Source: Lysobacteraceae bacterium (GTDB lineage Bacteria; Pseudomonadota; Gammaproteobacteria; Xanthomonadales; Xanthomonadaceae). Taken from it: a DNA stretch of 64,000 bases. The stretch lies in the NCBI GenBank assembly GCA_026005075.1, contig BPKJ01000001.1, positions 682,001 to 746,000 on the forward strand, in the 5' to 3' direction. This document shows, piece after piece, positions 1 to 64,000 of this stretch (position 1 is its first letter; each line of letters opens with the position of its first letter). The notes under the pieces were generated by a model, which did not search any database, was not told the origin of the DNA, and saw only the letters and a program-made list of their open reading frames with translations. Position numbers and translations under genes: made by a program.

Positions 1-1
1 C

Positions 2-787
2 TTCGGCGACAACGTCCACACCTTCCGCGTCGCGGGCAGCTTCGACGACTGCCAGGCCATGGTGAAAGCGGCGCTCGGCGACCCCGCCCTGCGCGCACGC
101 ATGGCGCTGTCCTCGGCCAACTCGATCAGCCTCGGCAGGCTGCTGCCGCAGATGAGCTACTACGCCGCCGCCGCATTGCGCTGGCAGGCCGTGCACGGCC
201 GCCCGGCCCATTTCGTGGTGCCGACCGGCAACCTCGGCAATGCCCTCGCCGCGCTGCTGGCCCGCCGCCTCGGCCTGCCCATCGGCGAGGTGGTGCTCGC
301 CACCAACGCCAACCGGGTGCTGCCGGACCTGCTGCGCACCGGCCGCTACCAGCCGCGGCCGTCGATCCCGACCCTCGCCAACGCGATGGACGTGGGCGCG
401 CCGAGCAACCTCGAGCGCCTGCGCGCGCTGCACCCGGAGCTTGCCGACCTGCGCGCGCAGGTGCACGCCGACAGCGCCGACGATGCCACCATCCGCCGTG
501 TGCTGCGGGAATCGGAGGCGCGCTACGGCACCGCGGTCTGCCCGCACACCGCCGCCGCCATCGCGGTCGCCGAACGCCTCCGCGCCGCCGGCCGCGGCGG
601 TCCATGGATCGTCGCCGCCACCGCCCACCCCGCCAAGTTCGACACCGTGGTCGAACCCTGCCTCGGCCACCCCGTCGAGGTCCCCCCGGCGCTGGCGGCC
701 CTGCTGGCGCGGCCGAGCCGGGCGCAGCCGCTTGCCGCCAGCCCGGCGTGCCTCAAAGCTGTACTCGCAACAGACCTGTCGGACTGA
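2..787 (+). CDS. thrC: Threonine synthase, C-terminal part (5' end outside window)
   Basis: Threonine synthase is the PLP enzyme that converts O-phosphohomoserine to threonine in the cytoplasm. The frame is open from base 2 and starts FGDNVHTFRVAGSFDDCQ, a conserved stretch of bacterial ThrC. It continues with SSANSISLGRLLPQ and PTGNLGNALAALLARR, the phosphate-binding part of the PLP site. About 261 residues are present, against roughly 430 for the full protein, so the N-terminal part with the PLP-binding lysine lies upstream. The stop is at 785-787, 40 bases from the convergent stop of the next gene. Composition resembles the high-G+C genes right of 18.5 kb, so the boundary with the pigment region lies just after it. 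Identification is firm; only completeness is limited. Confidence 0.93.
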   Translation, partial: FGDNVHTFRVAGSFDDCQAMVKAALGDPALRARMALSSANSISLGRLLPQMSYYAAAALRWQAVHGRPAHFVVPTGNLGNALAALLARRLGLPIGEVVLATNANRVLPDLLRTGRYQPRPSIPTLANAMDVGAPSNLERLRALHPELADLRAQVHADSADDATIRRVLRESEARYGTAVCPHTAAAIAVAERLRAAGRGGPWIVAATAHPAKFDTVVEPCLGHPVEVPPALAALLARPSRAQPLAASPACLKAVLATDLSD

Positions 788-827
788 ATGCGCTCATCCA
801 CATGTACAGCCGCTGCCGGCCATTTGC

Positions 828-1619
828 TCAGTGCCGCACGGAGAAGTCGAAGAAGCTGTCCGTCATCCCACTGAAAAAGCCGGGTACCTGAATCTTGCTG
901 TTTGCGGTCACGATAGCGTATTCGCCCGCTGCCAGCGGATCGGCAGGTCGCATGCTGAAAATCACGAAACCGTCCGGCGCGCCTGCCTGATCGTCCAGCG
1001 GATTGGCGACCGTCGCCACGATGCGCTCCTTGACGAACCCTGTCGAGTAGCTCATGTAGCCGCCCCCAGTGGCAATTTCTCGCGTACCGTTCCGTCTGGG
1101 CTCCAGCCGGACCAGCGTCATGTAGGCCTGGGGCTGAGCGTTCTTCGGAACTGCAACGGTGAAGGAGACATCGCCCGAGTCCACCGCCAGCTGGGCGCTG
1201 GCGCCATTGAGAACCGCGTACTGCGCAACGCCTCCAAAGCCCATGGCTCGAGCCGCGGTGCGGAAGGTAGGGCGGAGGTAACGAAGCACGTGCACCTTGC
1301 CGTCGTGTTCAAGCAGGATCTGCTCGGGATCGAAGCGCTTCGAGGCCGCAGGCTGGGCACCCGCCTCACCTGCCTTGGCAATCATGGCCTCGAGCACGGT
1401 CTGGGGTACACCTTTCTTGTTCAGTTCGATGATCGCGTCGGGGGATGTATCGAACTCTGCCTGCGAGTTCTGAATCGCCATCACGACCGTACTTTCTGGA
1501 AGCCCGCTGGACAAAAGCTTCAGCACGGCCTCGTTATCCAGCTTGTCCGAGCAGGAGGCACGCTGTGACGCCAGCGCCATCACCACCACCATCACGATGG
1601 CAAGACTTCGGTTGAACAT
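828..1619 (-). CDS. Exported protein of unknown function
   Basis: This 263-residue protein begins with a signal peptide (residues 1-23, ending ASQRASC). The Cys is not in a convincing lipobox, so it is probably periplasmic rather than a lipoprotein. Residues about 27-85 read like a short helical motif (VLKLLSSGLPESTVVMAI, then PDAIIELNKKGVPQTVLEAM), a pattern seen in exported proteins that sense slow accumulation of phenotype, but I cannot name the family. The C-terminal half is predicted beta-rich and ends FFDFSVRH. It lies 40 bases downstream of the 1660-2106 gene and is probably cotranscribed with it. There is no visible link to polyene chemistry, so it may simply flank the pigment operon. 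Function unknown. Confidence 0.7.
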   Translation of the reverse strand: MFNRSLAIVMVVVMALASQRASCSDKLDNEAVLKLLSSGLPESTVVMAIQNSQAEFDTSPDAIIELNKKGVPQTVLEAMIAKAGEAGAQPAASKRFDPEQILLEHDGKVHVLRYLRPTFRTAARAMGFGGVAQYAVLNGASAQLAVDSGDVSFTVAVPKNAQPQAYMTLVRLEPRRNGTREIATGGGYMSYSTGFVKERIVATVANPLDDQAGAPDGFVIFSMRPADPLAAGEYAIVTANSKIQVPGFFSGMTDSFFDFSVRH

Positions 1620-1659
1620 GTGTGTGAATCTCCCCTTTGATCAGCCTTTCCCCATCGAC

Positions 1660-2106
1660 TCACTCGGCAACTCGTGCGTACTCTCCCTTGAGTGCCACGC
1701 CCGCCATGATCGCACCCGCATGACACTCGATCAGGGCAGGATCCTGCCATGCATTTTTCTTGTAGTAACTGATGATATTGACCACCGCGTTCGCACCACG
1801 GGACCTCGCAGACTCCTGAAACGCGATTAGCGCGCTCAGCGCCGCCCACCGGCAAGCCTCCTCGTCGCTCTTGTTGGCCGCATTCGTCTTCTTGTTCGAG
1901 ACGCCTTCACCCAGGCGCCGCTCCACAGCGGGCGTAGCCGCTCCCTGCAGGAAGAACCTAACCGAGCCATCCAGCTTTCCACTGGAGCGCCCAAGCTCGA
2001 TGACGTCCGAAAGCGGGATGTTCACCCGCGTATCCCTAGCATGGGCAGTACTGGCTGCCAGCATTGCAAAAAGCACCGTTGTCGTGGCCTTCAGAAGGAA
2101 CTTCAT
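1660..2106 (-). CDS. Small periplasmic protein of the 'excinuclease ATPase subunit-like' family
   Basis: This 148-residue protein has a clear signal peptide (cleavage after about residue 23, STAHA/RDTR). The mature part carries KLDGSVRFFLQG, VSNKKTNAANKSDEEAC, RGANAVVNIISYYKK and ECHAGAIMAGVALKG, a conserved set found in small proteobacterial proteins often mislabelled as excinuclease ATPase subunits. No nuclease or ATPase motif is present, and a signal peptide excludes DNA repair. The central and C-terminal parts resemble the YbjQ-like fold (GANAVVNI), which is my inference. A purine-rich AAGGAGCCAGGAG sits just before the ATG. It starts 55 bases after the end of the pigment operon on the same strand and could be read through from it. 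Confidence 0.75.
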   Translation of the reverse strand: MKFLLKATTTVLFAMLAASTAHARDTRVNIPLSDVIELGRSSGKLDGSVRFFLQGAATPAVERRLGEGVSNKKTNAANKSDEEACRWAALSALIAFQESARSRGANAVVNIISYYKKNAWQDPALIECHAGAIMAGVALKGEYARVAE

Positions 2107-2161
2107 GTATCTCCTGGCTCCTTATATGTGTGGAAAGGTCCGCAGCGGGTCCTGCCAAGGA

Positions 2162-3391
2162 CTACTCGACCCAGCGACGGAACAGAAGGGATGTATTGAT
2201 CCCCCCGAACGCAAAATTATTGGATGCGATCACGTCGATGTCCATAGCCTTTCCGCCGCGCCCGATGTAATCGAGCTCGGCACACCGCGGATCGACTTCA
2301 TCGAGATTGATGTTCGGCGCGAACCAGCCGCTGCGCATCATCTCGATACTGATCCAGGCCTCGATCGCTCCACAGGCGCCCAGAGTATGCCCCATGTACC
2401 CCTTCAACGAGGAAACGGGCACACACGACCCGTACACTTCTGCCATGGCGTGGGACTCGGCGATGTCGCCGTGATCGGTGGCTGTCCCGTGGGCATTCAC
2501 GTAGCCAATCTCGGAAGCTGGAAGATTGGCATCGGCAAGCGCCAGCCTCATCGCCTGCGCCATGGTCGCCTGGTTGGGCTGGGTCACATGGCGCCCATCG
2601 CTGTTCGTGCCGTAGCCAATCACTTCCGCCAGAATCCGCGCCCCACGACGCCTGGCATGATCCAGATCCTCGAGCACCAGCGTGCAGGCCCCTTCACCAA
2701 GGACCAAGCCATCACGGTCACGATCGAACGGACGTGGCGTGCGGGCAGGCTCCTCGTTCCTGCAGCTCGTCGCAAACAGCGTATCGAACACCGCGGCTGC
2801 GGTCGCGTCCAGTTCCTCCGCGCCGCCCGCCAGCATGACCTTCTGGCGGCCGTAGCGGATGGCCTCGAATGCGTAGCCAATCCCTTGACTGCCCGAGGTA
2901 CAGGCCGAACTGGTCGGAATGATGCGACCCGTGATCCCGAAGAACACCCCCATGTTTACCGGCGCGGAGTGGCTCATCATCTTGATGTACGTGGTGGCGG
3001 TGATCCCGTCCGTGGTTTTCTCCAGCAGCATCCTGCCGAAATCTCCCATCGCGGCGGGCGTTCCGGAGGAACTCCCATACGCGATCCCCACATCGCCACC
3101 GGTCAGCGCTGGATCTCCTAGAAGGCCGGCGTCCTTTAGCGCTCTCTCCGTCGCCAATGTGGCCATCAGTGCGACCCGCCCCATACTCCTCGTGGTTTTT
3201 CGCGTGAAATGCTCCGGCATCTCAAAGTCAGCTGCCGGCGCTCCAAGTCGCGTGTTCAATCCGCGGTAGATGCTCCACTCAGGCATCACCCGCACCGCGT
3301 TGCGCTCCGACCGCAAGTACTCCAATACCGAGGGCCAGTCGTTCCCAAGTGGACTGATGACCCCTGCACCGGTAACCACAACCCGCTTCAT
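2162..3391 (-). CDS. apeR: Beta-ketoacyl-ACP synthase, aryl-polyene type (ApeR-like)
   Basis: A 409-residue FabF-fold ketosynthase that would condense malonyl-ACP with the growing polyene chain. The catalytic Cys lies in [15 protein letters not shown], one His in [11 protein letters not shown], the Lys in [10 protein letters not shown] and the second His in the same motif, so the Cys-His-His set is complete. The start [17 protein letters not shown] is chosen over longer reading because its ATG overlaps the stop of the ketoreductase by ATGA (3388-3391), as elsewhere in this operon. It is the last gene of the operon and occupies the ApeR position of Escherichia coli-type aryl-polyene clusters (order O-P-Q-R is conserved here). 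It could in principle serve housekeeping fatty acid synthesis, but its context argues against that. Confidence 0.92.
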
Positions 3392-4119
3392 CCCAGCATC
3401 CCCCCATCCACTGAGATTACCTGCCGAGTGATGTAGGCCGCATCCGGTCCGAGAAGAAAGGCCACCACCCCGGCGACCTCCTCGGGACGCCCAACGCGGC
3501 GCAGGGGAACAATCTGCGCTGCGCGTTCCGCTACTTCGACTGGCAGCATATCCGTGTCTATCAGCCCAGGAGCAATGCAATTCACGGTGATTCCTTTCTT
3601 CGCCAACTCCAACGCCAAGGCCTTGCTGGCGCCGATCAGCCCTGCCTTTGCGGCACTGTAGTTGGTCTGCCCCCGGTTACCGACCAGTCCGGAAATCGAG
3701 GACAGGATCACTATGCGGCCTGGACCACGCCTCTGGACCATCGGCAACACCAGGGGCTTCAGAACGTTGTAGAAGCCATCGAGGTTGCCATGCACCACGG
3801 CATCCCAATCCCTATCATTCATCGCGGGAAATGCCTGGTCACGGTGCATCCCGGCACAACAAACCACCCCGTAAGGTGCGCCCCAGCGCCGCACGGCATC
3901 TTCGAGAACCGCAGCACTGGTCGCACGATCGCCGATGTCGAAGCAGAGAACGAGAGGCTCTGCTCCCTGCTCCCGCAGCCGGTCGGCGACGGACCGGAGT
4001 GCCTCGCTGTCGCCGCGGCCATGCAAGCCGACCCGGTAACCCTCTTGGTGGAGTCGCAGCGCCACGGCCCGCCCTATTCCCCTGCTGGAGCCAGTCACCA
4101 AAACCCAACCTTCCTTCAT
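3388..4119 (-). CDS. apeQ: 3-ketoacyl-ACP reductase, aryl-polyene type (ApeQ-like, SDR)
   Basis: A 243-residue short-chain dehydrogenase that should reduce the beta-keto group of the ACP-bound polyene with NADPH. The Rossmann motif [14 protein letters not shown] is at residues 8-21. Ser (SSISGLVGN) and the YxxxK pair ([16 protein letters not shown]) are present, followed by [14 protein letters not shown] typical of FabG. Length is that of ordinary FabG (about 244). The gene overlaps its neighbours by ATGA on both sides (4116-4119 upstream, 3388-3391 downstream), so translation is likely coupled. The fixed order ketosynthase, dehydratase, ketoreductase, ketosynthase supports a dedicated polyene reductase rather than the housekeeping FabG. 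Confidence 0.92.
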
Positions 4120-4589
4120 GCCTCCTTTCCTCCTAGATAGGTCGCAAGGTCGGGTGGCTCGAACACCGCGAGCCGAGCCGAGGCAACGCTCCTACGGTCT
4201 TCGATCAAGCTACAGCGGAACGCCCCCATGCCATTTTCGCCGAGCAGCTCGCAATGGACCTGGACCACCAGTTCGGTTCCGTGTTGCCATCGATCACGCT
4301 CACACTCATACCGTCGGGTGCCCAGCAGGAACCCGGGTCTTGGACTCCCACCTGTCTGGTGCGAGCGCAACCCGGCCCAGGCGGCCACTGCCTGTGCCAT
4401 GTACTCGATGCCAACCCACGCGGGAACCGAAAACCCGTCCCCGAATGGTCCTAAGGCGTCCACCACGAGGTCTGCCTCAAGGCTGTCCCCTTGCGCACGC
4501 ACGATCCGGCGCAGAAACAACATCGGTGGACGATGGGGCACCACGACCGAAACCGGAGGAAGCCCCTCAGGCGATTCAGCATATCTCAT
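4116..4589 (-). CDS. apeP: Hotdog-fold 3-hydroxyacyl-ACP dehydratase subunit (ApeP-like)
   Basis: A 157-residue hotdog protein. [15 protein letters not shown] carries the His expected of FabA/FabZ-type dehydratases, and [15 protein letters not shown] is the central-helix motif of the ApeP family. In characterised aryl-polyene systems this protein pairs with a second dehydratase (ApeI); here the likely partner is the C-terminal domain of the 14004-15716 fusion. The start at 4589 is preferred over an upstream Met at 4670 because its ATG overlaps the stop of the upstream ketosynthase by ATGA (4586-4589), and because the extra N-terminus would only repeat that gene in another frame. The role is to remove water and make each trans double bond of the polyene. 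Confidence 0.88.
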
Positions 4590-5761
4590 GCTGCACTCAG
4601 TGCCAGGCAGACATTGCTGCCACCGAACGCGAACGAGTTGCTGAGTACGTGCCGAGGCGGTCTTGCGCATTGACCGCGCGGTTCCACCAGCGCAAGGGGG
4701 GGCAAGTCAGGATCATAGCCTCCGTCATACCAGTGAGGTGGCAGGTAGCGGCCAGGATTGTCGGCCAGTACCAGCCAACATATCGCGGCTTCGATGGCGC
4801 CGGCCGCTCCCAGTGCGTGCCCGGTAAGTGGCTTGGTCGAACTACACGGGACGCTGGCGGCGCCGAGTCTGGTGATCGCGATGGCCTCCATCTGGTCGTT
4901 CAACGGCGTCCCTGTGCCATGGAGATTGATGTAGTCGATCTGATCGAGGGCAAGCGACGCATCGAGAATCGCCCCCTTCATCGCGGCCAGCGCCCCGCAT
5001 CCGCTCGGATCCGGTGCCGACATGTGATAGGCATCGCTACTCTCGCCATATCCGGCAAGCAGCACGGGCCCCTCATCAGGCCCCAGGAGAAAGAGCGCCC
5101 CGCCCTCTCCAATGTTGATGCCGTCCCGGCTGCGTGAGAAGGGCATACTCAGACCGGAAGAGAGTGACTCGAGCGCGGCGAAACCTGCGACCGTAAAACG
5201 GCAAAGTGTATCAGCCCCGCCCACGAGGGCCACGTCCGCAAATCCGCATCGAATCAACCTAGATCCCGCTGCAATCGCCATGGCCGAAGACGCGCACGCC
5301 GTGGACACTACGTAGGCCGGACCTCGGGTTCCCAGATAGTGCTGCAGAAACTGCGCGGGTTGGGCCATTTCCTGCTTCGCATAGTGATAGTCTGGTGACG
5401 GACTGAGCAGGGCACGTTCGCTCTCCGCGATACCCGAAGTGCTGGTCCCGATAACGATGGCCACCCTGTCCGGACCATATCGGTTCAGGGCCGCCTCGAG
5501 CACCGGTCGCAGCGGCTCGATCAAGGCAGCCAGCAACTGATTGTTGCGACTCCTGAATTGCACGGGAACATCCTCGAGCAGAGGGAGCTCCTGCGATGGA
5601 TCGATGCATCCAAGCCAAGGACTGCGATCGACGAGAAAACCTTCGTGTGGGCGTAGCGCGGCCGGCCGCTGGTCTGCGAAAAGGCTTGCCGCACAGGACT
5701 CCAGTCCATTGCCCAACGCACAGATCAGGCTAGGCCGGGACAGGTACAGACGCTTGGTCAC
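4586..5761 (-). CDS. apeO: Beta-ketoacyl-ACP synthase, main elongating type (ApeO-like)
   Basis: A 391-residue ketosynthase starting at a GTG (VTKRLYLSRPSLICALGNG) that overlaps the upstream lipoprotein stop as GTGA (5758-5761); a longer reading would only translate the lipoprotein gene out of frame. Catalytic Cys is in VSTACASSAMAIAAGS, His in NLHGTGTPLND, and Lys/His in TKPLTGHALGAAGAIEA. In E. coli-type clusters ApeO forms a heterodimer with the chain-length factor ApeC, represented here at 17581-18328, although the two genes are separated by almost the whole operon. The sequence differs clearly from the 2162-3391 ketosynthase, so the two are not a recent duplication. Expected role: repeated condensation of malonyl-ACP onto the aryl starter. 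Confidence 0.9.
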   Translation of the reverse strand: MTKRLYLSRPSLICALGNGLESCAASLFADQRPAALRPHEGFLVDRSPWLGCIDPSQELPLLEDVPVQFRSRNNQLLAALIEPLRPVLEAALNRYGPDRVAIVIGTSTSGIAESERALLSPSPDYHYAKQEMAQPAQFLQHYLGTRGPAYVVSTACASSAMAIAAGSRLIRCGFADVALVGGADTLCRFTVAGFAALESLSSGLSMPFSRSRDGINIGEGGALFLLGPDEGPVLLAGYGESSDAYHMSAPDPSGCGALAAMKGAILDASLALDQIDYINLHGTGTPLNDQMEAIAITRLGAASVPCSSTKPLTGHALGAAGAIEAAICWLVLADNPGRYLPPHWYDGGYDPDLPPLALVEPRGQCARPPRHVLSNSFAFGGSNVCLALSAA

Positions 5762-6297
5762 GGGACGGCCTCCAGCACCCTCTCGACGACCTCCACATGC
5801 ATTCCCCACTGGGGGTGTTCGATCAGGTACGTCTCCCCACGCATTTGTATCCTTGTCCGGACCCTGCCCCGATGCAGTAGCTCGCGGCGATCAGTGCGGT
5901 CCAGCAGTTGCCAGCCGGATGGCAGTTCTCGCTGCAGCTGCGTTGCGTGTGCGCGGATCAGTATCAGATCTTCGAGTATCAACTCGGGGTCGAAGTCTTC
6001 CGGAACATCCTGGCTGCTCCAGCGCTGTTCGGCATTGCCATCCCACGTCAGCCGCAAAACAGGTTGTTCCATTGCGAACGCCAGAAACCGCAACGAGGCC
6101 TGGTCGACTTCGAGCACGACCTGCAGATCCCATGCCCTGTCACCATGGCGGATCCAAACCTTTTGCACCGCACTGCCTGCCTGCAGCATGGATGGGGAGA
6201 CTCCCCGCCACCAGGGATATGCAATGGGGGCGGATGGACGCGACATGGCGGTGCACGCCGCCAAGGTCAGGATCAAAGGCAGGAGAGTCAGGCGCAT
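5758..6297 (-). CDS. DUF3261-family lipoprotein (ApeN-like)
   Basis: A 179-residue protein with a lipoprotein signal (MRLTLLPLILTLAAC, lipobox LAAC, Cys at 15), so it should be lipidated and held in the inner or outer membrane. The body has the DUF3261 pattern: a charged beta-rich region with GDRAWDLQVVLEVD, PVLRLTWDG and a C-terminal YLIEHPQWGMHVEVVERVLE. Members of this family occur in aryl-polyene clusters next to the LolA-like protein and the MMPL exporter and are thought to help place the lipid-like pigment in the outer membrane; the mechanism is not known to me. It overlaps the flavin-enzyme gene upstream by 10 bases and apeO downstream by 4. Confidence 0.8.
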   Translation of the reverse strand: MRLTLLPLILTLAACTAMSRPSAPIAYPWWRGVSPSMLQAGSAVQKVWIRHGDRAWDLQVVLEVDQASLRFLAFAMEQPVLRLTWDGNAEQRWSSQDVPEDFDPELILEDLILIRAHATQLQRELPSGWQLLDRTDRRELLHRGRVRTRIQMRGETYLIEHPQWGMHVEVVERVLEAVP

Positions 6298-7512
6298 AGC
6301 TCGGCAAGTGCGGCCAGCCGCCGAGCTGGCGCCTGCACGAATGGGTTGCGCTCATCCCACGCGTACCCCGCGAGGACTGCACAGATCATCCTCCGGATCT
6401 CGGCGTTTGGATGTGGGTGAAAGATGATTCGTTGGAAGGTTCCTTCATACCAGGCCTCGACGAAACATCGGAAGGTATCGATGCCGCGGCGCAATGGAAT
6501 GGCGAACTCCCGCTCCCAATCGACCGCGTGTCCCGATAGCTGACGGTCCACGCAGCTCGCGGCGAGGGAGCTCGAGGTGAACGCAATGGTCACCCCGGAC
6601 GAAAATACCGGATCGAGAAATTCCCCCGCATTCCCAAGCAAGGCGAACCCGGGGCCATGGAGAGCCGCTACGTCGGTGGCATAACTGCTGATTTGGCGTA
6701 CCGGTGTGTCCCATGTGGCGTGCCTCAGCAGCCTCGCCAGGGACGACTCCTGCGACACGAAGGCGCGCAGCCTTGCCTCCGGGTCCTCACCCGCCGCATC
6801 CAGCACCTCACTTCGTCCCACCACCCCGATCGAGCTGCGTCCATCGCTGAATGGTATCAACCAGTACCACACATCTACCTGTTGGGGATGCACCGTGATG
6901 CGGATCTTGTTGCGATCGAATGCCCCGGGCTCGATGCCGTCACCCACGTGCGTGAAGATGGCACCTGCGCGAGGGGAACCGTGATGGTCGATCCAGCCCG
7001 AGAAGCCGTGGGAGGGTACGCCCGAAGCCACTGGCGTCCAGCATGCACTTTGCCTCGATCTCGTAGGTCTCCCCTGCGGTACTTCGAACGACGACCCTTG
7101 ACGGCTCCCCGGGGACAGCCTCCACCACCTGGTGGCCAAAGCGAATCTCTGCACCGGAGCGCCGCGCACACTCGGCAAGCAGCTGGTCGAACTCGGCTCT
7201 GCGTACCTGGTAGGTCGTACCCCAACCATCCCCAAACTTGTCCCGAAAATCGAAGCTCGTCTCATGGTCGCCATACACGAAGCTGGCGCCATTCTTGTAC
7301 TGAAATCCGGCCTCCACCACATCACGCAGCATTCCAGCCTGCTCGAGGTACGACATGCTCTGTGGCAGGAGACTCTCGCCGATCGAGAAGCGAGGAAACT
7401 GTTCCCGCTCCAGAACGAGAACGGAACGATCGCGCTGCCGCAGCAGCTTTGCCGCAACGGCTCCCGCGGGACCAGCTCCGATTACAAGGACTTCGGTGGT
7501 ATCACGTCGCAT
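6288..7512 (-). CDS. FAD-dependent oxidoreductase with flavin-halogenase motifs (frameshifted)
   Basis: About 408 residues when the two frames are joined. The N-terminal part starts MRRDTTEVLVIGAGPAGAVAA (GxGxxG FAD motif) and includes GESLLPQS and GFQYKNGASF, where Lys73 sits at the position of the catalytic Lys of flavin-dependent halogenases. The C-terminal part includes VDVWYWLIPFSDGRSS, matching the WxWxIP of these enzymes except for the leading Gly, then FALLGNAGEFLDPVFSSGV. Reading moves from one frame to the next near 6966-6976: ...LDRPSRFPSRR continues as AIFTHVGDG if one base is dropped. The start at 7512 overlaps the exporter stop by 11 bases. It could halogenate the aryl ring or intermediates (xanthomonadins are brominated) or act as a desaturase/dehydrogenase of the FixC-like family. 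The frameshift is probably a sequencing error. Confidence 0.8.
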
Positions 7513-9827
7513 GCTTTTCCCCCAACCGAGGCGTGGCCCTGACACGTAGCAGAGGAGATATGACCCAGACCGCAACGAGGCCAACAAGGAGCGTCAAGCC
7601 GAGAGCCCGCAATGCGGGAGTACTTGATAGCCCCAGCAATCCAAACGCCGCCAGGGTACTGGCTGCACCGAGGTTGACCGCCAGCCAGGAGGGTGGGTCA
7701 TTGTGCTCGAGAAGAAAGATCCCATAGTCGATCCCGATGCCCAGGACGAGAACCAGTCCGAGCACGGCAAAACAGGTTCACGGATTGGTCCAATCCCGCA
7801 AGCATGAGTAGCGCGAGGATTGTTGCCAGCAGAGTCGGCAGGTAGGCTCGCCATGCCTTTCGACCAAACCGCAGGGCGAGGCAGACCGCCACCAACAGAT
7901 GCGCAACGACCAGCAATGTGGTCATTCCTCTGCGGTAATCGCCCAACAGGCTGCTGTACTCGGCGGTTTGATCCACGAACCGGACTCCGGGTATCCGTTC
8001 GGCTGCCTGCGCCAGCCGTGGCAGAACATCGGGGCCCTTCACGCCATTCAACTGGACGATGCCATGCCAACCTGTCCCGTCGTTGCCGACGAGGAGCCAG
8101 GGCAGACGATTGCCCCACCCTGCTTCCAGAAGACGCGGAAGAGCCGCTTCGACGGACGGTGGTGGCGGCTCACCATCCCAGCCGGCGAGCCGTCTGGCCA
8201 TGGCGAATGCGTATGCCTCCGCCTCGCGGCGCAGCGCTCGATGACGCGATGCCGACGCTGCGTCCGGAACCCAGTCAGCGGCAGCTGTCCAGCCTGCCAA
8301 GTCACCCCCATCGCGCAGCGGCTCTAGCCTCGAGAGAAGCTGTCGCTCACGCACCAGCAAGGCATCGGGGTCTTCTGCTCGGACCACGAAGAACTGGGCA
8401 GGGCTCGGCAAGGCCAGTAGCCGGTTCAACTTCGCCTGTTGTGCCAGCCACGGCTCGGGAACACCCTGCAGCTGTCGCAGCGAGTCGTCCACTTTCGGAA
8501 GCGAATGGCCTGCCGTCAGCAGCCAGGCGCCGACGAGGACCAGCAGCAGCACCGCGAGACTTCTGCCCGACAACCTGGGAAAGCTTGCCAGTGATCCGGC
8601 AAGGCGCTCGGCGAGCGGCGTCATTGGTGGCGCGCGACCATCGACGACCGGGAACACGATCAGAACCGTAAGGAAAGCGGCGCTCAATCCCACAACCGAA
8701 AACACCGCCATCTGGCGCAAGCCCGGTAGGGCGGGCCCACCTAGGACGCCATAGGCCACGGCACTGGTCAGAAGTGCCATTGCGAGGCTCGGCCTGATCC
8801 TGGCAAGCACCTCAACAGCAGGAACCTGCGGGCTGGCCTGGCGGGCTGCAAAGTAGTGAATCCCGTAGTCTTCGGCAACGCCGACGAGGCTCGCACCGAA
8901 CACCAGCGTCAGCACGTGAACTTGGTCGAAAAGAGCAAGCGTGGCCCAGAGCCCCATCAGACAGCCAACCAGCAGGCTAAGGGTCACCAGCGCAAGCGGC
9001 CGGAAAGAGCGAAACGCCAGCCACGCCAGCAGCAGAATCAGTGACAGCGAGCCGATGCTGATCGTGGACATCTCGGCCTGCGCCTGGGCCGCAGCCGCAT
9101 CGGCAAGGAGTGGAACCCCTCCCGCTACCACACGGGCCCCTGGGTGGCGATCGCGTACGCGTTCGGCTGCCACTGTGACGCCAACGCTCAACAGCCCGGC
9201 GTCAGCGAGCCGGAAGGCACCCTCGGGGACCTCGTACGAGCGCACCAGCCAGAATAGACCATCCCGCACGAATCCATCGTTGCCAAGATGGATGGCGACG
9301 CCCTGACGAGCTGCCAGCTCGCTCAGCCACCCTTCGAAAAGCCCCAGGGGATCGAGCTCCCACCGCCCGAACACGTCGCCGGGCACGGGCGCGAACAGTC
9401 GGCTTACGGCCACCTCTCCCCAGTACTGCGATCCCTGCCGCGCGAGCGAATCCGCCTGACCCGGCGCGAGCAGCACGTCGCGGTGCATTCGGTAGTACTC
9501 CAGCACGGCCACTGCCTCTTCCTGCCAGCTCTGATCCGCCGACAGACGCGGCAACCCCGAGACCAGAGATGTCTCGAACACTCGAGCAGCTGCGACCGCT
9601 TCGTCCCTGACCTCATGACCAATCAGGATGACCAGACGGTCCTGTCCGCGGCGCTCCAGCCTCTCCTGGAGATCCCGGGGCAACTCGCCCTGTTCAGGAA
9701 GCAGTGCCAGCAGGTCGCTGCTAACGCCACCGGACGCCAGGCGCCCACCAACCTGCCAGCAGGCCAGAATGCAGAGCAGGCCCCATAGCGACGCGAGGCC
9801 AAGAGAGTGCCCACACCTGCTAGTCAA
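7502..9827 (-). CDS. MMPL/RND-type polyene exporter (ApeM-like, frameshifted)
   Basis: A membrane exporter of about 775 residues with the MMPL/SSD layout: one N-terminal membrane segment, a periplasmic loop, a block of membrane segments containing GVAEDYGIHYFAARQ, a second periplasmic loop and a second block containing LGIGIDYGIFLLEH. Both GxxxDYG motifs carry the Asp-Tyr used in proton relay. The main frame reads to ...LDQSVNLF and would then run out of register; dropping one T from a TTTT run (7767-7770 on the plus strand) restores AVLGLVLVLGIGIDYG through to a stop at 7502. The gene overlaps the LolA-like gene by 8 bases. Proteins of this type in aryl-polyene clusters are thought to move the product across the inner membrane, handing it to the LolA-like carrier. 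Confidence 0.87.
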
Positions 9828-10383
9828 GGCTAGCCGCCTCCGCTTCGGTGAGCGACGGATCCGCCGATTCCAGATGGATCAGTCTGACCTTCGTCTTGTT
9901 CCCAAGCCCATCCTCGAACGCGACGGCCCGCACCCGCCGATCTCCTCGCAGTTCGATACGTCTGATGCGCTCGACCAGGGTTGCTGACTGCGGTGACAAA
10001 CGGGCAGCCCACTGTCCCTGATCCACACTGAGCTCGATATCGAACTCGCGTTCGAGACGCGTGATGTCCATCTGCAAGAGCGCCTCAAGCCACTCCCCAA
10101 GACCGGGAACCGTCTGTTCACTGGATCGGCCGGCAACGATCCTCCATGACGCCGGGAAGGGCTTATCGGTCTGCCACAGAATGCCCCGCCCCCGAACGAC
10201 GAGAAACCGCCCTTCGCTCCTGAGAACATTCCGGAAGCCGCTGATTTGTTTCTCCTGCTCGAACCGGCCACGCAAGATTTCCGGGTGATCCAGAAGGTCT
10301 TCAAGTGCCATGCGCGCGTCGGCTGCCCGCAGGGCCGGCGCAAGCACCACCGCAAGCAGCATCAGCCAACCCACTCGGCTCAT
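9820..10383 (-). CDS. LolA-like periplasmic carrier (ApeL-like)
   Basis: A 187-residue secreted protein (signal peptide residues 1-20, ending ALRAAD) of the LolA fold: ALEDLLDHPEILRGRFEQEK, RNVLRSEGRFLVVRGRGILW and TDKPFPASWRIVAG are the characteristic N-terminal strands of LolA, which binds lipidated cargo in a hydrophobic half-barrel. This copy is shorter and more basic than housekeeping LolA and sits between the thioesterase (ATGA overlap 10380-10383) and the MMPL exporter (8-base overlap). The expected role is to ferry the lipid-like aryl polyene across the periplasm. The housekeeping LolA is not in the window. Confidence 0.85.
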   Translation of the reverse strand: MSRVGWLMLLAVVLAPALRAADARMALEDLLDHPEILRGRFEQEKQISGFRNVLRSEGRFLVVRGRGILWQTDKPFPASWRIVAGRSSEQTVPGLGEWLEALLQMDITRLEREFDIELSVDQGQWAARLSPQSATLVERIRRIELRGDRRVRAVAFEDGLGNKTKVRLIHLESADPSLTEAEAASLD

Positions 10384-10817
10384 GGCGCGAGCCCCAACTT
10401 TCGTAGCAGGACCGGCGGGCAGACATACTGCATCTCACCCGAGGCTGTATCGACCGCGACCTGTATGCTCCATCCTCGTGTGAGGACCTCACCCCGCTGC
10501 GCATCCCGCACGAGGTATTCGACACGCACACGGTTTTCCCATTCGACCAGACTTGCGTGAACCTTGAGTCGCTGCCCAATACGGACAGGGCGGACGAACT
10601 TTACACGCAGATCTACAATCGGCCACGCATACCCCGACTCCGCCATGTCCTCGTAGCCATAGCCGAAACTTCCGAAGAGCGCTGCCCGAGCACGCTCGAA
10701 AAACTTCAGATAATGTCCGTGCCACACCACGAGCATGGGGTCTACGTCGTAGAACGCAGGCGTCCATTCGATGTCTGCGGTACGTAAAGGTTGCCGCGCA
10801 GTGGCTGGACTACGCAT
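10380..10817 (-). CDS. Hotdog-fold acyl-(ACP/CoA) thioesterase (ApeK-like, 4HBT family)
   Basis: A 145-residue 4-hydroxybenzoyl-CoA-thioesterase-type protein. FYDVDPMLVVWHGHYLKFFERARAALF corresponds to the family core, with Asp in DVDPM at the catalytic position, followed by IVDLRVKFVRPVRIGQ. The start MRSPATARQ is used because it overlaps the ammonia-lyase stop by 8 bases, whereas a longer reading only repeats the lyase gene out of frame. In polyene clusters this enzyme may release or proof-read ACP- or CoA-bound acyl chains. The stop overlaps the LolA-like start by ATGA. Confidence 0.85.
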   Translation of the reverse strand: MRSPATARQPLRTADIEWTPAFYDVDPMLVVWHGHYLKFFERARAALFGSFGYGYEDMAESGYAWPIVDLRVKFVRPVRIGQRLKVHASLVEWENRVRVEYLVRDAQRGEVLTRGWSIQVAVDTASGEMQYVCPPVLLRKLGLAP

Positions 10818-12354
10818 ACAGCCTCCAGGTTTCGGAACGCAGAAGCTCGAGCAGTGTCCGCAAGTCGACATCAAGAGCCCGGTCGCTCTCCACCAGTGGC
10901 ACCTGCGCCGCGAGTTCTTCCAGCCAGGCTGCCAATACGCTACTCGGCCCGCGGGTCGGTTCCAGCTCGTAGCGAAGATGCATACCCTGCCTTGCAGCAA
11001 TGAGCATCCCCGCGGTGACCTGCTCGGTCAACTCGATGACCCTGAGGCATTGCCGGGCTGCAATCGTGCCAAGGCTGACCTTGTCCTGGTTGTGGCATTC
11101 GGTCGATCGGGAGAAGACTGAGACCGGCATGCCGTGCTGCAAGGCCTCCGCAGTCCATGCCGACACCGCGATTTGCAGTGCCTTCAATCCGTGGTTGATC
11201 GCGGCTCGCTCGCCACGAGCGGCGGATAGATTTGCAGGCAGTCCGTGGCTGTACTTGGGATCGACGAGAAGTGCAAGCTGGCGATCCAGCAGGTCTGCAA
11301 CATTCGCCACCGCAGCCTTGAGCGAATCCATTCCTTGAGCAACATGGCCGCCGTAAAAATGGCCACCATGAAGCACCCTTCCGTCTTCTGGATCCAGGAG
11401 TGGATTGTCGTTCGCGCTGTTCAGCTCCGTCTCGATCCATCCACGGAGGTACTCCAACGTATCCTCGAGCACACCAATCACATGAGGTGCACAACGCAGC
11501 GAGTAGCGATCCTGTATTCGCTGCTCGTTGCGTGGAGGTCGATCGGCAGCGAGATCTCCTCGCAAGCGTTCCGCGGTACGTAGCATTCCGGGGTGCGGCT
11601 TGGCCCGGAAAAGCCGCTCGTCGAAATGGTGGGCATTGCCTCCTGTGGCGTAGACATTGCATGCCGTGATGCGGGTCGCAAGCTTGGCAAGATAGGCCGC
11701 GCGGGAAAGCGCGAGGCACGCGAGCCCGGTCATTACCGCGGTTCCGTTCATGATGGCCAACCCTTCCTTGGGCCGGAGCCGCAATGGCTGCCTACCAATC
11801 CGGCACAACGCCTCGGCGGCAGGAAGGGTCTCGCCAGCAAACCGAGCTTCCCGCTCTCCGCACAACATCGCAGCGAGATAGGAAAGGGGCGTAAGATCCC
11901 CGCTCGCACCTACCGATCCCTCGGTGGGCATCCTGGGCAGTACATCGCAGCGAAGACATGCCGCAAGTTGGTCAAGAAGCTCGTAACTGACTCCGGACAT
12001 CCCCTGGCAAAGGGATGCAAGGCGCACGGCCATCACTGCACGGACCTGCTCGGCATCGAGTTCCTGCCCGAGCCCGCATCCATGATAGGTGTAGAGGTGG
12101 TGAGGCAGTTCCTGGATCAGCTCCGGTGGAATGCTGACCGTGCAGGAATCTCCATATCCAGTGGTTACTCCGTAGATCACGCCGTCCTCGGCAAGCAGGC
12201 GTTCGATGACGGAAGCGCCCCTTCGAATCCTCCCGACAAAGTCCGGATCGACCGACAGCTCTGGCTCGCGTCGACGCTTGGCAAGATCGACGATGTGCTC
12301 GACGCGCAAGGCGGTTCCGTCGAACAGCACACGGTCCTTGTCAGGTTCGCACAT
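10810..12354 (-). CDS. Aromatic amino acid ammonia-lyase (HAL/TAL/PAL family)
   Basis: A 514-residue MIO enzyme of the histidine/tyrosine/phenylalanine ammonia-lyase family. The self-cyclising Ala-Ser-Gly triad is at residues 150-152 (TEGSVGASGDLTPLSY) and the catalytic Tyr loop is YGVTTGYGDS at residues 61-70. NSANDNPLL and QDRYSLRCAPHVIG are also conserved. The selectivity segment reads LYTYHGCGLG (87-96), so the Ser-His typical of histidase is Tyr-His here. Together with the context this suggests an aromatic substrate: deamination of tyrosine would give 4-coumarate, a possible aryl starter. Histidase cannot be excluded, but no hut gene is nearby. The start MCEPDKD overlaps the acyltransferase by 14 bases. 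Such lyases occur in some but not all aryl-polyene clusters. Confidence 0.87.
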   Translation of the reverse strand: MCEPDKDRVLFDGTALRVEHIVDLAKRRREPELSVDPDFVGRIRRGASVIERLLAEDGVIYGVTTGYGDSCTVSIPPELIQELPHHLYTYHGCGLGQELDAEQVRAVMAVRLASLCQGMSGVSYELLDQLAACLRCDVLPRMPTEGSVGASGDLTPLSYLAAMLCGEREARFAGETLPAAEALCRIGRQPLRLRPKEGLAIMNGTAVMTGLACLALSRAAYLAKLATRITACNVYATGGNAHHFDERLFRAKPHPGMLRTAERLRGDLAADRPPRNEQRIQDRYSLRCAPHVIGVLEDTLEYLRGWIETELNSANDNPLLDPEDGRVLHGGHFYGGHVAQGMDSLKAAVANVADLLDRQLALLVDPKYSHGLPANLSAARGERAAINHGLKALQIAVSAWTAEALQHGMPVSVFSRSTECHNQDKVSLGTIAARQCLRVIELTEQVTAGMLIAARQGMHLRYELEPTRGPSSVLAAWLEELAAQVPLVESDRALDVDLRTLLELLRSETWRLYA

Positions 12355-13276
12355 GGGCTGGCTGCCTCCAGAAGTCGAAGAAGTTGAACCATTGATAGGG
12401 ATCGATCGCCACAAGATGCTCCAGCCAGCGTGCGTAGGCATCGATGTAAGGCACCAGCGCATCGTCCCGCTGCTTTCTCGGGAGGAAAACACGCTCGGCG
12501 ACCAGGGATGCATCAATCCTGTACCCGGCATTCTCGGGATGGCGCAGGCAGGAGATGAAAAACACCGGGCAACCCAGCAGGGCGGCCAATATCCACGGCC
12601 CTTGGGGAAATGGGGCGGGCACGCCCAGGAACGGGCGGACGGTGACTCTGCCGCCACCTACCGGAACACGGTCACCGACAATGGCGACGAATTCACCTGC
12701 CGCGATCCTGTCTGCCAGATCCGCCGCTGTGTGCACACCGATTTCTGTGACCTGCAGCAGGCGGACATTCCGTCTCGGGCCCAATCGGGACAGCAGTTCA
12801 TTGAATCTCTCGGCATGTCGGGTATGGACGAGTACGTTCAGCCGGAGCCCGGCGACCTGCTCGGCTGCAACTTGACACAGTTCGAGACACCCCACATGCG
12901 CTGTGATCATCAGGCCGCCGGAACCACGTTCGAGACAATCTGCGACATCTCGTATGTTGACGCAATCGATCCTCTCCTTCGGAAATCTCCCGCAGACCGC
13001 AAGCAACTTGTCCAGGATCACTTCGGCGAAGATCATGAAATGCCTCAGGCTGGACCAGCGGGAGCACGCACGACCATGCTCGCGACAGCGCTCCAGAAAG
13101 TCCCTGGATGCCTGACGCGCTCCGGCGTTTGCAATCCAGTACGAGAATACCACTGGCCAGAGTGCTAGGCGGAACGCCGGGCGGCCGAACTGAATGTACA
13201 ACGCAAGGAGGAAACGGATCCCCGCAACCCACGTCACCTCACGCCATTTGGACCAGTGGCGGGCGGTGGAGCTCAT
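12341..13276 (-). CDS. Lipid A-type lysophospholipid acyltransferase (LpxL/HtrB family)
   Basis: A 311-residue LPLAT enzyme. The N-terminus has a hydrophobic anchor (WVAGIRFLLALYIQFGRPAFRLAL split around residues 16-40), followed by MITAHVGCLELCQ, where HVGCLE matches the HX4(D/E) catalytic pattern, then GDRVPVGGGRVTVRPFLG and FPQGPWILAALLGCPVFF typical of the HtrB group. In E. coli-type clusters the ApeJ protein joins a glycosyltransferase and an acyltransferase; here they are separate genes that overlap by ATGA (13273-13276). It probably esterifies the pigment or its carrier lipid at the inner membrane. Confidence 0.85.
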   Translation of the reverse strand: MSSTARHWSKWREVTWVAGIRFLLALYIQFGRPAFRLALWPVVFSYWIANAGARQASRDFLERCREHGRACSRWSSLRHFMIFAEVILDKLLAVCGRFPKERIDCVNIRDVADCLERGSGGLMITAHVGCLELCQVAAEQVAGLRLNVLVHTRHAERFNELLSRLGPRRNVRLLQVTEIGVHTAADLADRIAAGEFVAIVGDRVPVGGGRVTVRPFLGVPAPFPQGPWILAALLGCPVFFISCLRHPENAGYRIDASLVAERVFLPRKQRDDALVPYIDAYARWLEHLVAIDPYQWFNFFDFWRQPAHVRT

Positions 13277-14007
13277 GAGAGTCGATCGCGCAACAGTGAA
13301 GGCAGACGACGGAGCATTCCGAAAAAGAGCCGCGCGTGCATCAAGGAGATCCTGGCGTTATCGCGCACTAGATCGAAATGGGAAATGCCATCCCGCGGAT
13401 AGGTCACAGGGGTATCCAGGTTGTGGATGCGAATTCCTTGCCAATGCATGCGCACCAGCACGTCCGTATCGAAATCCATGCGCTGTCCAAGGCGCACCTG
13501 CTTCGAAAGCTGGCACAGAGGCACCAGTGGATAGACCCTGTATCCACACATGGCATCCCGAATGTCGAAGCTGAGGGTATTGATCCACACCCAGACATGC
13601 GTCAGGTAGCGCCCGTAATAACGGAGCCTTGGAACTGAGGCGTCGTAAGCGGGCACCCCGCAGATGACGGCATCCATGTGTTTCCTGGCGAGCTCGAGGA
13701 ACCTGGGCAGCTGAGCGGGATCGTGCTGCCCGTCCGCGTCGATCTGGACCATATGCGAGTAGCCACGCTCGTGGGCCCAATGCGCACCAGCGAGAACTGC
13801 CGCTCCTTTCCCCTGATTTCGGGATAAATGCAAGACACGAACGCGATCCGGATGGGCCAGCTCGATCTCGTCCAGAACCTGCGCGCAGGGCTGATCGCTT
13901 CCGTCATCCACAAGCAGGCAGTCCACTCCGTGTCGAAGCACGCCACGGACCATCTCGGCGATGGTAGTGGGATGGTTGTAGACCGGGAAAACAACGATGA
14001 CTTTCAT
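13273..14007 (-). CDS. Glycosyltransferase family 2
   Basis: A 244-residue GT-A glycosyltransferase. It begins MKVIVVFPVYNHPTTIAEM, has VDDGSDQPCAQVLDEIE, and carries the metal-binding DADGQHDPAQLPRF (DxD-like). It has GNACGYRVYP-like features near the C-terminus (FDIRDAMCGYRVYPL) and no membrane segments, so it is probably a dolichyl-phosphate-mannose-synthase-like enzyme acting on the cytoplasmic face. The start at 14007 is fixed by ATGA overlap with the ligase-dehydratase stop at 14004. In the operon it would attach a sugar or similar head to the pigment lipid; the donor cannot be read from sequence. Confidence 0.88.
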   Translation of the reverse strand: MKVIVVFPVYNHPTTIAEMVRGVLRHGVDCLLVDDGSDQPCAQVLDEIELAHPDRVRVLHLSRNQGKGAAVLAGAHWAHERGYSHMVQIDADGQHDPAQLPRFLELARKHMDAVICGVPAYDASVPRLRYYGRYLTHVWVWINTLSFDIRDAMCGYRVYPLVPLCQLSKQVRLGQRMDFDTDVLVRMHWQGIRIHNLDTPVTYPRDGISHFDLVRDNARISLMHARLFFGMLRRLPSLLRDRLS

Positions 14008-15716
14008 GCGCCGGCTCCCGCATCGAACCGGAGTCGGCCGGACGCATGGACGCCCTCCGCCGAGGTCAACTCGAAAGCCACACTGGTGCCGGCGCCTTGC
14101 AGAACAACCCGCACCCGTGCTTCCAGTCCCGGGCGGATCAGCCGGTGAAACTTGAGCTGTTCGATGGCGCGGAAGCTTCCGCGCAATCCAAAGCGATCCC
14201 GGGCCCAGGTTCCGACCCAGTGCAGCATGGCAACACCGGGCAAAACGGGTGCACCCGGGAAATGACCCTGGAACCATTCCTGGTCACCCCCCAGGCGGAA
14301 GCAGCCCACCAGCTCGGTCGGCCCTGTGGCGGACCATTGCACCCTTGGCGTCCGCGATGCAAGCATCCGCTCCACGATCCGCCGCGACACCTTGCCTTGC
14401 GCGTCGCGTGGCACCGCATTCACGAACCGCCATCGCCTGGGCCAGGCGACCCGATCAACGGCTCCGGCGAGAGCGGCCTGCAACCGCACGATCCACCGTC
14501 GGCGTTGCGCCTCGCTCACGGGCAGTTTCGCGTCCTCGCCAAGCTCAACCAGCGCCGCCGTACGTTGCCCGAGGTCGATCGGACAGGCCACATGGACGTC
14601 CTTCACGCCAGGCACGGTCGCAAGTGCTCGTTCGATCGCCCGAAGCGAGACGCGCATGCCTTCGATCTTGACGATCCGATCCCCGCGGCCTACGTGGCGA
14701 AACCCGCCGTGCACCGCCTCGACCCGATCACTGCTGGTCCACCAATCCCCGCGCCGATGCAGGAACGGTGATCGCACGACAAGCATTCCGGCCTCGACGC
14801 GCCATTCCACGCCCGGCAGCGGCACCCAGGGCCGATCGGCGGAATCACGCATGCGCCACGCAATTCCACCGGTCTCGGTGCTCCCCAGAATCTCGCACAC
14901 CGGGATACCCAGCACATCACGCGCAAGCGAGGCGCCCTCCTCCTGCAGAGGCCCCGCGGAACTGAAAACACGGCGCAACATGGCTCGCGCCGGCAGCCAG
15001 TCATGCGCGCCATTGAGCCGCGACAGATGGGACGGCGTACTGACCAGCCAGCATGCCTGGCGTCCCAGCGCTTTCGGCAGTTCCTCGGGATAACGGATTC
15101 GCCATCGTAGTATCGGCCTGCCCGCACACAGGGGCCACAGGACGCGGAACAGCAAACCGTAGATATGTTGGTGCGACACGGTCCCGACTACCGACACGCG
15201 CTCCGCCGTCCCGAAGACGGTTTCGAGCGCGGAAATCTCCTCCTCCAGCTGCCTGAGGCACTTGCCAACCGGCCTGGGATCGCCGCTGCTGCCAGACGTG
15301 AACAAGCACAAGGCCGTCTCCTCCGGCCCGAGCATCCACTCCTGGGGACCGTTCGCACTGGGGGCTGTGGACACCCCTGACACCATCCGCGCACCTTCGA
15401 GGTTGACCGGCGTGTCCACGATCCACCCGGCCACGAGAGGCTCCACTCGCGACACCGTACCCGGCAGCAGATCTGCTGGCAGCACTACGGACCGCCCCGC
15501 GAGCCAGCAACCGAAGATCGCCGCGGCGAATTCGAGCGGGTCCTCAAGCGAGATTGCAATCGCTCCGGGACCGTAGCCTTCCACCGCTCGCCGCCACACT
15601 TGCGCCCTCAGCCGCAAGTGTCCTTCCGACACGGTCTGAGATTCGTCCGCGAGCACCATACGCCCCGGATCGACAGGGGCTGCCATGAGCTTGCCAAGCG
15701 GTCGCCACTCAGCCAT
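14004..15716 (-). CDS. AMP-dependent aryl ligase fused to a hotdog dehydratase (ApeH-ApeI-like)
   Basis: A 570-residue fusion. Residues 1 to about 440 form an ANL adenylating enzyme: LCLFTSGSSGDPRPVGK is the P-loop, EILGSTETGGIAWR the A5-like motif, HVGRGDRIVKIEGMRVSL the hinge and C-terminal subdomain, and RDAQGKVSRRIV the catalytic Lys region. It would activate the aryl acid (4-coumarate or a hydroxybenzoate) and load an ACP. The last ~120 residues have WFQGHFPGAPVLPGVAMLHWV, the catalytic His and Pro-Gly pattern of FabZ/ApeI dehydratases. In E. coli these are separate proteins. The start at 15716 is chosen because it overlaps the membrane-protein stop by 8 bases. Confidence 0.88.
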   Translation of the reverse strand: MAEWRPLGKLMAAPVDPGRMVLADESQTVSEGHLRLRAQVWRRAVEGYGPGAIAISLEDPLEFAAAIFGCWLAGRSVVLPADLLPGTVSRVEPLVAGWIVDTPVNLEGARMVSGVSTAPSANGPQEWMLGPEETALCLFTSGSSGDPRPVGKCLRQLEEEISALETVFGTAERVSVVGTVSHQHIYGLLFRVLWPLCAGRPILRWRIRYPEELPKALGRQACWLVSTPSHLSRLNGAHDWLPARAMLRRVFSSAGPLQEEGASLARDVLGIPVCEILGSTETGGIAWRMRDSADRPWVPLPGVEWRVEAGMLVVRSPFLHRRGDWWTSSDRVEAVHGGFRHVGRGDRIVKIEGMRVSLRAIERALATVPGVKDVHVACPIDLGQRTAALVELGEDAKLPVSEAQRRRWIVRLQAALAGAVDRVAWPRRWRFVNAVPRDAQGKVSRRIVERMLASRTPRVQWSATGPTELVGCFRLGGDQEWFQGHFPGAPVLPGVAMLHWVGTWARDRFGLRGSFRAIEQLKFHRLIRPGLEARVRVVLQGAGTSVAFELTSAEGVHASGRLRFDAGAGA

Positions 15717-16296
15717 TCCGAGCCCGCACCCGTTGTCGAACAAGCCATTCGCCCGCGAACAGCGTCCCAATCAACAGATAGCTGACCAGACCGTTGTAAA
15801 GCGTCCACGTCACGTCGTCGGCTGCCAGGGCGGTCCAGAGGGATATGCCACCATTGACCAGGAAGAACACGCACCAAACCCATGTGACCTTTCGAGCATA
15901 ATCCTGGGCACGCGCCGGAAGATCAGGTTCCCTGAGGCGGGCCAGTCGTTCGATTACCGTAGGTGGCCAGAAGACGGAGCCGAGAAAGAATGCAAGCAAC
16001 AGGGCATTGACGAGGACCGGATAGAGCTTCAGTGGAAGAACCTGATTGCTGGCCAGTGCCATCATGGCCAGTCCGGCCGCACCCAATCCGGCGAACCACC
16101 GGCCAACGCCACGCGAGCCAAGTGCTCTTGCCACCCCAAGAATCAAGACCAGGAATGCCACCGCGCGCGCCGAAAGCAGGGTGAGTCCAAAATAAACAAG
16201 AGCAGGATAGAGAACCGAGATCAGCACAAGGATGGTGCTGGTCAAGGGCAGGGAGCGCTCAGTTCTGCTTGGCCACCGCTGCAAGGGCATCGACAA
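15709..16296 (-). CDS. COG4648-type integral membrane protein (ApeG-like)
   Basis: A protein of up to 195 residues with about six hydrophobic helices (STILVLISVLYPALVYFGL, AVAFLVLILGVA, GLGAAGLAMMALAS, YPVLVNALLLAFFLG, VWCVFFLVNGGISL, GLVSYLLIGTLFAGEW). It matches the small membrane proteins often found in aryl-polyene clusters and sometimes mislabelled 'ketosynthase'; no catalytic motif is visible and its function is unknown. The annotated Met at 16296 would overlap the ACP gene by 38 bases; a TTG near 16245 would give a start just after the ACP stop and a membrane segment straight after it, so the start is uncertain. Confidence 0.78.
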   Translation of the reverse strand: MSMPLQRWPSRTERSLPLTSTILVLISVLYPALVYFGLTLLSARAVAFLVLILGVARALGSRGVGRWFAGLGAAGLAMMALASNQVLPLKLYPVLVNALLLAFFLGSVFWPPTVIERLARLREPDLPARAQDYARKVTWVWCVFFLVNGGISLWTALAADDVTWTLYNGLVSYLLIGTLFAGEWLVRQRVRARNG

Positions 16297-16519
16297 CGTC
16301 CTGGATCGTACGCACGGACCTGAATGCCTCTGGGCTTAGATTTCCTCCCACCAGCGGCTTCAAGCGCACGATCAGGTCAACGGCATCGATGCTGTCGATG
16401 TCCAGGTCATCGAACAATCGGGTCGACGGCGAGATCGTGGCGGGGTCGACATCGAACGCCGAATGCAGAATGGCAACCACTTGTTCGTAGATCTCGTCTG
16501 GAGTTTGCACTGCAGCCAT
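16259..16519 (-). CDS. apeF: Acyl carrier protein (ApeF-like)
   Basis: An 86-residue carrier protein. The attachment Ser for phosphopantetheine is in DDLDIDSIDAVDLIVRLK. A GTG four codons earlier is possible and overlaps the preceding stop, but the ATG at 16519 has GAGG six bases upstream, which I take as the start. It holds the growing chain or the starter during polyene synthesis. It lies directly behind the other carrier protein; the two share the pattern D-S-I-D but differ otherwise. No phosphopantetheinyl transferase gene is in the window, so modification depends on one encoded elsewhere. Confidence 0.9.
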   Translation of the reverse strand: MAAVQTPDEIYEQVVAILHSAFDVDPATISPSTRLFDDLDIDSIDAVDLIVRLKPLVGGNLSPEAFRSVRTIQDVVDALAAVAKQN

Positions 16520-16527
16520 GTCACACC

Positions 16528-16797
16528 TCACACACTGACAGAGGGAGAGGCCGCCGACACGAATGAAGCCAGCGCCCGGACGCTGGAAAAGTGCCTGCGG
16601 TTCTCGTCGGCGTCGGCCGAAAGCTTCACGCCGAAGCGCTTCTGCAAGGCAAGACCAAGCTCCAATGCGTCGATCGAATCGAGGCCAAGGCCATCGCCAA
16701 AGAGTGGCGCATCGCTGTCGATATCTTCAGGACTGATATCTTCCAGATTGAGCGCCGACACGATCAGTTTCTTGATCTCATCTTCCAAGCCGGCCAT
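16528..16797 (-). CDS. apeE: Acyl carrier protein (ApeE-like)
   Basis: An 89-residue carrier protein with the phosphopantetheine Ser in GDGLGLDSIDALELGLALQ. The start MAGLEDEIKKLIVSALNLE overlaps the upstream acyltransferase by 20 bases, and the alternative longer reading would only repeat that gene in another frame. Tandem carrier proteins ApeE and ApeF are typical of aryl-polyene clusters: one is thought to take the aryl starter and the other the extension units. Which is which cannot be decided from sequence. Confidence 0.9.
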   Translation of the reverse strand: MAGLEDEIKKLIVSALNLEDISPEDIDSDAPLFGDGLGLDSIDALELGLALQKRFGVKLSADADENRRHFSSVRALASFVSAASPSVSV

Positions 16798-17584
16798 GAC
16801 TGAGCTCCCTGACAAACAAATCCCGAAGTTCGCGATTGCACTCGCGCACAGTGACCCATGGATCCTCTCGCTCACGCGCTGCCCGTTGCAGCACCTCGCC
16901 CCCCCACTCAGGCAACGCCCGGATCGTGAAATGCATGCGGGCAAGCGGCACATGGTACCACTTCTGGCCCTTCTTCAAGGCCGGCGGGCGGCACTCGATC
17001 AACACCGGGGTTGCCTTGATGGCACCGCGGACCAGGATGTTGGCCGCCCCCCTTCGAAAGGGACCAAGCACCTGCCCGTGAGGCGTTCTCGTACCCTCGG
17101 GGAAGAGCACGAGGTTCTCGCCACGCTGAAGCGCTGCGATGCATGCATCGATGAGCGCGGAGCCTTCGTTGTTGAACAGGTAGCCCGCGGCCATGACCGG
17201 ACCGCGCGTGAACGGGTTTCGCCCCAGAGCCGCCTTGACCACGCAGGTCGCGTTCGGCACGCAGGCCATCAAGAAGACGACGTCCAGCAGGGTCGGGTGG
17301 TTTGCCACCACGAGCAACCCGCTCCCCTTCAGTCTGGACTCCCCATCGATCGAGTACGTCAGCACTCCTACAAGACGCATGAAGCGGATGAACGCACGAA
17401 ACGCCGTCGTGACGACCGCCCGCGCCCAGCGCTGACGGCGTCCGCGATCCCGCACGACGCCGTGGAGGGCCGGAAAGACCACCAGCCACAACACCAGTCC
17501 GCCCAGGCCGAAGGTCGCAAAGCTGAGCCCGGTTGCGAATATCCTCCACGCGCGACCTAGCGGCGAGGAGAGCGCCCCACTCAT
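16778..17584 (-). CDS. PlsC-type 1-acylglycerol-phosphate acyltransferase-like protein (ApeD-like)
   Basis: A 268-residue LPLAT with an N-terminal membrane helix (FATFGLGGLVLWLVVFPAL). The acyltransferase motifs are NHPTLLDVVFL (NHX4D) and LFPEGTRTPHG (FPEGT), with ALGRNPFTRGPVMA and PVLIECRPPALKKGQKW following. It probably moves an acyl chain, perhaps the pigment acyl group, at the inner membrane. Two starts are possible: 17644, immediately after an out-of-frame stop, and 17584. I use 17584 because it makes an ATGA overlap with the corrected end of the preceding apeC-like gene (see that entry), as elsewhere in the operon. Confidence 0.84.
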   Translation of the reverse strand: MSGALSSPLGRAWRIFATGLSFATFGLGGLVLWLVVFPALHGVVRDRGRRQRWARAVVTTAFRAFIRFMRLVGVLTYSIDGESRLKGSGLLVVANHPTLLDVVFLMACVPNATCVVKAALGRNPFTRGPVMAAGYLFNNEGSALIDACIAALQRGENLVLFPEGTRTPHGQVLGPFRRGAANILVRGAIKATPVLIECRPPALKKGQKWYHVPLARMHFTIRALPEWGGEVLQRAAREREDPWVTVRECNRELRDLFVRELSHGRLGR

Positions 17585-18328
17585 CCCCGACCCGTACCGC
17601 TCATGCTCCACCGCCATGGCCGGGCGGGTGCATGGCTCCGCCATTCAGGCACTTCCAGCCAAAGGTGACGGAGCACGTGAAGCGCGCAAGGCAGGGCCAC
17701 CCCCCCCCACCGCAACCTCGTGCGGCCCGGGCTCCGGTGACCGCAGCCGCAACGCGGGACCCACCCCACCCATCCTGAAGCGGGCAGCCCATGCAAACCG
17801 CGGATCGGGCTCGTCGAGATAAGGTCCATATTCCTCCGGAACGGCATCCTCGAAGACCACCAGCAACCCTACCGCTCCCTCCCGCCCCGCAAGCCGGGAT
17901 GCAAGCTCGAGAAAGCCATGCTCGACCCCCTCGGGCCCCGCGGCGATGGCAGTGAAGCCTCGGCGATAGCCCTGCCAGATGCTCAACTGGGCAGCAACCG
18001 CGTTATGCACCGACAACCCGAATCCAGAGGGAGAGACGGCCTCTCCTCGCACCAACTGCTCCAGCAACCGATAGGTTCTTCCGGGCTCACCGCGCCGTGA
18101 CACGAACACCAGCGCATCCGGCGTGATGGCAGGCAAGACATTCGCAGCAACCTGCAGGGCTGCGCGACCAACCGGCTCCAGCCTGCGCCGCAGCATCGCC
18201 GGCAAGCCATTCGCCCGGGGCGCATCACCCATGACCGGAAGCCAAGGATCCCGCGCCCAAGCACGCCATTGGTCCGGCGATTCCAAGCCCGGCGCCCACG
18301 CAGCCAAGGCCTCTAAGCTCAGGATCAT
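17581..18328 (-). CDS. apeC: Ketosynthase-like chain-length factor (ApeC-like), probable frameshift near its end
   Basis: The first gene of the operon, starting MILSLEALAAWAPGLESPDQW. It looks like half a ketosynthase: the region where an active ketosynthase has its catalytic Cys reads GFGLSVHNAVAAQLSIW, so it is non-catalytic and should act as chain-length factor with the ApeO-like enzyme. As sequenced the frame ends at 17645 with an atypical tail. Removing one base from the nine-C run at 17700-17708 instead gives ALPCALHVLRHLWLEVPEW and a stop at 17581 that overlaps the next ATG by ATGA. I regard that as the true end, about 249 residues. The start has no clear ribosome-binding site. Confidence 0.8.
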
Positions 18329-18361
18329 GGAAGAAGACTGCTGGAAGGACGAGGAACCGGA

Positions 18362-18391
18362 ATTATAGGTGGGAAGCGGGGCAGCGACCGA
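18362..18391 (-). promoter_or_regulatory. Candidate promoter of the aryl-polyene operon
   Basis: On the minus strand a perfect -10 hexamer TATAAT (plus-strand 18362-18367) stands about 34 bases ahead of the apeC start. The -35 region at the right distance (around 18385-18391) is poor (CGGTCG/TCGGTC), so an activator may be needed. It faces away from the glnA regulatory region, and no other promoter is visible in the operon. Confidence 0.5.
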
Positions 18392-18426
18392 TGGAGCATC
18401 ACATCGGCGACCTTGGCATTCGCCAT

Positions 18427-18443
18427 TGCATCATGGTGGTGCA
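18427..18443. promoter_or_regulatory. NtrC-type binding site upstream of glnA
   Basis: TGCATCATGGTGGTGCA matches the NtrC palindrome TGCACCA-N3-TGGTGCA at all but one of the fixed positions. Its centre is about 128 bases ahead of the start point expected from the sigma-54 promoter, in the range of classic enhancer sites at glnA. It suggests activation of glnA by the NtrC encoded at 28872-30284. Confidence 0.7.
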
Positions 18444-18457
18444 TATGCGAGGCTCTA

Positions 18458-18474
18458 TGCACCCATAGAGCGCA
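18458..18474. promoter_or_regulatory. Second, weaker NtrC-like half site, also an 8-base inverted repeat
   Basis: TGCACCCATAGAGCGCA has a good left half and a poor right half for NtrC, centred 31 bases (about three helix turns) from the stronger site, as expected for paired NtrC dimers. The same DNA also forms an inverted repeat GCTCTATG-CACC-CATAGAGC (18453-18472), which could be the real binding element for another protein. Confidence 0.4.
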
Positions 18475-18536
18475 TAGGCGCACTCCCACCCAACGGCCTG
18501 CGTGGCTTTTCGCCTCGAAGGGCGCCTTTCACGAAC

Positions 18537-18553
18537 TTGGCACCAATCCTGCT
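18537..18553 (+). promoter_or_regulatory. Sigma-54 promoter of glnA
   Basis: TTGGCACCAATCCTGCTT contains the invariant GG (18539-18540) and GC (18551-18552) exactly ten bases apart, with TGGCAC and TGCT as in the -24/-12 consensus. It lies 35 bases before the glnA start codon and downstream of the NtrC-like sites, so glnA should be made by RpoN polymerase on nitrogen limitation. Confidence 0.85.
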
Positions 18554-18587
18554 TGAGGTCATGGGTCCCCAACCCACAGGAGCCCCC

Positions 18588-19997
18588 ATGTCCATCGATT
18601 CCGTACTCAAGCTGGCCAAGGATCACGCCGTCGAGTTCGTCGACCTGCGCTTTGCCGACATGCGCGGCCAGCAGCACCACGTGACCTATCCGGCCCGCAT
18701 CCTCGAACCGACCCTGTTCGAGGACGGGAAGATGTTCGATGGCTCCTCCATCGCGGGCTGGAAGGGCATCAACGAGTCCGACATGGTGCTGCTGCCGGAT
18801 CCGGCCACCGCCTTCCTCGATCCGTTCACCGCCGATCCGACCCTGGTCCTGGTCTGCGACATCCTCGATCCCAACACCATGCAGGCCTACGAGCGCGATC
18901 CGCGCGGCATCGCCAAGCGTGCCGAGGCCTACCTGAAGTCCACCGGGGTCGCCGACACCGCCTTCTTCGGCCCGGAGCCGGAGTTCTTCGTGTTCGACTC
19001 GGTCCGCCACCGGAACGAGATGTCCGGCGCCATGTTCGAGGTCGAGTCCGAGGAGGCGCCGTGGTCGAGCGACAAGCGCTTCGACGGTGCCAATTCCGGC
19101 CATCGGCCGCAGGTCAAGGGCGGCTACTTCCCGGTCAGCCCGGTCGACTCGCTGAACGACCTGCGTGCCGAGATGTGCAAGATCCTCGAGCAGATCGGCA
19201 TCGAGGTCGAGGTCCATCACCACGAGGTCGCCGGCCCCGGGCAGTGCGAGATCGGCGCGAAGTTCAACACCCTGGTGCGCAAGGCCGACGAGCTGCTGAT
19301 GCTCAAGTACGTGGTCAAGAACGTCGCCCACCGCAACGGCAAGACCGCGACCTTCATGCCCAAGCCCATCGTCGGCGACAACGGCTCGGGCATGCACGTG
19401 CACCAGTCGCTGGCCAAGGCGGGCACCAACCTGTTCTCGGGCGACGGCTACGGCGGTCTCTCCCAGCTCGCGCTGTGGTACATCGGCGGCGTGTTCAAGC
19501 ACGCCCGTGCCATCAACGCCTTCAGCAACTCGACCACCAACAGCTACAAGCGGCTGGTGCCGGGTTTCGAGGCCCCGGTGATGCTGGCCTACTCGGCGCG
19601 CAACCGGTCGGCGTCCTGCCGCATTCCGTTCGTGACCAACCCCAAGGCCCGGCGCATCGAGTTCCGCTTCCCGGACCCGATGAACTCGGGCTACCTGACC
19701 TTCACCGCGCTGATGATGGCCGGCCTCGACGGGATCCTGAACAAGATCGATCCGGGCGCGCCGATGGACAAGGACCTGTACGACCTGCCCCCCGAGGAGG
19801 AACGCGGCATCCCGACGGTCTGCCACTCGCTGGACCAGGCCCTCGAGGCGCTCGACAAGGACCGCGACTTCCTCAAGGCCGGCGGGGTGATGAGCGACGA
19901 TTTCATCGATGGCTACATCGCGCTGAAGATGCAGGAGGTGACCCGTTTCCGGGCCGCCACCCACCCGCTCGAGTACCAGATGTACTACAGCCTCTAG
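18588..19997 (+). CDS. glnA: Glutamine synthetase, type I
   Basis: Glutamine synthetase makes glutamine from glutamate, ammonia and ATP as a cytoplasmic dodecamer. The 469-residue length equals the E. coli enzyme. [14 protein letters not shown], the active-site loops [13 protein letters not shown] and [20 protein letters not shown] and [13 protein letters not shown] are all present. The Tyr in [11 protein letters not shown] is the site adenylylated by GlnE in class I-beta enzymes. The start [15 protein letters not shown] has AGGAG five bases upstream (CACAGGAGCCCCCATG). It is expressed from the sigma-54 promoter just ahead. It is separated from ntrBC by about 8 kb but shares NtrC sites with it. 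Confidence 0.97.
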
Positions 19998-20008
19998 GCC
20001 CGGCTGGC

Positions 20009-20032
20009 GGCCCCGGAGTCCGCTCCGGGGCC
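20009..20032 (+). terminator. Hairpin after glnA
   Basis: GGCCCCGGAG-TCCG-CTCCGGGGCC is a perfect 10-base-pair stem with a 4-base loop starting 12 bases after the glnA stop. There is no run of T after it, so it may be a Rho-assisted or 3'-stabilising structure rather than a classic terminator. Confidence 0.6.
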
Positions 20033-20053
20033 GGTCCGTCTGCCGCGCTGTGC

Positions 20054-20075
20054 TAGCCTCGCAGCCTCGAGGCTA
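20054..20075 (+). other. Second inverted repeat between glnA and the GGDEF/EAL gene
   Basis: TAGCCTCG-CAGCCT-CGAGGCTA is a perfect 8-base inverted repeat lying 15 bases before the GTG start at 20090. It could reinforce termination after glnA or bind a regulator; it lies in the leader of the next gene. A GAGG follows it, nine bases from the GTG. Confidence 0.35.
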
Positions 20076-20089
20076 CGAGGCGCGCCGAC

Positions 20090-22141
20090 GTGTGGAACCT
20101 GCAGCCATGGCTCGAGGCAGGACATGCCCTGCTGGCCGACCTTGGCCCCCTGCTGATCGCCTTCCTGGCGGCCTTCTCCGCGCTGTCCCTGCTCGACCCG
20201 TTCCCGCCGGAACGGGCCGGGCCGCGATGGATCCGGCGCCTCCTCGCCAGCCTGCTGCTGCTCACCGCCCTGCTCGGGCTGGAGATGCCCGCGCTCGCCG
20301 CGGGCCGCAGCGCGCTGCCGGGCGCGGCGCTCGCGCTGGCCGCGGCCGGCTCGGCCTGGCTGGTCCTGAGCCTCGACCGGCGCGATCCGCGTCCCTCCCT
20401 CCATGCGCTCGTGGCACTGCCCGGGGCGGCGCTCCTTGCCGCAGCACAGATCGTCCTTGCCGAGGGCAGTGGTGGGTTCGCGGCCCGGCACGGGCTCGGC
20501 ACGGCGTGGGCGGCCACCGCCCTCGCGTTGGCTGGGGCGAGCTGTGCCCTGGCCCTTCTCGCCCAGTTCCGCCGCCGGCGCGACGGCAGCCCGCTGACCA
20601 TCGCCATCGCCGCGCCGCTGCTGCTCGTGGCCGGCCTGTTCGGTCACGCCCTGAGCCTGGCGGCCCACCCCGTCCGCACCGAACTGTCCACCACCGCCAA
20701 CCTTATCCTCGCGCTGCTCGGGACCGTTCTGCTGGCGCTCGCCATCGCCCTCGGCAGCCGTCGCCTCCACGCGGCCGCGGGCGAGGCAGGGGGCCTGCGT
20801 CGCGGCGGCCGCGCGGATCCGGTGACCGGGCTGCCCCTGCTCGATGCCGTGGCCGAGAGCTTTGCCCGGGTCCAGCGTCTGTGCGTGGCCTCGGCCCACC
20901 GCTGTGCCGTGGTCGTGGTCGAGCTTGCGGCGCTGGCACGCGTCCTCTCCACCCAGGGCAAGGCCGAGCGGGACCGGCTCTACGCGCTCGCCGCCTGGCG
21001 CCTGCGCAGCCTGCGCCGCGACGAGGAGCTGCTGGGCGCCCTGTCCGAGGACCGCTTCGTGCTGGTCCTGCGGGTGCAGGACGCCGAGGAGGCGCTGGCG
21101 CGCTGCCGCGAGATCCACGGCCGCTTCGCCTCGCCGCTGGTGGAGGCCGGCAGCCGGCCGCTGCGCCTGCTCCCCGCCTGCGGCCTCAGCCTGTGGCCGG
21201 AGCACGGCGAGGACTTCCAGCGCCTGCTCGCCAACGCGCTCGTCGCCCTGGAGCGCTGCCCGCCCGGCGCGGTCCAGCTTTTCCATGCCACCCAGCGCGA
21301 GCAGAGCGAGCAGCGTCTGCAGATCGAGACCCAACTGCTGCAGGCTCTCGCCGAGGGCGAGATCGGTCTGCTCATGCAGCCCATCGTCGACGCGAGCTCG
21401 GGCAAGGTGCGCATGGTCGAACTGCTCGCGCGCTGGAACCACCCGAGCCTGGGGCCCATCGCACCCAACGAGTTCATCATGATCGCCGAGAGCACCGGCG
21501 CCATCGGCCACTTCGACCGCTGGCTGCTGCGCCAGGCCATCGGCACCTGCAAGTGGCTGGAGGCGGCCGGTTTCCCGGACATCCGGGTCGCCCTCAACTG
21601 CTCCCCGATCAACCTGCTCGACCCGGACTACCTGCGCGAGTTCGAGGAGGTGCTCGAGCGCAGCCACATGGATCCTGCAAGGCTCGAGCTGGAGATCACC
21701 GAGGCCGCCCTCGCCCAGCGTGAGCGCGAGGTCATCGACAGTCTGGTACGCCTGCGCGCACTTGGCGTCGGCCTGACCATCGACGACTTCGGCATCGGCC
21801 ACTCTTCGCTGGCCCGGCTGCGCGATCTTCCTGTCGACACCCTGAAGATCGACCAGAGCTTCGTCCGCGACATGGATCATCCTGCCGGGGAGTTCCTGGT
21901 CGAGGGCATCCTCGGGCTGGCGCACGGCCTGGGCAAGAGCGTGATCGCCGAGGGCATCGAGACGCCGGCGCAGCGGCAGGCGCTGGTCGCGATGGGTTGC
22001 GAATTCCTGCAGGGCTTCCTGATCAGCCGGCCGCTGACCTGGCAGGGGCTGCTGGACCATCTCGGCGCGCCGGCCGGGGACCCGCGCCGCCAGCGCCTGC
22101 TCGAGCCGGACAGCCCGCCGCCGCCGATGCCGCCGCGCTGA
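20090..22141 (+). CDS. Membrane protein with degenerate GGDEF and EAL domains
   Basis: A 683-residue protein with about seven N-terminal membrane helices (residues 10-225), a GGDEF-like domain (about 240-400) and an EAL-like domain (about 415-665). The GGDEF signature is replaced by LSEDRFVLVL, so cyclase activity is unlikely. The EAL motif reads VELLARWNHP (ELL for EAL), but NCSPINL, LEITEAAL, IDDFGIGHSSLARL, VDTLKIDQSFV and VIAEGIET keep most metal- and base-binding residues, so it may be a c-di-GMP phosphodiesterase. The start is GTG at 20090 with GAGG nine bases upstream. It stands alone between glnA and the convergent modC. Sensed signal unknown; the membrane part resembles no input domain I can name. 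Confidence 0.88.
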   Translation: MWNLQPWLEAGHALLADLGPLLIAFLAAFSALSLLDPFPPERAGPRWIRRLLASLLLLTALLGLEMPALAAGRSALPGAALALAAAGSAWLVLSLDRRDPRPSLHALVALPGAALLAAAQIVLAEGSGGFAARHGLGTAWAATALALAGASCALALLAQFRRRRDGSPLTIAIAAPLLLVAGLFGHALSLAAHPVRTELSTTANLILALLGTVLLALAIALGSRRLHAAAGEAGGLRRGGRADPVTGLPLLDAVAESFARVQRLCVASAHRCAVVVVELAALARVLSTQGKAERDRLYALAAWRLRSLRRDEELLGALSEDRFVLVLRVQDAEEALARCREIHGRFASPLVEAGSRPLRLLPACGLSLWPEHGEDFQRLLANALVALERCPPGAVQLFHATQREQSEQRLQIETQLLQALAEGEIGLLMQPIVDASSGKVRMVELLARWNHPSLGPIAPNEFIMIAESTGAIGHFDRWLLRQAIGTCKWLEAAGFPDIRVALNCSPINLLDPDYLREFEEVLERSHMDPARLELEITEAALAQREREVIDSLVRLRALGVGLTIDDFGIGHSSLARLRDLPVDTLKIDQSFVRDMDHPAGEFLVEGILGLAHGLGKSVIAEGIETPAQRQALVAMGCEFLQGFLISRPLTWQGLLDHLGAPAGDPRRQRLLEPDSPPPPMPPR

Positions 22142-22150
22142 GGCGCCGGC

Positions 22151-23257
22151 TCAGTCGCGGATCAGGTGGATGCGCAGGGGTTCGACCTGTGCGGCGACCT
22201 GCGCTTGCGGGCCCAGCGCCAGCGCTTCGCCGAGCCGCCGGCCGATGCGCAGCGCAAGCGGTGCGGCAAGGCCGTCCACGGTGGCCCGCAGGCGGACCTC
22301 GTCGCCCATCGGCAGCCACTGGACGATGTGCAGTTGCAGCCGGTTCGGGCCCTCGCGCAGCGGCCGCCCGCCGATGCCCGGCAGGCGCACCGCCTCGCCC
22401 GGCAGCACGGCATGGATCCTCGCCCCGGGCGCGAGGTCCGGCCGGTGACCGGCGGCAAGGCGGATCCCACCCAGCTCGACCCAGGTCCAGCCGGCCTCCG
22501 GCGCATGCCCCCGCACCGTTCCCTCGAACACGTTGTCGTGGCCCAGCAGCCGCGCCGCCCCCACGCTCACCGGCCGCGCCAGCACCTCCTGCGGAGGGCC
22601 GGACTGCAGCGTCCGCCCGTGCTCGAGCAGGCACATCCGATCCGCCAGCAGCAGGGCCTCGGCAAGGTCGTGGGTGACCAGCAGGGTCGGGCAGGACAGT
22701 TCGCGCTTGAGCTCGGCCAGCTCCTGCCACAGGTGTTCCCGCGTGACCCGGTCGACCGCCGAGAACGGCTCGTCCAGCAGCAGCACCGAGGGCTCGCGGG
22801 CCAGCGCCCGCGCCAGCGCGACGCGCTGCTGCTGCCCTCCAGAGAGTTCCTGGGGCCGCCGCCGATGCAGGCCGTCAAGATGCATCCGCGCCAGCCACGC
22901 GCGGGCACGCGGGGCGCGTGCGCGGCGTGCAAGATGCCCCAGTCCGGCCTCGATGTTCGCCTGGGCCGAGAGGTGGGGAAACAGCCCAAGATGCTGGGGC
23001 AGGTAGCCGACCCGGCGCTGCTGGGGGGACAGGAAGACCCCGAGCCCCGCATCGAACCAGGCGGTCCGGCCCAGCGCGATGCGGCCCCGGGCCGGTCGGG
23101 ACAGCCCGGCGACCATCCGCAGCAGGGTGGACTTGCCGCTGCCGGAGGGCCCGACCAGCGCGAGCAGCTCGCCCCCGGCGCAGTCCAGCTCCGCCTGCAG
23201 GGGGAAGGGCCGGTCCTGGCCGATCCTGACCGCCAGCTCAGGCGCCGGGCTGGACAC
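22151..23257 (-). CDS. modC: Molybdate ABC transporter ATPase
   Basis: A 368-residue ABC ATPase that powers molybdate import. Walker A is GPSGSGKSTLLR, the signature LSGGQQQRVALARAL, Walker B LLLDEPFSAVD, and the switch His VTHDLAEALLLA. The C-terminal ~130 residues hold a MOP/TOBE-type domain (VFEGTVRGHAPEAGW, VRLPGIGGRPLREGPNRLQ), as in ModC. A TTG at 23269 or the GTG at 23257 could start it; I use the GTG. The start overlaps the modB stop by 20 bases, and the gene ends 9 bases from the convergent GGDEF/EAL stop. Confidence 0.93.
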   Translation of the reverse strand: MSSPAPELAVRIGQDRPFPLQAELDCAGGELLALVGPSGSGKSTLLRMVAGLSRPARGRIALGRTAWFDAGLGVFLSPQQRRVGYLPQHLGLFPHLSAQANIEAGLGHLARRARAPRARAWLARMHLDGLHRRRPQELSGGQQQRVALARALAREPSVLLLDEPFSAVDRVTREHLWQELAELKRELSCPTLLVTHDLAEALLLADRMCLLEHGRTLQSGPPQEVLARPVSVGAARLLGHDNVFEGTVRGHAPEAGWTWVELGGIRLAAGHRPDLAPGARIHAVLPGEAVRLPGIGGRPLREGPNRLQLHIVQWLPMGDEVRLRATVDGLAAPLALRIGRRLGEALALGPQAQVAAQVEPLRIHLIRD

Positions 23258-23918
23258 GCCGCCCCCCAAGGCGCCGGCCCAGCGCCATCGTCAAGGCCAG
23301 CACCGCCACCGAGAACAGCAGGAGCAGCAGCGACATGCGCCCCGCGGCCTCGAGCTCGAAGGACTGCACCCGGTCGTAGATCGCGATGGCGATGGTGCGG
23401 GTCTGGCCCGGAATGTTGCCGCCGACCATCAGCACCACCCCGAACTCGCCGAGCGTGTGCGCAAAGCTCAGCACCCCCGCGCCAAGCACGCCCGGCCAGG
23501 CCAGCGGCAGTTCGATGCGCAGCAGGCGCGCCCAGAACCCCATGCCGCAGCAGGCGGCGGCATCGCGGATCTCCTCGGGGATCGCCTCGAAGGCGCGCTG
23601 GATCGGCTGGACCGCAAAAGGGATGTTGACCAGCACCGAGGCGGCCAGCAAGCCGGAGAAGTGGAACACGAGGGGCGTGCCTGCCACGGCCTCGATCCAG
23701 CGCCCCAGCGGGGACTGCGCCCCGAGGGCCACGAGCAGGTAGTAGCCGATCACCGTCGGCGGCAACACCAGCGGCACCGCCAGCACGGCTTCCAGCAGCG
23801 AGCGGCCGCGGAACGGCCGGAAGGCGAGCCAGCGCCCCAGGAACAGCGCCGGCGGCAGCAGCACGAGCACGGTCGCCAGCCCGAGACGCAAGGACAGCAG
23901 CAGCGCCTCCGCGTCCAT
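23238..23918 (-). CDS. modB: Molybdate ABC transporter permease
   Basis: A 226-residue integral membrane permease with five or six helices. It has the ModB motifs LAVPLVLPPTVIGYYLLVALG, FEAIPEEIRDAAACCGMGFWARLLRIELP (the EAA loop that contacts ModC) and TLGEFGVVLMVGGNIPGQTRT. Its ATG overlaps the modA stop by one base (TGATG) and it overlaps modC at its end. Together the three genes encode a complete high-affinity molybdate importer. Confidence 0.94.
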   Translation of the reverse strand: MDAEALLLSLRLGLATVLVLLPPALFLGRWLAFRPFRGRSLLEAVLAVPLVLPPTVIGYYLLVALGAQSPLGRWIEAVAGTPLVFHFSGLLAASVLVNIPFAVQPIQRAFEAIPEEIRDAAACCGMGFWARLLRIELPLAWPGVLGAGVLSFAHTLGEFGVVLMVGGNIPGQTRTIAIAIYDRVQSFELEAAGRMSLLLLLFSVAVLALTMALGRRLGGRRVQPGA

Positions 23919-24688
23919 CAGGGCAGCGCCTGCGGCGGGGTCTGGAAGCCCCAGCGGCGCAGCAGCCTGCGCGCCGCGGGCTGCTGCAGGAAGCGGAAGA
24001 AGCCGGCGGCCACCGGATCCTCCGGCCGCAGCAGGACCATGCGCTGCAGCAGCGGCCGATGCCAGTCCTCCGGCACCACGGCATGATCGAAGCGGTCACG
24101 AAGGCCGGGGGCGGCGAGCAGCGAGAGCGCGACCAGTCCGCCCTCGGCCGCGCCGCTGGCCACGAACTGCGCGGCCTGCGAGACGTTCTCGCCCAGCACC
24201 AGGTGCGGCTCGAGGACGGCCCACAGGCCGGCATGCCGCAGGACCTCCGCGGCGCGCTGGCCGTAGGGGGCATGCCCAGGATGGGCGATCGCGAAGCGAC
24301 GCACCCGCCCTGCCGCGAGCGCGCCGGCAAGGCCGCGCAGGTCGGGATCGGCGCTCACCGCCCCGCCGCGTGGCACCACCAGCGCGATGCGGCCGCGCGC
24401 ATACAGGACCCCCGCGTCGGGGACGCGACCCTCGCGGTGCAGGGCCAGCACGTAGGCCTCGTCCGCGGAGAGGAACAGGGCGTAGGGCGCGCCCTGGCGG
24501 ATCTGGCTGGCGAGCAGGCCGGAGGAGCCAAAGCTGAGGCGCAGCGGGCTCCCGCCACCCGCTTCCCAGGCCGCCGCGATCTCCTCGAGCGCAAACTTGA
24601 GGTCCGAGGCCGCAGCCACGACCGGCGCCTGCGCCCGCGCCACCGCGCTCAGGACCAGCAGCCATGCTCCCAGTGCAACGATGCGCAT
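23918..24688 (-). CDS. modA: Molybdate-binding periplasmic protein
   Basis: A 256-residue substrate-binding protein of the molybdate family. The signal peptide runs MRIVALGAWLLVLSAVARA, and the mature protein begins QAPVVAAASDLKFALEEIAAAWE, with FGSSGLLASQIRQGAPYALFLSAD typical of ModA oxyanion ligands. The start at 24688 is favoured over a longer Met at 24721 because GGAAGG lies six bases before it. It is the first gene of modABC; no promoter or Moco-type leader is evident in the 118 bases ahead of it. Confidence 0.92.
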   Translation of the reverse strand: MRIVALGAWLLVLSAVARAQAPVVAAASDLKFALEEIAAAWEAGGGSPLRLSFGSSGLLASQIRQGAPYALFLSADEAYVLALHREGRVPDAGVLYARGRIALVVPRGGAVSADPDLRGLAGALAAGRVRRFAIAHPGHAPYGQRAAEVLRHAGLWAVLEPHLVLGENVSQAAQFVASGAAEGGLVALSLLAAPGLRDRFDHAVVPEDWHRPLLQRMVLLRPEDPVAAGFFRFLQQPAARRLLRRWGFQTPPQALP

Positions 24689-24806
24689 CAGCGTCCTTCC
24701 CATGGCGACGGCGTCCGGCATGACCCGCGGCCGTCGGCGCAGATGCTAACCCGGATAACGCGCCGATCCGGACCGTGCCTGCCGCGGCGGAGCGCACGGC
24801 CCGCCC

Positions 24807-26255
24807 TCATCGCGCCGCTCCGGCGGCCTTTAGCCGGGCGCGGACCAGCGCGGCGAGCTGCCGCGCCGCGGCGGCACGCTGCCCGGCGTCCCCGCGCGGC
24901 CGGCTCAGGCTGGACCAGCCGGGATGGACGCGGGCCTTTTTCAGGACCTCGGCGAAGGGCAGCATCGCCTCGTCCTGTGCCCCGCCCACGGCGAGACCCA
25001 GCGGAGCCTCGGCGGCATGGCCGCGCCCCTCCAGTGCTGCCGCCAGCCACAGCAGCCGACGTGCCAGCACCGCCAGCACCGCATCCTCCACGCTCAGCGT
25101 GCGGTACCCGCGGAACAGGTCGGCGACACGGCCGCCGAGCGTGCGCACGGCCTGGGCGCTGCCGCCGACGAGGGCGCCGAGCAGGGCCGCGGCGCCGAGG
25201 CTGATGCCACCCACCGCAAGGTCGATGCCGAGCCCCGCCACCGCGCCGGCCGCCGCACCTTTCCCGACGCTGAGCCCGGCCTCGCCCAGCGCCTCCGCCG
25301 AGAACAGGTCGTGCTTCCAGCGTGCGCCGCGCAGCGGCAGCGGGGGGGCGTCGAGCGCCCCCTCCTCGAACCGGTACAGGCGCAGCAGGGCGTCGATCGT
25401 CCGCCCTTCCAGCCGGCGGACATCGTCGGCCAACTGCGTGAGCGCAGGCTGGAAATCCTCTTCCGGCGCGAGTCGCCGGCGTGCCGCGGCCGCTTCGAGG
25501 AGGGCCTCGGCGATCAGCATCGCCGCACCTTCACGGCGCGCCTGGCGTTCGGCCTCGCGCCCGGCGAGCAGGCGATCCAGCCTCGGCCGCAGCGGTTCGA
25601 CCAGGGTGGCCAGGGCCGCGTACAGCCTCGCCTCGGCATCGCGCTCGGGAGCGACCGTGTCGAAGCGCACCATGACGTGCAGGCCGGCCCTGGCCAGCAC
25701 CGCCCGCCACTCCGCTTCGCGGCTCTCCGCGCTGCGCACGAAGTTGAACACCGGCAGCAACGGCACCGCGCAGGCGGCGAGGAGCTGCAGCTCGTCGCGA
25801 TGCCGGGCGAGCACGCGGTCGCGGACATCGATCACCACCAGGCCCGCCTGGCAATGGCGCAGCGCCCGCAACACCTTGGCCTCCTGCTCCCAGCGCGCCA
25901 CCGCGGCCGGATCCTCGAGGAATCGATCGATCCGGTCCGCGAGTTCGAGGCGGCCGCCCGCCCCCTCCGCCTGGAGGTGCTCCCAGAGCTCCATCGGCTC
26001 CTCGAGACCGGGGGTATCGCACAGCTCCAGCACTGGCTCGCCATCGACCAGCAGGCGGGCGAGCTCGACGTGGCGGGTGGTGCCGGGCGCCCGCGAGACC
26101 TTGCCGAAGCCCGCATCGCGGAGCAGGGTCCTGAGCAGGGAGGTCTTGCCCACGTTGGTGTGCCCGACCACCGCGACCCTGGGCAGCCGCGGGCCGTCCG
26201 CACCCTGGCAAGGCGCCTGCCCCTGTGCGGTCGGCCGCGACGGCTTCGCGCTCAT
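24807..26255 (-). CDS. GTPase of the DUF3482 family
   Basis: A 482-residue P-loop GTPase. The G1 loop is VVGHTNVGKTSLL and G3 is CDTPGLEEP; the G4 motif NKxD is absent, with VFNFV at the expected place. The GTPase domain (about 1-290) is followed by a region with two hydrophobic stretches (AAAGAVAGLGIDLAVGGISLGAAALLGALVGG), suggesting membrane association. It starts with an ATGA overlap on the DUF2868 gene, and the two form a conserved pair in proteobacteria. The pair's role is unknown to me; by analogy with dynamin- or Era-like GTPases it may act in envelope or membrane processes. Confidence 0.85.
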   Translation of the reverse strand: MSAKPSRPTAQGQAPCQGADGPRLPRVAVVGHTNVGKTSLLRTLLRDAGFGKVSRAPGTTRHVELARLLVDGEPVLELCDTPGLEEPMELWEHLQAEGAGGRLELADRIDRFLEDPAAVARWEQEAKVLRALRHCQAGLVVIDVRDRVLARHRDELQLLAACAVPLLPVFNFVRSAESREAEWRAVLARAGLHVMVRFDTVAPERDAEARLYAALATLVEPLRPRLDRLLAGREAERQARREGAAMLIAEALLEAAAARRRLAPEEDFQPALTQLADDVRRLEGRTIDALLRLYRFEEGALDAPPLPLRGARWKHDLFSAEALGEAGLSVGKGAAAGAVAGLGIDLAVGGISLGAAALLGALVGGSAQAVRTLGGRVADLFRGYRTLSVEDAVLAVLARRLLWLAAALEGRGHAAEAPLGLAVGGAQDEAMLPFAEVLKKARVHPGWSSLSRPRGDAGQRAAAARQLAALVRARLKAAGAAR

Positions 26256-27625
26256 GCCTGCGCCTCCTCCTGCAGCCAGCGCATCGCCGCCGCAGCGTCC
26301 TCGTGGATGCGTTCGCGCGGCAGTCCGCAGCGCTGCAGCAGCTCGCACCACAGGGCGCGCCTTCCGTCGCGGTCCGGGCCGGCGAGCCAGACCGCCAGGG
26401 CCTGGCTGCGGGCCGCCATCTCGCCCAGCCAGCGCAGGGTGCCACGGTCCGGCGACTGCGCCGCCTCCACCGCCACCAGCAGCCGCGCCGGCGGCCTGGC
26501 CGACAGGCGCTCCAGGACCCGGCGGCGCTGCTCGCGCGTCTCGCAGCGACCGAGGTCCTCGACCCCCGTGGGCAGCGCCCAGGGCCAGTCCGGCGGCAGG
26601 TCCAGCGCCAGCGCGGCACGACCCTGCCCAGCCGCCGCCGAGCGCCACGGCGCATCGCGTTCGCGGCCCGGATCCGGGTCGACGATGCCCGAACGCTCGC
26701 TGTCCGCAGCCAGACGGTCCTGCAGCCGGGTGTAATAGGGCTGCTCCCAGGGCAGCCGCAGGCGGTCCAGCGAGCGCCGCAGCAGGACGAGGCAGACGAG
26801 GGCGGCGATCAGGCGCGGCAGCAAGCCGTAGCTCAGCAGGCTGCCGACCAGCCAGAACGACCAGGCCTGCCGGCCTGCCGGATCGGAAACCGCCGCCTCG
26901 CCGCTGGCCCGGATCAGGTCCGGTCCGGGTTGCGGCAGGCCGAGCTGGGCAGGCAGCCAGGCCAGCGCCATCACCCCGCGCTCGAACCAGCCCTCCGGCA
27001 GGATGGTGGTCTCCCAGACGAAGCCATAGCGACGCAGCGACAGGGCCAGCAGCAGGCCGATCAGCGCTCCCGCCAGGGCCGCCAGCCAGAGCAGGTGGCT
27101 GAGCAGGGACAGGCCCCAGCGCGCCACCGCGGCGCTTCCGACCAGGCCGCCAAGGGCGCGGGCCGCCGCGGGCTCGGGCAGCAGCCGTGGCCACCGTCGT
27201 CCCAGCCAGAGCAGCGCCCGGCCCAGCGCGGAGGGGCCCGAACCGGCGGCAAGGCCGAACAGCCACAGGACCAGCATCGCCAGATGCGGCCCGAGCAGGG
27301 CCATCCACGCCCAGACCACGTTGACCGCCCGGCTGCCGTCGCCGAGCAGGGCGAAGCCCCCGGCCGCGCCGGCCAGCAGCACCAGCACCGCGAGCGCCAG
27401 CAGCAGCCAGCGCGAGCGCTCGGCGACGGCCTCAAGGCGCGCGGCAGGTGCCCCGAGGCGCGCCCTTGCCCGCGCATCGGCGCGAGCCTCGCGGCCCCCG
27501 GGCTCGGCGCGCCAGCGCGCCAGCGCCTCGGGTGGGTCGGGCTGCGGGTCCGCGCCCTCGTGCTGGTGCAGCCATGCGATCCGCCACAGGCGGAGCCAGC
27601 GCGGATCAGCCACGGCGCGCTCCAT
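26252..27625 (-). CDS. DUF2868 membrane protein, partner of the DUF3482 GTPase
   Basis: A 457-residue protein with membrane segments around residues 60-180 and 250-290 (LLLALAVLVLLAGAAGGFALL, PHLAMLVLWLFGLAAG, LLSHLLWLAALAGALIGLLLALSL, LSYGLLPRLIAALVCLVLL) and a soluble C-terminal half. The soluble part (RLLVAVEAAQSPDRGTLRWL) resembles a Rossmann-like fold typical of DUF2868. The start at 27625 lacks a clear ribosome-binding site; a Met at 27670 is an alternative. It is divergent from ntrB across about 125 bases. No catalytic motif is visible, and the function is unknown. Confidence 0.8.
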   Translation of the reverse strand: MERAVADPRWLRLWRIAWLHQHEGADPQPDPPEALARWRAEPGGREARADARARARLGAPAARLEAVAERSRWLLLALAVLVLLAGAAGGFALLGDGSRAVNVVWAWMALLGPHLAMLVLWLFGLAAGSGPSALGRALLWLGRRWPRLLPEPAAARALGGLVGSAAVARWGLSLLSHLLWLAALAGALIGLLLALSLRRYGFVWETTILPEGWFERGVMALAWLPAQLGLPQPGPDLIRASGEAAVSDPAGRQAWSFWLVGSLLSYGLLPRLIAALVCLVLLRRSLDRLRLPWEQPYYTRLQDRLAADSERSGIVDPDPGRERDAPWRSAAAGQGRAALALDLPPDWPWALPTGVEDLGRCETREQRRRVLERLSARPPARLLVAVEAAQSPDRGTLRWLGEMAARSQALAVWLAGPDRDGRRALWCELLQRCGLPRERIHEDAAAAMRWLQEEAQA

Positions 27626-27733
27626 CCGGGGAGGGCACGCCGGCACTCGGGCACGGTCCGTGCAGGGCATCGAGGGAGGTGTGCATGCTGCGCACGATAG
27701 CAAGCCGGATTCCGCGGCCCAACGGCAGGGCCT

Positions 27734-27750
27734 TGCACTAGACTGGTGCA
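27734..27750. promoter_or_regulatory. NtrC-type palindrome over the ntrB start codon
   Basis: TGCACTAGACTGGTGCA matches TGCACCA-N3-TGGTGCA with one mismatch; its last base is the A of the ntrB ATG. A site in this place fits autogenous control of ntrBC by NtrC, as known at the E. coli glnL promoter, and could also affect the divergent DUF2868 gene. Confidence 0.72.
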
Positions 27751-28820
27751 TGATGCACGACGCGATGCCCCCAACGGATGCTTTCGACACCCTCGCCACC
27801 CCGGTGCTGACCGTCGATGCCGAGGACCGCATCGTGCAGGTCAACCCGGCCGCGGCGAGCTGGCTCGGGCTCGGCCTGCGCCGCCTGCGCGGGCATCCGC
27901 TGGACCGCCTCGCCCCCCCCGGCGAGGACCTGCGCACGCTGTGTCGACGCGCCCGCGCGGCACCGTCCGGCCTGCGTGTGCAACGCCTGCGGCTGCAGCC
28001 CGAGGGGCAGGAGGCACGCCACGCCCACCTCTGGATCAGCGCGCTCGAGGCGCCGCCCGGCGCGCTACGGCTGGAATTTCACCCGGTCGAGGAGTTCGCC
28101 GGGGACGATCCCGCCCTGCTCCTGCCCACCGCCCTCAACGTTGCCCTCAAGGGACTGGCGCACGAGGTCAAGAACCCGCTCGCCGGCATCCTCGGCGCCA
28201 CGCAGCTCCTGCGGCGTCGCCTGCAGGACCGCGACGCCGAGCGCTACCTCGCGGTCATCGCCGCCGAGACCGAGCGCCTCTCGACCCTGGTCCGACGGCT
28301 GCTCGAACCCGCCCCCAGCAGCCCGCCGGTCCCCACCAACGTGCACAGCGTGCTCGAGCGGGTCCGCTTGCTGGCCGAGGCCGAAGCCGGCTGGGCGGTG
28401 CGCCTCGTGCGCGACTACGACCCCTCGCTGCCGGAGATACCGGCCGATCCCGACCGGCTCACCCAGGCCGTGCTCAACCTGGTCCGCAACGCCCTCGAGG
28501 CGCAGGCGAGCGAGGTCCGCCTGCGCACCCGCGCCGAGAGCGGGGTGGTGATCGGCGATGCGGTGCACCGGCTGGCGATCCGCATCGAGGTCGTGGACGA
28601 TGGCCACGGCGTGCCCGAGTCGCTGGCGGAGAAGATCTTCCTGCCGCTGGTGAGCGGCCGCGCCGAGGGCACCGGACTCGGGCTGGCGCTGGCCCAGCAG
28701 GTGGCCCGCGAGCACGGCGGCTCGCTGAGCTTCCGCTCGCGGCCTGGCCACACCCTTTTCACCCTGCTGCTGCCGGCCGGCGCGCCGGCCGAGAGCAGGT
28801 CCACGAGGAGCACGGCATGA
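27750..28820 (+). CDS. ntrB: Nitrogen-regulatory sensor histidine kinase NtrB (GlnL)
   Basis: A 356-residue soluble two-component kinase that phosphorylates NtrC under nitrogen limitation, normally controlled by PII. An N-terminal PAS domain (about 10-110: TPVLTVDAEDRIVQVNPAA) is followed by the H-box LAHEVKNPLAGILGA, N-box LVRNALEAQ, G1 VVDDGHGVP and G2 GTGLGLALA. The length and order match GlnL. The first codons are ATG ATG (27750/27753), with a third Met at 27765. An NtrC-like palindrome lies across the start. It is 51 bases upstream of ntrC, and no PII gene is in the window. Confidence 0.94.
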   Translation: MMHDAMPPTDAFDTLATPVLTVDAEDRIVQVNPAAASWLGLGLRRLRGHPLDRLAPPGEDLRTLCRRARAAPSGLRVQRLRLQPEGQEARHAHLWISALEAPPGALRLEFHPVEEFAGDDPALLLPTALNVALKGLAHEVKNPLAGILGATQLLRRRLQDRDAERYLAVIAAETERLSTLVRRLLEPAPSSPPVPTNVHSVLERVRLLAEAEAGWAVRLVRDYDPSLPEIPADPDRLTQAVLNLVRNALEAQASEVRLRTRAESGVVIGDAVHRLAIRIEVVDDGHGVPESLAEKIFLPLVSGRAEGTGLGLALAQQVAREHGGSLSFRSRPGHTLFTLLLPAGAPAESRSTRSTA

Positions 28821-28871
28821 ACTCTCCCGGTGCAGACGGCCTTCGCCTCCTTCCCCGGCACGGAGGCCGGC

Positions 28872-30284
<1,413 letters not shown>

Positions 30285-30309
30285 GCCCCGGCCGCGCGGC
30301 GCCCGGGGC
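30285..30309. terminator. Bidirectional hairpin between ntrC and the nuclease gene
   Basis: GCCCCGG (30285-30291) pairs with CCGGGGC (30303-30309) over an 11-base GC-rich loop, directly after the ntrC stop and just before the convergent nuclease stop. No T tract is present on either side, so the strength is uncertain. Confidence 0.45.
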
Positions 30310-30317
30310 CGCGGGAC

Positions 30318-33300
30318 TCAGTCCTCGAAGCCGTCGCGGAACAGCCGGCCCGCGTCCGCCGGGAACGGGTCGCAGGCGTCGCCCAGGCCGTCGCCATCGG
30401 TGTCGGTCTGCTCGGCGTTGGCCACCGCGGGGCAGTTGTCGAGCAGCCGGCAGATGCCGTCGCCGTCGCCGTCCGCGGCCGCGTTCTGGCTGCAGTCGGT
30501 GTCGAAGTAGGCGACGAAGCCGTCGTGGTCGGAGGCGCCGATGGCGGGGTTCGGGACCGCCGAGTTGCCCTGCCCGTCCGGACCGGATCCATTGGCAAAG
30601 CCGGTCTTGGAGGCATCGGCGTTGGCGCGGCCGTACTGCAGGTCGACCAGCAGCTCCTCGATCGGAGCGCTCAGCAGCAGGTGGTCGATGACCTGCGAGG
30701 TCGGCAGGTCGCGACTCGTCGATCCCCAGAGGTTGCTGACCGTCTCGGTGAACACGTAGGAGTAGACCTCGTTGGGCGCGAGCTGCGCGAGCACGTCGGT
30801 GCCCTTGGTCAGGGCCGGGCTGACCAGCTGCACGGTGTCCGGATCGGCCGGATCCGGGACCTCGTCGATCTTGCAGCGGGTGACGCCGTTGGACGGGCTG
30901 CAGGCGTTGGCCTCGTCGTTGTAGGTGCCGGCGATCAGGCCCACCGGATCGACGTAACCGTCGGTGAAGGCGTAGGCGTTGTGATCGCCGACGAGGATCA
31001 GCGGACGGTCCTCGTTGGCCGGATCGGTCTGGTAGGACTGCACCCACTGGGCGATGGAACGCGCCTGGAGGAAACGCTTGGCCCGCGCGCGCTCGTCGCT
31101 GCCGAACGAGCGGGTATGGTTGACCATCACCGCGAAGCGCAGCGGCCGCGCGCCGGCGGGGCTGGCGAAGGCCGCGCGCAGCAGCAGGGGCGGCCGGTCA
31201 TGCAGCGCAGCGGGTCCGGAGTTCGGATCGTCCCAGGTCTCCGTACCGGCGAGCTGTTCCACGCTCGCGTCCTGCACGCGGTCGCGGCGCACCAGCACGC
31301 CGACGTCGATGCCGCCGGGGTCGTTGCCTTCGAGCAGGAAGGCCTGGTAGGCAGGCCCCCCGTCCTGGGCGATGCGCGCGGCGATGTCCTGCAGCACCGA
31401 CAGCTTCTCGACCTCCTGCACGCCGAGCACGTCCGGCGCGTTCAGCACCTCGCGCACGTAGGCGGAGAGCTGCTCCAGCTTGCGCTGGTAGGCCGGCTCG
31501 CCCCCGGCCTCGATGCCCGAGGCGTCGCAGTCGTACTGGATGGGCAGACCCAGGGGACCGCCGCCGGGCTGGCCGCGGTCGTCGACCGTGTCGCAGGCGC
31601 GGAACAGGTTGAAGGAGCCGATGGTGAGCTCGGCAGCGTCCTGGCGCGGGCGCGCCGGGCGCGGCAGGCGGTTGCTGGCCTGATCGATGCTCAGGCGTCC
31701 GGCCACCGGCCAGAACTCGTAGTCGCCGAACTCGTAGCCGATCACGCCCACCCCGGAAAAGCGCGCACCGCCGACGATCTCGGTACCGGCCGGAAACGCG
31801 CCGAGACGGTCCGCGTCCATCTCCAGGATCTCCGGGTCGAAATCCCACTGGCCGGCTTCGGCGGCATCCACCGGGGGCAGCTGCGGGAAGCGGGTGCCCG
31901 GCTCGCGGAAGGCGCGCCGTCCGCGCGGACCGATGTGGACCTCGGCGTAGGGGTCCGAGCCGAAGCCCTGGTTGCCGGCGGTGACGATGCCGTCGACGAT
32001 GTTCACCAGCATGCCCTCGAAGCACTCGAAGTTGGTGTCCTCGTTGTTGGCACCGCCCGGGCCGGTGCCGGGGCAGCTGAGCGCACCGGGGTCGGTCGAG
32101 GGCCGGTTCGCGGCCTCGCTGAACTCGACCGGGGTGGGCAGCGCCTGCCCTTGCGCCCGTACCGTGCGGGATTCGACCTGGTCGATCTCGGTCAGGCCGT
32201 AGTACTCCTTCACCCGGCCGCGGATCTCGACCAGATCGCCGACCTGCAGGCTGGCCGCGCCGGCAGGATCGAACACGTAGATGCCGTTCGAGGTGCGCGG
32301 ATCGGCGTCGGCCTCGGCGTCCGGCGTCTGCAGCACGTAGCCGTCCGCGCCGACCGCGGTCACCACGCTGGCACGCAGGTCGACCGCCGGCCCGGCGAGG
32401 TTGCCGGCGTTGCAGGCGCCGGTGGTCACCAGCGGCGAGCAGTTGCCCGCGCCCTGGACCTGCCAGATGAAGTAGCGGTCGTCGTTGCGGATGGTGCCGC
32501 TGGCCGAGCCATCGGCGATGCCCGCACCGCTGACGTTGCCCACGGTGACGGTGAGGGTCTCGTCCGGCTCGACCTCGGTATCCCCGATCACCTGCACGGT
32601 GAGCACGGCCATGGTCTGGCCTTCGCCGATCTGCACCCCGGTGCCGCCCGCCGGCTGGTAATCCACGCCCTCGGTGGCGGTCCCTGCCTGCACGCTCCAG
32701 TCGAACGAGACGCCGCCCGGCCCTGCCGGCTGGTCCAGCTGCACGGTGAACTGCATGGCCGTGGTGCCGGCGTCGCCCTCGTCGACCGCGGCATCGGCGA
32801 TCTGCAGCAGGATCGGCGTGCCGTCGTCGTTGAGGATGGTGCCGATGCCCTCGGCGTCGGCGAGCGTCACGCCGCCTCCCCCCGAGAGGTTGCCCAGCGT
32901 CACGCGGAAGGTCTCGTCGGTCTCGGCGCGGGTGTCGCCCTGCACGTTGACCGTGATGGTATGCGTCTCGCCGGCGGTGCCAGCGAAGGACAGGGTGCCG
33001 CTGGCGCCAACGTAGTCGCCATCGGCGAGGGTCGCGGTGCCGTCGGCGCTGGCGTAGTCCACGGTGAACGGCGAGGCGCTGGCCTGGTCGAGGCTGACCG
33101 TGAACACGAAGGCCGTGCTGCCGGCATCGCCCTCGCTCTGGCTGACATCGTCGATGACCACCCTCGGCGCCTGCTGGATGGCAAAGCCCGCCGGCGGGGT
33201 CTGGCGCGTGGCATCGTTGCCCGTCCAGTTGGCGACGTTACCAATGGCCGCCAGCAGGGCATCGACGGTGCCGCTGGTCGGCCCGGTGTAGACGTAGTTG

Positions 33301-33833
33301 TCGCGTTCCGGATCCAGCGCCAGCGCGGTGCGGCCGTCGGTCAGGCTGGCCGGACGGGCACTGTTGTTGCTGGAGGTGGCGTCCGCAGCCCAGGGGCCGT
33401 CGCTGTTGAGGGCGTAGAGCAGCACCGGGCTTGCGAGGCTGCCCTGGAAGGCGATCACCTGGTCGCCGCTCGTGCTGAGGTTGGGCGGGCTCGAGCCGCT
33501 GACCGTGCCCAGGCTGGTGCCGATCGGTGCCGTCACGGTGACGGTGACCACGGTGCCGGCCGGCACGCCGCCGGCGGGCGCGGTCCAGACCACCTCGCCC
33601 TCGCCGGTGCGGAAGGCCCCGGTCGACTGCCAGCCGTTGTCGGTGAAGCGGATCTCCTCGCCGGCCGGGATGTCCGCGAGCGCGACGAAGGCGAACTGGT
33701 CAGGGTCGTCCGCGTTGTAGGCGACGATGGCGATGTCGCCCGGGTTGAGCGCCGCCTGCGCGAGCAGGGGCAGGCCGGACGGGACGAGGGCGAGCACGGC
33801 CCGCAGCGGGCGCAGCAAGCGAAGGAGGGTCAT
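30318..33833 (-). CDS. Secreted ExeM/NucH-type nuclease with Calx-beta and thrombospondin type-3 repeats
   Basis: A 1171-residue secreted protein. A signal peptide (about 1-28) is followed by a lamin-tail-like domain (GDIAIVAYNADDPDQFAFVAL), two Calx-beta domains (about 220-330 and 335-450: SEGDAGSTAFVF, VDEGDAGTTAMQF), an OB-fold (about 455-560) and an endonuclease/exonuclease/phosphatase domain from about 735 (IGSFNLFRACD, LGVQEVE, VMVNHTRSFG, LVGDHNAYA, GASDHDGFVAYF). The C-terminus has DGDGDGICRLLDNCP and DTDGDGLGDACD, thrombospondin type-3 calcium repeats, and ends LFRDGFED. The family degrades extracellular DNA and is implicated in biofilm turnover. Two Cys pairs and the tail suggest an envelope-linked form; exact sorting is unknown. 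Confidence 0.9.
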   Translation of the reverse strand: MTLLRLLRPLRAVLALVPSGLPLLAQAALNPGDIAIVAYNADDPDQFAFVALADIPAGEEIRFTDNGWQSTGAFRTGEGEVVWTAPAGGVPAGTVVTVTVTAPIGTSLGTVSGSSPPNLSTSGDQVIAFQGSLASPVLLYALNSDGPWAADATSSNNSARPASLTDGRTALALDPERDNYVYTGPTSGTVDALLAAIGNVANWTGNDATRQTPPAGFAIQQAPRVVIDDVSQSEGDAGSTAFVFTVSLDQASASPFTVDYASADGTATLADGDYVGASGTLSFAGTAGETHTITVNVQGDTRAETDETFRVTLGNLSGGGGVTLADAEGIGTILNDDGTPILLQIADAAVDEGDAGTTAMQFTVQLDQPAGPGGVSFDWSVQAGTATEGVDYQPAGGTGVQIGEGQTMAVLTVQVIGDTEVEPDETLTVTVGNVSGAGIADGSASGTIRNDDRYFIWQVQGAGNCSPLVTTGACNAGNLAGPAVDLRASVVTAVGADGYVLQTPDAEADADPRTSNGIYVFDPAGAASLQVGDLVEIRGRVKEYYGLTEIDQVESRTVRAQGQALPTPVEFSEAANRPSTDPGALSCPGTGPGGANNEDTNFECFEGMLVNIVDGIVTAGNQGFGSDPYAEVHIGPRGRRAFREPGTRFPQLPPVDAAEAGQWDFDPEILEMDADRLGAFPAGTEIVGGARFSGVGVIGYEFGDYEFWPVAGRLSIDQASNRLPRPARPRQDAAELTIGSFNLFRACDTVDDRGQPGGGPLGLPIQYDCDASGIEAGGEPAYQRKLEQLSAYVREVLNAPDVLGVQEVEKLSVLQDIAARIAQDGGPAYQAFLLEGNDPGGIDVGVLVRRDRVQDASVEQLAGTETWDDPNSGPAALHDRPPLLLRAAFASPAGARPLRFAVMVNHTRSFGSDERARAKRFLQARSIAQWVQSYQTDPANEDRPLILVGDHNAYAFTDGYVDPVGLIAGTYNDEANACSPSNGVTRCKIDEVPDPADPDTVQLVSPALTKGTDVLAQLAPNEVYSYVFTETVSNLWGSTSRDLPTSQVIDHLLLSAPIEELLVDLQYGRANADASKTGFANGSGPDGQGNSAVPNPAIGASDHDGFVAYFDTDCSQNAAADGDGDGICRLLDNCPAVANAEQTDTDGDGLGDACDPFPADAGRLFRDGFED

Positions 33834-33920
33834 CGACGATCCTCGGGCAGTGGGCGGGAACGCCCCGGTGGCGGAGGCTGCCGCTGCCCGCGGCCGCGCC
33901 GCCCCGGGCAGCGGGGGCGC

Positions 33921-33950
33921 ATTCTAGCCGCAATCCGTGAAAGATGTATT
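33921..33950 (-). promoter_or_regulatory. Weak candidate promoter for the nuclease gene
   Basis: On the minus strand TAGAAT (plus-strand 33921-33926) resembles a -10 hexamer, with AATACA 18 bases further upstream (33945-33950) as a poor -35. It would leave a leader of roughly 80 bases. The spacing is acceptable, but the -35 is weak, so this is tentative. Confidence 0.35.
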
Positions 33951-33984
33951 GCACCTGAACGCCGCCGGACGGGGCGGCGAGCGC

Positions 33985-34019
33985 GGCAAGGCCGGGACAG
34001 GGGCTGCCCCGGCCTTGCC
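33985..34019 (-). terminator. Hairpin after the giant GEVED-repeat gene
   Basis: GGCAAGGCCGGG and CCCGGCCTTGCC are a perfect 12-base inverted repeat around an 11-base loop, beginning 12 bases past the stop of the 34031-42277 gene. It is the strongest stem in the window after glnA. A T run is lacking, but the position makes it a likely transcript end before the nuclease promoter. Confidence 0.65.
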
Positions 34020-34030
34020 TACGGTACCGC

Positions 34031-37000
34031 TCAGAGCGGACGCCGCCCCACGCGCAGACCCGCCATCAGGGCCAGCATCGCGAGCAGCAGCAGGGCCCAG
34101 GGCGCATCCACCGGGATCACCAGCGGCGGCAGCAGGACCGGCACGCTGGCCTGGTCGTCCTCCTGCGGATCCTCGTTGTCCGGCGTCGAGTCGACGTCGG
34201 TCGGGGTGCCGCCAAGGTCGTCCTCGGCCCGGGTGATCTCCGCCACGTTGATCTGCGTGCCCGGGTTGTAGCCCTCGATGCGCAGGGCGATGGGCAGCTC
34301 GACACTCTCGCCCGGCTGCAGCGGGCCGGCGATGATGCGCGTGGCCGAGCGGCCGTCGGGGGCGACGCTCCAGTCCGTGTCGGCGAGCACGAAGCCCGGC
34401 GGGAAGCGGTCGGTGACCTCGATGTTCGCCGCCGGAACCGTGCCCTGGTTGCTGACCCGGATCCGGTACTGGACCGTCGCTCCCGGCGCGACCTCGGCCG
34501 ACTGCCCAGGTGCCAGCGCCTTCTCGAGGTCGAGATCGAAGAAGTAGAGCAGGCCGAAATCGACGGTCGGATTGGTGTCGGAGTTGGGCGGTCCAGGCTC
34601 GTTCTCGGCCACCAGGGTGACGGGCGGCGCGCGGGTCACCGGACCGTCGTCGTAGCCGTTGTCGTCGTCGTCGACGTCGTCGTCGGGATCGACCCCGGTG
34701 GCGCAGCTGCCGCTCGGCGCGAAGGGCAGACCCGACCCGGTGGCGCTGATGTAACGCTCCGAGCGCCGCACGACGACCAGGTAGTCGTCGGGCAGCAGGT
34801 CGACGAAGCGGTACTGCCCGTTGGCGTCGGTGACCGTGCTCGCAACGGCTGCACCGTCGGGCTGGCCGTCGTGGTCGCTGTCGAGGAACAGATCCACCGG
34901 GACGCCGGGCAGACCGGGCTCGCCCGCATCGACGCGGCAGTTGTTGTTGCGGTCCTCCCAGACCAGGTTGCCGAGTTCCAGGGCGCCGTTGCCGGTGGTT
35001 CCGATCAGGTAGTCCTCGACCTCGCCGTCGCTGGCCTCGCCATCCGGACTGCAGCCAGCATCGGTGCTGATGCGGAAGCGCGCGTACGGCGTGAGATCGG
35101 CGTCGGTCGGCACCAGCCCGAAGTTCATGGTCAGCACGGTGTCCACGCTGCCATCGGCCACCGTGGCCGTGGCGGTCTCGCTGGCATCGAGGAAGTCACC
35201 GTCGTTGTTCCAGTCGATGAACCCGCACACGCTGGCGCTGCGACCGGTCAGGTTGGTGGCGGTGACCTCGACCCGCGCCGGACTGCCGAGCTCGTAGGGC
35301 CCCATGAAGGCCACGCCGTCCTCGTCGTCGCCGTTCAGGTCATCGCCGGTGGCATTGGTGTTCGGCTGACCGTCACCCTCCGGATCGACCAGCGCGCCGA
35401 GGCGCAGGCCATCGACGATCTCGTGGCGCGGACCGCCGTCGGCACGGGTGGTGCGGTAGTTGCTCGCGCCGACACCGGGGCCCGGATCCGGCAGGTCGCC
35501 CAGATCGAACACGCGGATCTGCACGGGGTAGTCCTCGACCTCGCCGTCCGGCGCGGCGCCGGTCGGCGAACAGGCGGCCGTGGTCAGGCGGAAACGCGCG
35601 TAGGTGCTGCGCGCCGCGGTCGCCGGCACGCTGCCGAAATCGAGCTGCACGGTGGCGGCGTTGCTGCCATGCGGCACCACCGCCACGGCCGACTCGCCGG
35701 CGTCGAGGAAATCGCCGTCGCCGTTGAAGTCGATGTAGCCGCACAGGTTGGCCGGCGTCGGCGTGGCGAGGGTGTTGGTCACCACCACCGGCACGATGCC
35801 CGGCGTCACCGCGATGAGGGTCAGGTCGGCCGGCTGCACGCCGTCCTCGTCGCTCTGCACCGGGCCTGCCGGTACCGCAAGGTCGTCGCCGTCGGCGCCG
35901 GTGCTCGGCTGGCCGTCGACCTCCTGGTCCACCCGCTGGCCCATGAACAACCCGGCCACGATGGTGTGCTGCGCGCCGCCGTCGGAACGCAGGGTGTTGT
36001 AGTTGCCGGTCGAGGTGCCGGGACCGGTATCCGGCAGGTCGCCCAGGTCGACGTTGCCGACGAAGCCGACGTAGTCCTCGACCTCGCCGTCGCTGGCCGG
36101 CCCTTCGGCGCTGCAGGCACCCGCGGTGTCGGTGGACAGCCGGAAGCGCGCGAAGATCTCGCCGAATCCGGTGCTCAGCGGCGGCGTGAAGTTCAGCTGC
36201 ACGGTGGCGTCGGTGCTGCCATCGGGCACGCTGATCGACTGCACCTCGGGTCCGGCGAAGACACCGTCACGGTTGAAGTCGACGAAGCCGCACAGGCGTG
36301 CCTCCACACCGGTGGTGTTGGTGACCACCACGTTGACCGCCTGCGGGATGCCCGCGGTGAAGGCCAGGTTGGCGGTGTTCACACCGTCCTCGTCGTCCCC
36401 CGGAACGAGGCCGGAGGCATTGGCATCGTCGCCATCGGCGGCCACGGTCGGCTGGCCGTCGCCCTCGGCATCGACCGTGGCGCCGATCCGCAGACCGGGA
36501 ACGATCGGATGGACGGCGCCGTTGTCGCTCTCCAGCGTGCGGTAGTCGCCACCGCTGACGCCGGACGCCGGATCCGGCAGGTCACCCCAGTCGAACAGGG
36601 CGACCGTGGCGACGTAGTCCTCGACCTCGCCGTCCGGCTCCAGCCCGCTGGCATCGGCGGCCGTGCAGCTCGTGCTCAGGGTGCTCAGACGGAAACGGGC
36701 GTAGGTGCTGGCGACCGCGGCCGTGGGCACGTTGAACGGCATGCTGAACTGGACATCGCTGCTGCCGTCCGGCACGGCCACCTGGCCGATCTCGCCCGCA
36801 TCGGCAAAGTCGCCGTCACCGTTGAAGTCGATGTAGCCGCAGATGCGCGCCGGCACGCCGGTGCCGTTGGTGGCGGTGATGCGCACGTTGGCCGTGCGCC
36901 CGGCCACCAGATTGGCCGCGGACAGGTCCGCCAGCACCACCGCATCCTCATCGTCGAGGCCGGCGAGGTCATCGCCGTCCGCGGCAGTGCTGGGCACGCC

Positions 37001-40000
37001 ATCGGCCTCGTCGTCGACCAAGGTACCCAGGCGCAGGTTCGGGCGCAGCGGATGGCGCGCACCCGTGCTGGCGCGCAGCGTGCCGTAGGCGTCCGGCAGG
37101 TCGCCGAGGTCGCTGGGTTCGGTGATGCTGACCGGATAATCCTCGACCTCGCCGTCCGGCGCGTCGCCGCTGGCGGTGCAGGCGCCGGAAGTGTCGGTGC
37201 TGATGCGGAAGCGCGCGTAGGTGCTGCTGGCGGCACCGGCCAGCGGCGCGGCAAAGTTCAGCTGGAAGGCCTGGTTGCTGGCGCCATTGGGTACCGTCAC
37301 CTCGGCGGTCTCGCCGGCATCGGCAAAGTCGCCATCGCCGTTGTAGTCGATGAAGCCGCACACGCGCGCGGCGGAGCCCGTCGCGTTGGTGGCGGTGAGG
37401 CGGATCACTGGCGGCACGTTGACCTGCAGGCTGAGGTCGGCGACGTTGATGCCGTCCTCGTCGTCGCTGCCCGCGGCGTCGTCGCCGTCGGCCGCCGCGT
37501 TCGGGGCACCGTCGGCCTCGGCGTCGACGCCGGCGCCAAGGTACAGGTTGGGCGCGGCCGGGAAGCCCGGCTGGATGAGATGCCGCGCCCCGCCGTCGGC
37601 GATGCGGGTCTGGTAGTTGCCCGCAGCGGTGCCATTGGCCGGATCCGGCAGGTCACCCAGGTCGTAGGCCTGGATGCTCACCGGGTAGTCCTCGACCTCG
37701 CCGCTGTTGCGGGCGCCGTCGGGTGAGCAGCTCGCCGCACCACCGCCATCGGCGTCGATCCGGAAGCGCGCATAGGTGCTGCGCGCGGCCAGCGGCGGCA
37801 CGTTGAAGCTCAGCGTGCGCTGCTGGTTGTTGACACCGCTGTTGACCGACAGCGTGGCCGTCTCGCCAACGTCGTCGAGCACGCCGTTGCCGTTGAAGTC
37901 GATGAAGCCGCAGACGATGGCGGTGGCACCGCTGGTATTGGTGACATTGAAACGCACGTTGGCGGTGCTGCCCGCGACCATGTTCAGATCGGCCACGGTA
38001 AAGCCGTCCTCGTCGTCGGGCTGGCCGGACGGCGCGATGTCGTCGCCGTTGGCGGCCAGCGTCGGCTGGCCATCCTGATCGTGGTCGTTCTGCGTGCCGA
38101 AGCGCAGGGTACTGAGGATCAGGTGGCTGGGGCCGTTGCTGGCGGCGAGGGTTTCGTAGTCGCCGACGCCCACGCCAGCGCCGGCATCGGGCAGATCGCC
38201 ACGGTCGATGGCGATGATGGCTGCGCGGTAGTCCTCGACTTCGCCGCTGGCGCTGGGGCCCTCCCAGAAGCTGGTCGTGCAGTTGCCCGTATCCAGGCTG
38301 AGGCGGAAGCGGACGTAGGCAGGATCGATGGTGGAGCCCGGGTAGGGCACGGTGCCCCAGTCGACCGTCACCTCCTGCGCCGAGGGCGAGTCGGGAATGA
38401 ACACGGTCGCCGCCAGTTCGGAGGTGCCGTTGACGTTGGTATCGCGGAAGTCACCGTCGTTGTTCCAGTCTGCATAGCCGCACAGGCGCGCGGTCTGCCC
38501 GGTGTCGTTGAACACCCTCATCCGCACCCGGGCCGGCTGTCCACGGTAGAACTGCAGCTCGGCGGGGTCGATGACGCCGTCCTCGTCGTCCGTCCCGGCA
38601 ATGTCATCGCCGTTCGCGTCAACATTGGGCTGGCCGTCCAGCTCGGCATCCACGCCGGCGCCGAGGTAGAGGTTGGGAACGATGATGTGGCTCGGTCCGT
38701 TGTCGGAGAGCAAGGTGCGGTAGTTGCCGGGCGTATCGCCATTGCCGGTGTCGGGAAGATCGCCGAGGTCCTCGATGGCGGTGCCGCCGCCATTGGAGAA
38801 ACCGAAGTCCACCGAGAAGTTGGACATGCGGTCCGGCCAGGTGTCGGCGCCGGCACCGTTGTTGGGATCGTCGTCGGTGCTCGAGCCGTTGTAGATGCGC
38901 TCATTGGTCGGCTCGCTGGCGCTGGGAATCCCGACCGCCCAGTTGGGGCTGGAGGCATAGCCGGTGCCGCCGCCACAGACGCTCCCCACCCCGGGGCCGG
39001 CGTTGTTGTCGTTGTCGACGCCGTTGTTGGGGTCCTGGCCATTGGTGCTGGACACCTGCAAGCCGGTCAGCGCTACCTGCGCATCGGGAATCGCGATGTA
39101 GTAGGCGTTGTCACGAGGCAGCTCGTCGAAACGGTACTTGCCGCTGCGACCGCCGAGGCTTGCGGTGGTGGTGGTAGCGACCAGCGCATCTCCCGCGCTC
39201 GGCCCCGCGGTCGCGTCGTCGTCACGGCAGAGCCGCACCTCTACCCCATCGATGCCCGGCTCGCCCTGGTCGTGGTCGCCGTCGTTGTTGATGTCACGCC
39301 AGACCAGGTTGCCGATGCGGTAGCGCTCGGGGAGGATCACGCCGACCTTCACCGGCTCGGCCGTGGGCAGCAGATTGACGGGATCGAGCGTGGCGCCGCT
39401 CACCGCACGGTAGGCGCGATGGGCGAAGGAGTCGTAGGCCGGATTGAACACCGTCGTGCTGCCCACCACGGAAGGCAGGGCGTCGCCCGATACCGGCTGC
39501 TGCGCGTAGGGCGGGGCCTGCATGGGGATCTCGAACACGGCGGTCTCGAGCCTGCCCCAGTTGGTGCCGTCGCTCCCGTCCGGATCCGCGAAGGCACGGA
39601 TGCGGAAGGCGCGGACGTTGGCAAAGTTGCCGCCCGGGGGCGTCGTGCTCCAGTCGTTGGTGCAGCTCCCCTGCCAGCCGCCAAGGTCGGTGTCGTCCGA
39701 GACCTCGGGCCTGCAGGGGTTGGTGGACGCCGAGTACTCGACGACGTACTTGCCGGCGATCGGCGCCGTGGTCTGCGCGGCGACCAGGGTCGGAGCGCCG
39801 GTCATCACCGGTCGGAACCGGGTGTTGCGGGTAACCGTGGACTGCGGCTCACCCACGCCGGTATCGCCGATGAAGGGCAGCACGTCGTACAGCACGTAGT
39901 TGTCGAAGGCGACGTTGCCGGCATTCTGGACGCGAATGCGGTACGTGAAAGCGCCGCCGAAGTCGGTCCTGGCCACGCACGGGAAGCGGGTGAAGGGATC

Positions 40001-42277
40001 GGTATCCGCAACCACGCCCGGCTCGCCGGCAAACTCGGTGTGGTAGACCGGGCAATCGGCGCTGGCGGTGGCCGGCGCCTCGAGGGGATCGTCGACGATC
40101 TTATCGGCGGGGTTCTCGAACGGACCGGGGCCGCTGACCCACTTGGTGCCATCGAGGACCGCGGCCTGCACGATGGTGAAGGTCACGCTCCGCTCGCAGC
40201 GCTGCTCGGTGGTGTTGCCATCGCCGTCCAGGTCGTCGGCGTCCGCCACCAGCGCCCCGGCACAGGTCGCCGGGGCCGTGCCGTTCTCGAACACGGCCAC
40301 GCGGTTGACGTAGTTGCCGTCGGCGGTGCCCGCCTTGATGCGCGTACGCAGGTCGATGCGCGGCATGGTCGCCGCGTTGCGCGGGAAGCTTCCGCTGTAG
40401 GCGATGCGCACCAGGGTGTACCCCGGGTTACCACCAAAGGTGAAGTTGGGAACCGTGGTGATGGTCGGCGTGGGGCTGCCCGGCTGCACCACGGTCGTCC
40501 CGAGCAGCTCGAGCTCGGGAGGCAGGACGTCGACGATCACCGGATCGACGATGGGGCCGGTCGAATCACCCACCGCATGGTCGACGCCCACCCGGTAGAC
40601 GATCTCGTCGAGCGGACGCAGCGGCGAGGGTGCGCTCTGGACGAACTTGACCGGGTCGACACCGGGGCGCGGCTCCTCGATGCGCTGGATGCGGCAGGTG
40701 CTGCTGGACTGCGGGCCGCCGGCATTCCAGTTGAACTGCAGGCAGTTCTGCACCGTGGTCGCGTTGGGCAGCGGCGGCGGGGTGATGGTGCTGGGCACCG
40801 GCTGGGTGATGCGCGGCGCGCTGGTGAAGGCGAAGTCGCGCGGCACCTCGTTGGCCGGCGTGCCGCCGGCGCGGTTCTCGAAGCGCCAGCAGATGCCGGT
40901 CATGTTGGCCGGGATGCTGGCGCCGCTGATGGTGATGGCGTTGTTGGCCGCAGCGTCGCTGGCAACCTGCACCCAGTCCGGCGCACTGCCGCAGTTGCTG
41001 GTGGGGGCCGGGTTGGTGGTGGTGACGAACACGTCCGCGACCACGTCGTACAGCGGCGCACCATCCACCCAGTTGCCGAGGGTGAAGCTCGACACCTGCA
41101 GCATGCTCGGCGAGCCGGGGATCGCATCGACCGGAAGGATGTCGAACACCTGCACGTCCTGCAGCCCGACGTTCGACTCGAAACTGCCTCCCAGCACCCA
41201 GTTGATCCGCCCCAGGCCCTGGTCGTCGGGCGTGTCGCTGGGCGTGGCATCGTTGCCGCTCTTGCTGACCGAGGCGATCGACTGCGGGCCGCCACGGACA
41301 CCGTCCGTCTCGCCGAAACACTGCGGATTCGCGGTATCACCGACCGGCGGCACGCCGAGCGTGGACGCGGGGCAGTACTGGTCGTCGGTGGTGCGCACGT
41401 GCACACGATCCTGCGCCGGGGCCGTGCCGGCGGGGAGGTCATAGGTCACAAAGAAGGTGAAGCAGGAAGGCGCGGACAGCGAGGAGCCCGGCGGATACAG
41501 CTGGTCGATGGCGAGCCGCTGGGCGGGGATGGTCCAGGTGATGCGGTTGCCGACGATCGACTCGGTGATCGCGGGCGTGCCTGCGGGGATCGTGGTGCGC
41601 GGGTTGCTGGCGATCGACGGCAGATCGTCGTAGAGGGTCACGCCCTGCAAGGCGACCAGGTCCACGCCCGAGGTCGCACAGAACTGCACGCGGTCGGTGA
41701 CGAAGGTCGCCTGGTTGGAGATGACCAGCGATGGGATCGGATCGACACGCACCTTGTCGATCGAATAGTTGCGCTGGCTGGCGGCGCTAATGTTGATCGG
41801 CGGACTGCTGGCCACCACCGGCAGAGGCTGGTTGCCCGGGTTGTTGGTGAAGGTGGCCGTGACCGTGTTGATGACGTTGCTGGTCGGGCCCGCGCTGGGC
41901 CGGACACGGGCATTGATGAAGCCCTCGCCGGTGACGCCGGAGTTGATCAGGGTACGGGTCGCGCTGAAGGCATTGCCGCCGACGGGACAGCTGTCGACGG
42001 TGAAGGTCGGAAAGTCACAGCTGACGATCTCGAGCTCGGGAGGCAGCGTGTCGTTGAGCGTCAGGCTGCCGCAGTTCGGCTGGGACACGCCGTTGCAGGC
42101 ATAGGTGATGCGGTAGCGCAGGTCGGTTCCGGGCGGCACCGTGGCGTTGGCGGCCGGCGTCACCAGCTGCTTGCCCAGCGTGACGTTGGGATCCTGGGCA
42201 CGCACCAGCGCCGGCAGAAGCACCAGCAGGACCAGGACCAGGACGCGCGGAACCGCGCCCGAGTGATGGATCGACAT
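34031..42277 (-). CDS. Giant secreted surface protein with seven GEVED repeats and an IPTL-CTERM-like tail
   Basis: A 2748-residue protein starting MSIHHSGAVPRVLVLV with a signal peptide ending VRAQ. The N-terminal ~980 residues contain DUF11-type domains (DPNVTLGKQLVTPAANATVP, later GGAFTYRIRVQNAGNVAFD). Next come an SdrD/Cna-B-like domain (about 985-1050: YRIGNLVWRDINNDGDHDQ), seven GEVED repeats of 173-183 residues (about 1170-2425), a second SdrD-like domain (about 2430-2500: LELGNLVWEDRNNNC), a final DUF11 domain and VIPVDAPWALLLLAMLALMAGLRVGRRP, a hydrophobic stretch with a basic end resembling IPTL-CTERM. Many Asp-rich loops (DGDGDFADAGE) look calcium-binding. The layout is nearly symmetrical. 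A role in adhesion or biofilm is plausible, but no ligand or partner is evident. It may be cell-surface anchored by the tail. The adjacent nuclease is also secreted. Confidence 0.88.
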   Translation of the reverse strand: MSIHHSGAVPRVLVLVLLVLLPALVRAQDPNVTLGKQLVTPAANATVPPGTDLRYRITYACNGVSQPNCGSLTLNDTLPPELEIVSCDFPTFTVDSCPVGGNAFSATRTLINSGVTGEGFINARVRPSAGPTSNVINTVTATFTNNPGNQPLPVVASSPPINISAASQRNYSIDKVRVDPIPSLVISNQATFVTDRVQFCATSGVDLVALQGVTLYDDLPSIASNPRTTIPAGTPAITESIVGNRITWTIPAQRLAIDQLYPPGSSLSAPSCFTFFVTYDLPAGTAPAQDRVHVRTTDDQYCPASTLGVPPVGDTANPQCFGETDGVRGGPQSIASVSKSGNDATPSDTPDDQGLGRINWVLGGSFESNVGLQDVQVFDILPVDAIPGSPSMLQVSSFTLGNWVDGAPLYDVVADVFVTTTNPAPTSNCGSAPDWVQVASDAAANNAITISGASIPANMTGICWRFENRAGGTPANEVPRDFAFTSAPRITQPVPSTITPPPLPNATTVQNCLQFNWNAGGPQSSSTCRIQRIEEPRPGVDPVKFVQSAPSPLRPLDEIVYRVGVDHAVGDSTGPIVDPVIVDVLPPELELLGTTVVQPGSPTPTITTVPNFTFGGNPGYTLVRIAYSGSFPRNAATMPRIDLRTRIKAGTADGNYVNRVAVFENGTAPATCAGALVADADDLDGDGNTTEQRCERSVTFTIVQAAVLDGTKWVSGPGPFENPADKIVDDPLEAPATASADCPVYHTEFAGEPGVVADTDPFTRFPCVARTDFGGAFTYRIRVQNAGNVAFDNYVLYDVLPFIGDTGVGEPQSTVTRNTRFRPVMTGAPTLVAAQTTAPIAGKYVVEYSASTNPCRPEVSDDTDLGGWQGSCTNDWSTTPPGGNFANVRAFRIRAFADPDGSDGTNWGRLETAVFEIPMQAPPYAQQPVSGDALPSVVGSTTVFNPAYDSFAHRAYRAVSGATLDPVNLLPTAEPVKVGVILPERYRIGNLVWRDINNDGDHDQGEPGIDGVEVRLCRDDDATAGPSAGDALVATTTTASLGGRSGKYRFDELPRDNAYYIAIPDAQVALTGLQVSSTNGQDPNNGVDNDNNAGPGVGSVCGGGTGYASSPNWAVGIPSASEPTNERIYNGSSTDDDPNNGAGADTWPDRMSNFSVDFGFSNGGGTAIEDLGDLPDTGNGDTPGNYRTLLSDNGPSHIIVPNLYLGAGVDAELDGQPNVDANGDDIAGTDDEDGVIDPAELQFYRGQPARVRMRVFNDTGQTARLCGYADWNNDGDFRDTNVNGTSELAATVFIPDSPSAQEVTVDWGTVPYPGSTIDPAYVRFRLSLDTGNCTTSFWEGPSASGEVEDYRAAIIAIDRGDLPDAGAGVGVGDYETLAASNGPSHLILSTLRFGTQNDHDQDGQPTLAANGDDIAPSGQPDDEDGFTVADLNMVAGSTANVRFNVTNTSGATAIVCGFIDFNGNGVLDDVGETATLSVNSGVNNQQRTLSFNVPPLAARSTYARFRIDADGGGAASCSPDGARNSGEVEDYPVSIQAYDLGDLPDPANGTAAGNYQTRIADGGARHLIQPGFPAAPNLYLGAGVDAEADGAPNAAADGDDAAGSDDEDGINVADLSLQVNVPPVIRLTATNATGSAARVCGFIDYNGDGDFADAGETAEVTVPNGASNQAFQLNFAAPLAGAASSTYARFRISTDTSGACTASGDAPDGEVEDYPVSITEPSDLGDLPDAYGTLRASTGARHPLRPNLRLGTLVDDEADGVPSTAADGDDLAGLDDEDAVVLADLSAANLVAGRTANVRITATNGTGVPARICGYIDFNGDGDFADAGEIGQVAVPDGSSDVQFSMPFNVPTAAVASTYARFRLSTLSTSCTAADASGLEPDGEVEDYVATVALFDWGDLPDPASGVSGGDYRTLESDNGAVHPIVPGLRIGATVDAEGDGQPTVAADGDDANASGLVPGDDEDGVNTANLAFTAGIPQAVNVVVTNTTGVEARLCGFVDFNRDGVFAGPEVQSISVPDGSTDATVQLNFTPPLSTGFGEIFARFRLSTDTAGACSAEGPASDGEVEDYVGFVGNVDLGDLPDTGPGTSTGNYNTLRSDGGAQHTIVAGLFMGQRVDQEVDGQPSTGADGDDLAVPAGPVQSDEDGVQPADLTLIAVTPGIVPVVVTNTLATPTPANLCGYIDFNGDGDFLDAGESAVAVVPHGSNAATVQLDFGSVPATAARSTYARFRLTTAACSPTGAAPDGEVEDYPVQIRVFDLGDLPDPGPGVGASNYRTTRADGGPRHEIVDGLRLGALVDPEGDGQPNTNATGDDLNGDDEDGVAFMGPYELGSPARVEVTATNLTGRSASVCGFIDWNNDGDFLDASETATATVADGSVDTVLTMNFGLVPTDADLTPYARFRISTDAGCSPDGEASDGEVEDYLIGTTGNGALELGNLVWEDRNNNCRVDAGEPGLPGVPVDLFLDSDHDGQPDGAAVASTVTDANGQYRFVDLLPDDYLVVVRRSERYISATGSGLPFAPSGSCATGVDPDDDVDDDDNGYDDGPVTRAPPVTLVAENEPGPPNSDTNPTVDFGLLYFFDLDLEKALAPGQSAEVAPGATVQYRIRVSNQGTVPAANIEVTDRFPPGFVLADTDWSVAPDGRSATRIIAGPLQPGESVELPIALRIEGYNPGTQINVAEITRAEDDLGGTPTDVDSTPDNEDPQEDDQASVPVLLPPLVIPVDAPWALLLLAMLALMAGLRVGRRPL
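35010..38770 (-). repeat. Seven tandem in-frame GEVED repeats
   Basis: Each unit runs from DLGDLPD or a close variant to GEVEDY. The DNA encoding the GEVEDY end recurs at plus-strand 35010, 35529, 36072, 36615, 37137, 37686 and 38229, so spacing is 519, 543, 543, 522, 549 and 543 bases, all multiples of three. Units differ by many substitutions, so the array is old rather than a recent expansion. Each unit holds an Asp/Gly-rich DG.P...GDD...DDEDG loop and a CG(F/Y)(I/V)D(F/Y/W)N.DG.F strand. Confidence 0.9.
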
Positions 42278-42336
42278 GTTCTTGGACCCCTGTCGTTGAA
42301 ACACGGCGCCAAGGTCGTCGACCCAGGCGAAACGGG

Positions 42337-42366
42337 AGGATAGCCAAGACCATGACCTCGCCCCAA
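42337..42366 (-). promoter_or_regulatory. Weak candidate promoter of the giant surface-protein gene
   Basis: On the minus strand TTGGGG (plus-strand 42361-42366) and TATCCT (42337-42342) are 18 bases apart, 60 bases ahead of the ATG at 42277. The -10 matches four of six consensus positions. No other candidate is better in the 198 bases between this gene and rluE. Confidence 0.35.
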
Positions 42367-42475
42367 GTGGGAAAAGCGCCACGCTACGCCCCACCCGTCG
42401 GGAAAATCCCTAGCCCCGCCCCGCACCATGAGGATCCCCGCCTGCGTACGGGCAGGCCCGTGCCCGTGCGCGGTT

Positions 42476-43105
42476 TCAGGACCGCGGCCTGCGCGGAGCC
42501 TGCTCGACCACGCGCCACTCCCCCGGCGCCAGCCCCCCCAGCCGGTGACCGGCCAGCGCGACCCGGATCAGGCGCAGCGTCGGCAGTCCGACCGCGGCGG
42601 TCATGCGCCGGATCTGGCGGTTGCGGCCCTCGCGCAGCGTGATCTCCAGCCAGGCGTCGGGCACTGACTTGCGGAAGCGCACCGGCGGATCGCGCGGCCA
42701 CAGTCGCGGTGCCGGAATCGGCTCCACCACGGCCGGCAGGGTCGGACCGTCGCGCAGCATCACCCCGCGGCGCAGGGCATCGAGCTGCGCGGGCCCTGGC
42801 TGGCCCTCGACCTGCACCCAGTAGGTCTTGGGTGCCTTGAAGCGCGGATCGGTCAGGCGCTGCGCGAGCCGGCCTTCGTCGGTGAGCAGGAGCAGGCCCT
42901 CGGAGTCGTAGTCCAGACGCCCGGCCGCATAGACCCCCGGCGGGAGCCCGAACTCGGCCAGCGTCCGCCGTGGCGGCTGGCTGCGGTCGGTGAACTGGCA
43001 GAGCACCTGGAAGGGCTTGTTGAGGGCGATGAGCACGGAGCGGGGCTGCGGGCCGGGGAGCGAAAGCTTGCCGCAGCCGCGGTCCGGCTCCAAACCCGGG
43101 CGCAC
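42476..43105 (-). CDS. rluE: Pseudouridine synthase, RluE-like (RsuA family)
   Basis: A 209-residue enzyme of the RsuA/RluB/RluE family. The start is [18 protein letters not shown] is the family N-terminus, [18 protein letters not shown] has the catalytic Asp, and [24 protein letters not shown] the family C-terminal signature. There is no S4 domain, as in RluE, which forms pseudouridine 2457 in 23S rRNA. It is divergent from the ABC transporter gene. An alternative start at 43036 (GTG before LIALNK) would remove the first 23 residues, which have no recognisable homology to me. Confidence 0.88.
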
Positions 43106-43152
43106 GGGTCTGGGATAGCCTTGGCGCGGTCCTGCACCCTCCGCCTGCCCCC

Positions 43153-44904
43153 ATGCATCCGCTGCGCCGCCTGTTCCAGTACGCCCGCCCCTACCGCGCC
43201 CGCGCCCTGCGCGGCAGCGTCTACTCCGTGCTCAACAAGGTCTTCGACATCCTGCCCGAACTGCTGATCGGGGTGGCGGTGGACGTGGTGGTGAACCGCG
43301 AGGACAGCTTCCTCGCCGGGCTGGGGCTGACCGATCCTCACCGGCAGCTGCTCGCGCTGACCGCACTCACCGTGCTGACATGGGTGCTGGAGAGCCTTTT
43401 CGAGTACCTGTACGCACTGAGCTGGCGGGGCCTTGCGCAGGACCTGCAGCATGCGCTCCGGCTCGCCGCCTACGCCCACATCCAGAAGCTGCCGGCGGAT
43501 TTCGTCGGCCGTGCCCGCAGCGGGCGCCTGCTGGCGCTGCTCAACGAGGACGTCCACCAGATCGAGCGCTTTCTCGATACCGGCGCCAACGACCTGATCC
43601 AGGTCATGGTCTCCTCGCTGCTGGTGGGGGCGGTGTTCTTCCTGCTCACCGCGGACCTCGCGGCGCTGGCCTTCTTGCCGGTCCCGCTGATCCTCGTCGG
43701 CGCGTTCTGGTTCCAGCGTCGTCTCGCTCCGCGCTACGCCGCCGCCCGCGAGGCGGCGGCGCTGGTCTCCGCGCGCCTTGCCAACAACCTGGCCGGGATG
43801 GCGACCATCCAGGCCTACACCGCCGAGGACTACGAGAACGCCCATGTCCGCGCCGCCTCGGACGGCTTCCGCCAGCGCAACGCCGAGGCGATCCGCTTCT
43901 CCGCGGCGATCACCCCGGTCATCCGCATGGCCATCCTCGCCGGATTCGTGGCCACCTTGCTGTACGGCGGCTGGAAGACGCTCGCCGGCGAGCTCGGCGT
44001 CGGCAGCTACTCGGCCCTGGTCTACCTCACCCAGCGCCTGCTCTGGCCGCTGACCCGCCTTGCCGAGATGACCGACCTCTACCAGCGCGCCATGGCTTCG
44101 GTGAACCGGGTGATGGACCTCCTCGAGACCGCGCCGCCTGCCGCGGGCCGGCAAGCCCTGCCGCAACCGCTGCGCGGGGAGATCCGCTTTCAGGACGTGC
44201 AGCTTCGCTACGGCCGGCAGTGCGCCGTGGACGGCGTGAGCCTGTGCATCCCTGCCGGCCAGACCCATGCGCTGGTGGGCAGCACCGGCGCGGGCAAGTC
44301 CTCGCTGGTACGCCTGCTGCTGTGCTTCGTCCGCCCGGACCGGGGCCGGGTGATGGTCGACGGCATCGACGTCGCCGACCTCGACCCCGCGGCCTTGCGG
44401 CGCAGCATCGGCTACGTCGCCCAGGAGCCGTTCCTGACCGACGGCACGGTGGCCGAGAACATCGCCTACGGCGACCCGCGGCCGGACCGGGCAAGGATCG
44501 TCGAGGCGGCCCGGGCCGCTGCGGCCGACGGCTTCATCCGCGCCCTGCCGGACGGCTACGACAGCGAGGTCGGGGAACACGGCTCGAGGCTGTCGGGCGG
44601 ACAGCGCCAGCGCATCGCGCTGGCCCGCGCCCTGTACCGCGACCCGCGCATCCTCGTCCTCGACGAGGCGACCTCCGCGGTGGACAACGAGACCGAGGCG
44701 GCGATCCAGCGCTCGCTGCGCCGGGAGGCCGGCGGCCGCACCTGCCTCGTGGTCGCGCACCGCCTCTCGACCGTGCGCCATGCCGATTGCATCCACGTCA
44801 TGGAACACGGCCGCGTCCTCGAATCCGGCACGCACGCCGCGCTGCTCGAACGCAACGGCGCCTACGCCGCCCTGTGGCGTCTGCAGACCGGAGAGACGTC
44901 CTGA
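43153..44904 (+). CDS. ABC-type exporter, permease-ATPase fusion
   Basis: A 583-residue half transporter of the MsbA/multidrug exporter type. Six membrane helices occupy about 15-310, with the coupling segment [22 protein letters not shown]. The ATPase domain has Walker [15 protein letters not shown], signature [16 protein letters not shown], Walker [13 protein letters not shown] and [12 protein letters not shown]. It should work as a dimer. The next gene downstream is convergent (thiD), so it is monocistronic, and the divergent rluE gives no hint about the substrate. The initiation region lacks a clear Shine-Dalgarno. Drug or lipid export is possible. Confidence 0.92.
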
Positions 44905-44931
44905 TCCGCGTGCCTGAGGCGCCCGGATCAG
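44901..44931. terminator. Possible bidirectional hairpin between the ABC exporter and thiD
   Basis: CTGATCCG (44901-44908) is complementary to CGGATCAG (44924-44931), enclosing 15 bases. The repeats overlap both convergent stop codons, so the pairing may be partly a coding coincidence. Confidence 0.35.
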
Positions 44932-45731
44932 CCGCCGGACAGGGCCCAGAAATGGTCCAGCACGACCGGCGCACCGCGACCGGGCCGGTAGGCGCCGCGC
45001 AGGGCGCCGTGGACGTAGTCGGTGGCACCTCGGCAGGCGCTGACCAGGTCCTCGCCGGCGGCCAGCCGGGCGGCAACCGCGGATGCCAGCGTGCAGCCGG
45101 TGCCATGGCCCTCCACCGCCAGGCGCGGATGCTGGAAACCATGCCGTTCCCGGCCGTCGTGCAGGCGGTCGATCACCGCATCCGAGGTGGCTAGATGCCC
45201 GCCCTTGAGCAGCACCGCCCTGGCGCCCAATGCCAGCAGGTCCTCCAGCGCCTGCTCCGCCCCGGCATCGTCGATCGGCCGGCCCAGCAGCAGCTCGGCC
45301 TCGGGGATGTTGGGCGTGATCAGGCTGGCCTGTGGCAGCAGCCGTACGCGCAGGGCTTCGAGCGCGTCGGGCTCGAGCAGGCGCGCGCCACTGCTGGCCA
45401 CCATCACCGGATCCAGCACCAGCCAGGGTGGCCGATGCGCGGCGATGGCATCGGCCACGGCGTGGATCACGCGGGCCGTGGCCAGCATCCCGAGCTTGAC
45501 CGCGCGGATCGAGAAATCCTCGAAACAGGCGTCGATCTGCGCACGCAGGAAGCCGACATCCGGCACCTCTACGGCACGCACGCCAAGGGTGTTCTGGGCG
45601 GTCAGTGCGGCGATCGCGGACAGCCCGTGCAGACCGTGCGCGGCGAAGGTGCGCAGGTCGGCCTGGATGCCGGCTCCGCCACCGGAGTCGGAGCCTGCGA
45701 TGGTGAGCACGGAGTGGCGGCAGCGTGACAT
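44928..45731 (-). CDS. thiD: Hydroxymethylpyrimidine/phosphomethylpyrimidine kinase
   Basis: A 267-residue ribokinase-fold enzyme that phosphorylates HMP and HMP-P in thiamine synthesis. The N-terminus VLTIAGSDSGGGAGIQADL is typical, with GLHGLSAIAALTAQNTLGV, VLDPVMVASSGARLL, SLITPNIPEAELLLG, VLLKGGHL and GHGTGCTLASAVAARLAAG containing the catalytic Asp/Cys loop. The start at 45731 is the family start; a longer reading has no homology. It is divergent from the HD-GYP gene. No TPP riboswitch motif was found in the 98 bases upstream. Confidence 0.94.
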   Translation of the reverse strand: MSRCRHSVLTIAGSDSGGGAGIQADLRTFAAHGLHGLSAIAALTAQNTLGVRAVEVPDVGFLRAQIDACFEDFSIRAVKLGMLATARVIHAVADAIAAHRPPWLVLDPVMVASSGARLLEPDALEALRVRLLPQASLITPNIPEAELLLGRPIDDAGAEQALEDLLALGARAVLLKGGHLATSDAVIDRLHDGRERHGFQHPRLAVEGHGTGCTLASAVAARLAAGEDLVSACRGATDYVHGALRGAYRPGRGAPVVLDHFWALSGG

Positions 45732-45829
45732 GGGGCGGATGATGCCAGATCGGCCGCGTCCTCCGGCTGCCGTTGCACCGGGACGCGGTTGGTAGCACTG
45801 TAGGCGGGGACGCCATCGCGGCGGGGGCC

Positions 45830-47458
45830 ATGAGCGCAACCTCCCACATCCTCGAGCAGCTCGAGACGCTCAATGCGATCGGCCGTGCGCTCTCCTCCGA
45901 GCGCGACCTGCGCTCGCTGCTCGAGCGCATCCTCGAGGCCGCGCAGGGCTTTGCCCATGCCGACGGCGGAACCCTCTACCTGGTGCGCGACGGCGAGCTG
46001 GTGTTCGAGGTCATCCGCAACGAGACCCTCGGCTTCCGGCTTGGCGGGCGCAGCGGTGGGCCGATCCGCTTCCCGCCCGTGCCCCTGTTCGACGCCGAGG
46101 GCCGACCGCTGGGCGGCACCGTGGTGGCCCACGCCGCGCACACCGGGCAGACCGTCAACATCGCGGACGCCTATGCGGCGGAGGGCTACGATTTCTCGGG
46201 GACGCGCGCCTTCGACGAGCTCAACGGCTACCGCTCGCGCAGCTTCCTGACCGTGCCGATGAAGGATCACGCCGGCAGCGTGATCGGGGTGCTGCAGCTG
46301 ATCAATGCACGCGATCCGGACGGCCGCGTGCGGCCCTTCTCCCGGGAAGAGCAGAGCCTGGTCGAGTCGCTGGCCTCGCAGGCGGCGATCGCGCTCAACA
46401 ACCGCCAGCTGATCGTACAGATGGAAAACCTGTTCGAGTCGCTGATCAACCTGATCAACCGTGCGATCGACGAGAAGTCGCCCTACACCGGTGGGCACTG
46501 CGAGCGGGTGCCCGTGCTCACCATGATGCTGGCCGAAGCCACCGAACGCACCCGCGCAGGGCCGCTGGCCGGCTTCCGGATGGACGACCGCGACCGCTAC
46601 GAACTCAAGATCGCCGGCCTGCTCCACGATTGCGGCAAGATCACCACCCCGGTGCACGTGGTCGACAAGGCCACCAAGCTGCAGACCCTGTTCGACCGCA
46701 TCGAGCTTCTGGAGACGCGCTGGGAGATCCTCCACCGCGACAACGAGATCGCCCTGCTGCGCGGCCAGATCGACCAGGCCACCCATGACGCCCGCCGCGA
46801 GCAGCTCGACCGCGACCTCGAGATGATCCGCCGCAGCAACATCGGCGGCGAGTTCTTCGAGGACGACAAGGTCCAGCGCGTGCACGAGATCGCGCGCGGC
46901 CGCTGGCGCACCCACCTCGGCGAGGAGCGGCCGGTCCTGACCGAGGACGAGGTCGAGAACCTGTGCATCCGCCGCGGCACGCTCACCCGCAAGGAACGCG
47001 ACATCATCAACCACCACATCGTGGTCACCATCGACATGCTGGAACGGCTTCCCTGGCCACCCCACCTGCGCCGGGTGCCCGAGTTCGCAGGCGGTCACCA
47101 CGAGCGCATGGACGGCAAGGGCTACCCCCGCGGCCTGACCCGCGAGCAGATGAGCGTGCAGGCCAGGATCATGGGCATCGCCGACATCTTCGAGGCGCTG
47201 ACCGCGGCCGACCGCCCCTACAAGAACGGCAAGACGCTCTCCGAGGCGCTGACCATCCTCGGACGCATGAAGCTCGACCACCACATCGATCCCGACCTGT
47301 TCGACGTGTTCATCCGCGAACGGGTCTACCTGCGCTACGCCAGGCGCTTCTTGCCTCCCGAGCAGATCGACCGCATCGACTGGTCGAGCATCCCCGGCGT
47401 GTCGGCGGAGCTGGCCGCCGAGATGAGCGCGCGCGACGCGGCGGAGGGCAAGGTCTGA
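45830..47458 (+). CDS. GAF-domain protein with an HD-GYP phosphodiesterase domain
   Basis: A 542-residue protein with an N-terminal GAF sensor (about 5-185) and an HD-GYP domain (about 195-480). The HD motif is [11 protein letters not shown], then HHE in [18 protein letters not shown], which includes GYP. These keep the metal-binding residues, so it should hydrolyse c-di-GMP, with the GAF domain as likely input. A long insertion (about residues 270-350) separates the HD and GYP parts. The start at 45830 is chosen over a longer frame because GAF homology begins within the first residues. It is divergent from thiD and followed by the convergent TetR gene. It is the second c-di-GMP enzyme in the window, unlinked to the first. 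Confidence 0.9.
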
Positions 47459-47464
47459 ACCGCC

Positions 47465-48152
47465 TCAGCGCGGCCCGCGGCCGGCACCGCCCGGCACCGC
47501 GTAGGCGCGCAGGAAGAGCTCCACCACGCTCGCAAGATGCGCCTCGCGCTCCGCCGCGGACAGCGGCGCGGCGCAGCCCACGATCAGCCGCAGGTGGTGC
47601 TCGCCCTTGAGCAGGCAGAAGAAGTGGGCCGCCGCACGGCGGGTGTCCTCGATCGCCAGCACGCCGGCCTCGCAGGCGCGGTCGAGGAAGCGCTGCAGCG
47701 CCTCGATCACCCGGCGCGGCCCGGCCTCGTAGAAGCGCTGCGCAAGACCGGTGTCGGTCATGGCACGCGCCGCGAGGGTGCGGTGCAGCGCGATCGCCTC
47801 CTCGCTGGTGATGAGGGCGTGGAAGGCGCGCGCGATCTCGCCCAGGGCGCGGGCAAGCGGGACCCGCGCGGGGTCGGCCTCGAACACCCGCGGCGGCAGC
47901 AGTTCCTCGCAGCGCGAGCGCACCGCCTCGGCAAACAGGCTCTCCTTGTCGCCGAAAGTGGTTGTAGACGGTGAGCTTGGACACGCCGGCGGCGGCGGCG
48001 ATCGCTTCCATGCTCACCCCGTCGTAGCCGCGTTCGGTGAACAGCCGCTTGGCCGCGTCGAGGATCGCCGCCTGCTTGGCGAGATCGCGGGGACGGCCGG
48101 GGCGGGGCCGGAGCGTTCCGCACGGGCGGCGCTGGGGCGGGGAGGTGGACAT
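47465..48152 (-). CDS. TetR-family repressor (frameshifted)
   Basis: A TetR/AcrR-type regulator of about 230 residues once one base is removed. The helix-turn-helix is [35 protein letters not shown]. Dropping one T from CACTTTCGG (AAA at plus-strand 47955-47957) gives [20 protein letters not shown], which continues in a separate frame to the end at 47465. Its C-terminal half is helical. It is divergent from the RND efflux genes across about 90 bases, the usual arrangement for a local repressor of a pump. The frameshift is likely a sequencing error, because both halves are clean. Confidence 0.85.
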
Positions 48153-48194
48153 CGCGGGAGGCTGGACCGGCGGGTTGGCGGCATTTAGTATACC

Positions 48195-48203
48195 GAACAG
48201 TTC
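48195..48203. promoter_or_regulatory. Candidate operator in the tetR-efflux intergenic region
   Basis: GAACAGTTC is a perfect 9-base palindrome in the A/T-rich part of the region (TTTAGTATACCGAACAGTTCATTTATG), about 39 bases from the efflux start and 43 from the repressor start. A -10-like TAGTAT overlaps its left edge. It fits a TetR operator, but the palindrome is short and its flanks do not match each other. Confidence 0.4.
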
Positions 48204-48241
48204 ATTTATGCCCAGCGCCCCTGCGCTCCCAGGAAGCCGCC

Positions 48242-49357
48242 ATGCCGAGCCCGCGCCCCGTACCCGCCCTCCTCCACCGCACGGCCGTCCTCGTGCTGCT
48301 CGCGCTTGCCGCGTGCAGCCGCACCCCGCCTGCCGAGACACCGCCGCCCCCGGTCATGGTGGTCCGGCCGCAGCCGGCCAGCGCCGCCTTCGAGGTCTAT
48401 GCCGGCGAGGTACGTGCGCGCAGGGAGATCGCGCTGGGTTTCCGGGTCGGCGGGAAGATCGCGCAAGGCCACGTCGAGATCGGTGACCGGGTGCGTGCAG
48501 GGCAGGTTCTGGCCGAGCTCGACGCCGCCGACCTCGCGCGGCAGGTGCGCGCCGCCGAGGCCGCCCACCAGGCCGCCGAGGCCGAGCTGGCGCTCGCCCG
48601 CAGCGAGTTCGAACGGCACCGCGCCCTGCTGCAACGCGGGCTCGTGTCGGCTTCCGTGTTCGAAGCACGCAAGACCGCCTTCGAGGCGGCCAGGGCCCGC
48701 GTCGACCAGACCCGCGCCCAGCTCGACCTCGCCCGCAGCCAGAGCGGCTACGCCCGGCTCGCGGCGAGCGCCGACGGCGTGATCGCCGAGCGTCTGGCCG
48801 AGGCCGGGCAGGTGGTGGCCGCGGGGCAGCCCGTGTTCGTGCTGGCCGCCGACGGCGAGCGCGAGGTCGCGATCAGCCTGCCCGAGGCGGGCATCGAGCG
48901 CTTCCGGGTCGGGATGCCGGTGCTGGTCAACCTCTGGGCCGAGCCCGAGTCGCGCCTGCCCGGGACACTGCGCGAGCTCGCCCCGGCGGCCGACCCGCAC
49001 GCGCGCACCTACGCGGCGCGGGTCCGCATCGACGGCGACAGCGCCGGTGTCGAGCTCGGCCAGAGCGCGCGGGCGATCTTCCGCCATGACCAGGAGGGCG
49101 CGCTGACCGTGCCCCTTCCCGCGCTCACCGCCGACGGCGACAGGGCCCAGGTCTGGGTGGTTCAGCCCGACACCGGGCAGGTGAGCCCGCGCGAGGTCCG
49201 CGCCGGCCCCTTCCTCGACGACCGCGCGACCGTGCTCTCCGGACTCGCGGCCAGCGACTGGGTGGTGGCGGCCGGCGTGCACCTGCTGCGTCCGGGGATG
49301 AAGGTGCGCCCGGTGGACCGCGACAACCGCCCGCTCGACCTCGCCGCCACCCGCTGA
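48242..49357 (+). CDS. RND efflux periplasmic adaptor lipoprotein
   Basis: A 371-residue membrane fusion protein (HlyD/AcrA family). The N-terminus is a lipoprotein signal ([11 protein letters not shown], Cys 25), then a lipoyl/hairpin region ([21 protein letters not shown]) and a long alpha-hairpin ([31 protein letters not shown]), and beta-barrel and MP domains. The ribosome-binding site AGGAAG precedes the ATG. It is followed after 9 bases by the pump gene. It joins the inner-membrane pump to an outer-membrane channel, not encoded here. Confidence 0.92.
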
Positions 49358-49366
49358 GGCCGTCCG

Positions 49367-52300
49367 ATGTCCTCCGCCTTCAACCTCTCCGTCTGGGCGC
49401 TGCGCAACCGCTCGCTGGTGCTCTACGCCATGCTGCTGCTGGCCGTGGTCGGCGTGCTGTCCTACACCCGGCTCGGCCAGAGCGAGGACCCGCCGTTCAC
49501 CTTCAAGGTGATGGTGGTGCGCACGCTGTGGCCGGGCGCCAGCGCCGAGGAGGTCGCGCAGCAGGTCACCGAGCGCATCGAGAAGAAGCTGATGCAGACC
49601 GGGCAGTACCAGTTCATCCGTTCCTATTCGCGTCCCGGGGAGTCGCAGATCCTCTACATCGCGCCGGACCCGATGGTGTCGGCGGACATTCCCGAACTCT
49701 GGTACCAGGTCCGCAAGCGGGTCGGTGACATGCGCCACGAGCTGCCCGCGGGCGTGATCGGGCCGTTCTTCAACGACGAGTTCGGCGACACCTTCGGCAA
49801 CATCTACGCCCTGACCGGCCCCGGCTTCGACTACGCCGTCCTGCGCGACTACGCCGAACGCCTGCAGCTCGAGCTGCAGCGTGTCGAGGACGTGGCCAAG
49901 GTCGATCTGATCGGCCTGCAGGAAGAGAAGATCTACATCGAGATCAGCAACACCAAGCTGGCCACGCTGGGCGTGCCGCTGGCGGCGGTCCAGCAGGCGC
50001 TGGACGAGCAGAACGCGGTGAGCCCGGCAGGCTTCTTCGAGACCGGCAGCGAGCGCGTGCAGCTGCGTGTCTCCGGTCGCTTCGACGACGTCGAGGCCAT
50101 CCGTCGGTTTCCGATCCGGGTCGGCGACCGCAGCTTCACCGTGGGCGACCTCGGCGAGGTGCGGCGAGGCTTTTCCGATCCGCCCGCACCGCGCATGCGC
50201 TTCATGGGCGAGGACGCGATCGGCATCGCGGTGGCGATGCGGCAGGGCGGCGACATCCTCCGCCTCGGCGAGCGTCTCGAACAGGAGTTCGCACGCCTGC
50301 AGACCACGCTGCCGCTCGGCATGGAGCTGCACAAGGTCAGCGACCAGCCGGCGGCCGTGCGCGCATCGGTGGGCGAGTTCGTCCGCGTCCTGTTCGAGGC
50401 GGTGGCCATCGTGCTGGTGGTCAGCTTCTTCTCGCTGGGCCTGCGCACCGGCCTCGTGGTTGCGCTGTCGATCCCGCTGGTGCTGGCGATGACCTTCGCC
50501 GCCATGCACTACTTCGGCATCGGCCTGCACAAGATCTCGCTGGGCGCGCTGGTGCTGGCGCTCGGTCTTCTGGTGGACGACGCCATCATCGCGGTGGAGA
50601 TGATGGCGGTGAAGATGGAACAGGGCTTCGACCGTCTCCGCGCGGCGGGCTTCGCCTGGGAGACCACCGCCTTCCCGATGCTGACCGGCACCCTCGTCAC
50701 CGCCGCCGGCTTCCTGCCCATCGCCACCGCGCACAGCAGCACCGGCGAGTACACGCGCTCGATCTTCCAGGTGGTCACCCTGGCCCTGCTGGTGAGCTGG
50801 ATCGCGGCGGTGGTGTTCGTGCCCTACCTCGGCGAGAAGCTGCTTCCCGAACCGGCTTCGGCCGCGCACGGCGGCCGCGATCCCTACCAGTCCGCGTTCT
50901 ACCGCCGCTTCCGCACGCTCGTCGCCTGGTGCGTGAACCACCGCGGCGCGGTGGTGCTGGCGACCGCGCTGCTCTTCGCCGCCGCCGTCGCCGCCTTCCG
51001 CCTGGTCCCGCAGCAGTTCTTCCCGGCCTCGACCCGGCTCGAACTGATGGTCGACCTGCGTCTGGCCGAGGGCTCGTCGCTGCGCGCCACCGAGGCCGAG
51101 GCGGCGCGGTTCGAGGCCCTGCTGCGCGACCACCCGGGCATCGTCAACCATGTCGCCTACATCGGCAGCGGATCGCCACGCTTCTACCTGCCGCTGGACC
51201 AGCAGCTTCCGGCCGCCAACTTCGCCCAGTTCGTGATCCTGACCCGCGACATCGAGGCCCGCGAGGAGGTCCGCCGCTGGCTGATCGACCTGTTCGCGAC
51301 CCGGTTCCCGAACCTGCAGGCGCGGGTCACCCGCCTGGAGAACGGGCCGCCGGTCGGCTTCCCGATCCAGCTGCGGGTCTCCGGCGAGCACACCGACACC
51401 CTGCGCGGCATCGCCCGCGCGCTGGCCGCCGCGATCAGCGACCATCCGGCCCTGACCAACGTGTCGCTGGACTGGGACGAGCCGATCAAGGTGATCCGCG
51501 TCGAGCTGGACCAGGAGCGCGCCCGCGTCCTTGGCGTCAGTTCGGCACGGGTGGCGGCCTTCATCCGCGGCTCGCTGTCGGGCAACACCGTCAGCCAGCT
51601 GCGCGAGGGCAACCAGCTGATCGAGATCCTGCTGCGCGGCCCCGACGACGAGCGCGAGCGGATGAGCCTGATCGGCAGCCTGGCCGTGCCCACCGCGCAT
51701 CGGCAAGAGCGTGCCGCTGAGCCAGATCGCCCGCCTCGAGTACGGCTTCGAGGACGGCCTGATCTGGCACCGCAACCGGCTGCCCACGATCACCGTGCGC
51801 GCCGACATCTACGGCGACGAGCAGCCGGCCAGCGTGGTCGCTGACCTCGCCCCGGTGCTGGAGCGGTTCCGCGCTGAGCTTCCCCCGGGCTACCTGCTCG
51901 AGGTCGGCGGCACGGTGGAGGACTCGGCACGCGGGCAGCGCTCGGTGATGGCCGGCATGCCGCTCTTCGTGGTCGTGGTCCTGAGCCTGCTGATGCTGCA
52001 GCTGAGGTCCATGTCGCGCACGCTGATGGTCTTCCTCACCGCGCCGCTGGGCCTGATCGGCGTGGTCCTGTTCCTGCTGCTGTTCCAGGTGCCCTTCGGC
52101 TTCGTGGCCATGCTCGGCACGATCGCGCTCGTCCGGCATGATCATGCGCAACTCGGTGATCCTCGTGGACCAGATCGAGCAGGACGTCGCCCGCGGCATG
52201 GAGCGCAGCCAGGCGATCGTCGAGGCCACCGTGCGCCGCTTCCGGCCGATCGTGCTCACCGCGCTCGCCGCGGTGCTGGCGATGATCCCGCTCTCGCGCA

Positions 52301-52425
52301 GCGTGTTCTTCGGGCCGATGGCGGTGGCGATCATGGGCGGCCTGATCGTCGCCACCGCGCTGACCCTGCTCTTCCTGCCCGCGCTCTACGCGGCCTGGTT
52401 CCGCACCGGCCGGGTGCCCGCCTGA
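49367..52425 (+). CDS. RND multidrug efflux pump, HAE1 family (two frameshifts)
   Basis: About 1019 residues after joining three frames. The N-terminal helix and loop are followed by DDAIIAVEMM (RND Asp pair in TM4) and a second loop. The first break is near 51695-51699 (GSLAVPTA continues as IGKSVPLSQIARLEYGF after dropping one base). The second is near 52130-52132 (GTIAL continues as SGMIMRNSVILVDQIEQD after dropping one base). GAGG lies eight bases before the start. It pumps a drug or toxic compound; the substrate is not predictable. The downstream end at 52425 is just before the convergent EF-hand gene. Frame consistency suggests a real, intact pump. Confidence 0.88.
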
Positions 52426-52449
52426 GCCCGCGGCCGGTGCATGCCCGAC

Positions 52450-52881
52450 TCAGCGCCGGCAGCCGCGCCGGTAGCGTCCCGGGACGGGCTGCCGGAACTC
52501 GGCCAGCTCGACCCGGCCATCGCCGTTGCGGTCACGCCGCAGCAGCCGGGGCCGCGCATCCAGCTCGGGGCCGTCCAGCACGCCGTCGTGGTTGGCGTCG
52601 AGACGCTCGAAACGCTTGAGCACGGCGGCCTTTCGCAGTTCCCGCCGCTCGCGGGCGTAGTCCTGCATCTCCGCGCGCTCCAGCCAGCCATCGCGATTGG
52701 CGTCGATCAGCACGAACTGCTGGGCGAGCGCTGGCGCCAGTGCCGCCTCCTCGCGGCTGATCCGCCCATCGCCGTCGGCATCGAGGCGGGCGAGGGCGCC
52801 TGCCTTGGCCGGCACCGCCGGCGCCGGAGCAGCGGCGAGAAGCAGACCAAGGGCGACCGCCAGGGAAGTGAACGTGCGCAT
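52450..52881 (-). CDS. Secreted EF-hand protein
   Basis: A 143-residue protein with a signal peptide (about 1-25) and four EF-hand-like loops: DADGDGRISREE, DANRDGWLERAE, DANHDGVLDGPE and DRNGDGRVELAE. All keep the acidic ligand spacing D-x-D/N-x-D-G, ending with E, so calcium binding is likely. AAGGAG precedes the ATG. It lies between the convergent efflux gene and the bfr gene and shares no operon with either. Role unknown. Confidence 0.86.
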   Translation of the reverse strand: MRTFTSLAVALGLLLAAAPAPAVPAKAGALARLDADGDGRISREEAALAPALAQQFVLIDANRDGWLERAEMQDYARERRELRKAAVLKRFERLDANHDGVLDGPELDARPRLLRRDRNGDGRVELAEFRQPVPGRYRRGCRR

Positions 52882-52953
52882 GGGAGTTCTCCTTGGGTTG
52901 GGGGGACAGCCCCTTCAACGCAGGAGCACCACGCAGGTTGACGGGCGCCCGCG

Positions 52954-53430
52954 CTAGGGCTCGGCGCCGGTCTGGACGGCGAGGTAGAGCGGCAGGCCGA
53001 GCTTGCGGATCAGACCGAGCTGCTGTTCCAGCCAATGGGTGTGGTCTTCCTCGGTATCGCGCATCTGCGCGACCAGGAGATCGCGGCTGACGTAGTCGCC
53101 GTGCCGCTCGCACAGGGCGACGCCGGCGGCAAGGTGCTCGCGCACCGCGTACTCGAGATCGAGGTCCTTGCGCAGCATCTCCTCGACCGTTCGTCCCGGC
53201 TCGAACGGCTGCGGCCGCATGTCGGGTTCGCCCTCGAGGAACAGGATGCGGCCGATCAGCGCCTCGGCATGCTGGGCCTCTTCCTGCATCTCGTGGTGGA
53301 TGCGTGCGTGCAGGCGATGGAGACCGAGGTCCTCGTAGCGGCGGGCGTGGATCAGGTACTGGTCGCGGGCCGTGAGCTCACCCCGGAGCAGGAAGTTGAG
53401 GTAATCGACGACTTCGGCATGGCCTTTCAT
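52954..53430 (-). CDS. bfr: Bacterioferritin-like ferroxidase lacking the heme-ligand Met
   Basis: A 158-residue four-helix ferritin, the length of bacterioferritin. Ferroxidase ligands are present: Glu in [10 protein letters not shown], Glu/His in EEAQHAEAL, Glu in DLEYAVREH and Glu/His in DTEEDHTHW. The usual heme Met (position 52 in E. coli Bfr, motif EEMKHAD) is Ala in EEAQHAEAL, so heme binding between subunits is unlikely. Some Bfr systems have a heme-free subunit paired with a heme one; a partner is not in the window. The start at 53430 has GGAG six bases upstream, and a GATAAT -10 lies at 53459-53464. The first 10 codons of the longer reading are not family-like. Confidence 0.9.
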
Positions 53431-54280
53431 GCAAGGCTCCAGCGCTGGGCGGGCGCCCATTATCGGTCAATCCGCGGCATCCTGCCCGCGCGCGGCGGGG
53501 GCCGTGGCGATCGCCCGACAACAGGCTGCGTCCCGCCGGCCGCCCGTGCGCATCGTAGCGCTGCTCGATGAACCACCAGCGGCCGTCATCGCGGCGCAGG
53601 ACCAGGCTGCTGCAGCGCGTGCCGTAGGCGCCGAGGCGGACGAAGGTCGCCGAGAGCGCGCGCTCGCGGTCGAGGCCGACGCCGGTGTCGGGAAGCGCCG
53701 CGTCCGCGGCCGGCCGGCGCGACCGCAGGGCCGCCAGCATCCGCTGCACGAACCGCCGATCCGGTTCCTCGCCGAGCCCGCGAAGCGCCCGGCCGAGCCG
53801 CTCGCGCAGCCGCAGCACCTTCGGCCAGGGCGTGTCGAGGGCAGCGTTGGAAAGGCCGTGCAGGCCCGGCTCGACCTCCTGGCGGCGGCCGCCATCGACG
53901 TTGCTGGCCCAGAACAGCCCTCCGCCCTCGTCGGCGACGAGCAGGTTGAACGGCGCGTAGTGCGCCTGCCCGGCCTCGAGCCGCGCAAGCCAGGTCGCGG
54001 CGGGCTCCCGGCTGCGCAGGAATGCCTCGACGATGGCACCCCGCGAGGCCGGCGCCGTACGCGGTGCGCCACGGCGCACGTTGGTCACCACCGCAAGGCG
54101 CCCACCCGCGGTCAGCCCCAGCCAGCGGCCGCCCGCCTGCAGGTCGAGACCGCCGATGATGCCGGTCTGCGAATCGAAGTCCGCGGCCCTGGCCGGGCGG
54201 TCGTGGAACTCGTCGCGGTTGCCGGCCAGCACCAGATCGAACCGTGGATGGCAGCGCCAGGCCAGCGCGAGCACGCACAT
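53378..54280 (-). CDS. NRDE-family protein (TANGO2-like)
   Basis: Up to 300 residues starting [29 protein letters not shown], the NRDE motif that defines the TANGO2 family. FWASNVDG and [19 protein letters not shown] follow. As sequenced the frame overlaps the bfr start by 53 bases and its last ~25 residues are atypical. If one base near 53500 were wrong it would end at 53467, leaving room for the bfr -10 element at 53459-53464; given the many indels nearby I think that likely. The family is widespread in bacteria and eukaryotes; the human member is involved in lipid or heme handling, but the bacterial activity is unresolved. It is 12 bases downstream of the aldo/keto reductase end. Confidence 0.82.
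53459..53464 (-). promoter_or_regulatory. Candidate -10 element of the bfr promoter
   Basis: On the minus strand GATAAT (consensus TATAAT, one mismatch) lies 29 bases ahead of the bfr ATG, with a GGAG ribosome-binding site between. No good -35 is apparent at 16-18 bases. It sits within the last codons of the NRDE frame as sequenced, but just after its alternative stop at 53467. Confidence 0.4.
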
Positions 54281-54292
54281 CCCGCCTCGCCC

Positions 54293-55180
54293 TCAGAGCG
54301 CGAGAAACGCCTCGCGCATGCGCCTGCGCAGGGCCTCGTCCGGGTACGGGCCGGTCGCCGCACCGAGGTTGTCGACGATGTGCTCCGGGTTGGAGGTTCC
54401 GGTCAGCACCACACTCACTTCCGCCCTTCCAAGGACCCACTTCAGGAAGTACTGCGCCCAGCTGCGCGCACCGATCTCGGCAGCGAACCCGGGCAGGGGC
54501 CGTCCGCGCACGCGCGCGAACAGCGCCCCCTCGGCGAACGCCCGGTTGACCACCACCGCCATGCCGCGCTCGGCGCACAGCGGCAGCAGACGCTGCTCGG
54601 CCTCGGGCTCGAGGATCGAGTAGTTGATCTGCAGCACGTCCATCGGCTCGCGGCGCAGCACGCGCTCGATCTCGTCGTGGGCAAGGCTGAGATGGTGGCT
54701 CACGCCGATGGCGCGCACCAGGCCCTCCGCCTTCGCCTCCCGCAGCATCGCAAGCTGGGTCGGCCAGTCGCTCAGGTTGTGGACCTGGACGAGATCGAGC
54801 CGGGCGCGCCGCAGCCGCTGCCGTTCCTGGTCGAGCTGGGCGCGGCCTGCGGCCCGGCCTCGGGTCCAGACCTTGCTGGCGTAGTAGAGGCGGTCGGCGA
54901 TGTCCAGTTCGGCCGCGAGCTCGCCGAGCGCCTGCGAGCTTTGGCCGTACATCGGCGAGGTATCGACGAACCTGCCGCCACCGGCGACGAAACGGCGCAG
55001 GGTTTCCCGGGAGTCCGCCCAGCCGGGGTGGCCCGGCGCGATGGTCGAAGGAGCGCCAGGTGCCCAGCCCCACCGGCCACGGGCTGCGGCCCGCGGCGAG
55101 CTGCAACGGCGCAGGGCCCGCCCAGGGCCTGAGCCAGGGCGCGAGGAGGGCGCCCCCGCAGACGGACCAGCGCTCGCCTT
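54293..55180 (-). CDS. Aldo/keto reductase (frameshifted, 5' end uncertain)
   Basis: An NADPH-dependent aldo/keto reductase. The main frame from about 55040 reads ADSRETLRRFVAGGGRFVDTSPMYGQSSQALGELA, then LYYASKVWTRG, RLDLVQVHNL, EGLVRAIGVSHH and VLQINYSILEPEA, typical of the family. The preceding part (WPVGLGTWRSFD) is in another frame; adding one base near 55043-55047 (TTCGACACCATCGCG-like) would join them. The N-terminus before it, ALLAPWLRPWAGPAPLQL, looks like a signal or anchor, but no start codon is clear, so the 5' boundary is approximate. Substrate unknown. It lies upstream of the NRDE gene on the same strand and divergent from the MOSC gene. Confidence 0.75.
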   Translation of the reverse strand, partial: KASAGPSAGAPSSRPGSGPGRALRRCSSPRAAARGRWGWAPGAPSTIAPGHPGWADSRETLRRFVAGGGRFVDTSPMYGQSSQALGELAAELDIADRLYYASKVWTRGRAAGRAQLDQERQRLRRARLDLVQVHNLSDWPTQLAMLREAKAEGLVRAIGVSHHLSLAHDEIERVLRREPMDVLQINYSILEPEAEQRLLPLCAERGMAVVVNRAFAEGALFARVRGRPLPGFAAEIGARSWAQYFLKWVLGRAEVSVVLTGTSNPEHIVDNLGAATGPYPDEALRRRMREAFLAL

Positions 55181-55274
55181 CGATGCGAATCCGCCACGCG
55201 CGACCTCCTCGCCGTCCGGTCCCAGCCTCCCCCCGCAGCGGCCAGAACCGTGTCGGGACGGCTACCATGCCCGC

Positions 55275-56151
55275 ATGATGCAACTCTCCGCGCTCTACAT
55301 CCATCCGATCAAGTCCTGCGCCCCGCTCGCCTGCGCGGCGGTGGAGGCAAGGCCGCGCGGCCCGGCCGGCGACCGCCGCTGGATGCTGGTCGACCGCGAC
55401 GGTCGCTTCGTGACCGGACGGCAGCCTCCCGGCGCTGGTCCTGCTCCGCGCCGAGCCCGCGCCCGAGGGGACTCGTGCTGGCCTGGCAGGACCGCGTGCA
55501 CCGGGTGCTGGCGCCACGCGGCGAGCACGGCCGCATGCGCGTCCGGGTCTGGGACAGCGAGGTGGATGCCGCCCGCGCCGACCCCGCGACCTGCGCCTGG
55601 ATCCGCCGCTGCCTGGGCGCCGAGCTGGAGCTCGTGCACATGGACGCCGAAGCCCGGCGCTGGGTCGATCCCGCCCGCGCCGGCCCCGGTCGGCCGCTGA
55701 GTTTCGCCGACGCCGATCCCTGGCTGCTGGTGTCCGCGAGTCCTCGCTGCAGCACCTCAACCGGCACATCCGTCCTGCCGTGTCGGTCGAGGCCTTCCGG
55801 CCCAATCTGGTGATCTCCGGCGCTCCCGCCTGGGCGGAGGACGGCTGGATGCGGCTGCGCATCGGCGAGGTGGTGTTCCGCAAGACCAAGCCCTGCACGC
55901 GCTGCGTGTTCACCACGGTCGAGCCGCAAAGCGGCCGGCGCCGCGAGGACGGCGAGCCCCTGCGTACGCTGCGGGCCCTGCGCCGCAGCGCCGAAGGGCT
56001 GCTTTTCGGCATCGATCTGGTGGCCGAGAACCGCGGCACCCTGGCGGTCGGCGATCCGGTCGAGGTGCTGGCTGCGGAGGACCGCGGCGAGGCGTCTTGC
56101 GCGCGCAGTGGTGCCCCGGGGCTCGAAGCGGCGACAATAGGGCCTCGATGA
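55275..56151 (+). CDS. MOSC-domain protein (three frameshifts)
   Basis: A protein of about 290 residues of the MOSC_N/MOSC family (molybdenum cofactor sulfurase-like, YcbX type). It begins MMQLSALYIHPIKSCAPLAC and has RRWMLVDRDGRFVTGRQ, the MOSC_N start. After base losses/gains near 55426, 55468 and 55740 it reads LPALVLLRAEPAPEGLVLAWQDRVHRVLAP, LSFADADPWLLVSA and VSVEAFRPNLVISGAPAWAEDGW, ending with RKTKPCTRCVFTTV, which carries the conserved Cys. Two C/G insertions and one deletion explain the register. It may bind Moco- or sulfur-carrying substrates; YcbX acts in detoxifying N-hydroxylated purines. The stop overlaps a hairpin just before aceF. Confidence 0.78.
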
Positions 56152-56158
56152 CGAGGCC
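56141..56158 (+). other. Inverted repeat at the end of the MOSC gene and ahead of aceF
   Basis: GGCCTCG-ATGA-CGAGGCC is a perfect 7-base-pair stem over a 4-base loop. It covers the MOSC stop codon (56149-56151) and ends 13 bases before the aceF start. It may terminate the MOSC transcript or act in the aceF leader. A GACAAT -10-like element lies just before it (56133-56138). Confidence 0.4.
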
Positions 56159-56171
56159 TTCGGAGGGCGCA

Positions 56172-57536
56172 ATGACCACATGGAAGGAAGCGCGGGTTCC
56201 GGACATCGGAGACTTCCGCGACATTCCGGTGATCGAACTGCTGGTCGCGGTGGGCGATACGGTCAAGGCCGACCAGGGCCTGGTCACCCTCGAGTCGGAC
56301 AAGGCGACGATGGAGGTGCCGGCGCCCTTCGCCGGTGTGGTGCGCGAACTCAAGGTCAAGGTCGGCGACACCGTCTCCGAGGGCAGCGTGGTGGCCCTGA
56401 TCGAGCCTGCCGCTGCGGCGGAGGACGGCAAGGCCGCGGCGAACGAGGCGGTGCCCGCAGCCAGCCCGGCCGAGCCCGCCCCCCGGCCCGAGGCGAGGAC
56501 GGGCACCGCCTCCGCCACGCCTGCCGAGGGAGCCACGAAGGCCGCACCCCAGCCCGCGGCGGCAGGGGACGGGCCCGCGGCGCCCACCCGCTCGCCCCCG
56601 GTCGAGTTCGACGCCGAGGCCGTGGCCCCGGGCAAGGTTCCCTATGCCAGCCCCGCCGTGCGGCTGTTCGCCCGCGCGCTGGGCGTCGACCTCGCCCGCG
56701 TCGAGGGCAGCGCCCGCGGCGGCCGCATCACCCGCGAGGACGTGCAGAGGTACGTCAAGCAGGCCTTGCAGGCTGCGGCTTCGGCAAGCCCCTCCGGCGG
56801 CGGCCTCGAGCTCCTGCCCTGGCCGCGCGTGGATTTCGCCAAGTTCGGGCCGGTGGAAAGCGTGCCGCTGAGCCGGATCAAGAAGCTCTCCGGCGCCAAC
56901 CTCGCCCGCAACTGGGTGCGCATCCCCCATGTCACCCAGTTCGACGAGGCCGACATCACCGAGATGGAGGATTTCCGCAAGCGGCTGGCCGGCGAGCACA
57001 AGGACGTGAAGATCACGCCACTGGTGTTCCTGATCAAGGCCGTGGTCGCCGCGCTGCGCAAGTACCCGCAGTTCAATGCCTCGCTCGAGGACGGCGGCGA
57101 GAGCCTCGTGCTCAAGCGCTACTTCCACATCGGCATCGCGGTGGACACCCCGGACGGGCTGGTGGTGCCGGTGATCCGGGACTGCGACCGCAAGGGTCTC
57201 ATCGAGCTCGCCAAGGAGCTGGCCGAGGTCTCGGCAAGGGCCCGCGAGCGCAAGCTCGGCCCGGCGGACATGAGCGGCGGCTGCTTCTCCATCAGCTCCC
57301 TGGGCGGCATCGGCGGCACCGCCTTCACGCCCATCATCAACGCACCGGAGGTGGCGATCCTCGGCGTCTCCCGCGCCAGCCTCAAGCCGGTCTGGGACGG
57401 TGGCTCGTTCGTGCCGCGCCTGATGCTGCCGCTGTCGCTGTCCTACGACCACAGGGTCATCGACGGCGCTGACGCCGCCCGCTTCACGCGTTTCCTGGCC
57501 GAGCAGCTGGCCGATCTGCGCCGTCTGCTGCTGTGA
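56172..57536 (+). CDS. aceF: Dihydrolipoyllysine acetyltransferase, E2 of pyruvate dehydrogenase
   Basis: A 454-residue E2 enzyme: one lipoyl domain (VTLESDKATMEVP, lipoylated Lys near residue 45), an Ala/Pro-rich linker, an E1/E3-binding domain (YASPAVRLFARALGVDL) and a catalytic domain with SYDHRVIDGADAARF and YFHIGIAVDTPDGLVVPVI. It is shorter than the E. coli E2 (three lipoyl domains) and has one such domain. GGAGG precedes the ATG. Its E1 partner gene is not in the window; the E3 gene lies 2.6 kb downstream, behind a channel and a hydrolase gene. The stop overlaps the mscS start as GTGA. Confidence 0.95.
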   Translation: MTTWKEARVPDIGDFRDIPVIELLVAVGDTVKADQGLVTLESDKATMEVPAPFAGVVRELKVKVGDTVSEGSVVALIEPAAAAEDGKAAANEAVPAASPAEPAPRPEARTGTASATPAEGATKAAPQPAAAGDGPAAPTRSPPVEFDAEAVAPGKVPYASPAVRLFARALGVDLARVEGSARGGRITREDVQRYVKQALQAAASASPSGGGLELLPWPRVDFAKFGPVESVPLSRIKKLSGANLARNWVRIPHVTQFDEADITEMEDFRKRLAGEHKDVKITPLVFLIKAVVAALRKYPQFNASLEDGGESLVLKRYFHIGIAVDTPDGLVVPVIRDCDRKGLIELAKELAEVSARARERKLGPADMSGGCFSISSLGGIGGTAFTPIINAPEVAILGVSRASLKPVWDGGSFVPRLMLPLSLSYDHRVIDGADAARFTRFLAEQLADLRRLLL

Positions 57537-58590
57537 GCGCCCAGGACCCGCCGACCGGCGCGCCGCCGGCCAGCCCCGCCGACCTTGGCGAGCACGTGCG
57601 CTGGGCCTGGGACCTGCCCCTGCTGGAACTGGGCGAGGTCGTGGTCACGCCCGGCAAGCTCGTGCTCGCCGGGCTGGTCCTGCTCGTCGCCTGGCTGCTC
57701 TCCGCGCTGTTCCGGCGCGGCCTCGCCAGGATCGAGCGCCAGAGCCAGGACGCCAACCGCAGGGCGGTGGTCTACGCGGTCGGACGGATCGTCCACTACC
57801 TCCTTCTCGCCCTCGGGGTCATGCTGGCGCTGGAGTTCGTCGGCGTGCCCGCGAGCCGCTTCGCCGTGCTCGCCGGTGCGCTGGGCGTCGGTCTCGGCTT
57901 CGGCCTGCAGGCGATCTTCAACAACTTCGTCTCCGGCATCATCCTGCTGTTCGAGCGCTCGCTGAAAGTGGGCGACTTCGTCGAACTCGAGTCCGGCGTG
58001 CATGGCGAGGTCAGGGACATCCAGATCCGGGCTACCCGGATCGTCACCAACGACAACCTCGACATTCTGGTCCCGAACAGCGAGTTCGTCTCCGGGCGGG
58101 TGGTCAACTGGACCCATCGGGACGTCTCGCGGCGGCTGCGCGTGCCTTTCGGGGTCGCCTACGGCTCGGACAAGGAGCGGGTCAAGCAGGCCGCCCTCGA
58201 GGCGGCCGCCGAGGTGCCCTTCACGCTCGCGCTGGACGGGCCCCGCGCGCCGCAGGTCTGGCTGGTCGGTTTCGGCGAGAGCAGCCTCGACTTCGAGCTC
58301 GTGGTCTGGCTGACCGCTGAAGCAACCAAGCGCCCCGGCGCCGTGCGCGCGGCCTACAACTGGGCCCTGGAAACGGCGCTCGGCCGCCATGGGCTCGAGA
58401 TCCCCTTCCCCCAGCGCGACCTGCACATCCGCAGCTGGCCGCGCGGGGAGGACATGGCCAAGCCCGAGACCCTGCCCAAGCTCAGCGCACGGCAGCGCGA
58501 GGAGCTCAGCCGCAACGATGCCCTTGCCGATGCGATCTCCGACCTTCCGGAGGAGCCGGCCTCGCCCTCGGACCAGGAAGCCCCCGAACG

Positions 58591-58594
<4 letters not shown>
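57533..58594 (+). CDS. mscS: MscS-family mechanosensitive channel
   Basis: A 353-residue channel of the small MscS type. About three membrane helices are followed by a pore-lining helix (GALGVGLGFGLQAIFNNFVSGIILLFER), then a beta domain (GDFVELESGVHGEVRDIQIRATRIVTNDNLDILVPN) and a cytoplasmic C-terminus. It relieves turgor after osmotic downshock. The start is a GTG within GTGAGCGCC that overlaps the aceF stop by four bases, and its end overlaps the next gene by ATGA. Its place in the pyruvate dehydrogenase operon is unusual; expression from the aceF promoter is expected. Confidence 0.93.
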
Positions 58595-60150
<1,556 letters not shown>

Positions 60151-60180
60151 GCCGCCCCTTTCCGCGACACGGAGCAGCTC

Positions 60181-61941
<1,761 letters not shown>

Positions 61942-62006
61942 GGCGGTCGCGGCCCGCTCTGCACGCCGTTTCATCGCGGCGCCGGGCCGCGCCTGACCGC
62001 GTGCGC

Positions 62007-63731
<1,725 letters not shown>

Positions 63732-63846
63732 GGCGGGGCCTCCGGGTCGGCAGCGGGCGTCCTGGCGCACAGGCTGCACCCACGGCCTCCGGTCGTGCGA
63801 CCGCGCCTCGTCCTGGCGAGCCCGTGCCGCGGCGGAACGAAGGCCA

Positions 63847-64000
63847 TCAGCCCAGCCATGCATGCCAGCCGAGCAGGGTGAGCAGCGAGAGCGGGATGCC
63901 GAATCCGACCAGGGCGGCGGCCAGTCCGGGAGCGAGGCGGTGCGAGACCGCCAAAGCGCTGGCGGTGATCATCGGCGCCATGCCCGACTCCAGCACCGCC
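63847..64000 (-). CDS. AEC (auxin efflux carrier) family transporter, C-terminal fragment
   Basis: Only the last 50 residues are inside the window: AVLESGMAPMITASALAVSHRLA and LAAALVGFGIPLSLLTLLGWHAWLG. ESGMAPM is the characteristic pattern of the last membrane helices of AEC permeases, where Glu-Ser-Ala-Met-Pro-Pro is usual. The stop is at 63847-63849. The start and the rest of the protein lie beyond the right edge. Confidence 0.75.
   Translation of the reverse strand, partial: AVLESGMAPMITASALAVSHRLAPGLAAALVGFGIPLSLLTLLGWHAWLG

Follow-up and report, generated by a model that had tools for sequence, protein, structure and literature searches.

An aryl-polyene operon with a probable tyrosine ammonia-lyase and a frame-split flavin enzyme between thrC and glnA in a Lysobacteraceae bacterium

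Results and Discussion

Gene content of the operon

The DNA analysed here (the window) comprises 64,000 nucleotides of contig BPKJ01000001.1 from a Lysobacteraceae bacterium and holds, at positions 2162–18328, 18 tightly spaced genes, all on the minus strand. Re-examination of the gene calls bore out this layout, which had been described in a sequence-only reading of the same DNA, with the correction that several start points quoted there were ORF starts lying too far upstream. In the direction of transcription (percentages are identities to the E. coli proteins), the operon opens with an apeC-like chain-length-factor/ketosynthase-like gene (17645–18328; PF13723, 7e-46; 35%), the 3′ end of which is possibly frame-changed, an apeD-like lysophospholipid acyltransferase (16778–17584; PF01553; 47%), the acyl carrier proteins apeE (16528–16800; NF006617 above cutoff; 63%) and apeF (16259–16531; PF00550; 47%) and an apeG-like membrane protein (15709–16254; 53% over 105 residues), which has neither a Pfam nor an NCBIfam family. 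An apeH/apeI fusion of AMP ligase and dehydratase follows (14004–15716; PF00501, PF22818), for which the top NCBIfam model is TIGR02372, 4-coumarate--CoA ligase (95.7 bits, under the cutoff of 334.7), and then apeJ as two genes, a family 2 glycosyltransferase (13273–14010; PF00535; 52%) and an LpxL-like acyltransferase (12341–13276; PF03279; 37% to ApeJ 243–552).

Between J and K, as had been claimed, stands an aromatic amino-acid ammonia-lyase gene, probably for a tyrosine ammonia-lyase (10810–12357; PF00221, 1e-156); its ORF spans 10810–12657, and the start probably lies nearer 12357 than 12657. Downstream are an apeK-like thioesterase (10380–10817; PF13279; 48%), an apeL-like LolA carrier (9820–10383; PF03548 and, in part, TIGR00547; 27%), an apeM-like MMPL/RND exporter (7502–9827; 29%; frame change near 7780, with the relatives' protein matching two frames) and the halogenase-like flavin enzyme (6288–7512; two frames, changing near 6970). 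The operon ends with an apeN-like DUF3261 lipoprotein (5758–6297; PF11659, 4e-18; weak ApeN match, 33% over 58 residues), an apeO-like ketosynthase (4586–5761; NF006618 above cutoff; 48%), an apeP-like dehydratase (4116–4670; PF22817, ApeP-like, 3e-17), an apeQ-like ketoreductase (3388–4119; PF13561; 52%) and an apeR-like ketosynthase (2162–3394; NF006587, 694 bits, above the cutoff of 470; 59%). One operon hence holds a ketosynthase/chain-length-factor pair, a ketoreductase, two dehydratases, two acyl carrier proteins, a ligase and LolA/RND export genes.

Pfam, NCBIfam and a comparison with E. coli CFT073 confirmed the predicted E. coli-like order: C-D-E-F-G-H-I-J-K-L-M-N-O-P-Q-R is common to both clusters, with 27–63% identity over the aligned parts. 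The likeness is beyond chance, with family E-values down to 5e-209 and the order repeated in dozens of named genomes. In CFT073, unlike the window, H and I are two genes whereas J is a single fused one; the CFT073 cluster also has ApeA (c1204 in Table 1 of PMC8253772) and the methyltransferase ApeB, and its annotation shows neither a lyase nor a flavin enzyme. We rejected a further ape cluster in this genome, the chain-length-factor family being found at one place only, and a suspected pigment locus elsewhere (L132) carries other genes when inspected by eye.

Nor is the cluster unusual: its order recurs across Lysobacteraceae, Burkholderiales and Myxococcota (groups taken from record titles). 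All seven marker genes checked were present in 65 of the 80 named loci listed, and the lyase, the flavin enzyme and the other markers occur together in at least 49 named loci. Lyase-containing ape clusters of Stenotrophomonas, Pseudoxanthomonas, Silanimonas lenta, Arenimonas, Myxococcus and Corallococcus have the same genes in mostly the same order, and the relatives' lyases are 67–73% identical to the window lyase among the loci listed.

The island between thrC and glnA

The operon lies in a low-GC island (740–18587) that is inserted between the genes thrC and glnA, as indicated by GC composition and by an empty site in congeners: in two of these (G002, G003) thrC adjoins glnA. The operon has a GC content of 0.627 against 0.716 in the rest of the window, and its genes have a GC3 of 0.63–0.78 against about 0.9. 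Owing to this composition we read the island as gained rather than lost in the congeners, so that it was probably acquired. Taken by itself, the missing island in the congeners could also reflect loss there.

In a tree of island genes, built from lyase-selected loci only, the window's genes nest on a long branch inside a Lysobacteraceae clade (support 0.999), so that a donor outside the family is unsupported; their nearest neighbours (0.867) are Silanimonas, Arenimonas and a Lysobacterales MAG. The search for a mechanism of insertion gave no result, since 780–1000 and 18151–18420 share no exact repeats of at least 10 bases, positions 1–20000 contain no tRNA genes and no integrase is present among the genes scanned. 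Two small genes at 828–1619 and 1660–2106 matched no Pfam family.

Frame changes in the exporter and flavin genes

Two genes of the operon are clearly split. The ORF at 6288–7457 shows homology to related flavin enzymes only from about 6970 downward, whilst the FAD-binding half with its GAGPAG motif lies in a different frame, from 7512 to about 6970: the flavin enzyme does stand between M and N, as previously read, but its coding runs through two frames and not through a single ORF. In the relatives the flavin gene, where present, is one frame (49 of 49 with both halves among the loci listed). The apeM ORF (7698–9827) leaves its frame near 7780, and another frame carries on to 7502. For the last ~35 residues of apeC a different frame is matched by the tails of two of six relatives, weakly (E 8e-4 and 0.002).

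These changes could mean that the island is decaying, with the frame changes in M, in the flavin gene and perhaps in C being real and with little or no mature pigment made. Two clear changes, perhaps three, fall within 16 kb, and two clear splits in 16 kb seem denser than elsewhere, a comparison across differing detection methods; the island genes also sit on the long branch mentioned above, and the GC3 of the lyase and R genes is low (0.67 and 0.74 against 0.75–0.96 in the 10 relatives' loci measured). According to excerpts of PMC8253772, deletion of apeM in E. coli left only a low pigment level. We nonetheless regard decay as rather doubtful: alignment with relatives follows a single frame over most of the length of each of the remaining 16 genes, apart from the tail of C, catalytic motifs are preserved, and genes outside the operon seem to be split as well. 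As a control, we inspected by eye 7 of the 21 candidate junctions found elsewhere in the genome; six resemble one split protein (L123 twice, L124, L128 near 3930, L114 and L119) and one (L128 near 1434) resembles two separate genes. The split-looking genes, named by eye from their sequence, include a TonB receptor and a PDH E1-alpha-like gene. Because other genes of this genome also look split, assembly indels are the likelier cause of the exporter and flavin gene splits.

The ammonia-lyase and the starter unit

The window lyase scores under every NCBIfam cutoff. Its best model is the BagA/FevW tyrosine ammonia-lyase (407 bits), closely followed by HutH (400 bits), and the model of the flexirubin enzyme FlxA reaches 287 bits (cutoff 700). 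The MIO triad Ala-Ser-Gly is present in the window lyase and altogether in 65 of the 66 ape lyases listed, this one included. The selectivity pair is Tyr-His in the window lyase, Tyr-His in 63 and Phe-His in 3 of the 66 ape lyases listed, Ser-His in 12 of 12 distant family members (taken by sequence alone) and Thr-His in a hutH-like paralogue of the same genome (so labelled from sequence). The tyrosine is the residue found in the S. clavuligerus TAL, the comparison residue being taken, by description, from excerpts of PMC8773403, in which His89 of the R. sphaeroides TAL corresponds to Tyr105 of the S. clavuligerus enzyme; for FlxA, motif-based prediction was ambiguous (PMC3992019, in excerpt). 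A tyrosine ammonia-lyase is the probable identity of the enzyme.

The HutH score could instead be taken to indicate that the lyase acts on histidine and has no part in pigment synthesis, with 4-hydroxybenzoate as starter as in E. coli, and a chorismatase-like gene is indeed present in the genome. This gene (PF21168) stands alone, about 71 kb beyond the operon and with no pigment genes in the 10 kb listed there; a separate hutH-like paralogue exists elsewhere in the genome, the selectivity pair of the window lyase is Tyr-His, and all 65 listed loci that passed the marker test have the lyase together with the rest of the ape genes, in a sample selected by lyase. We consider a histidine lyase very unlikely; tyrosine is the predicted starter.

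This start resembles that of flexirubin more than that of xanthomonadin. In the flexirubin system of Chitinophaga pinensis (FlxA TAL plus 4-coumarate-CoA ligase) the pathway starts with a tyrosine lyase and coumarate activation, as predicted for the window, and the derivatives vary in ring methylation and/or chlorination (PMC3992019, excerpts); the flexirubin system belongs to Bacteroidota and yields an ester with a dialkylresorcinol, unlike the window. Xanthomonadin-like pigments and arcuflavin are type II PKS aryl polyenes, as predicted here, and both Xanthomonas and Azoarcus have a halogenase gene, Azoarcus listing it along with a methyltransferase in two separate loci, but these systems use a XanB2-type chorismatase and a hydroxybenzoate starter (excerpts of PMC3691225 and PMC3949708); the word "ammonia" is absent from the main texts of both papers. 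Searches with Pfam and NCBIfam found no XanB2-type chorismatase among the 18 genes. The earlier suggestion that the pigment is closer to xanthomonadin is hence not supported: the gene set is E. coli-like, the cluster has no XanB2-type gene and the predicted start is flexirubin-like.

The flavin enzyme: halogenase or hydroxylase

GxGxxG, the active-site lysine and WxWxIP are all present in the window enzyme, spread over its two frames, and the lysine aligns with that of CndH and ChlB4, which we take to be catalytic in halogenases. The halves are 66% and 62% identical to the enzyme of a Silanimonas relative (L044), whose intact gene, rather than the split window gene, supplied the predicted model for fold comparison. 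In a profile search, 3nix, a flavoprotein of Cytophaga hutchinsonii, came first with 465 bits, followed by 13 halogenase sequences at 195 to 86 bits, and the first non-halogenase appeared at 50 bits. The same structure is closest to the model of the relative (fold Z 53.9, 43% identity), followed by Mpy16, ChlB4, PltA, Bmp2, FasV, RadH and CndH (37.7–43.3); the CndH/PltA/Bmp2 type presumably corresponds to the "variant B" flavin-dependent halogenases. Among NCBIfam models the Silanimonas relative scores highest with that of the halogenase CmlS, at 141 bits against a cutoff of 900.

The enzyme might alternatively be a PHBH-like ring hydroxylase, so that the pigment would gain a hydroxyl instead of a halogen. 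PHBH-type hydroxylases reach a fold Z of about 35, above which CmlS does not rise (34.5), and models of the monooxygenase QhpG and of a reductase match 27 of 27 relatives tested, just as the CmlS model does; 4-hydroxylation of the ring has also been proposed for a Lysobacter pigment (excerpts of PMC3691225). Nevertheless, halogenases rank first after 3nix both by sequence profile and by fold, and all 49 flavin enzymes of the loci listed keep the halogenase-type lysine and WxWxIP without variation. A hydroxylase is thus unlikely, and the intact relatives look like variant-B halogenases, as judged from sequence and modelled fold. For the strain itself the halogenase-like motifs noted before are upheld by the lysine and WxWxIP, whereas the gene is frame-split here and halogenation is a prediction even with a correct family assignment.

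Alternation of flavin enzyme and methyltransferase

The expected lack of a methyltransferase was confirmed: none is found among the 18 genes, and no ApeB-type enzyme elsewhere in the genome, in which E. coli ApeB found nothing convincing (best E 0.007) and an ApeB-type profile gave no match at E ≤ 1e-80. Using the lyase as query we gathered a sample of at least 80 loci and based the count on the 65 in which every one of the seven markers is present: 49 have only the flavin enzyme, 13 only an ApeB-type methyltransferase, 3 neither and none both. The 15 loci dropped were short contigs or had a lyase without the other genes; one of them (L094) shows the methyltransferase and another (L110) the N-terminal half of the flavin enzyme. 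Parsimony on one tree requires at least seven switches between the two enzymes. Fisher's value for the alternation, 3e-11, is overstated because the species are related: the three states change 10 times on the tree, against a mean of 14.9 with shuffled labels.

In an independent class sample of 369 genomes, 16 matched the profile of the flavin enzyme (E ≤ 1e-120) and 17 that of the methyltransferase (E ≤ 1e-80); the window's own genome is not among the 16, which is what a split gene would lead one to expect. Among ape genes lie 14 of the 16 flavin loci and, by eye, at least 12 of the 17 methyltransferase loci. Both were never found in one stretch, and one genome has them on different contigs. 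A lyase is visible in 7 of the 14 flavin ape stretches, which at 18 kb may miss some lyases.

A tentative explanation, which we hold with less than even confidence, is that the flavin enzyme and the ApeB-type methyltransferase are alternatives that act at one and the same position of the head group, presumably ortho to the phenol hydroxyl, that one was swapped for the other at least seven times and that halogen and methyl are interchangeable caps. A literature search by title and start of abstract, mostly of open-access papers, found no account of the alternation among the papers listed.

Predicted pathway and product

In the predicted pathway, the lyase would deaminate L-tyrosine to 4-coumarate, and ApeH would activate the coumarate and load it on ApeE/F. 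Chain extension to a polyene carboxylic acid would fall to the type II PKS, in which O/C act with Q, P and I. Release of the polyene and its attachment to lipid would be the task of K, D and J, and transport of the pigment to the outer membrane that of M, L and N. The flavin enzyme would halogenate the phenol ring where other clusters methylate. The genes and their order, the motifs, the modelled fold of an intact relative, the island and the frame splits are observed, whereas each chemical step is inferred from them. The predicted product is a tyrosine-derived, possibly halogenated aryl polyene that is not methylated by ApeB. An unmethylated, possibly halogenated pigment from an aromatic amino acid had been proposed before, and the missing ApeB-type gene, the TAL-like lyase and the halogenase-type motifs agree with this; with the flavin gene frame-split, halogenation in this strain is a prediction.

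Taken together, we think it fairly probable that the locus belongs to a widespread, lyase-containing and E. coli-like kind of ape operon, on a probably acquired island between thrC and glnA, with a predicted tyrosine start, predicted ring halogenation and splits that are likelier assembly indels. On the evidence of its genes, the island apparently directs the synthesis, from tyrosine, of a yellow pigment that is bound to the membrane and is of a common type. The alternation makes a shared ring position of flavin enzyme and methyltransferase a testable question, and clusters of the lyase type predict tyrosine, not hydroxybenzoate, as the starter in many bacteria.

Gene content of the aryl-polyene operon

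The sequence-only reading had described 18 closely packed minus-strand genes between 2162 and 18328. This inventory was right, with most of the genes now named by Pfam and NCBIfam models, but it overlooked that the flavin gene, the exporter gene and perhaps the tail of apeC are split. When compared with the aryl-polyene (ape) locus of E. coli CFT073, the ape parts follow the same order with 27–63% identity over the aligned parts, whilst H and I form one fused gene, J is divided into two, ApeA and the methyltransferase ApeB are missing, and two genes are additional: an aromatic ammonia-lyase that separates J from K and a flavin enzyme that separates M from N. The cluster is an unremarkable example of a widespread type.

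Ammonia-lyase and starter unit

The lyase matches Pfam Lyase_aromatic (E 1e-156) and carries the MIO motif Ala-Ser-Gly; among NCBIfam models it scores highest against the BagA/FevW tyrosine ammonia-lyase (407 bits), with HutH close behind (400 bits), both under cutoff. The selectivity pair is Tyr-His in 63 of the 66 ape lyases listed and Phe-His in the other 3, as against Ser-His in 12 of 12 distant members and Thr-His in the hutH-like paralogue of the same genome. Tyr105 of the S. clavuligerus TAL is the counterpart of His89 of the R. sphaeroides TAL according to PMC8773403, a comparison made from the residues stated there. Such motifs were ambiguous for FlxA, yet FlxA deaminated tyrosine (PMC3992019). 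The H/I ligase finds a 4-coumarate--CoA ligase model as its top, sub-threshold NCBIfam match. Taken together, lyase family, motifs and ligase model make it likely that the pigment would start from tyrosine via 4-coumarate; the proposed likeness to xanthomonadin is unsupported as regards the starter unit.

Close relatives of the ape lyase (61–67%) occur at five loci with few or no other ape genes on the stretch (L038, L095, L099, L107, L112). A lone FkbO/Hyg5-like chorismatase gene, apparently frame-split, lies in the window's own genome (stretch L119, ~5560–6472; G000:C1 ~771.6–772.5 kb), with zero pigment genes within the listed 10 kb; it may supply hydroxybenzoate.

Flavin enzyme: halogenase or hydroxylase

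A profile built from 27 intact relatives retrieved the Cytophaga hutchinsonii flavoprotein 3nix first (465 bits) and then halogenases only, from 195 down to 86 bits; from 50 bits down the matches were mostly other flavoenzymes, with one more halogenase (5wg-) at 38 bits. The lysine aligned to that of CndH/ChlB4 and the WxWxIP motif are both invariant in the 49 relatives listed and present in the window. For the intact Silanimonas relative, the top NCBIfam model is the CmlS halogenase, far under cutoff, and monooxygenase and reductase models also match. Its structure model (pLDDT 89.8) gave Z scores of 53.9 for 3nix, 43.3 for Mpy16, 43.1 for ChlB4, 42.9 for PltA, 41.9 for Bmp2, 41.5 for FasV, 38.3 for RadH and 37.7 for CndH; CmlS, at 34.5, was on par with the PHBH hydroxylases (~35). 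The flavin enzyme is more probably a halogenase, with a hydroxylase as the less likely reading, and halogenation of the pigment is possible.

Split genes

The flavin gene lies in two frames, the FAD-binding half running from 7512 to ~6970 and the remainder falling within an ORF (6288–7457) that is homologous to relatives only from ~6970 onward; the enzyme is a single open frame in 49 of 49 loci listed with both halves. The exporter apeM (ORF 7698–9827) shifts near 7780 to a different frame, in which it runs on to 7502. For the last ~35 residues of apeC, two of the six relatives tested gave weak matches to another frame (E-values of 8e-4 and 0.002), so its 3' end may show a similar frame change. 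Aligned with Silanimonas, Arenimonas and Pseudoxanthomonas relatives, the remaining operon genes stay in a single frame along most of their length. The present assembly is without an intact flavin enzyme and without an intact exporter.

Codon usage was scanned over 446 kb of the window's own genome, and the 412 kb classed as coding contained 21 candidate frame changes. Seven were read by eye: six junctions look like one split protein (TonB-receptor-like twice, PDH E1-alpha-like, alpha-E-like, WecB-like and chorismatase-like) and one like two separate genes. Genes at L123 6420–8550, L114 5560–6356, L124 7978–9280 and L128 3341–4288, which by eye comprise TonB receptor-like, PDH E1-alpha-like, WecB-like and alpha-E-like ones, appear to use two or three frames; in the family search the chorismatase-like gene alone was confirmed, and only in its C-part (PF21168). 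These genes appear to point to indel errors in the assembly or to many pseudogenes, and assembly indels would be common enough to account for the operon splits. Real decay, for which the density of splits within the operon speaks, is the less likely cause.

Origin of the island

The operon has a GC content of 0.627 versus 0.716 in the rest of the window, and its genes a GC3 of 0.63–0.78 versus near 0.9 in likely genes elsewhere in the window; the lyase and R genes of 10 relatives measured range from 0.75 to 0.96. In congener G002, 232 bases separate the end of the thrC match (window base 739) from the point where the glnA match restarts (18588); G003 is arranged similarly, and in G001 thrC and glnA are on separate contigs. 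An ApeP-like family occurs in 20 of 119 family genomes, including this one, and was not found in the three congeners searched. The island was therefore gained here or lost in the congeners, and composition favours gain in the window's lineage over loss. A tree of four concatenated proteins places the island within the Lysobacteraceae clade, where it forms a long branch. Neither a flanking repeat nor a tRNA turned up at the island, and there was no integrase among the genes scanned.

Within the island, adjoining apeR, are two small minus-strand genes (828–1619 and 1660–2106) with signal-peptide-like starts by eye and no family in a Pfam search. Elsewhere in the window, a minus-strand gene (34031–42394) encodes a protein of 2787 residues that contains seven GEVED stretches and two SdrD B-like ones; its neighbour (30318–33833) combines Calx-beta with an endonuclease/exonuclease/phosphatase domain.

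Alternation of flavin enzyme and methyltransferase

With the lyase as query at least 80 loci were fetched, and 65 of those listed carry the full set of seven markers. Of these 65, 49 have only the flavin enzyme, 13 only an ApeB-type methyltransferase, 3 neither (L035, L078, L108) and none both. Among these loci the methyltransferase occupies the M–N slot itself in 7 cases, the H/I–J gap in 5 and the other strand in 1, and parsimony requires at least seven switches between the two enzymes. Likewise, no stretch with both was present among the 369 genomes of an independent class sample. The predicted role of E. coli ApeB is head-group methylation (PMC8253772), and in flexirubins ring methylation and/or chlorination varies, the only reported substitution pattern being ortho to the hydroxyl (PMC3992019). 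The simplest inference is that the flavin enzyme and the methyltransferase compete for one ring position. Against such a rule, a halogenase and a methyltransferase are both assigned to arcuflavin of Azoarcus (Table 1 of PMC3949708), and hence the alternation may be restricted to ape-type clusters, or may not hold at all. It is the one point worth following from this cluster.
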